Source of the DNA: a virus
DNA length: 27,098 nt
Virus record (IMG/VR): IMGVR_UViG_3300037847_004510
Span: 4,867 to 31,964 of that record
Strand: one strand, 5' to 3'
Shown: positions 1 to 27,098 of the stretch, one piece after another
Layout: every line of letters starts with the position of its first letter
Numbering within the stretch: the stretch's first letter is position 1
Position numbers and translations under genes: made by a program
Notes under the pieces: model-generated
What the model was told of the DNA's origin: nothing
The model's database searches: none
The model's input: the letters and a program-made list of their open reading frames with translations, nothing else

Positions 1-10
1 CGCTACCATC

Positions 11-265
11 ATGGCGAACGTGATATCACAGGATAACCACCTCAGACGTAGACACGCTTTACTTAGATACGAACACGACAAGTTGAAACAGTTGGCTCTT
101 GATACAGGATTAATCAAACGTAACGGAAGACCTTGTGGTGAATGTAAATCAACTAACACTGAAACAGAAGGGCAGGCACATTACGTTGAAGGTGGGTATG
201 CTCAGGCTTGGTCAAGACAATGTTTTGACTGTGGACACTGTGAAGTCGGAGGTGACAGATTTTGA
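11..265 (+). CDS. Small zinc-ribbon protein, possibly 5' truncated
   Basis: An 84-residue reading from ATG at 11. The frame stays open to the window edge and no Shine-Dalgarno is visible in the ten bases before the ATG, so the true start may lie outside the window. The basic N-terminal half (residues 1-40, rich in Arg, His and Lys) is followed by two cysteine pairs, C42-x2-C45 and C71-x2-C74, with an extra C77. That is the pattern of a four-cysteine zinc ribbon. Its stop (TGA 263-265) overlaps the TTG start of the next gene, and its last codons contain that gene's ribosome binding site, so the two are probably translated in a coupled way. I do not recognise a family; nucleic-acid or protein binding is the usual role of such ribbons. 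Confidence 0.7.
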   Translation: MANVISQDNHLRRRHALLRYEHDKLKQLALDTGLIKRNGRPCGECKSTNTETEGQAHYVEGGYAQAWSRQCFDCGHCEVGGDRF

Positions 266-1068
266 CAATAATGATATACACAAAGAAAGAGATAAGATAT
301 CACGAAGAGTATGGAGAATCAGTAACGAACAATCGTTTCTTGTTCACTGAGAAGGATGCTATATGTGAGCAAGTGGCTGAACTAATTAGGGATAGGTTAC
401 ACGCCCAACATCCCAGCGAATGGAATCGTTCTGGTTATGATTACTTAGTTGAACCTACTTACGCAAAGGCTTGCATGTGGATGAACATCCTTGTTAGTGA
501 AGATATGAAGAGACTGTTAAATGTCTTTGACTCAAAAGATGGTATTCTTTGGGTTGAACTACCTAGTAAGCCTAAGAAATGGATTAACTACGTGGATGAG
601 AATGGAAAAAAGAGAACAATCTGCAAGGACATTAGTTACATGGAGGATACTGAGTTCGGGGGCAAAGAACAACAAGATGCTCATGAAGAACTGCCTCACT
701 GGGAAGTAGTAATAGATAACCTACCAACCATACTCAAGGAATCGAAACTTAGAACTGTCGATTTACACTTTCGATGGGATGACACTAACTACTATGGGGG
801 CTACATTCACGACATACATATCATCAGTAACGGACTTACGATAAGTGATTTCAATACTGATAAATTCAAGGCCGTCAACAAAACAGCCTACACTTATCAA
901 ACGGAAAAGTGGATGAAGGAACAGGAAGAATACTATGCCTCTGAACAATACAAGAAGGACAGACAAGAAGAAGCAGAACGCATGGCTGAACTTCAAACTG
1001 CTATGCTTGAAGGAGGCTACACTTCTTACGCTGACAATGGCGATGGCACTTACTCCATGTGGAGATGA
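262..1068 (+). CDS. Hypothetical protein, 268 aa, TTG start
   Basis: No family recognised. I chose the TTG at 262 because GGAGG at 248-252 lies 9 nt before it and TTGA overlaps the upstream stop. The next in-frame ATG (271) would be 18 nt from that site. The protein is charged and rich in Tyr and Trp, with no signal peptide or membrane segment. A Glu/Lys-rich helical stretch (about residues 212-252) precedes a short C-terminal segment ending GDGTYSMWR. The middle has many aromatic and acidic residues and looks like a soluble alpha/beta domain. It is the second-last gene of the operon that runs in from the left. Confidence 0.75.
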   Translation: MTIMIYTKKEIRYHEEYGESVTNNRFLFTEKDAICEQVAELIRDRLHAQHPSEWNRSGYDYLVEPTYAKACMWMNILVSEDMKRLLNVFDSKDGILWVELPSKPKKWINYVDENGKKRTICKDISYMEDTEFGGKEQQDAHEELPHWEVVIDNLPTILKESKLRTVDLHFRWDDTNYYGGYIHDIHIISNGLTISDFNTDKFKAVNKTAYTYQTEKWMKEQEEYYASEQYKKDRQEEAERMAELQTAMLEGGYTSYADNGDGTYSMWR

Positions 1069-1072
1069 CTGA

Positions 1073-1501
1073 ATGATGAAATACTTTCCAAGAGGTGACA
1101 AGCATTACCTCAAAGATAACATCAACCATCTGGTTGTACGCAAGGAACTCTTCAAGCGTTTCAAATCTAAAGGATGGACTACACGCACGACAGATGATGT
1201 CGAGTGGATTAGTACAGACGAAGGCTCGCAGGCAGATGAGTTCGTCAAGCAGATGTACCAAGCATCGATAGACTACCCGCATCTATGTGAGTCCACATAT
1301 ATTGCTCAAGAGTTTGCACATGCTATTGATGCCGTCGCACTCAAGGCACGGCAGACAGGAACTATCATCAAATCAGAATCAGACACACTGGAGGTTCTGA
1401 CAACTCTAGGCTACGAAGTACGAGAGACTAGCCCGAACTGTTTCGAGTTGATGATGAGTGATGATGATTTCAAAACGGTGACTGAAAAGTTTCGGTTATA
1501 A
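1073..1501 (+). CDS. Hypothetical protein, 142 aa
   Basis: A small soluble protein of unknown function. The start ATG at 1073 is directly followed by a second ATG at 1076. GGAG at 1061-1064 lies about 8 nt upstream of the first, so either could serve. The N-terminal third is basic and the C-terminus acidic (DDDFKTVTEK). No cysteine pairs, membrane segments or P-loop are visible. The end of the gene is unusual: its final Leu and stop codons (TTA TAA, 1496-1501) form the TATA box of the promoter for the next operon. Confidence 0.75.
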   Translation: MMKYFPRGDKHYLKDNINHLVVRKELFKRFKSKGWTTRTTDDVEWISTDEGSQADEFVKQMYQASIDYPHLCESTYIAQEFAHAIDAVALKARQTGTIIKSESDTLEVLTTLGYEVRETSPNCFELMMSDDDFKTVTEKFRL

Positions 1502-1515
1502 AAGACCAATAAAGA
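1496..1515 (+). promoter_or_regulatory. Repeated viral promoter core, copy 1
   Basis: The 20-mer TTATAAAAGACCAATAAAGA occurs identically at four places in the window (1496, 6361, 13116, 17182), always 27-36 nt upstream of the first start codon of a gene block. TTATAAAA fits an archaeal TATA box. The upstream bases ACTGAAAAGTTT are in the position of a B-recognition element. The conserved GACCAATAAAGA downstream of the TATA box is not part of a standard archaeal promoter. The first base of the transcript would be expected near 1521-1527, giving a short leader that still contains a Shine-Dalgarno (AGAGG 1518-1522). Confidence 0.8.
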
Positions 1516-1530
1516 AGAGAGGTTGAGAAA

Positions 1531-1605
1531 ATGAATGATGAATATACATTAAAGATAAGAATAGAAACAGATGAATGGATATACGAAGAATACACGGAGG
1601 CTTGA
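1531..1605 (+). CDS. 24-residue leader-position microprotein
   Basis: The first open frame after promoter copy 1: an ATG at 1531 placed 8 nt after AGAGG, then 24 codons rich in acidic and aromatic residues (ends YEEYTEA). Its last codons (GAG GCT TGA) contain the GGAGG that serves the next gene, with a three-base gap to that ATG. The same junction, GGAGGCTTGAAAATG, recurs at 1904-1918. It may encode a real peptide, or it may be mainly a translated leader that delivers ribosomes to the following gene. Nothing in the sequence separates these options. Confidence 0.5.
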   Translation: MNDEYTLKIRIETDEWIYEEYTEA

Positions 1606-1607
1606 AA

Positions 1608-1913
1608 ATGAGGAAGACGAATTGGGATATAGTAAATGCAATCCAAAGAAGTGCTAAAGTTACAAGTGATGATACTTGGGAAACATTACTTGAAGTAGAC
1701 CCTTTGTACATATCAGATAAAGACTTAGTAGAACAAATTGCTGAAAAAAGAAGGCAGTTAACTTGGTATGAAATGTTCAGAAAATGGTTAGGTACACCTA
1801 CAAATATGGATGATAAGGATTGGTATGCATTTCGTGATGATTCCATAGAAAATAACCGACTACAATTAAAGAAAATGCAAAAAGAATATCAAAGCAAAAT
1901 AAAGGAGGCTTGA
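1608..1913 (+). CDS. Hypothetical protein, 101 aa
   Basis: Unknown function. The ATG at 1608 follows GGAGG (1596-1600) with 7 nt spacing. An in-frame ATG at 1575 lies inside the preceding microgene and lacks such a site. The protein is highly charged, mostly helical by eye, with a Trp-rich central part (TWYEMFRKWLGTP) and a Lys/Gln-rich C-terminal helix. It has no cysteines and no membrane segment. It ends EA* through the same GAGGCTTGA junction as its upstream neighbour. Confidence 0.75.
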   Translation: MRKTNWDIVNAIQRSAKVTSDDTWETLLEVDPLYISDKDLVEQIAEKRRQLTWYEMFRKWLGTPTNMDDKDWYAFRDDSIENNRLQLKKMQKEYQSKIKEA

Positions 1914-1915
1914 AA

Positions 1916-2266
1916 ATGAATAAACTAGAAGAGAAAAGATTAGAGAGACAATTGAGAAACGGAGACGGAAAAAGAATGGTAGCATGGAACGCCTACTTGG
2001 TGGATGACATCGGCGTTATCTGGTGCATGGTGCATGAAGATGATGCAGGGTACAAACCAATGACAGGTAAAGGCTTACTGTCTTCGCCGTGGTATCTCGC
2101 ATACAAATCCAGTTACACCGACGAAGATGGAAAGGTGGACTACAAGTCTATGTTTGAAGCAGCCGAGGAACTCGTTGACAAGTACAACTGGGATAACGGT
2201 TACACGAAGAAGGAAGTTGGCGAAGTGGTAGCGTCATCAATCAGAGCATCGAACTTGAAAGTATGA
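1916..2266 (+). CDS. Hypothetical protein, 116 aa
   Basis: Unknown function. The ATG at 1916 is 7 nt after GGAGG (1904-1908). A TTG at 1910 would extend it by two residues but is less well placed. A basic N-terminal helix (EEKRLERQLRN) is followed by a compact Trp- and Tyr-rich region (WNAYLVDDIGVIWCMV, later WYLAYKSSYTDEDG). This could be a small beta domain of the kind seen in many phage accessory proteins. One cysteine, no metal-binding pattern. Confidence 0.75.
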   Translation: MNKLEEKRLERQLRNGDGKRMVAWNAYLVDDIGVIWCMVHEDDAGYKPMTGKGLLSSPWYLAYKSSYTDEDGKVDYKSMFEAAEELVDKYNWDNGYTKKEVGEVVASSIRASNLKV

Positions 2267-2286
2267 ATAAAAAGGAGGAAAAGAAT

Positions 2287-3453
2287 ATGAAAGAAACAAT
2301 GAAGAATATGAATGAAGAACAAAAGCAAGAAATCCGTGAGTGGTTGATTCGTGGGGAGGGCCACAGTGTCGCACCCATGAACTACTACACGGACATGGGA
2401 TTACCGGCATCGTTCCTTGAACCAATGGTCAAGCGAACTTGGTCGAACTTTGTACAAGTACCCAAAGGCATCACCAAGATTGGTGAAGATGAAGTAAGCG
2501 GTCAACCTATCGGTTGGGCTGCTGACAAAGAGCGATGGGTTTTCTTGCTCACACCAGAGCAACAAGAGGACAATTACATCGACGTTAGATGGAGTACAAA
2601 CATCACATCCAGTCGCATCAAACAAATATGGGTTGACGCTGATGAGAGAAGTGAACACTTAGAAAACAAACTCGACGAGCATGACGAGGATTACATCAAC
2701 TATCTTAAGAAAGAATACGACGTGCATCCTGACGCCAAGTATTGGTCTTACAAATACAATAAAGAATATTACAATTACAAAATCGAATTCAAAGTACCAA
2801 TCGTACCCAAAGTCAATTGGAAAAATGAACACGCCGTAGACGATGTTGAAGAGGGGCAAGGTCACTTCCTTGTCAAGTACGATGGCACGAAGCGCACTGA
2901 TTTCATCCATGCAAACAAGGCTGCTTGGCATCACAAGAATGCATCGAAGAAACCTATCACCAAGAAGGCAGCAACCGAGTGGGTTCGTGAAAAACTGGAT
3001 GAAGAACCAAGCATCTCTACCATAATTGGTAGGCTCGACATTGATTTCAAAATCGACGGTAAGCGAAGACCAATCAAGGACATCGCTCAAGACTACTGGC
3101 AACAAGACCGAGACGAAATCGAATACCACAAAAAATCTATAGAACGCATTACTGCGACTTGTCCAGACATTATCGATTTCCTCAAGAGTACAAAGAACGT
3201 ACCTATCGGTTGGATTCACGAACGGTTCCATCCGATGGGCTTCAGGGATGTCATGTGGAACAACAACTTCATGATGCCGTGGGTCGATGGTATTGGTTCT
3301 ACTAGAGTCATCAAAGCACTAGCAGATTCACTTGGCGTTGACCTCACTGAGCATCAAACACTTGGTCGTGGTTCAACGGCCAGAGCATACGGCAAAGCCG
3401 TACTCAAATACCTTGAGGAAGAATGTGACTTCGCACAATTATGTAAAGCATGA
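2287..3453 (+). CDS. Hypothetical protein, 388 aa
   Basis: A large protein I do not recognise. The ATG at 2287 is preceded by GGAGG at 2274-2278 with 8 nt spacing. The longer in-frame start at 2263 would place that site inside the coding region. The protein is hydrophilic, rich in Lys, Asp, Tyr and Trp, with no membrane segment, P-loop or cysteine cluster. The C-terminal part (about residues 300-388) contains PIGWIHERFHPMGF and a Gly/Arg/Thr-rich stretch (LGRGSTARAYGKAVLKYL) that could bind nucleic acid or nucleotide, though no named motif fits. One of three large unknowns (with 3967-5049 and 6837-7820) that make up much of the accessory region. Confidence 0.75.
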   Translation: MKETMKNMNEEQKQEIREWLIRGEGHSVAPMNYYTDMGLPASFLEPMVKRTWSNFVQVPKGITKIGEDEVSGQPIGWAADKERWVFLLTPEQQEDNYIDVRWSTNITSSRIKQIWVDADERSEHLENKLDEHDEDYINYLKKEYDVHPDAKYWSYKYNKEYYNYKIEFKVPIVPKVNWKNEHAVDDVEEGQGHFLVKYDGTKRTDFIHANKAAWHHKNASKKPITKKAATEWVREKLDEEPSISTIIGRLDIDFKIDGKRRPIKDIAQDYWQQDRDEIEYHKKSIERITATCPDIIDFLKSTKNVPIGWIHERFHPMGFRDVMWNNNFMMPWVDGIGSTRVIKALADSLGVDLTEHQTLGRGSTARAYGKAVLKYLEEECDFAQLCKA

Positions 3454-3465
3454 GGAGGAATAAAT

Positions 3466-3843
3466 ATGGTAATACAAGTAGGAGATAAAATAAAACCGGA
3501 AGACGATAGAGAACGCAAGGCGATGACTGACGATGAGGTAGGTCTCATCACAAGATTCAACTGGGCGTTGAAGATAGGCGACAGTGGTAGTAGTGGAGAG
3601 AAACAATTAGTAAAGTTAATTCGCACTATAATTGAATCAGGAATGACCACTGCTGCGATTGGAAGATTCGACCCCAACTATGCTCGACGAGTTTGGAACT
3701 TGTTAGACAACAAGGAGTTACTCAACGCTCTCGCCAGAGAATACTGGTGGGGAGAAGGCCACATAGATTTGGAGAACGGTGAGATACTGTTGTCAAAGAA
3801 ATGCTACGGTCTATCGGGGTCATACGAAGGTGATGAAGAATGA
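3466..3843 (+). CDS. Hypothetical protein, 125 aa
   Basis: Unknown function. The start at 3466 has GGAGG at 3454-3458 with 7 nt spacing, directly after the upstream stop (TGA 3451-3453). The middle (about residues 45-90) is helical and contains a possible helix-turn-helix-like stretch (GMTTAAIGRFDPNYARRVW), which I would not assert without a profile search. The C-terminus is acidic (EGDEE*) because its last codons carry the ribosome binding region of the next gene, whose ATG overlaps the stop. Confidence 0.75.
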   Translation: MVIQVGDKIKPEDDRERKAMTDDEVGLITRFNWALKIGDSGSSGEKQLVKLIRTIIESGMTTAAIGRFDPNYARRVWNLLDNKELLNALAREYWWGEGHIDLENGEILLSKKCYGLSGSYEGDEE

Positions 3844-3974
3844 GTTTTGAGACAGCGAAAAATGGAAAGATGATTTACTTGATGATGGTACACTCTGGAT
3901 TCTTAGAGGGTGAACTAACCGAAGAGGAAACTCAAATGGTATTGAAAGCGTTAGAAGGTGAAACAAATGAGTAA
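3840..3974 (+). CDS. 44-residue hypothetical microprotein
   Basis: A short gene. Its ATG (3840) overlaps the stop of the preceding gene in the ATGA manner, and its 3' end overlaps the next gene by 8 nt. The peptide is amphipathic, with a Met-rich hydrophobic middle (MIYLMMVHSGFL) and an acidic second half (EGELTEEETQMVLKALEGE). The pattern suggests two helices, and the second half faintly resembles EF-hand-like acidic helices, which I do not claim. Support for its being real comes from the overlaps at both ends, which keep the gene stack continuous. Confidence 0.65.
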   Translation: MSFETAKNGKMIYLMMVHSGFLEGELTEEETQMVLKALEGETNE

Positions 3975-5049
3975 CATAAGAATGAGTAAAGAGCAAAAGA
4001 ACGAACGAAAATTGAACGATGTAATACGTTTTCAAAAAATATTGAGAACTAGCGTATATCAACTGTTCATGCAAACTAAGAACAAGAAAGGGTGTGTATG
4101 GGACACTATGGACGAATATCATGAATACGTCGCAAGTAACTACATCGGGCCAGACCAATACAAACCGACCCGAGGCCGGTCACATGGGAACACATTCCAA
4201 CTCAAAGCCGATTCGATAATAAGGAATTGGAGAGCGGGTAAGTCAGAAGGCAACGAGGAAAGATACTCCGACGAATTCATAACCGAGTTTATGATGAAGT
4301 GGGTTCAACAATACGTCGCCGTCATGTCATCTGTTGAAAGGATGAAAGGTATTAGGGAAGGAATCAGAAGTGTATTCTTGAATCAAGACTTGCTTAAAAC
4401 ACACGGCAGGTTTTGTTTGACTTGGAATACCTACCAAGACCCATACCACCATGAGAATATAGTCTTGCGTAAGTCTGCTGGCAAGTCTAAAAGTTCATTG
4501 TGGTTTCCAACACTACCGGATAATCTGGTTAGCAAACTGGAATCGTGGTGCATACTGAAATTGGACGACAAAATCAACGCCAGTGTAAGACGGTCAAAGG
4601 AAGATGCTAACATTCGCAGCATCGGCTACTCTGTCAACAACATAATCAAAAACATGGATTGGATTGATGGTCATCAAACCCAAATCTCTAACATAGCAAC
4701 CACATACGAAAAGGTTGAGGCAGTTGGTGACGCTCTAATCAAGTGGCTTGACACCATGCCAAGCATTGAAGGAGCGGGGGAATACAACGGTATCATTCGT
4801 GTTGACAATCTGAAGCAAGTGATTCAAAGTAGTAGACCTAGCACCAAAGTTGAATCTCTGAACAAGTGTATCGCAACATGTGAGCAAAGCATCGTCGGTG
4901 CTAAGAAGTCAATTCAACAGTGCCTTAACCGGCTCGACATGACAATCGAACAGTGGCATACAACTGCCAAGGACAGGAGTAACCTCTTGACAACGATAGA
5001 CCTAGACAAAATCAAGACGGTTCTAGGCTACGGAGATGAAGAAGAATGA
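3967..5049 (+). CDS. Hypothetical protein, 360 aa, helical
   Basis: Unknown function. The ATG at 3967 has AAGGTG at 3955-3960 with 6 nt spacing; a GTG at 3958 is the alternative. The N-terminus (residues 1-50) is very basic. The region around residues 55-85 (GPDQYKPTRGRSHGNTF) is Arg/Gly-rich. The second half is mostly helical, with four scattered cysteines near residues 299-320 (CIATCEQS, QQCLNRL) and probable coiled-coil character. It ends GDEEE*, again carrying the next gene's upstream region. A structural or DNA-associated role is possible but not supported by a motif. Confidence 0.75.
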   Translation: MSNIRMSKEQKNERKLNDVIRFQKILRTSVYQLFMQTKNKKGCVWDTMDEYHEYVASNYIGPDQYKPTRGRSHGNTFQLKADSIIRNWRAGKSEGNEERYSDEFITEFMMKWVQQYVAVMSSVERMKGIREGIRSVFLNQDLLKTHGRFCLTWNTYQDPYHHENIVLRKSAGKSKSSLWFPTLPDNLVSKLESWCILKLDDKINASVRRSKEDANIRSIGYSVNNIIKNMDWIDGHQTQISNIATTYEKVEAVGDALIKWLDTMPSIEGAGEYNGIIRVDNLKQVIQSSRPSTKVESLNKCIATCEQSIVGAKKSIQQCLNRLDMTIEQWHTTAKDRSNLLTTIDLDKIKTVLGYGDEEE

Positions 5050-5074
5050 TTGACACAGACAAATACAAAGGACA
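5032..5074 (+). repeat. 43-bp perfect direct repeat, copy A
   Basis: Positions 5032-5074 and 5367-5409 are identical over 43 bases. Each copy spans the end of one gene (codons for GDEEE*), the ATGA overlap, and the first codons of the next (MIDTDKYKG). A third, diverged copy at about 5645-5680 keeps the first 16 bases exactly. The copies are 335 bp apart, one gene length, so the repeat marks a tandem duplication. Confidence 0.95.
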
Positions 5075-5384
5075 TACACAGGGTCATTGGGCTATAACTA
5101 CACGCAAAGGAACATGGGTAGTCTATACACAGCACAACGGAGATGTTGCTACCATGAATGACTATGAAGATGCAAAACTCATTGCCGCCGCACCAAAACT
5201 ACTCGCAGAAGTCGAGCGGTTGCGAAGTGATATGGCCTACTGTGCATCACTTATCACTTGCATGGTAGACATGGGTGACTCCTTGAGTTTGTCTGTTGTG
5301 CGAGAAGGGATGCTTGACAGTATCGGTATGACAGTAGACGAAGCGATGGCGACAACAGACCTAATGGGAGATGAAGAAGAATGA
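5046..5384 (+). CDS. Ea22-like phage protein, paralogue 1 of 3
   Basis: 112 residues beginning MIDTDKYKGHTQGHW. The signature DAKLIAAAPKLLAEVERLR (about residues 42-60) is typical of the phage ead/Ea22-like family, whose function is unknown. The N-terminal 40 residues form a small beta-rich unit and the family motif starts a long helix. ATG at 5046 overlaps the upstream stop. The next two genes start with the same peptide, so the three form a tandem family. The duplication looks recent for copies 1 and 2 because 43 bases at their 5' ends are identical. Confidence 0.75.
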   Translation: MIDTDKYKGHTQGHWAITTRKGTWVVYTQHNGDVATMNDYEDAKLIAAAPKLLAEVERLRSDMAYCASLITCMVDMGDSLSLSVVREGMLDSIGMTVDEAMATTDLMGDEEE

Positions 5385-5409
5385 TTGACACAGACAAATA
5401 CAAAGGACA
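5367..5409 (+). repeat. 43-bp perfect direct repeat, copy B
   Basis: Second copy of the junction repeat described at 5032-5074. Homologous recombination between the two copies would remove exactly one gene and restore an intact junction, so gene number here may vary between virus isolates. Confidence 0.95.
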
Positions 5410-5650
5410 CTTAGCGTATTTAGAATATGAACTATGGGCATTTACGGAATTTATGAACATCAATGCTACTCACGAAGAAAGGTGTGCTACTGATGCACTA
5501 CTGAATGACGCACCACTACTGCTCGCAGAAGTCGAGCGATTGCGTGACTTAGTGGAGTTTGCTATTGCGACCATTGATTCAAACCACTGCTACATGGGTG
5601 AAGAAGCCCAAGTAGATTTGAGAGATTACTTGAAGGAGGCGATTGAATGA
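5381..5650 (+). CDS. Ea22-like phage protein, paralogue 2 of 3
   Basis: 89 residues, beginning MIDTDKYKGH like its upstream neighbour but lacking most of the following beta-rich part. It keeps the family helix as DALLNDAPLLLAEVERLRD (about residues 38-56), where both the DNA and the peptide nearly match copy 1 (LLAEVERLR). It reads as a shortened paralogue. ATGA overlaps at both ends tie it to its neighbours. Function unknown. Confidence 0.7.
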   Translation: MIDTDKYKGHLAYLEYELWAFTEFMNINATHEERCATDALLNDAPLLLAEVERLRDLVEFAIATIDSNHCYMGEEAQVDLRDYLKEAIE

Positions 5651-5997
5651 TTGACACAGATAGATACGAAGGACATACACCTACACCTTGGACTGTTAAT
5701 GTTCACACAATCGGTAAGGATAGGGAAATCACCGCAATAGTGATTGAGTCAAACATGACTACACATTCCAACTGTGTATTAGCAGAAGTCGAAGTTGAAA
5801 ATAAATACGCTGAGGCCGATGCACAACTCATAGCAGACGCACCACTTTTCCTTGAGTTCATTCAAAAGATAGTCGAGGAATGGAGTAAGCCTAACCAATG
5901 CAACCAAGCGTTCGGTAAAGATGTAAGGTGGCTAATGTATGAGTATGGACTAATTACATTTAATGAAGAAACAAGAAGATATGAGGTGATTGAATGA
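5647..5997 (+). CDS. Ea22-like phage protein, paralogue 3 of 3
   Basis: 116 residues beginning MIDTDRYEGHTPTPWTV, the HTPxPWTV form common at the N-terminus of Ea22-like phage proteins. The family motif is present as DAQLIADAPLFLEFIQKI (about residues 58-75). It is the most diverged of the three tandem copies at DNA level, sharing only about 16 exact bases at the start. Function unknown. The ATGA overlap at 5994-5997 leads into the next gene. Confidence 0.7.
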   Translation: MIDTDRYEGHTPTPWTVNVHTIGKDREITAIVIESNMTTHSNCVLAEVEVENKYAEADAQLIADAPLFLEFIQKIVEEWSKPNQCNQAFGKDVRWLMYEYGLITFNEETRRYEVIE

Positions 5998-6227
5998 ATG
6001 ACTTTACTTACAACAGAAGTTGGGAACAAATCGAAGACCTACTCCACAAGGTAGTAGCCGAGAGAGCGATTCACAAGCGAGCAATCAACGACCCGAAGAC
6101 TTCGATGAAGGCGAAGGCACAACACATGAGAGACTACAAGGGATTGCAGGGGGCATCTTACGCTTTGCGTTGGGTGCTTGGAGACAGAAGAATGTCAAAA
6201 GGAAAGGTACTGGGAGTGGAAAAATGA
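5994..6227 (+). CDS. Hypothetical basic protein, 77 aa
   Basis: Unknown function. Start ATG at 5994 overlaps the upstream stop. The sequence is helical and strongly basic (AERAIHKRAINDPKTSMKAK, then RWVLGDRRMSKGKVLG), as in small nucleic-acid-binding proteins, with a Tyr/Gly/Ala stretch (DYKGLQGASYALRW) between. No metal ligands. ATGA overlap with the following zinc protein. Confidence 0.7.
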   Translation: MNDFTYNRSWEQIEDLLHKVVAERAIHKRAINDPKTSMKAKAQHMRDYKGLQGASYALRWVLGDRRMSKGKVLGVEK

Positions 6228-6346
6228 AATGCCGACGCTGCGAGAAAGTAAGTAACCACTTACATCCTAAACATGGCTTCTGTTTACCATGTTGGAGAAT
6301 ACAGAAAGCCAAAACAGTAAAGAATCCATTTACTAGAATCGATTGA
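6224..6346 (+). CDS. 40-residue zinc-ribbon microprotein
   Basis: ATG at 6224 overlaps the upstream stop, with GGGAGTGG about 4-10 nt before it. Two CxxC pairs (C3-C6 and C20-C23) separated by a His-rich loop (NHLHPKHG) give a minimal zinc ribbon, and the tail is basic. It is the last gene of the operon: only 14 nt separate its stop from the next promoter copy. One of about nine very small cysteine-pair proteins in this window. Confidence 0.7.
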   Translation: MKCRRCEKVSNHLHPKHGFCLPCWRIQKAKTVKNPFTRID

Positions 6347-6360
6347 CTGAGAACTTTCAG

Positions 6361-6380
6361 TTATAAAAGACCAATAAAGA
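6361..6380 (+). promoter_or_regulatory. Repeated viral promoter core, copy 2
   Basis: An identical copy of TTATAAAAGACCAATAAAGA. The 12 bases ACTGAGAACTTT just upstream are shared exactly with copy 4 and nearly with copy 1, so the conserved unit extends into the B-recognition element. Its first gene starts at 6397, 36 nt from the start of the core, with AGGAG at 6383-6387. Confidence 0.85.
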
Positions 6381-6396
6381 ATAGGAGATGAACAAA

Positions 6397-6834
6397 ATGA
6401 ATATGAAAGAATATGAAAAACAAGCAAAGGAGTTGGCAAAGCAAGCCCATCGGCTTGAGGCCACCATGCTTACACTAAAGGCACTAGAGTCTTGTGTGAG
6501 AAACGGCGGTCACAAGTTTGAGTTCTGGGCTGATGATGCAGACAACTGGGCAAAGGTAGGGCAGGTACAAGTGCAATGTTCTGTCTGTGGCTGCGAGGCT
6601 ATGCTCAAGGGTGCTGACTTGTTCTTTAGAGAAGAGAACGAAGAAGGCTGGGGCGACCTAGCAGGTAAGAAACTCAAGGACATAGAGGTGGCTGCCTCTT
6701 CTCAGCCTCCCGAAGAGGAGGAAGTCGTTGAGGAAACACCGCCTGTGAAAACCGCAGAGGTGTATGAGAAAGATGAGAATGGAACATACCATGTAAATGT
6801 AGAAGAAATGATGAAAAGAATAAGGGAGAAATGA
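6397..6834 (+). CDS. Coiled-coil/zinc-knuckle protein, 145 aa
   Basis: First gene after promoter copy 2. ATG 6397 has AGGAG with 9 nt spacing; ATG 6388 is too close to that site and 6403 too far. Layout: an N-terminal Lys/Ala/Leu-rich helix likely to form a coiled coil (residues 1-32); a possible metal site made of C33, H39, C61, C64 and C66; an acidic linker (EEEEVVEETPP, about 106-116); and a C-terminal helix. Acidic linkers of this kind often mimic DNA or tether partners. Family not recognised. Confidence 0.75.
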   Translation: MNMKEYEKQAKELAKQAHRLEATMLTLKALESCVRNGGHKFEFWADDADNWAKVGQVQVQCSVCGCEAMLKGADLFFREENEEGWGDLAGKKLKDIEVAASSQPPEEEEVVEETPPVKTAEVYEKDENGTYHVNVEEMMKRIREK

Positions 6835-6836
6835 AT

Positions 6837-7820
6837 ATGGCAATAGAAGGTACAAGAAAACAATTAGAGCAAGCAGGTATAGTTAAGAAGCGTGAAGGCG
6901 ATGATGCTGAGTATTTCAGCGAGTGCATAGGTCGTCGAAGCACATGGCAAGAGTTCATGATAACACCGATGCAAGGTGTCATCCTCGACATGCTTTATGG
7001 CGTAGGAGAGAAAGACAATGATGCAATCGTAACTGTGACTCCAAAGGACTTACTTTATGACAAGACGAGAGTCGCTCATATCCTCATGGGTAAAGAGTGG
7101 TACATAGGTCACGGAACAACTGGCGTATTCAGACTCATACACAAAGAAACCGGAGACGTAGGGTTCAATGTCGGTTGGTACAACCGTAGTAAATACGAGA
7201 CTCAAAAATTCGACGATGACTTGCGACAAGAACTGTTACGAGAAGTTGATGACAAAGAAGTGCTGTCAGACATCAGGAAAGCCATCAGGCAAATGAAAAC
7301 TGAGGCAAGACCTTGGCTCTATACTCCAGAAGAGAAAGGGCACTACGCTCTCAACTGGTGGGGCAAGATTGAGAGAATCAAAGAGAAAAAGGGTATCAGG
7401 GAAGAGAACGAAGCGATGCTCGGCACGGTCAAGAATGACTGGGAATTTGTAAAAGAAGGCTACCGTACTTTCCAGTGGAAGCCATTGTATCGTTTGAAAC
7501 TTTACTCTGTGACTTGCGACAACAGGAGAATCGCTACCTTTTACACCGAAGCAGATGCGAACAATCTACTTTCCCAACTCAAGGATAACTTGATTCAAAT
7601 GGCCTACTACTACGATGTTGCAGAAGAATACTACGAGCCTCATCTCAAACCAACCGCCAATCCAGAAGTGTTTCCGCCTTGGAAATATGTTAAGTTGCAT
7701 TTGGAGAACCAACTTGCTACAATGTATGGCAAGTACATCCGAGGTTACATTACCAGCGTATCTCAGTTTGCAGATTACACAAAGCGACCATTGAAACTAT
7801 TAGCAGAGGTGAAAGAATGA
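6837..7820 (+). CDS. Hypothetical protein, 327 aa
   Basis: Unknown function. ATG 6837 is 8 nt after GGGAG (6824-6828); the ATG at 6831 overlapping the stop is less well placed. A large soluble protein, rich in Tyr, Trp, Lys and Glu. The middle (residues 90-175) contains KEWYIGHGTTGVFRL and a helical Arg/Lys region (DIRKAIRQMKTEARPW). The last third is aromatic-rich and helical (MAYYYDVAEEYYEPH). No P-loop, cysteine pair or membrane segment. Its composition resembles that of the unknown proteins at 2287-3453 and 3967-5049, but I see no direct sequence match. Confidence 0.75.
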   Translation: MAIEGTRKQLEQAGIVKKREGDDAEYFSECIGRRSTWQEFMITPMQGVILDMLYGVGEKDNDAIVTVTPKDLLYDKTRVAHILMGKEWYIGHGTTGVFRLIHKETGDVGFNVGWYNRSKYETQKFDDDLRQELLREVDDKEVLSDIRKAIRQMKTEARPWLYTPEEKGHYALNWWGKIERIKEKKGIREENEAMLGTVKNDWEFVKEGYRTFQWKPLYRLKLYSVTCDNRRIATFYTEADANNLLSQLKDNLIQMAYYYDVAEEYYEPHLKPTANPEVFPPWKYVKLHLENQLATMYGKYIRGYITSVSQFADYTKRPLKLLAEVKE

Positions 7821-8056
7821 AAAGAAAATTAATTATTGGACAGAACATGAATTTGGATATTGAACTCGTTATCAAAGATGACGTGCATCAGTGGTGGCAG
7901 GTGACGGGTGTACACCGTGCTAACGCTGTGAAGCAAGGAGACTTGGTGAGGCACACACTAAGGGGTTGGGAAGTTTTCAGAACTCTCGATGCTACCTCAC
8001 CAGTCTCCGTCTTTCCAACGAGATGCCGACTCCAACCGATTGACGAGGAGGAATGA
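7817..8056 (+). CDS. Hypothetical small protein, 79 aa
   Basis: ATG at 7817 overlaps the upstream stop. A small, probably beta-rich protein: alternating hydrophobics (LIIGQNMNLDIELVIK), then WWQVTGVHRANAVKQGDLVRHTLRGWEVF, which could be an SH3- or OB-like barrel. It ends PIDEEE* because the GGAGG of the next gene (8047-8051) falls in its last codons. Function unknown. Confidence 0.7.
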   Translation: MKRKLIIGQNMNLDIELVIKDDVHQWWQVTGVHRANAVKQGDLVRHTLRGWEVFRTLDATSPVSVFPTRCRLQPIDEEE

Positions 8057-8058
8057 AT

Positions 8059-8415
8059 ATGAATAGAGAAGAAGCGATAGAGAAACTGAAAGAAGAAATA
8101 AAACCGAATAGCACGCTTTACACGCAGTTGGAGCATGTCACGAAGTCGGGCATGACCCGCTTCATCAAGGTGCGTCAAATCAAAGACGACTACCCTTATG
8201 ACTGGACTTACATTGTAGCGAAAGCGTTGGATTGGAAATACAGCGACAAGTATCACGCCATCAAAGTCGGCGGCTGTGGAATGGACATGGGCTTCCATAT
8301 CATCTACACTCTTGGTCGAACTCTATGGCCTGACGGTACACCTGAACCACATGGTAGGCGCAACGGTGAGCCTGACTCTTGTGGCGGCTACGCAATCAAT
8401 CACAGGTGGTTATGA
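8059..8415 (+). CDS. Conserved phage protein with SGMTR and GCGMDMGFH motifs
   Basis: 118 residues; ATG 8059 follows GGAGG (8047-8051) by 7 nt. The order LYTQLEHVTKSGMTRFI (about 18-36), IKVGGCGMDMGFHIIYTLG (about 68-86), and C-terminal CGGYAINHRWL matches a small protein found in many unrelated phages and usually left as 'hypothetical'. The conserved Cys-Gly-Met-Asp-Met and the terminal GGYxxxHRWL suggest an enzyme active site or metal site. I know of no assigned function. Its presence supports a viral origin for the window. Confidence 0.8.
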   Translation: MNREEAIEKLKEEIKPNSTLYTQLEHVTKSGMTRFIKVRQIKDDYPYDWTYIVAKALDWKYSDKYHAIKVGGCGMDMGFHIIYTLGRTLWPDGTPEPHGRRNGEPDSCGGYAINHRWL

Positions 8416-8417
8416 AC

Positions 8418-8642
8418 ATGCACAACTATCCTGATGGAATGGACTGGGAAGCATTCGATGACTACACTGACCCTGTACTAGAGTGCTGTGAGCGTAGAGC
8501 ATCTAGTTGTAACTGTCCTGAGTGTGACAAGTGCGACAGAGTTTACGGCGAAGACCATGAGTGGGGAGAGATTCCTGAGACAGGAGAAATAGTATGTAGC
8601 GATTGCTATGAAAATTATAAGGAGGAAAAAGAAGATGAGTGA
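8418..8642 (+). CDS. Cysteine-rich zinc-ribbon protein, 74 aa
   Basis: I place the start at ATG 8418, 8 nt after AGGTGG (8404-8409). ATG 8412, overlapping the upstream stop, would add two residues. Nine cysteines: C23, C24, C31, C33, C36, C39 clustered, then C60 and C63. The pairs around 33-39 and 60-63 fit a zinc ribbon or a binuclear zinc site. It ends acidic (KEEKEDE) over the Shine-Dalgarno of the next gene, which overlaps by 8 nt. Function unknown. Confidence 0.7.
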   Translation: MHNYPDGMDWEAFDDYTDPVLECCERRASSCNCPECDKCDRVYGEDHEWGEIPETGEIVCSDCYENYKEEKEDE

Positions 8643-8775
8643 AAAGAAATGGAAAGTAAGAGTTGAGTTCGATGCAATTGTATATGCAGACAACGAAGTA
8701 GACGCAATGGAACATGAGGAACTATTTGACAGGGTAAATATTCTGTACATAGAAGCAGAAGAGATGGAGGAATGA
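8635..8775 (+). CDS. 46-residue acidic microprotein
   Basis: A short gene starting at ATG 8635, with AAGGAGG at 8619-8625 about 9 nt before it. The peptide has an alternating pattern (KWKVRVEFDAIVYADN) suggesting two beta strands, then an acidic helix (EVDAMEHEELFDRVNILYIEAEE). This resembles small phage beta-alpha-beta proteins with the 'V.a.s.eeA' helix pattern. Its last codons form GGAGGAATGA, the ribosome site of the next gene. Function unknown. Confidence 0.65.
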   Translation: MSEKKWKVRVEFDAIVYADNEVDAMEHEELFDRVNILYIEAEEMEE

Positions 8776-8777
8776 AT

Positions 8778-9065
8778 ATGGCAGTAGAACAAGGACAGTA
8801 TACAGAGTGCTTACATTGTGGTGAAACAGTAGGCATAAAAACTATTGAGAATATGGATGATGAAATATCTCCAACTGACTATTGCATCACAATGACATTT
8901 AACCCATGTCGTAAGTGTGGATTCGTTACAGTGTTAGAGTATGAAATAAACAACAGATTCTCATTACAGTCTTCAGAAGAAGCGAGTAATGAACTAGCAG
9001 GTAAACCAATTTGGTACGCACATGAAACCTGTAAGACAGTGATAGGAAAAGAAGAGGAGGAATGA
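8778..9065 (+). CDS. Zinc-ribbon protein, 95 aa
   Basis: ATG 8778 lies 7 nt after GGAGG 8766-8770; the ATG at 8772 is too near. C11-x2-C14 and C44-x2-C47 form a four-cysteine zinc ribbon, with strand-forming residues after each pair (CRKCGFVTVLEYEI). The C-terminal part is less conserved-looking and carries a single extra Cys. It ends GKEEEE* over the next gene's Shine-Dalgarno. Unknown function; nucleic-acid contact is plausible. Confidence 0.7.
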   Translation: MAVEQGQYTECLHCGETVGIKTIENMDDEISPTDYCITMTFNPCRKCGFVTVLEYEINNRFSLQSSEEASNELAGKPIWYAHETCKTVIGKEEEE

Positions 9066-9068
9066 AAA

Positions 9069-9236
9069 ATGTCAGGACAATACAGACGAACGGCGATTGC
9101 ACTAAGCGTAGCGAGAAAAGATTTGAAGAAACTCACAGCGATGTTAGAAGCATGCCACGAGGCAAACTTACTCAGGATGCAGGCATTGAAAGATGCAGGT
9201 ATACCTGACCCAGTAACGGAAAGTGAAGAAGAATGA
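9069..9236 (+). CDS. 55-residue helical microprotein
   Basis: ATG 9069 has GGAGG at 9056-9060 with 8 nt spacing. The peptide looks like a helical hairpin: a basic amphipathic helix (SVARKDLKKLTAMLEACH), a second helix (EANLLRMQALKDAG), then an acidic tail. The stop overlaps the ATG of the SNF2 helicase gene (ATGA), so its product may be made in step with the helicase. Small helical partners upstream of helicases are common in phages, but no binding is shown here. Confidence 0.6.
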   Translation: MSGQYRRTAIALSVARKDLKKLTAMLEACHEANLLRMQALKDAGIPDPVTESEEE

Positions 9237-11227
9237 TGGAGACAGTAACAGTCGAGATGTACAAAGACCAATACGGTGAACGTGTTGGCTTACGGTACAG
9301 ATACAATCCTGACACCAATCAGGTACTCAAAGAAAGACTTGGCTTTCCCAAGTTTAAGTGGGACAGTGAGAAGAAACTCTGGAGTGTACAGGCTTACCCA
9401 CAAGTGGTAGCAGAAGCATGCGAGATACTCGATGAGTTGTCTTACGACACCAGTATCATCAGAACCTACGTGCAAGATTTACCTGCTGCTCCAAGGCAAG
9501 ACTGTTGGACAAAGGTAAAGCGCACACGATTGTATTTGCACTGGCCCTTCATACCTGACGCAGAACTCAGAGACTCGGTACGTCTGGCTGTCAGAAGTAT
9601 CAGTGGTCGTAAGTTCCATGCCGAAGAGAAGTGCTGGTCGATACCTGTCGCTCAGGCAAGAACCTTGTATGGTTTGCTGAGTGACATCTATCCATCGCTT
9701 GCAGATGCCATTGTTGAGAACGAGCAAGTCAGTGAAGAAGTCGAGAAGAGTATTGAACGAGTGGAGATAAGTGGTGCTGCTGAACTTTCAGATAAGAGAA
9801 TGGAAGAGGTCGACCAACTTCTGAAAGGTAAGTTCCCCGAAGGTCTTGACCTCTATCCGTTCCAGAAAGTTGCAGTCGCCTTCGCCAACATGAGCCAAGG
9901 TCGATGTTTGATTGGGGATGAAATGGGAATTGGAAAAACGATTTCGACTATTGGTTATGCAGCCATCCATCCTACAGACAGACCGGCAGTGGTCGTCTGT
10001 CCAGCGAACGTGAAGTTCAATTGGAAAAAGGAATTGAACAGATGGCTACCTAACGAAGAAGTGCAGGTAGTCGAATCAGGAAAACAAGAAATCGAAATGA
10101 CGGATTTCGTAATTATTAATTATGACTTGATGCACAAGAAGCAAGATGAACTCAGAGCAATCGCTCCTAGGCTCATGGTTCTTGACGAGAGTCATTACAT
10201 CAAGAACTCAGGTAGCAAGAACAAGCCTGTACAAAGAACGGTAGCAACCATCAACGTCGCACGTTCGACACCCAAGGTGATTGCATTGTCAGGTACAGCG
10301 ATATCGAGCAGACCGAAAGAGTTCTTCAACACACTTAATCTCATGAGGCCCAATCAGTTCTCATCGTTCTGGGACTTTGCACAGAGATACTGTGACCCTT
10401 ACCATGATGGATTCGGTTGGAACTTCGACGGGGCATCCAACATACTTGAACTCAATGAGAGGACTCGTGACTTGTGCATACGTCGTCTCAAGAGTGAGGT
10501 GCTTCCTGAACTACCTCCGAAGACTCGTACATTCATACCAGTACATTTGACAAGGAAAGAGAGAAGCCCATACGATTCAGCACAGGACAGTTGGTATCAG
10601 AGAATCGACAGTTTCTACATGGACGGTGCTCCTCTTCCAAAGGGTATCATGCTGAACATGATTACAGACCTAAGACATATCTGTGGTCAAATCAAAGTCA
10701 ACCATGCAGTCGATTGGGTCAGTGAATATCATGACCAGACTGGCAAACCCATCGTCGTGTTCACACATCATCGTGATGTACTTGCTCGGATGGCAGAGAA
10801 GATTGAAGCAAAGGGTATGAAAGTGAACACCATATCTGGAGATACAAATTCAAAGAGCAGACAAGAGATAGTTGATGACTTCCAAGCGAACAACATCGAT
10901 GTACTCATCTGTAATACAATTGCGGCTAAAGAGGGTATCACTCTCACTGCCGCTGACACAGTTCTCTTTATCGAAAGAGAGTGGGTTCCCACCGACGAGG
11001 AGCAAGCAGAAGACCGTGTGTATCGTATCGGCCAAGAGAGCCAGCACGTACACGCAGTCTACTTATCAGTCGCCGGTACAATCGATGAGCACTTTGACCG
11101 AGTGGTTGCTGAGAAGCGAGCAGTTGTCAAAGCCGTGCTCGACGGAGGTAACGTGGAGCAAAGGAAAGGTTTGGTCGCAGAATTAGTAAAGCGTCTGAAA
11201 CAAGAAAGAGGATGGGAAATCAAATAA
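9233..11227 (+). CDS. SNF2-family helicase, SMARCAL1-like with N-terminal HARP-like repeats
   Basis: 664 residues. SNF2 ATPase motifs in order: motif I GDEMGIGKT (about 228-236), motif II DESH (about 318-321), motif III LSGTAISSRP (about 354-363), and in the second RecA lobe FTHHRDV (about 505) and DRVYRIGQ (about 592-599). The N-terminal 160 residues contain two similar units, FPKFKWDSEKKLWSV and ISGRKFHAEEKCWSI. They resemble the HARP domain of SMARCAL1/HARP annealing helicases. SMARCAL1-like enzymes use ATP to rewind DNA and remodel stalled forks, so a fork-protection or recombination role is likely. ATG 9233 overlaps the upstream stop; ATG 9236 is equally possible. Confidence 0.9.
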   Translation: MMETVTVEMYKDQYGERVGLRYRYNPDTNQVLKERLGFPKFKWDSEKKLWSVQAYPQVVAEACEILDELSYDTSIIRTYVQDLPAAPRQDCWTKVKRTRLYLHWPFIPDAELRDSVRLAVRSISGRKFHAEEKCWSIPVAQARTLYGLLSDIYPSLADAIVENEQVSEEVEKSIERVEISGAAELSDKRMEEVDQLLKGKFPEGLDLYPFQKVAVAFANMSQGRCLIGDEMGIGKTISTIGYAAIHPTDRPAVVVCPANVKFNWKKELNRWLPNEEVQVVESGKQEIEMTDFVIINYDLMHKKQDELRAIAPRLMVLDESHYIKNSGSKNKPVQRTVATINVARSTPKVIALSGTAISSRPKEFFNTLNLMRPNQFSSFWDFAQRYCDPYHDGFGWNFDGASNILELNERTRDLCIRRLKSEVLPELPPKTRTFIPVHLTRKERSPYDSAQDSWYQRIDSFYMDGAPLPKGIMLNMITDLRHICGQIKVNHAVDWVSEYHDQTGKPIVVFTHHRDVLARMAEKIEAKGMKVNTISGDTNSKSRQEIVDDFQANNIDVLICNTIAAKEGITLTAADTVLFIEREWVPTDEEQAEDRVYRIGQESQHVHAVYLSVAGTIDEHFDRVVAEKRAVVKAVLDGGNVEQRKGLVAELVKRLKQERGWEIK

Positions 11228-11240
11228 GGAGAGGAAAAGA

Positions 11241-11702
11241 ATGCAAAAAGAAGAAGAAAAACCAACGCACGAGCGATTAGCCGAATGGCTGGGCAAAGAC
11301 GATAACTGGAAAACCATACAGAGAATGTTTGCCAGCATGACAAGAACACTGGATTGGGCGTGGGGTATCGAGACTGACAACGAAGAAGATGGGAGTTTCA
11401 TACGGTACTCCTTCAATAAACCAAGAGGCGGAAACACAGTTGCCAAATACGAACCCGGTGGTAATCCGCACAATAAAGTCGATAAGGGGATTTTCAAGTT
11501 CGGTATGAGAGAAGTCGATTTGTATATCAAATACTGGGCTGTGACAAACGAACCTAATACAATCGTATTTCGGATGACATATGCTTACAATCATTTCGGT
11601 GGAGGGAGCAACGGTTGTGATTCCAACTTGAGAATTGAAATCAACCTAACACAACCAGCATCAGATTACGCAATGTGGGACACAAGGAGTTTACTGGCAT
11701 GA
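11241..11702 (+). CDS. Hypothetical protein, 153 aa
   Basis: Unknown function. Starts 13 nt after the helicase stop; the AGGAGAGG run at 11227-11234 is its ribosome site. A short helical N-terminus leads into a beta-rich body with several Tyr/Phe strands (DLYIKYWAVTNEPNTIVFRMTY) and a Gly-rich loop (HFGGGSNGCDSNLRIEI). The overall look is of a single globular beta domain. Its end overlaps the next gene. Confidence 0.75.
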   Translation: MQKEEEKPTHERLAEWLGKDDNWKTIQRMFASMTRTLDWAWGIETDNEEDGSFIRYSFNKPRGGNTVAKYEPGGNPHNKVDKGIFKFGMREVDLYIKYWAVTNEPNTIVFRMTYAYNHFGGGSNGCDSNLRIEINLTQPASDYAMWDTRSLLA

Positions 11703-11947
11703 TTGATTTTAAAGACACAGGAAGCATAGTAGTCCATGAACGAGACGGTGATAAGTGTGTACAGTTATTTCCGAATAGCGGATACGATGTCGATGACATG
11801 TTACGTCTCTTGGATGCTGGCCTTGAATCGATGAACGATGATAGTGCTCTGACAAGAAGGAGAGGACTACTGCTCGACAACCCACGTTACAAATCAAAGG
11901 GGCTACCGATTCCCTGCGTTTTCTTATTTGAGGAGAGAGATGAATGA
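11699..11947 (+). CDS. Hypothetical protein, 82 aa
   Basis: ATG 11699 overlaps the upstream stop and has AGGAG about 9 nt before it; an in-frame ATG at 11675 lacks a site. A short beta stretch (GSIVVHERDGDKCVQLFP) is followed by a helix (DVDDMLRLLDAGLESM) and an Arg-rich segment. No known motif. ATGA overlap with the next gene. Confidence 0.7.
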   Translation: MIDFKDTGSIVVHERDGDKCVQLFPNSGYDVDDMLRLLDAGLESMNDDSALTRRRGLLLDNPRYKSKGLPIPCVFLFEERDE

Positions 11948-12267
11948 AAGGAATAGATTATGATGCAGTAGCAGGAACAAATGACATTAGTTGGTACAAC
12001 AACCTATACGGGGTGTTACTAATGCTTGATGAAACTATTAGGATAAATGGTCGTGATGAAAAGTCACTCAAGCACTTCGTAGGAGAATTCATTTGGAAAG
12101 TAGTACAAGCGAATTTAGACTATGCCACAAAAGAAGATTGGTCAGATGTAGGTACACAGGTCAAGTTTGCAGGTGAGCCGGGAATAAGTCACTTGGTTGC
12201 TGAATACAAAGTCAGAGACTACGGTACACCAGCACACTCACCGCATGGTTCACCTGAGTCCGAGTGA
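11944..12267 (+). CDS. Hypothetical protein, 107 aa; last gene of operon 3
   Basis: ATG 11944 overlaps the upstream stop, with AGGAGAGAGA before it. A helical, aromatic-rich N-terminal half (ISWYNNLYGVLLMLDETIRI), then a charged C-terminus rich in Pro, Ser and His (TPAHSPHGSPESE). It ends tail-to-tail with the minus-strand gene, overlapping it by 18 nt (12250-12267). No terminator-like T-run separates the two. Function unknown. Confidence 0.7.
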   Translation: MKGIDYDAVAGTNDISWYNNLYGVLLMLDETIRINGRDEKSLKHFVGEFIWKVVQANLDYATKEDWSDVGTQVKFAGEPGISHLVAEYKVRDYGTPAHSPHGSPESE

Positions 12268-13062
12268 AGCCAACATAGCATTGATTGCGTCTTGTCTCTG
12301 ATTCAGTGTAGCAAGAGCGTCATCTGTTTTGGCACCTTCTTTGAAATCATAGTATGTATCTTCGATAGGTGCAACGAAGTCGTCAAATGGGTTTTGGTCT
12401 ACTGTACGAGCGAAGTCTTCCAATGTACCTGCGGGTATGTTGTAATCCCTACCCAACTTACGAGGAGCAGGTCCTCTGGCATCAGCGGCCTCTTGTGATG
12501 TATCTAGGTGAGAGTAGAACGCAGGGTCGTGTACTTGTACTAATCTATTACTGGGTTTTCCAGTGACTGCTTGTTCAGGTATACCTTGGTCAGGTGTGGG
12601 TATACTGGCACCGAAATTTTCTCTTTTCAAATCAGACAGACCCATTGCTTCTAACAATGCACCTTGGTCATTCATATCATAAAGTGCGTTAGCCAGATTT
12701 CTACCCCTTACATTATCAGCATATAGACCCTCGCTTCCTCTTGGTAAAGTATCTAGTCTAGGTTGAATAGATAGTATAGGTAGACCCGCTGTGTCTACAT
12801 TACTAGGCAAAGTTTGTGTAAGTTCTAATGGTTGTTGGCCAGTAAACATATTGTTATTGATACCCATCAGATTCAGTATTTGATTATAATACATGTCATC
12901 TAACTGAGCCGGATTCTGTGACAAGTCACCTACCTTGACTACATCAGGGTTACCTGCTTGACCGAATACGGCTTGGTTCATACCCGCACCCAAGAAGTTA
13001 CCTTGTGCGGGCTGGAACGCTGCTTTGAGAAGCGTCCATGCTTGCTCAAACGCCGCATCCAT
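12250..13062 (-). CDS. Protein with degenerate kinase-like N-lobe; only minus-strand gene
   Basis: 270 residues. The N-terminus FEQAWTLLKAAF is followed by a glycine loop (FLGAGMNQAVFGQ, about residues 24-36), then DVVKVG (about 40-45), a helix (DDMYYNQILNLMGI) and a hydrophobic strand with a hinge-like segment (LPILSIQPRLD). This order matches the N-lobe of the protein-kinase fold: G-loop, strand-3 lysine, helix C, hinge. No HRD or DFG catalytic motif is visible, so it is probably not an active kinase. It is rich in Asn, Gln, Asp and Pro, and poorer in Lys than its neighbours. N-terminal AWxxLK peptides recur in virion-associated proteins of marine phages, in my recollection, so a structural role is possible. 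It faces the opposite way from all other genes, as a separate transcription unit. Confidence 0.75.
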   Translation of the reverse strand: MDAAFEQAWTLLKAAFQPAQGNFLGAGMNQAVFGQAGNPDVVKVGDLSQNPAQLDDMYYNQILNLMGINNNMFTGQQPLELTQTLPSNVDTAGLPILSIQPRLDTLPRGSEGLYADNVRGRNLANALYDMNDQGALLEAMGLSDLKRENFGASIPTPDQGIPEQAVTGKPSNRLVQVHDPAFYSHLDTSQEAADARGPAPRKLGRDYNIPAGTLEDFARTVDQNPFDDFVAPIEDTYYDFKEGAKTDDALATLNQRQDAINAMLASLGLR

Positions 13063-13078
13063 GCTCTCTCATGAGCAT
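13061..13078. repeat. Small inverted repeat at the start of the minus-strand gene
   Basis: ATGCTC (13061-13066) and GAGCAT (13073-13078) are perfect complements separated by six bases. The hairpin overlaps the start codon of the minus-strand gene. It could limit translation of that gene or serve as an operator half-site pair. A ten-codon ATG frame also begins inside it on the minus strand. Confidence 0.45.
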
Positions 13079-13115
13079 TTTTAACTTAGATATTCCTATT
13101 CACAAAAAGATTCAC
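13063..13115. other. Divergent intergenic region
   Basis: Together with promoter copy 3 this is the only divergent intergenic segment in the window. It must hold the promoter of the minus-strand gene, but on that strand I find no copy of the 20-mer and no clear TATAAA. The best AT-rich candidate is the stretch complementary to about 13080-13095. This suggests a different promoter class for the minus-strand gene, which would fit different timing. Confidence 0.4.
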
Positions 13116-13135
13116 TTATAAAAGACCAATAAAGA
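13116..13135 (+). promoter_or_regulatory. Repeated viral promoter core, copy 3
   Basis: An identical copy of TTATAAAAGACCAATAAAGA. Here the upstream flank (ACAAAAAGATTCAC) is the least similar of the four, which shows that the 20-bp core itself, not a longer duplicated block, is what is conserved. First start codon at 13148, with GGAG at 13136-13139. Confidence 0.85.
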
Positions 13136-13147
13136 GGAGAAAGATAT

Positions 13148-13456
13148 ATGGCAGAAATAGCATTGATTGGAAAGATAGAACAAGAATGGAACAGTACAAT
13201 CGAGATACTGTATTCATCAGCGGTCGACGATGTATGTTTACGCATACCGAAATACTACATCAAGCGACGAGTTGAACTAAGAGACAAAGAAGTTGCCTTA
13301 CTTATCACGTTTGATTTATCAGACACAAGTGAGTTTTTGTACAAGACACTCGTGGAACAACACCCTCCCCTTTTCCAAACTCAGAGAGAAATAAGCATAG
13401 CAAATGCTCTTGAGCATGGAGAGAGGGTACTAGACACAATCGAAGCGGAGGAATAA
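13148..13456 (+). CDS. Hypothetical protein, 102 aa
   Basis: First gene after promoter copy 3; GGAGA about 8 nt before ATG 13148. The sequence alternates hydrophobic and polar residues (STIEILYSSAVDDVCLRIPKYYI), suggesting beta strands, then a helical C-terminus (ISIANALEHGERVLDTIE). It ends AEE*, with GGAGG of the next gene at 13447-13451. Function unknown. Confidence 0.75.
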   Translation: MAEIALIGKIEQEWNSTIEILYSSAVDDVCLRIPKYYIKRRVELRDKEVALLITFDLSDTSEFLYKTLVEQHPPLFQTQREISIANALEHGERVLDTIEAEE

Positions 13457-13458
13457 AT

Positions 13459-14160
13459 ATGGAAGAAAATGTAACACCAGAAAAAGAAGTAATGACTATA
13501 TTGGAAAGACTCAGAGACGGTGGTCTTTGGCAACCTGCTGGACTAGGTCTTTCTTATGTCAAAGAAGAAGATAAGCATGTCAAGTTGATTGAGCAAGAGA
13601 ACAATCCAATGAGTGCTCAGGCTAGAATCAGAATGCGTATGCTCATCGAGAGTGTGGGATGGAGTGTTGATGAGAGTGAAGTGCACGTAATCGATACGAA
13701 AGATATCAGCCCGCAAGAAAGACACATGCAAGAAATGATGATGCGTCAAGAAATTGCACAGAGTTGGAAATGCAACTGTGGTACATCACTTGCTGTATTT
13801 GAACTAGAGAAAGGTGTGTGGACCTTTGACGGACAACAAGAGATGACACTCCCTGACGGCGGAACTGAAACTGTCGAGCAGTGGTCAGTCGTTGTCGAGT
13901 GTCCTGTATGCGATGCCAAGATTCCGATGGAGCCATACGACTACGGTCTTCTTGCAGGAGACGAAGCGATGCTCACCTACCGGACAAAGAAATTGAATTA
14001 CATTGCACTTGAGCGCATTGATATCATCAGAAAGATAGACAGTAACGAGCATGACATTGTCGTGCTAGGTACATTTTGCCCATTCCACGGAGACATGTTG
14101 CCTCCTCACGTCAGAGGAAGCGTAGTCACTTGGGAAACACTGGAGGAAGAAGAAGAATGA
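13459..14160 (+). CDS. Zinc-ribbon protein, 233 aa
   Basis: ATG 13459, with GGAGG 13447-13451 at 7 nt. A helical N-terminal part with a Met/Arg-rich region (RIRMRMLIESVGW, and RHMQEMMMRQE at about 89-97) is followed by a zinc ribbon built from C105-x-C107 and C148-x2-C151, with strands between. Near residue 208 CPFHGDMLPPH gives another possible metal site. It ends with five Glu codons over the ribosome site of the next gene. Unknown function; the layout suits a nucleic-acid or protein-binding adaptor. Confidence 0.75.
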   Translation: MEENVTPEKEVMTILERLRDGGLWQPAGLGLSYVKEEDKHVKLIEQENNPMSAQARIRMRMLIESVGWSVDESEVHVIDTKDISPQERHMQEMMMRQEIAQSWKCNCGTSLAVFELEKGVWTFDGQQEMTLPDGGTETVEQWSVVVECPVCDAKIPMEPYDYGLLAGDEAMLTYRTKKLNYIALERIDIIRKIDSNEHDIVVLGTFCPFHGDMLPPHVRGSVVTWETLEEEEE

Positions 14161-14429
14161 AAAAAGTAAGAGTACAAGTAGAGCCGGGTATCTATATGGT
14201 CGCCCTGTTAGTAGACGATGATGACCCCACTGAAACTTGCGAGAATTGCATGTGTCAGTTTTACAACCATCCTGATATGGCAAAAGAAGAAAGTGCTTGG
14301 TGCATCAATTGTAACGATGAAGAATACAGGAAGGATATGATAGGCACACCTGCTCTAGGGTTGTGGTCTTTGCATCAATCCAATCTAGGTAAGATAGTGA
14401 AAGTGATAAAGAGAGGCGATGATGAATGA
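14157..14429 (+). CDS. Zinc-ribbon protein, 90 aa
   Basis: ATG 14157 overlaps the upstream stop. After an N-terminal strand (KKVRVQVEPGIYMVALLV) and an acidic turn (DDDDP) come C28-x2-C31-x-C33 and C49-x2-C52, a zinc ribbon with one extra cysteine. The C-terminal 35 residues are hydrophobic and basic. ATGA overlap into the next gene. Function unknown. Confidence 0.7.
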   Translation: MKKVRVQVEPGIYMVALLVDDDDPTETCENCMCQFYNHPDMAKEESAWCINCNDEEYRKDMIGTPALGLWSLHQSNLGKIVKVIKRGDDE

Positions 14430-14953
14430 ACATATTCGTATTAGACAAAGACCCAGCAACAGCAGCAGGTTACATGGATGAAGTTAGATTGCCGAAGATG
14501 TGCGTGGAGTCAGCACAAATGATGGCTTCTAGTCTACGTCGACATGGTGCCACTGATGAGCAGTTCATCCACTACAATATCTTGACTAAGGCTGGTAAGC
14601 CATACTTGGGGGGTTACAAAAATCACCCATGCACCCGTTGGGCGGGCGACAGTCGTGATAATTTTATGTGGTTAGCCGACCATGCCAATGAACTTTGTAA
14701 CGAATATTTTCGCAGGTTCGGTAAAGTTCACGCTTGTCATGGTCCGATTGTATTTATGCGAGACATGAACATAATTCAAAAGATAATTCCTAAAGGTCCA
14801 CTCACACCATTCGCACAGGCTATGCCTGATGAGTACAAGGACGATGATGTAGTCAAAGCCTACAGGTCTTACTACAAGTCCAAGCAATACAGTAAAGGCG
14901 GTGTCAGATACATTCGGGCAGACGTTCCTGACTGGTGGGAGGTGACAGCGTGA
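14426..14953 (+). CDS. Conserved phage protein (MNIFVLD...NHPCTRWA family)
   Basis: 175 residues. The order MNIFVLDKDPATAA, PKMCVESAQMMAS (about 24-36), NHPCTRWAGDSRDN (about 66-79), EYFRRFGKVHACHG, and TPFAQAMPDEYK (about 126-137) followed by YRSYY is that of a small protein conserved across many tailed phages. It is normally annotated as hypothetical, in some databases as a pyrimidine-dimer glycosylase relative; I cannot confirm that. Conserved Lys, Glu, His, Cys and Trp residues look like an enzyme site. In other phages the alanine after DP is usually followed by a Cys/Asp-Lys-His motif; here that spot reads MDEVRLPKMCVES. Supports viral origin. Confidence 0.8.
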   Translation: MNIFVLDKDPATAAGYMDEVRLPKMCVESAQMMASSLRRHGATDEQFIHYNILTKAGKPYLGGYKNHPCTRWAGDSRDNFMWLADHANELCNEYFRRFGKVHACHGPIVFMRDMNIIQKIIPKGPLTPFAQAMPDEYKDDDVVKAYRSYYKSKQYSKGGVRYIRADVPDWWEVTA

Positions 14954-15078
14954 ACAAGTGCGTTGTATGTGGTGAAGAAATAAAGTACGGGATAGTAATA
15001 TACCATGATTACAAATTAGGTGACATGCACTTACATTGTAAAAAGAAATTAGACAAAGGCGTGGAGGTGAAGGCGTGA
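14950..15078 (+). CDS. 42-residue zinc microprotein, GTG start
   Basis: GTG at 14950 overlaps the upstream stop (GTGA), with GGGAGGTGA starting 13 nt before it. C4-x2-C7 and H27/H29 with C30 form a small zinc site of CCHC type. The first of three consecutive tiny genes joined by almost the same junction. Function unknown. Confidence 0.6.
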   Translation: MNKCVVCGEEIKYGIVIYHDYKLGDMHLHCKKKLDKGVEVKA

Positions 15079-15209
15079 GCAGATATGTGTATGTAGGTGA
15101 TGATGAATTAGCCAAAATAAAAGGCGTTGATTGGTGTTTCGCAAACGACTATGAAACTAACAATTGGATTATACCGGAACATGAGGAATGCGTGGAGGTG
15201 ACGGCGTGA
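15075..15209 (+). CDS. 44-residue hypothetical microprotein, GTG start
   Basis: GTG at 15075 overlaps the upstream stop, with GGAGG at 15063-15067. The peptide has strand-forming SRYVYVGDDELAK, then a Trp/Asn-rich segment and an acidic, His-containing end. Two isolated cysteines, not a pair. Its last codons give the repeated junction GTGGAGGTGACGGCGTGA used by the next gene. Without that junction I would not call it. Confidence 0.55.
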   Translation: MSRYVYVGDDELAKIKGVDWCFANDYETNNWIIPEHEECVEVTA

Positions 15210-15370
15210 AATGTTTAGTTTGTGAGAAGTTTTACCACTTTAATGACAATTGGTATGGATGGTGGGGTGAAAATCAAGTGATTCGTAATGACGAAGGAGT
15301 ATTTGTTAAAAGAGGCATTTATTGTAAACGTCACGCACCCGACTGGGTTAGAAAAAAAATGGAGGAATGA
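15206..15370 (+). CDS. 54-residue zinc microprotein, GTG start
   Basis: GTG at 15206 overlaps the upstream stop, with GGAGG at 15194-15198. An ATG at 15188 would run through that site. C3-x2-C6 pairs with C40 and H43 to make a zinc ribbon with a long aromatic loop (NDNWYGWWGENQ). The C-terminus is basic and ends MEE* over GGAGG of the next gene. Confidence 0.65.
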   Translation: MKCLVCEKFYHFNDNWYGWWGENQVIRNDEGVFVKRGIYCKRHAPDWVRKKMEE

Positions 15371-15372
15371 AG

Positions 15373-15453
15373 ATGAAGCATATCAAAGAAGTAGTTTATG
15401 CAGTAGCCTTTTCTCTACTGTTGTCTATCGTTTTAATCTCAATCATTGGGTGA
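15373..15453 (+). CDS. 26-residue membrane microprotein
   Basis: ATG 15373 lies 7 nt after GGAGG (15361-15365), an ideal site. After a short charged start (MKHIKE) residues 7-26 are one uninterrupted hydrophobic segment ending SIIG*, long enough to cross a membrane once. Such single-span peptides in phages include holin-like, superinfection-exclusion and host-inhibitor proteins. Nothing here says which. The positive N-terminus suggests it stays inside. Confidence 0.6.
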   Translation: MKHIKEVVYAVAFSLLLSIVLISIIG

Positions 15454-15457
15454 TTAC

Positions 15458-15730
15458 ATGGTAAGGGGTTTCGACCAAGAGATTCGTTGGAGAGTTCCAG
15501 CCACCGCAGCAAGATGGAGAGGTAAGGCTGAGATTGTCATGAGTGTGGCTGACCCGAAAAGCGACTATCCACCCAAGATTGACATCCGTACACGGAGAAC
15601 TATCGAACACCCAAGAGGCGAAGGTTTCACGAGAGAGGGCGTGAGACTTACGTTAGAGGATGCGGCTTCACTGGCCAAGGCAATCCAACATACCCTCCAA
15701 GCCTTGGAGGATTCGGATGCTACTGGCTGA
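15458..15730 (+). CDS. PC4/YdbC-like ssDNA-binding protein (putative)
   Basis: 90 residues from ATG 15458. A TTG at 15446 is the alternative start. The segment PPKIDIRTRRTIEHPRGEGF followed by EGVRLTLEDAASLAKAIQ fits the PC4 C-terminal/YdbC pattern: a strand ending in an Asp-Ile-Arg triplet, an Arg/Lys-rich turn, then 'GxxLT' and a helix. Proteins of that fold dimerise and bind single-stranded DNA, and take part in transcription or replication. The N-terminal part is basic and Trp-containing. Its 3' end overlaps the next gene by 14 nt. Alternative: an unrelated small beta protein. Confidence 0.5.
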   Translation: MVRGFDQEIRWRVPATAARWRGKAEIVMSVADPKSDYPPKIDIRTRRTIEHPRGEGFTREGVRLTLEDAASLAKAIQHTLQALEDSDATG

Positions 15731-17171
15731 AGCAGCGAAGATTTCCGAAACTCTCCGTGAGTTTTTTAGAAACTATTTGACCGATTCAGAAAACAGGTCA
15801 AAGCACTTTTACAACTGCCTCGATGTCATACGTGTGGCTGTCACTAATTCAATCGACGACCTCACGCAACTGACAGATATGTTCTACCCTTCTTATTCCA
15901 AGTATCCAAAGCAGTTCGTTTCTTTCAGATTCCTAAGAGAAGACGTGTGTAAGAAACTCAGCATCTCTCCCCTTGTATGGGATGAGTCGCTGGCAGGTAA
16001 ACCACTCGTACCTCTCCTTGCTCTTGAGTCACCAGAATACGGCGGCCAAGGGTTGACTATCAAACAAGCATTCAGTCTCATGGCGAGAATCCAAGACATT
16101 GGCTTCTTCGCTGTTGCCGAACAACTGAACGAAAGAGAGGCTCTTATGTTCTGGTCAAGAGCGACAGGCGAAAGGCCACCTTTACCAATCAACAGATTCC
16201 TACAAATGATATCCTACATATCAGACAAGAGTCCTCAGAGTTTGCAGTCAATCAACATCATGCTTCAAACCATGCACCCGTCAGAAATCATGCAGAGAAT
16301 GATTGCTGAGCAAGAAGTCATAGAAGTGAGAACCATGCAGCCGGGTCAACCATTCGTCGGACCTGTGTACAAGGCTTGGGACAAGTTGGTTACGCCGACT
16401 GATGTTTATGCAGAAGTCCTTTCAGGACCGAGAAGGTATCTTCACATCACTGAGTTTCCAAAGGGTTCGTTCAAAGGAGTGATGTATGACCGTCACAAAC
16501 AATTGATGGGTAAGCCATTCAAACTACCATATGCCAAAGAAGAGGCAATCATGGAGGTCGAAGTCGACGGTATAGAAATCAAAGCAGTGACTGACCTACT
16601 CGCTCTTGGAGAGAACTGGGACATTCACAAGTTACCATACCGAGAACGAATCGATGAACTTTCACGCTTGGAACTGGATGCCCCAGTCAAGTCAGGTAAG
16701 TTCGTATCAGCCTCTACTGATTTCAATCACTTGCTCCAAACACTGGAGCCACATGAGCGACTAAGGCTGACCTTGTCAGACGGCATAAGTATTGGAGGAG
16801 ACGGAGGATGGATGATACTCAAGGATGCATTCCACTTACAACTCCTCGTCAGTTCCATTAGAAGAGATGAGGAATACAATACCCACGTCAGGCTATCAGC
16901 ACTCGATGGGTACGAAACATATGAAGTCGGGCAGTTAATATTAAGTGTCACTGTTGCTCAGCATACTCGTCAACGACTTGCACAACAAGGTATTCTGGCA
17001 GGGCAAAATTGGTTGCCCGTCGACGAATACGGAATGGTTGTCGTGATTGAGATGAAGCATTTCTCTCTCGACACACTTTCCTTGACAGATGGAGAGGTGA
17101 AATACTTGGACGATAATCTCGGTTACTCTGATGTTTCACAACTCACTGATTTGATAGAAATGAGCAACTGA
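15717..17171 (+). CDS. DNA-ligase-like protein with degenerate catalytic motif I
   Basis: 484 residues. ATG 15717 has GGAGG at 15706-15710, 6 nt away; an in-frame ATG at 15660 lacks a site. The start MLLAEAAKISETLREFF and the helical first half (LTIKQAFSLMARIQDIGFFAVAEQL) resemble the N-terminal DNA-binding domain of ATP-dependent DNA ligases. Then TDVYAEVLSGPRRYLHI (about 228-244) sits where ligases have motif I. The K-x-D-G core reads V-L-S-G (234-237), with only Gly and the following Arg kept. A motif IIIa-like stretch follows: VTDLLALGENWDIHKLPYRERIDEL. Without the lysine that carries AMP it should not ligate. It may be a nick- or end-binding structural relative. Last gene before promoter copy 4. 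Confidence 0.55.
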   Translation: MLLAEAAKISETLREFFRNYLTDSENRSKHFYNCLDVIRVAVTNSIDDLTQLTDMFYPSYSKYPKQFVSFRFLREDVCKKLSISPLVWDESLAGKPLVPLLALESPEYGGQGLTIKQAFSLMARIQDIGFFAVAEQLNEREALMFWSRATGERPPLPINRFLQMISYISDKSPQSLQSINIMLQTMHPSEIMQRMIAEQEVIEVRTMQPGQPFVGPVYKAWDKLVTPTDVYAEVLSGPRRYLHITEFPKGSFKGVMYDRHKQLMGKPFKLPYAKEEAIMEVEVDGIEIKAVTDLLALGENWDIHKLPYRERIDELSRLELDAPVKSGKFVSASTDFNHLLQTLEPHERLRLTLSDGISIGGDGGWMILKDAFHLQLLVSSIRRDEEYNTHVRLSALDGYETYEVGQLILSVTVAQHTRQRLAQQGILAGQNWLPVDEYGMVVVIEMKHFSLDTLSLTDGEVKYLDDNLGYSDVSQLTDLIEMSN

Positions 17172-17181
17172 GAACTTTTAC

Positions 17182-17201
17182 TTATAAAAGACCAATAAAG
17201 A
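17182..17201 (+). promoter_or_regulatory. Repeated viral promoter core, copy 4 (replication operon)
   Basis: An identical copy of TTATAAAAGACCAATAAAGA. The stretch ACTGAGAACTTT upstream is the same as at copy 2. The upstream gene's stop (17169-17171) lies inside that flank. First start codon at 17218, with GGGGGAG just before it. Confidence 0.85.
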
Positions 17202-17217
17202 GTATCGGGGGAGCAAA

Positions 17218-18144
17218 ATGAATCTGAGAGAAAAGTACCGACCAAAGACTTTGACCGACCTCGTCGGTTGTACTGACTTCGTCAAGTCAGCGTCAGGTTG
17301 GGACATCGATTCTTGTCCATCCAACATTCTCTTGGTTGGCCCTCCCGGTGTTGGTAAGACCAGTGCTGCCATGGCACTCACAAGAGACCTACAAGGCGAA
17401 TACTTTGACCCCATGAATTTCAGAGTATCCAACGCCAGTGATGAAAGAGGCATTGACTCAGTGCGAGAACTCAAGCGAATCAGTCGTCAAAAGGGACTAG
17501 GGGTATCTCGTCGTATTGAATTCCTCGATGAGTTTGAGAGTTTCACAGCCCCTGCTCAAAAAGCCCTCAGACAAATCATGGAAGAGAGTCACTCAAGTTG
17601 TATATTCATACTGGCCGCTAATGACATCGGTCCAATCCACAGTGCAATCAGAGACAGATGCTTGACATTCTTTTTCAACCCAATCGACTATCGTGACACC
17701 GACAGACTGGAGCACATAGTTGATGCAGAGGGCATGCCTCATCAGTGGAAAGACATGCTCCCTAACTTAATCAAATTCACAAACGGAAGCCTCAGACAGG
17801 CTATCGATATACTTGACAGCCTTCCTAAAGAAGGAGATGCTTTACAAGAGAGCATCAAGCGAGATACACAGTATCTCAACAAAGCCGCATTGAACCTCAT
17901 GGGAAGCGACTTCCCTATGGTCACGGCTTATCTCAAACAGGCCCTTGAGTCAGGTAACTCAAGGTTTGGAGTTCTCAAAGGACTCCGTTTCCGTGCCAAA
18001 CCCCTCATGGAAAGTGAGGAAGACTGGCACAATTTCATGCTCACATACGGTGAATTCGTTATGATGGCCACACATTGGCCCGATGATGATGAATCGTTTG
18101 TGGAATACTTTATAGCAAAAATGAAGAAAAATATGGAGAAATGA
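17218..18144 (+). CDS. rfcS: RFC small-subunit-like clamp loader ATPase
   Basis: 308 residues, close to but slightly shorter than archaeal RFC-S. The opening REKYRPKTLTDLVG is the RFC box. Walker A GPPGVGKT is at 41-48, the RFC signature NASDERGID at 72-80, Walker B IEFLDE at 100-105, sensor-1 Asn at 135. The SRC motif of clamp loaders is RDRC (145-148), keeping the Arg finger. It would load the sliding clamp onto primer ends using ATP. No large subunit is encoded in the window, so it either works as a homomer or borrows the host RFC-L. First gene of the replication operon. Confidence 0.93.
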   Translation: MNLREKYRPKTLTDLVGCTDFVKSASGWDIDSCPSNILLVGPPGVGKTSAAMALTRDLQGEYFDPMNFRVSNASDERGIDSVRELKRISRQKGLGVSRRIEFLDEFESFTAPAQKALRQIMEESHSSCIFILAANDIGPIHSAIRDRCLTFFFNPIDYRDTDRLEHIVDAEGMPHQWKDMLPNLIKFTNGSLRQAIDILDSLPKEGDALQESIKRDTQYLNKAALNLMGSDFPMVTAYLKQALESGNSRFGVLKGLRFRAKPLMESEEDWHNFMLTYGEFVMMATHWPDDDESFVEYFIAKMKKNMEK

Positions 18145-18146
18145 AT

Positions 18147-19397
18147 ATGAGCGAAAATAATGAAGGAAATTGGCCAGAGGATGTTGTTGAACGTCTACAA
18201 GGCTATGCTGATAAGAACGGAATGAAGGTAGGGGAAGCGGCCAACGCTTTCAAAGACTGGCTCAAGGCTGAGTTCAGTGTTGACAACCCACTTGAGGAAG
18301 ACCCCTTTTACCTAAGTCAATGGAGCGAGCAGTTCGTTATCGAATCGAGAAACGAAAGCACGAGCAACCGTCGAGAGACGGTAACATACGTTGGTATGTT
18401 TATCGGCATCGAAGACAGTGAGCGAGACAACAGAAGAGGTATGTACGACAGAGCAATCAATATGTTCCGTACAAACCGTGACCGTGCAATCGATGACGGC
18501 ATGATAGGTATCTTGACTGCTAAAGAAGGTGTATGGCACATCAACGGAAAAGCCACACAAGACAAAGTTGACGGCAGTAAACTACCTTGGTACGGCTTTG
18601 AATACGATGATGCAATCTTGTGCCTCATGATGTCGAGAAACAACGAGAGAAAACCAGTGGCACCCACGAGCATTAGCCGAACCGCATACTTCTTGGGTTC
18701 ATCCGAGAAAGGTGGCGACATCAAACGCTGGTCTGTCAACTTACAGGGTGATTCAATGAATGCAGAGTACAAGAAATGGGAAGCCGCTACTATCCAAGTA
18801 ATCGAGCCGACCAAGAAAGACCAAGACATTCTTTACACAAACCGCAACTTCTACGAGACAGTCAAGTACACTGACAGTTGGTTGTCCGAGAGTCAGCGAC
18901 AGGCGTTCTCACCAGAGCGTCTTCTCATCAATCAGAAGATGCACGACGAATATGCCAACTTGTCTGACCTATTGGAAGTCCACGCAGACAGAAAGATTAC
19001 TGGTAGCAACGGAGGCACAGTCAATCCAATCATCATCACGAGTGGCCTAGTGACCTACTTGAACAGAGAACACATGGACAGTGAGTACGACCCTACTGGT
19101 CGCTCTTACAGGCTCAGTATCTACAGACAAAATGTCGACCCAGTAACCGTTTGGGTATCTGGTCGCATGCACGATGAAGACCGTGTGTTTGAATACAAGG
19201 ACGCCAATGATGAATGGCGACACTACAATGAAAAGACCAACGTCATCGTTGTAGGAAGGCTTCGATTGAAGCCATACCAAAATGAAATGCAACCAAGCAT
19301 TAGTGCACTTGGTATTTACATTCCACACAGAACTGCTCGCCCTGCGGGTGGTAGTGGTAACACAACATTGAAACAATTTGGAGGAGATGAACAATGA
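18147..19397 (+). CDS. Putative ssDNA-binding (RPA/OB-fold) protein
   Basis: 416 residues from ATG 18147, which is 8 nt after GGAG; ATG 18141 overlapping the stop is less likely. No catalytic motif. The N-terminal 45 residues are helical. Two regions rich in beta strands (about 70-140, with ETVTYVGMFIGIE; about 285-400, with NPIIITSGLVTYL and NVIVVGRLRLKPY) could be OB folds. The C-terminus ends TTLKQFGGDEQ, an acidic tail with an aromatic residue as in many single-strand-binding proteins. Position between clamp loader and recombinase supports a role coating ssDNA. The assignment rests on layout and context rather than on a clear motif. Confidence 0.5.
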   Translation: MSENNEGNWPEDVVERLQGYADKNGMKVGEAANAFKDWLKAEFSVDNPLEEDPFYLSQWSEQFVIESRNESTSNRRETVTYVGMFIGIEDSERDNRRGMYDRAINMFRTNRDRAIDDGMIGILTAKEGVWHINGKATQDKVDGSKLPWYGFEYDDAILCLMMSRNNERKPVAPTSISRTAYFLGSSEKGGDIKRWSVNLQGDSMNAEYKKWEAATIQVIEPTKKDQDILYTNRNFYETVKYTDSWLSESQRQAFSPERLLINQKMHDEYANLSDLLEVHADRKITGSNGGTVNPIIITSGLVTYLNREHMDSEYDPTGRSYRLSIYRQNVDPVTVWVSGRMHDEDRVFEYKDANDEWRHYNEKTNVIVVGRLRLKPYQNEMQPSISALGIYIPHRTARPAGGSGNTTLKQFGGDEQ

Positions 19398-20401
19398 GCG
19401 GCTGGGATGCATTAGCAACAGAAGAAGAGAAGACTATAAAGAAACCTGAACCTGTAAAGGAAGCAGTGAAGGAAGAGAAGCCCAAGAAAGAGAAGAAGGT
19501 ATCTTCTTCGGACTTCTTGAGTAGATTCCCTGACATTGCTGGAGAGATGGCTGCTCAGGCCAAAGAGCCTGACATCACTCCCAGTCACGTATTCATGGGC
19601 CTAGTGGGTCACGAAGGTACAGGTAAGACTGGTTTGGCTATGGATGCTCACAAGCACAAGCACCCCAATGACATGGCATTCGTCGTGGACTTTGACAACG
19701 GTGGACTTTCTTGTAAGCAGGCTCACTACATCAATGACCCGCACTATCGAATATTCGCACCTTGGGTAATGCAACAAGAGGACACCACTGCCTACAACTA
19801 CCTACTCAGTTACAACAGAACGATGGAACTAGCCAAGTTCGCTGTCGAGTATGCAGAGATGCAATCCAATCCTGAATTCACAGGTAAGAAACTCAAATCA
19901 TTCATCGTGACTGGTGTCGACCAGTTTGATGAGATGTGCATCACATGCATGAAGATATACGACCTTGACATGAAAGCGACCAACGCTGTTGAAGCCAGTC
20001 ACTCCAAACTCAACTCAGAGATTGGATGGAACTGGAATATCCGTGCTACTCGTTTCAAACAACTTACTGCTCAATGTCAACAACTCAACCGGCTCGGTGT
20101 TGATGTCTATTGGGAAACACATCTCAAAGAAGACAAAGACGGTAAAGTTGGATTCGATGGATGGAAGTTCGCTTGGCATACAAGTGCTAACAAGGACTTG
20201 TTCCAAATCGTTTGGTGTAAAGCCAAGTATCTCAGAGACAACGAAGGCAAACTCACTGGAGAAGTACGCTACACAGCCGAGTTCTTCAAAGAGAAGACCA
20301 ACCCTAACCTACTCAACCAGAAAAGGCTCTACTTCGTCACGCAGGAGGACGAGCCAGCACAATGGTATGGGCTGCCTGAACTAAGGGATGGTGTTATCTG
20401 A
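19394..20401 (+). CDS. Sak4/RadA-like P-loop ATPase (recombinase family)
   Basis: 335 residues. ATG 19394 overlaps the upstream stop, with GGAGG 11 nt before it. The first 37 residues are a Lys/Glu-rich flexible segment. Walker A GHEGTGKT is at 72-79. Walker B is in SFIVTGVDQFDE. A later segment with QLNRLGVDVYWETHLKED fits the recA-core strand and His/Lys of Sak4-type proteins (phage AAA_24). Sak4 proteins are short RecA relatives that help single-strand annealing with an SSB partner, here probably the preceding gene. It lacks the N-terminal domain of cellular RadA. Confidence 0.8.
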   Translation: MSGWDALATEEEKTIKKPEPVKEAVKEEKPKKEKKVSSSDFLSRFPDIAGEMAAQAKEPDITPSHVFMGLVGHEGTGKTGLAMDAHKHKHPNDMAFVVDFDNGGLSCKQAHYINDPHYRIFAPWVMQQEDTTAYNYLLSYNRTMELAKFAVEYAEMQSNPEFTGKKLKSFIVTGVDQFDEMCITCMKIYDLDMKATNAVEASHSKLNSEIGWNWNIRATRFKQLTAQCQQLNRLGVDVYWETHLKEDKDGKVGFDGWKFAWHTSANKDLFQIVWCKAKYLRDNEGKLTGEVRYTAEFFKEKTNPNLLNQKRLYFVTQEDEPAQWYGLPELRDGVI

Positions 20402-20516
20402 ACACCAATACAGGCAGGAGGGTTTGTCCAAGAAAAACGAGGTCCCATCCCATGGACTAAGTGTTTCCATATTCTTTGCACGACTCGTTCTCCCTCACCC
20501 CCATGGAGGTATAATC
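20402..20516 (+). other. 115-nt leader before the clamp gene
   Basis: The longest plus-strand gap inside an operon. It contains no TATA box of the repeated type. The frame of the clamp gene stays open through the whole gap, back to an ATG at 20388 inside the previous gene, so a 43-residue N-terminal extension cannot be fully ruled out. It has short inverted matches (GTCC/GGAC around 20443-20457; AACGAG/CTCGTT further apart) that could fold in RNA, but none is strong. Confidence 0.4.
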
Positions 20517-21278
20517 ATGACAAAATTTAGCATAGGTAACAAGGAGTTCGTCAACTTCTTATCCAACTTTGGTAAGGATTTGGTTGACATAGTCATCAAG
20601 GTGACGCACTCAAACATATCAGCATCGGTGGCAAAAAGCACCCACTATATCTATAGAAAGGTAGACTGCAAGCCAGAAGAGACTGGTAAAGTGTACATCA
20701 CTGACATACCAAAAGTCAAGAATTATTTGTCAACTGTCAAGTCCGATAACATCACAGTTTCACAATCAGGTAAAACAGGAACCTTACACATAAGAGGAAA
20801 AGATACCAGTTTACAATTACCTACATCCTCGTTTATCGAATCTCAAAAGAAAGTAGGCATCATTGAAAAGGCAATTGCTGATTCAAAAGAAAGCATGTGG
20901 AGGAGTTGGTTTCACACGCCTCTCACTCACCACGCTAAGGTCGAGGCAAATGCCCTGAGACCAGTAAGTGGTTTCGGCAAAGTGCTGGGTGACAAAATAA
21001 ACTGTAAAACTGAGTTTGATTCTGATGGGCAGGAGTTCATCATAAGAGGTGGTAAGAAAGAGACAGGTAAGATGTTCGTAAGAGCATCATTGACTGACGT
21101 TGAATCTAATTCGACGTTCGCTCGCTCAGCGTTTGATAAGTGGCTGCCGCAGTTACTCAGCCATCTACCCAGCGGTCAGATTGACATGCACACTGGAGAC
21201 GAGACTGTACTCATCCTAGAGCAACCCAGCACTGGTTTCTTGATGATAGTGATTGACCAAGAGTACGAGGAGGACTGA
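20517..21278 (+). CDS. PCNA-like sliding clamp (putative)
   Basis: 253 residues from ATG 20517, 7 nt after GGAGGT (20505-20510). Length is that of archaeal PCNA (about 245-250). No catalytic motif; two halves of alternating strands and helices. The C-terminal part, HLPSGQIDMHTGDETVLILEQ then STGFLMIVID, follows the end of the second PCNA domain, where a strand pair leads to the terminal tail. Location between the recombinase and PolB and the presence of RFC-S support the call. It would encircle DNA and tether polymerase and nuclease. Sequence identity to cellular PCNA appears low. Confidence 0.65.
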   Translation: MTKFSIGNKEFVNFLSNFGKDLVDIVIKVTHSNISASVAKSTHYIYRKVDCKPEETGKVYITDIPKVKNYLSTVKSDNITVSQSGKTGTLHIRGKDTSLQLPTSSFIESQKKVGIIEKAIADSKESMWRSWFHTPLTHHAKVEANALRPVSGFGKVLGDKINCKTEFDSDGQEFIIRGGKKETGKMFVRASLTDVESNSTFARSAFDKWLPQLLSHLPSGQIDMHTGDETVLILEQPSTGFLMIVIDQEYEED

Positions 21279-21280
21279 AC

Positions 21281-21439
21281 ATGGAATGCAGTATATGCGG
21301 CAGAAGCGTTTTCTCCGAACACTTAGTTGACGGTGACTTTTGTATTGATTGCTGGGATAGCGATTACTGTAAGAAATGCGGTGCAAAGATGGTACTTCCA
21401 TTAGAGCACTCGCTAGTGTGCAAAGGTGAAAAAGAATGA
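21281..21439 (+). CDS. 52-residue zinc-ribbon microprotein between clamp and PolB
   Basis: ATG 21281, two bases after the clamp stop, with GAGGAGG at 21267-21273. Seven cysteines in 52 residues: C3-x2-C6, C21-x2-C24, C30-x2-C33 and C47. That is enough for two zinc ions or for one ribbon plus a hairpin. Its stop overlaps the PolB start (ATGA), so the two are probably made in fixed ratio. This placement makes a polymerase- or clamp-binding role attractive, but no motif proves it. Confidence 0.7.
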   Translation: MECSICGRSVFSEHLVDGDFCIDCWDSDYCKKCGAKMVLPLEHSLVCKGEKE

Positions 21440-23784
21440 TTATCGATACTTTTCGACCAGACCCCGAAGGCCCCGACCATATCTATAAGAGATGGCGTGA
21501 TGAAGAAGGGAACTTGGTTGAAGAGTTCGTACCTAACTTCAAGCCTTACTTCTGGATATCAGCCGAAACGTCGGTGAAGTATGTAAGAAGAGTGCTCGAC
21601 CAATTCCCCGGCTCTGACATCGATTGGAATGACACGGCCAGTGGTCTAAGAGACAACGAAGAACTGGTCAAAGTATACGCTTATCGACACAGCGATATAC
21701 GAGAAATGGCGAAGCGTTTCAGGAAAACATGGGAAGCAGACATCAGTCTCGTTGACCGTTATCTAATTGACAACGTCAAAGAGATGCCCAAATGGAAACC
21801 TCGTGTATGGCACTTCGATTTAGAGTGGGACCCTGAAACTGACCAGACTACTGTTATGGCTGTAATTGACAGTTACACGAATCGCTACGTTGCATTCTGT
21901 TGGAAGAAAGATAACCCCAACGGATTATACGACATGGATGTTCATGAAGAAGAGAGAGAAATCGAGTACGAAGTGAACGGAGTCATGACCAAGTTCTATT
22001 ACGAAAGACATCTCTATGGTTCTGAACAAGAGATGCATGAGGCTTTTATGCACTATCTGGAGGTATGCAATCCTGATATCCTCGTGGCCCACGCTATCAT
22101 GTGGGCTGACCTTCCCCATCTTATTCGCAGAGTCAAGGACTTTAGGAGACTAAGTCCTCTTGAGCGTGTGCTCAAGCCTAGAAAGGGCTCTTATGATTAC
22201 GTTGACCAACCAGTGCTTGGTCGACTATGCTTTGATACTGCTGCTCCCGTAAGAAGCGGCAGCGGCTTTGAACGTGTCTGGAAAGACAGCGGTAAGCCTC
22301 AGTTGAAAAACCTCAAACTAGATACCATTGCTCAAGCATGTAATCTAGGTGGTAAGTTCGACATGGATGTATTTACTGGATGGACAGAAAGGTTCGACGA
22401 CTACGTTGACTATTGTATGCAAGATACACTGTTACTCAAGAAAATAGATGAGGGTAACCACGTTGTCAACTTCTTCTTATCACTACAACAACTGTGCGGT
22501 GTAAGTTTCCGCTCTTGTCACAACGTCACAAGATTTGCACGAGGGCTTCTCCAAAGAAGAACTGATTGGAAGGCACCGACTCGTAGCACACAAGAGAAAC
22601 AAGAATACGAGGGTGCGTTCATCCCACCACCAAGACCGGGTAGGTACGAGGGCGTTGCCTGTGTGGACTACAAGGGTCTGTATCCTTCATTGATATTGTC
22701 GCACAATCTTTCATGGGAAACACAGGTGCCCAAAGATTTAGCCGGTGAAGAAAACATCAGACAGTTACCAGATGGTACGTGTTGGATTCAAGGATGCGAC
22801 GCTCTACTACCGAGTATCGTTACTGAGATGTTTGAACTACGTGACATGTATAAGAAGAAAATGCGAGAGTCCGAGACCGAAGATGAAAGAAACGGTTGGA
22901 ACACATTACAACTAGCGGTCAAGCGTGTCATGGCTTCTTTCTATGGCATGACTGCCAGTGCACACTGGGGCTGGTCTGACTTTGACATAGCCTCCGCTAT
23001 CACAGCCTGTGGACGACAGGCAATCAGATTCCTTATGGAAGAATCAGAAAACCAAGGTTACAGTGCTCTTTACGGGCACACTGATTCAGCCTTTGTACAA
23101 GTGCCATTTGATGAAGCAACGGCACTCGCCAAGCATCTTACTGAAACCGTTCAGCGTGAGCACGAGGCGAGTCATCTCATTGTTGAGTTTGAAGCATACA
23201 TGCCCTACTGGATTGTAGGAGGAAAGAATCTGTACTACGGTATATGTTCTTACCCACCAGAAGACGAAGGTAAGGTAAAGAGTGCAAGATGGGGCAAGAT
23301 AAGTACACTCGCCCCTATATCTAAGAACCTTGAGAACGATGTGCTCAAAGCCATCTGTTCTGGAGCAGACGAGGAAGAAGTCATTAGTATGGTCAGACCT
23401 CTAGCGAAACAAATCATGAGAGGGGAGGTCGAGCCAAAGCAGATAGCAACTACCACTCGTTTACAAAAGAAACTCCGAGATTACTCGGACACGACTGGTG
23501 GGGCAGTAAAAGCCGCTCGATTTTACAATCAACATCTTTCTCCCAAACAGAAGTTAGGGGAGGGTGATAGCGTCAACTGGGTGTATGTGATTCGCACACC
23601 GAATGGTATGCCTCCTATTGACGTAGTTGCATTTGAAGAGTTGAGTGATTTAGATGGTTTCGTTTTGGATTATGACAAAATGGTTGACAAGTTGGTTAAG
23701 TCGAAAATTAAGCCCATCTTCCAAGCCTTGAACTGGGATTTGGATAGGGCGAGTGGGGCAGCGATGCCTAAGAAATATTGGTGA
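21436..23784 (+). CDS. polB: Family B DNA polymerase with 3'-5' exonuclease
   Basis: 782 residues, a usual length for archaeal PolB. Exo I DLE (D128, E130) and Exo III YCMQD (Y326, D330) are present, and Exo II fits NPDILVAHAIMWAD (about 212-225), so proofreading looks intact. Polymerase motif A is DYKGLYPS (D411); motif B is KRVMASFYG (K496 to G504); motif C reads YGHTDS (H548, D550) instead of the usual YGDTDS. D550, the second Asp, matches the essential metal ligand; the first Asp is replaced by His. It copies the viral genome with the clamp and loader encoded just upstream. ATG overlaps the zinc microprotein's stop. Confidence 0.96.
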   Translation: MIIDTFRPDPEGPDHIYKRWRDEEGNLVEEFVPNFKPYFWISAETSVKYVRRVLDQFPGSDIDWNDTASGLRDNEELVKVYAYRHSDIREMAKRFRKTWEADISLVDRYLIDNVKEMPKWKPRVWHFDLEWDPETDQTTVMAVIDSYTNRYVAFCWKKDNPNGLYDMDVHEEEREIEYEVNGVMTKFYYERHLYGSEQEMHEAFMHYLEVCNPDILVAHAIMWADLPHLIRRVKDFRRLSPLERVLKPRKGSYDYVDQPVLGRLCFDTAAPVRSGSGFERVWKDSGKPQLKNLKLDTIAQACNLGGKFDMDVFTGWTERFDDYVDYCMQDTLLLKKIDEGNHVVNFFLSLQQLCGVSFRSCHNVTRFARGLLQRRTDWKAPTRSTQEKQEYEGAFIPPPRPGRYEGVACVDYKGLYPSLILSHNLSWETQVPKDLAGEENIRQLPDGTCWIQGCDALLPSIVTEMFELRDMYKKKMRESETEDERNGWNTLQLAVKRVMASFYGMTASAHWGWSDFDIASAITACGRQAIRFLMEESENQGYSALYGHTDSAFVQVPFDEATALAKHLTETVQREHEASHLIVEFEAYMPYWIVGGKNLYYGICSYPPEDEGKVKSARWGKISTLAPISKNLENDVLKAICSGADEEEVISMVRPLAKQIMRGEVEPKQIATTTRLQKKLRDYSDTTGGAVKAARFYNQHLSPKQKLGEGDSVNWVYVIRTPNGMPPIDVVAFEELSDLDGFVLDYDKMVDKLVKSKIKPIFQALNWDLDRASGAAMPKKYW

Positions 23785-23788
23785 TAAC

Positions 23789-23977
23789 ATGAGTAGCATA
23801 GAAGATACAGTTTGTGAGAAGATACAGCAAAGAGCAGAATTAGGAAAGAACAAATACGGAGTAACAATGGAGAGAGGCGACCTTAAATTCGTAGAATGGT
23901 TAGTCCATCTCCAAGAAGAATTGATGGATGCAACAGTGTATCTACAGCGTATTATCGAAGAGGAGGGAGGCGAATGA
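23789..23977 (+). CDS. MazG-like NTP-pyrophosphohydrolase fragment/homologue, 62 aa
   Basis: ATG 23789, four bases after the PolB stop. The peptide has KIQQRAELGKNKYGVTMERG, then FVEWLVHLQEELMDATVYLQR. This is the pattern of the short phage MazG-like/DUF-type proteins: a Gly-x-x-Lys-Tyr-Gly turn, then a helix with EExxD (EELMD) that binds Mg and a nucleotide. Full MazG domains are about 100 residues, so it is a minimal form and must act as a dimer or tetramer if active. It would hydrolyse NTPs or modified dNTPs, cleaning or shifting the nucleotide pool beside the polymerase. Confidence 0.6.
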   Translation: MSSIEDTVCEKIQQRAELGKNKYGVTMERGDLKFVEWLVHLQEELMDATVYLQRIIEEEGGE

Positions 23978-24969
23978 GCGACAGAGATTGGAGTGCATAT
24001 GCTAAGTCGTCCTACATTTACAAAGAGAAGGACTATCTACGGATAACTAAAACTAGCCTTACCACTGATTTTGATTTCTGTCCAAGACAATACGAATACA
24101 AGCGTATACACCGCCTACCAGAGCCCGGTACTGATGCAATGGTTAAGGGTACGAACGTACACGATGCGATTGAGAAATACTATGACAATGCATTACCAGT
24201 GCTCGATGAACTTCATACACTTGTACAAAGAAGTAAGATGGACGAAGCACTTGAACTGGCTCTGAGCGTTATACCAAAGAAGGAATACAAGTTAGGAGAA
24301 GAGCCTAGTATTAGGCAAAGACTACTTTGGGATTTACAGCGACTCAAAGCATCTGGTAAAGAAGACTACTTACCTATCATCAATGAGTCAGAGATTCACG
24401 CTTTTGTTGAGGAGAAGATAACATTCAACGGAGAAGAGTACGTTATCCCTGTACACTATGCAGGAAGCATTGACCGTGGTTACAAAGCCGATGAAGACGG
24501 TGTTGCTTTGATGGAGTTGAAAACTGGCAAGTGGGTACAGACTAAGAATCGTGAGGGCGATTGGCAAGACAGTAAGTTCAAGTTGAAGTCAATGAGAACT
24601 GAAATGGCGTTTTACAAGAAACTACTCAAAGTGGCCGACCATGAGTTTCAGAATGTCACTCACTGGGGCTGGGTGTACCCATCTGGCACAGTCGATAACC
24701 TTGACCCTCTGAACAAATTTGGCTACGAGCAAAGAGCCATCAATCGCATTTTTTACGAGCCTTGCACTGGTCGTCGAGGTACGACCTATGAGAAGGCTGT
24801 TGAAAAACTCAAAGTGGCACTGTTGACCGCTTACCTTGCTAATGACTTTCCTACAAGTCCTAGCAGCGGTAAGTGCGCTTGGTGCAATTTCAAGCCGATA
24901 TGTCCGGCATGGGGTGGTTCTAATGACCCCCAAGAATATCTTGATAATTATACAACGGAGGAAGAGTGA
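23974..24969 (+). CDS. RecB/Cas4-like PD-(D/E)XK nuclease with Fe-S cysteines
   Basis: 331 residues from ATG 23974, overlapping the upstream stop, with AGGAGG 7 nt before it. Nuclease core: His63 in NVHDAIEKYY, D167 in GSIDR, and ELK (E181, K183) in LMELKTGKW, the RecB/Cas4 order. C36 (FCPRQYEYK) together with C301, C304 and C310 (CAWCNFKPIC) is the one-plus-three cysteine pattern that holds a 4Fe-4S cluster in AddB and Cas4. It probably trims DNA ends for recombination or genome processing. No CRISPR array or cas1 is near, so a spacer-acquisition role is unlikely here. Confidence 0.9.
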   Translation: MSDRDWSAYAKSSYIYKEKDYLRITKTSLTTDFDFCPRQYEYKRIHRLPEPGTDAMVKGTNVHDAIEKYYDNALPVLDELHTLVQRSKMDEALELALSVIPKKEYKLGEEPSIRQRLLWDLQRLKASGKEDYLPIINESEIHAFVEEKITFNGEEYVIPVHYAGSIDRGYKADEDGVALMELKTGKWVQTKNREGDWQDSKFKLKSMRTEMAFYKKLLKVADHEFQNVTHWGWVYPSGTVDNLDPLNKFGYEQRAINRIFYEPCTGRRGTTYEKAVEKLKVALLTAYLANDFPTSPSSGKCAWCNFKPICPAWGGSNDPQEYLDNYTTEEE

Positions 24970-25223
24970 TGAATAAAAGCATGTTGAGTAGAACAATAGA
25001 GACGCTATTGGCACCTGTCTTTGACCGAAGTGTTGAGGTGAACTTTTCACATATCGGTAAAGATAAGGACTATAGTATCACTATCCAGAAGACATTGTAT
25101 GAGTTTGAAGAAAACAGCAACGGGCCCAAGGGACCAATGTATGTTACTTTGAACACATACTTGTTACAGGATACAGAGAATCTATTGAAAACTCTCGGAG
25201 AAATAATCGAAAGCAGGAAGTGA
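24969..25223 (+). CDS. Hypothetical protein, 84 aa
   Basis: ATG 24969 overlaps the nuclease stop (TGATG), with GGAGG at 24957-24961 at 7 nt. An N-terminal helix (SMLSRTIETLLAPVFDR), then strands (SVEVNFSHIG, YSITIQKTLYEF), and a C-terminal helix (DTENLLKTLGEIIES). It looks like a small alpha/beta domain, perhaps an adaptor between nuclease and primase, but I recognise no family. Confidence 0.7.
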   Translation: MNKSMLSRTIETLLAPVFDRSVEVNFSHIGKDKDYSITIQKTLYEFEENSNGPKGPMYVTLNTYLLQDTENLLKTLGEIIESRK

Positions 25224-25227
25224 GCAT

Positions 25228-26337
25228 ATGAAAATAACCTTTGATTTTCCAAGGGAAGTTATGGAACTTGGAAATGAGAAGGGTAGAGGCTTCCGTAAAA
25301 TCGTCGAAAGCAGTAGCGACCTAGAGAGATACTGGGAAGGTAAGAACGGCGTGTCCAACGCCTTCATGACCGTGTACGGCTATCGTGCAACCAAGCCTCC
25401 TTTTAACAAAAGAGTTGACTTGCTAACGCCGATTGTCAGGCATTTCGTTATGGACTTTGACCCAAAGGACTTTCGCCAGCGAGATAGACCAAATGTTGAC
25501 ATCGAACGTGCTTTAGACCAAGCACTGGTGCTTCATCGCCATTTACTCAAGGAAGACATCCATCACGGTGTCTGGTACAGTGGCGGTGGCTTCCACGTAT
25601 GGGTCGGATTGGACAAGCCGTACATGCCTAGCGATGGTAATCACCTATCTGCCATAAAAGATGCAGGTATGAGAGTAGTCAACGACTGGATTCGTGATTT
25701 CAACCTATTCTGCTCTGACCCAGCAGTGCCTTTTGACACAAGTGGTATGATTCGTATACCTAATTCTTACAATTCAAAGCGTGGCCTCTGGTCAATACCG
25801 CTAAGCACAAATGATATGGAGAAAGGTATCGATTATATCATGGAAAAGGCCCTTGACGCTCATTTTGGTATGATTCCTTACGGTAACAGTGGGTTACCGC
25901 TTGAAGTAAAGAAGAATTATGGTAAAGCCAGCGTCTTTAGTACGTCATCAGCCCCAATTGACCTTCCTACTGTGTCAATGGACGGTGTAACTATCCTTCC
26001 GTGCCTAAATTCAGCAGCATGTCGACAGGGAAGTAACCCTAGTCACGATGCAAGAGTACAGTTAGTCAAATATTTATCAAAACGCTTGAGAAACTTCATC
26101 CCTGTAGAAAGAGTGAAGCAACAGAAGTTAGAGGAGGACACAGAAACCATCGTCAGTTACATCAAAAGCCTAGACTGGGCTGATTTTGACGAGAGAACAA
26201 CACGTTACCAAGTTAGTACGATTGTAGGGACTGAATATCCTCAGACTTGTGCTATGTTATTCAAGAAAGGTATGTGTCTGGGCAAGTGTAAATACTGGGA
26301 CAAAACTGGGGCAATAATAGAAGAGGTGGAAAAGTGA
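25228..26337 (+). CDS. Archaeo-eukaryotic primase with PriL-like Fe-S C-terminus
   Basis: 369 residues. The AEP catalytic acids are D76 and D78 in VMDFDPKD; the nucleotide-binding SGGGFHVWVGL is at 118-128 with H123; then CSDPAVPFDTSGMIRIPNS (162-180) and KRGLWSIPL (184-192) complete the PriS-type core. The C-terminal 115 residues change to a helical domain with C259, C265, C341, C350 and C354. The spacing ATTxxQVxxI (TTRYQVSTI) and QTCAMLFKKGMC fits the PriL C-terminal 4Fe-4S domain. So the usual two-subunit primase is fused in one chain. It makes primers for PolB. ATG 25228 follows GCAGGAAGTGA. Confidence 0.9.
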   Translation: MKITFDFPREVMELGNEKGRGFRKIVESSSDLERYWEGKNGVSNAFMTVYGYRATKPPFNKRVDLLTPIVRHFVMDFDPKDFRQRDRPNVDIERALDQALVLHRHLLKEDIHHGVWYSGGGFHVWVGLDKPYMPSDGNHLSAIKDAGMRVVNDWIRDFNLFCSDPAVPFDTSGMIRIPNSYNSKRGLWSIPLSTNDMEKGIDYIMEKALDAHFGMIPYGNSGLPLEVKKNYGKASVFSTSSAPIDLPTVSMDGVTILPCLNSAACRQGSNPSHDARVQLVKYLSKRLRNFIPVERVKQQKLEEDTETIVSYIKSLDWADFDERTTRYQVSTIVGTEYPQTCAMLFKKGMCLGKCKYWDKTGAIIEEVEK

Positions 26338-26594
26338 GTCTCTTTTACTGCGATATATGTGAAAGTAGAGTAAAGACCACAAAGAGGTTAATGAAATCCT
26401 ATGAAAAAGACCCAGATTATGTATTAATATGTGTTGTCTGTAGAGATAATGCTCAAGAAAAAGTATTGGATGATATGAGATGTATTGCTACAAAATCAAA
26501 AAGTGGAAAATGCCGAGCATTTAGATTTACTCATAAACATGGTTACTGTAGATATCACTGGAGGAAAATGAATGAAGGAAAAAAGGAAGAGTGA
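26334..26594 (+). CDS. Double zinc-site protein, 86 aa, GTG start
   Basis: GTG 26334 overlaps the primase stop (GTGA), with GAGGTGGA before it. Two metal sites: a ribbon from C6-x2-C9 and C33-x2-C36, then C50-x9-C60-x11-C72-x2-H75, a CCCH arrangement (KSGKCRAFRFTHKHGYCRYH) that recurs in many phage proteins. Basic throughout, so nucleic-acid binding is likely. Its last codons overlap the next microgene by 23 nt. Confidence 0.75.
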   Translation: MSLFYCDICESRVKTTKRLMKSYEKDPDYVLICVVCRDNAQEKVLDDMRCIATKSKSGKCRAFRFTHKHGYCRYHWRKMNEGKKEE

Positions 26595-26691
26595 ATTTTG
26601 GAGAGTGGTGACAGCGATTGTCTTGATTGTTGTACTCATTCCGCTCATCCCATTCGCTTGGCTTTATGATAGAATAAGGGGGAACTTATGA
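26572..26691 (+). CDS. 39-residue membrane microprotein
   Basis: ATG 26572 lies in a different frame inside the end of the previous gene, 7 nt after GGAGG (26560-26564). A basic start (MKEKRKSEFWR) is followed by about 20 hydrophobic residues (VVTAIVLIVVLIPLIPFAWL) and a short basic end (YDRIRGNL). This is a single membrane span, probably with the N-terminus inside. Its stop overlaps the nuclease start (ATGA). A membrane peptide inside a replication operon could anchor the replisome to the membrane, but holin-like or exclusion roles fit as well. Confidence 0.65.
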   Translation: MKEKRKSEFWRVVTAIVLIVVLIPLIPFAWLYDRIRGNL

Positions 26692-27098
26692 TGGCAAAGA
26701 AACCACCACTTATCATCGACTCTAATGAAAGAGGTCCACTCATGAACGCCGTCGTCAGGGCAGCGGAACGTGAAGGCTTCGATATCAAAAGAGAGCATCT
26801 ACAAGGTATGGGCGACTACAAAGTAAGCCATGCTAATATTGAATGCAAGAGCCTTTCCGACTTATTCCAATCAAGTCACAGTGGCCATCTCATGCGACAG
26901 ATAGAGAACCTCGATGCAAATTGCGAAAGAGTGTTTCTTGTTGTGCACGGTGATATCGCTAAGTACGTCTCAATCGCTAAGAAACAGGGCAGGAACGTCA
27001 CATACTCCAAAGTCATGAATGAATTACTTGGTACGTTTGCAAGGATTACAGCAGACTTTGATTGTCATATTTACAGAGCCAAAGACTACAGCGAAGCG
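26688..27098 (+). CDS. ERCC4-type (XPF/Mus81/Hef) nuclease, 3' end beyond window
   Basis: Begins at ATG 26688 (ATGA overlap) or 26691; AGGGGGA is 5-8 nt upstream. The frame is open to the window end (at least 136 residues). Numbered from 26691, IIDSNERGP (8-16) is the N-terminal ERCC4 strand, then GMGDYKV (39-45) and IECKSLSDL (50-58) make the GDxnERKx3D catalytic motif, with the usual Arg replaced by Cys52. SGHLMRQIENL follows as in the family. Such nucleases cut branched or flap DNA, often next to PCNA. No helicase domain precedes it, so it is a stand-alone nuclease form. Confidence 0.88.
   Translation, partial: MMAKKPPLIIDSNERGPLMNAVVRAAEREGFDIKREHLQGMGDYKVSHANIECKSLSDLFQSSHSGHLMRQIENLDANCERVFLVVHGDIAKYVSIAKKQGRNVTYSKVMNELLGTFARITADFDCHIYRAKDYSEA

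Follow-up and report, generated by a model that had tools for sequence, protein, structure and literature searches.

Several short words have been erased from the DNA of this virus and of its relatives, very probably as sites at which host enzymes cut. Escape from restriction by a magrovirus-like virus of Poseidoniales was the best explanation for this pattern, with an estimated probability of 0.78. The analysis started from a window of 27,098 bases, the whole stretch of DNA under study, and was extended to the complete virus record, to related loci and to candidate hosts.

Word counts in the window and the complete record

A direct count in the 27,098-base window, with expectations from a maximal-order Markov model, gave 0 copies of GATC (106.5 expected), 0 of AGCT (84.7 expected) and 0 of CGCG (27.4 expected), while GCGC occurred 5 times (30.0 expected). 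The original prediction had described GATC and AGCT as missing, CGCG as apparently missing and GCGC as very rare, and the counts bore this out. Its statement that palindromes had not been lost in general also held, since CATG, TGCA, TCGA, ATAT, CTAG and AATT were present at 75–97% of expectation; other palindromes in the window were near expectation or moderately under-represented. Positions in the window were as follows.

1..27098, no strand: region without GATC, AGCT, CGCG and CCWGG, evenly across genes of both strands
Starts at 2892 (2892..2895), 8358, 9520, 14013 and 24875, no strand: the GCGC sites, from a direct count

The virus record that contains the window has 44,510 bases. In this complete record, observed and expected numbers were 0/176 for GATC, 0/151 for AGCT and 0/49 for CGCG. 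Every one of the 17 GCGC sites in the 44.5-kb record occurred as AGCGCA or GGCGCA, and RGCGCY and TGCGCA were both at 0. The predicted genome-wide pressure applied to the record as it did to the window, and it extended to the whole virus group. CCWGG (CCAGG/CCTGG), which the original prediction had overlooked, was represented by 0 sites in the record (49 expected) and by 0 in the window genes (21 expected).

Permutation of synonymous codons in 28 window genes (1,000 trials) yielded on average 70.9 GATC (minimum 50), 69.7 AGCT (minimum 52), 25.6 CGCG (minimum 13) and 20.9 CCWGG (minimum 8), compared with 0 observed for each. The controls CATG, TCGA, TGCA and GTAC fell inside the shuffled range. 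When the next codon started with C, Asp was encoded by GAC in 54 of 54 cases and by GAT in none, while elsewhere GAC and GAT each accounted for about half. Glu, Lys and Gln codons preceding CTN were always GAA, AAA and CAA, never the G-ending alternatives, and ATC was never used for Ile directly after G. The words are purged one site at a time, which is visible at the codon level.

Gene content and identity of the virus

Five genes in the window, all on the plus strand, were used to characterize the virus.

9233..11227, + strand: SNF2-family helicase (PF00176, 4e-33)
17218..18144, + strand: AAA+ ATPase, clamp-loader-like (PF00004, 8e-13; PF13177, 2e-8), putatively of the RFC small subunit type
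21436..23784, + strand: family B DNA polymerase (PF00136, 2e-33)
23896..24969, + strand: PD-(D/E)XK (Cas4-like) nuclease (PF12705, 9e-15)
26688..27098, + strand: ERCC4-domain nuclease (PF02732, 3e-10), continuing past the window end

The family B DNA polymerase (PolB, 21436..23784) served as the query for relatives and as the basis of the tree. Outside the window, the same record encoded a group II, thermosome-type chaperonin (Cpn60_TCP1) and a two-domain homologue of the anti-restriction protein ArdC (ArdcN plus zincin).

Magroviruses are tailed viruses of 90–110 kb that infect Poseidoniales. Replisome and size traits of magroviruses were found here in the form of PolB, the clamp-loader-like AAA protein, the chaperonin and relatives of which the largest measured 96–109 kb. 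According to the literature, Aoguangviridae encode GroEL, whereas this record encoded a thermosome-type Cpn60_TCP1, for which the closest cellular match found was in a Poseidoniales genome (39% identity). Its gene content suggests that the record belongs to a tailed, magrovirus-like virus of Poseidoniales, and it is provisionally assigned to the magroviruses. Poseidoniales are the likely hosts, as suggested by gene content, the thermosome match (39%) and a shared depletion of tetramers. Neither near relatives nor a reference magrovirus genome were found in the GenBank phage collection, and no provirus or PolB relatives were found in the cellular genomes searched. No CRISPR link to Poseidoniales was seen either.

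The ArdC homologue shares its two-domain organization with known anti-restriction proteins, but is here encoded by an archaeal virus. Of 20 large relatives, just 2 encoded it, so it cannot replace site loss across the group.

Extent of site loss among relatives

The polymerase search identified 78 related loci, to which a second search with a distant member added 11 that form a second clade, resulting in 89 loci with a total of 1.6 Mb. AGCT (0 observed, approximately 6,005 expected) and CCWGG (0 observed, approximately 1,727 expected) were missing from every locus; in 20 large or near-complete genomes, AGCT numbered 0 versus approximately 5,680 expected. GATC was at zero in 75 of the 89 loci, and CGCG, ACGT, CTAG, TCGA, GTAC, GGCC and GCGC were each at zero in subsets of them. 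In addition, a different collection of interrupted palindromes and asymmetric sites was missing from each lineage. A test of 576 interrupted 3+3 palindromes, which include 20 known type II specificities by a list not drawn from REBASE, showed that 26 had disappeared from one or more genomes; 11 of the 26 were on that list (p = 2e-11). These 11 are the specificities of BstXI, DrdI, Tth111I, PshAI, AhdI, EcoNI, XmnI, BsaBI, BglI, DraIII and Bsu36I. A type III-like, strand-biased avoidance was rejected, as no 5- or 6-mer was missing from one strand only.

Cyanophage loci were used as a control. AGCT was absent from 0 of 40 and GATC from 0 of 79 of these loci, and all the words were present in cyanophage loci that included ten from metagenomes that also yielded the viruses studied here.

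Turnover between lineages

On the PolB tree, the minimum number of changes was 9 for ACGT, 9 for CGCG, 6 for CTAG, 3 for TCGA and 2 for GTAC. Core words showed no change, and the exemption of GATC required one. Four pairwise tests between relatives (78–86% identity) showed a near-complete removal of the lost motif: 0/22 ACGT sites of L036 were kept in L040 (85% identity) and 1/74 GTAC sites of L016 in L018 (86% identity), with retention of 0/27 and 0/79 in the other two tests. Control palindromes were retained at 36–54% over the same range of identity, and at about half in the two named pairs. The purge is fast and occurs via point mutation.

Gain of a viral gene was rejected as the basis of ACGT loss, with no gene cluster associated with it; the best candidate occurred in 7 of 14 ACGT-lacking and 0 of 6 ACGT-keeping genomes. 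A virus gene with an NPPY motif initially appeared to be a perfect partner of TCGA loss, and a wider search gave 9/10, with L443 as the exception. Because of this exception, and because the sign of the association was opposite to that of protection, the link was not used.

A clade that keeps GATC

One clade retained GATC, at approximately 0.2–0.35 of expectation in its large genomes. Among 50 virus records, a PF05869 Dam was encoded by 3 and a PF01555 (N6/N4) methyltransferase by 4, all of them belonging to the 10 records of this clade; the other 40 records encoded neither. Within the clade, a methyltransferase was seen in just 4 of 10 records, several of the rest being fragments. This distribution corresponds to a single clade and a single event on the tree. 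Retention depended strongly on flanking bases: CGATCC, CGATCT and CGATCG occurred at 1.01–1.03 of expectation, and the seven remaining flank contexts at 0.01–0.31, with TGATCA at 0.01. This CGATC flank rule was not seen in host DNA. Most simply, these viral enzymes would protect CGATC-containing sites. A virus-encoded C5 methyltransferase was detected in 0 of 50 records, and CGCG was retained in some viruses without a detected C5 methyltransferase.

Depletion and candidate enzymes in Poseidoniales

In 274 kb of Poseidoniales DNA (20 contigs, one of them masked), AGCT (0.47) and GATC (0.50) were the lowest of 136 tetramers and CGCG (0.69) the third lowest, while CCAGG (0.70) was among the lowest 5-mers. 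AGCT was not depleted in other Thermoplasmatota. Its depletion in the hosts may be a feature of their lineage that has nothing to do with restriction.

Across 146 Poseidoniales genomes, mostly draft assemblies, C5 methyltransferases scored over the family cut-off in 16 and D12 methyltransferases in 18. The commonest host methyltransferase was a near-core N6/N4 enzyme with a TSPPY motif, encoded at a syntenic position in approximately half of the Poseidoniales genomes. Its gene was flanked by housekeeping genes, with no visible nuclease nearby, and it looks like an orphan. In 32 genomes, with kinship uncontrolled, the AGCT ratio was 0.37 with and 0.74 without this gene (p = 7e-4). AGCT was the palindrome that best separated the two sets of genomes; only AGCG ranked higher, as the mechanical complement of AGCT. 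The near-core enzyme, which may be an orphan, is the best candidate for AGCT methylation and likely has this role.

Other methyltransferases in Poseidoniales were accompanied by nucleases: Eco47II-like and EcoRII-C-like nucleases adjoined C5 methyltransferases, a BglII-like nuclease adjoined a methyltransferase, and a Dam-family methyltransferase adjoined an Mrr/NOV_C nuclease. The EcoRII-C-like gene would fit CCWGG and the Dam-family gene GATC. Three host proteins, two nucleases and a methyltransferase, were compared with the PDB by phmmer, which assigned no specificity. With regard to the proposed MboI/DpnII-like and AluI-like enzymes, the Poseidoniales genomes examined contained Dam-family, C5 and N6/N4 methyltransferases and several type II nucleases, but no AGCT-cutting nuclease was identified in them.

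Discussion

Restriction escape, as originally proposed, was the best-supported cause of the missing words, in view of their type II-like character, the site-by-site purge, the GATC-keeping clade with its methyltransferases and the depletion in host DNA. Under this explanation, the virus would be a magrovirus-type tailed dsDNA virus with a lytic life cycle and with Poseidoniales (Marine Group II) as its hosts. As a population, these hosts would harbour a shifting repertoire of type II-like enzymes that cleave GATC, AGCT, CCWGG, CGCG and other sites when these are unmethylated. Any viral genome carrying such a site into a cell would risk destruction, so that selection would favour point mutations that remove sites until all are gone. 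AGCT, CCWGG and usually GATC would then form a core common to all hosts met by the virus group, while an accessory set (ACGT, CTAG, TCGA, GTAC, GGCC, CGCG and the interrupted and asymmetric sites) would track the turnover of hosts. By acquiring a methyltransferase of its own, a virus could keep the cognate site. Host identity, the cutting enzymes and cleavage as the pressure are elements that we infer. Restriction escape would account for the complete absence of the words and their type II character, for the speed of the purge and the turnover, for the methyltransferase-bearing exception, for ArdC and for the depletion in host DNA. It is weakest with respect to the enzymes, as no AGCT nuclease was found and the likely AGCT methyltransferase looks like an orphan. 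Either the nucleases are located in genomic islands missed by metagenome assemblies or belong to unrecognised families, or the orphans defend by another route.

In an alternative explanation, classical restriction is not the main pressure. Orphan host methyltransferases would mark the sites, and methylated or hemimethylated viral DNA would be cut by methylation-dependent nucleases or suffer disturbed gene control. Persistent orphan methyltransferases of other archaea target GATC (m6A), AGCT (m4C), CCWGG (m5C) and CGCG (m4C), and their specificities, which also include GTAC and CTAG, coincide with the missing core (PMC10609329); in Haloferax, methylated GATC is the target of a known methylation-dependent Mrr (PMC7230728). 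Consistent with such a mechanism, the near-core TSPPY methyltransferase lacks an obvious nuclease and is accompanied by AGCT depletion. However, a viral Dam should then worsen matters, yet GATC is kept in precisely the clade that encodes Dam, and interrupted palindromes such as those lost typify type II restriction rather than orphan methyltransferases. We therefore regard this alternative as unlikely. A related idea, speculative and rather doubtful, is that the missing core reflects the marks of orphan methyltransferases that provide self-recognition in an antiviral system of the whole host order, so far unrecognised, with a nuclease as its other half.

Viral site-specific nucleases that degrade host DNA, with the viral genomes purged of matching sites, are a much less probable cause. 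These viruses do carry PD-(D/E)XK and ERCC4 nucleases, and restriction enzyme-like nucleases have been described in apasvirids (PMC12999244), but no gene was shared by all genomes without ACGT and missing from all those that keep it, and the same words are depleted in host DNA, which viral nucleases cannot explain, as cells that are lysed have no offspring. Mutational bias, codon usage or an assembly or library artefact can practically be dismissed: a shared mutational process would give two most depleted tetramers common to host and virus, as found, but not exact zeros where all synonymous shuffles held at least 50 GATC and at least 52 AGCT, codon choice that flips solely where a site would form, different words lost in closely related viruses, or cyanophage contigs from the same metagenomes that contain all three words.

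Restriction escape by site removal has precedents. Non-temperate dsDNA bacteriophages eliminate orthodox type II sites (Rusinov et al., 2018, PMC6286503); in comparison, many specificities are gone at once here, and a core is common to the whole group examined. The closest parallel is the HF1 group of haloviruses (Hafunaviridae), tailed archaeal viruses with PolB and broad palindrome avoidance, in which GATC and CTAG are wholly absent and other words are absent by lineage, including AGCT in HRTV-7 (PMC7230728). Our recheck on 50 kb of each virus showed the absence of GATC, CTAG and CCWGG from HF2 and of AGCT, GATC, CTAG and CCWGG from HRTV-2. Unlike the HF1 group, the viruses studied here are marine, belong to another virus order and have other hosts; their universal core is AGCT and CCWGG, with GATC and CTAG merely accessory. 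GATC is depleted in the DNA of their hosts, but over-represented in haloarchaea (PMC6471742, PMC7230728). In haloarchaeal tailed viruses such as phiCh1, GATC is kept when Dam is present and lacking when Dam is absent (PMC8651126), whereas GATC retention in the present clade was partial (approximately 0.2–0.35) and ruled by flanks, with CGATC[C/G/T] kept and TGATC lost. Methylation of both GATC and AGCT has been reported for a freshwater thaumarchaeote (PMC6329791).

A full-text literature search found no report of palindrome avoidance in magroviruses. What is new is that AGCT and CCWGG form a universal core, that turnover was measured among close relatives, that GATC retention in one clade follows a flank rule, and that the DNA of the host order shows a matching depletion. 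Site elimination, a strategy known in other viruses, is here unusually complete, lineage-variable and mirrored in the likely hosts. These viruses are known from metagenomes alone and little is known about defence in Poseidoniales. As the missing words would record the enzymes that each lineage met, they predict host methylation, and the match of the core to archaeal orphan methyltransferases makes the purpose of these orphans directly testable.

Retained and missing words in virus relatives and known viruses

In five virus genomes of the GATC-keeping clade (G024, G027, G029, G047, and G049; loci L115-L120, L138-L140, L146-L151, and L157-L159), GATC was retained only in the context CGATC[C/G/T], which occurred at exactly the expected frequency, while TGATC contexts were almost completely lost. 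The asymmetric 5-mer CCAGA/TCTGG was almost missing from 13 of the 20 large relatives, with 0-4 copies per genome versus approximately 50-130 expected; this word is not known to match a recognized specificity.

Among previously known viruses, haloviruses HRTV-2 (L352) and HF2 (L351), each counted over 50 kb, both lacked GATC, CTAG, and CCWGG, with AGCT also absent from HRTV-2. CCGG, GCGC, and CGCG were absent from the first 50 kb of cyanophage P-SSM2 (L353).

Candidate viral and host genes

Three genes were located in virus relatives, in the window's own record, and in candidate-host DNA, respectively:

L121:18036-18671, minus strand: small NPPY-motif methyltransferase-like viral gene (also in L106, L137, L126, L337, L435, L438, and L442)
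G000:C1:3490-4440 (= L079:3490-4440): two-domain ArdC-like anti-restriction protein (ArdcN and zincin metallopeptidase domains)
L276:1255-2208, plus strand: N6/N4 methyltransferase with TSPPYN motif, highly conserved and syntenic across Poseidoniales loci L265-L283

The NPPY-motif gene spans two distant virus clades. Nine loci carrying it were devoid of TCGA, ACGT, and CTAG, except for a single ACGT site in L437; in L443, gene and TCGA occurred together.

The ArdC-like gene precedes the window start, at a distance of 1,377 to 427 bases, and such a protein was found in only one other genome among the 20 large relatives. At many gene junctions within the window (e.g., 5046, 5381, 5647, and 8053), the upstream gene ends in EEE or DEE and overlaps the start of the downstream gene, which often begins with MNM; its glutamate codons appear also to supply the downstream gene with a ribosome-binding GAGGAGG.

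In Poseidoniales, the TSPPYN methyltransferase, a candidate orphan enzyme, occurs in about half of the genomes and adjoins a phosphoglycerate kinase-like gene; its target is possibly AGCT. Contig C28, in the bin of Poseidoniales genome G185 (whose contigs C28 and C61 are loci L240 and L241), carries a clamp-loader-like gene together with one for a D12 methyltransferase. This contig looks viral, and its presence in the bin may represent a direct host link.
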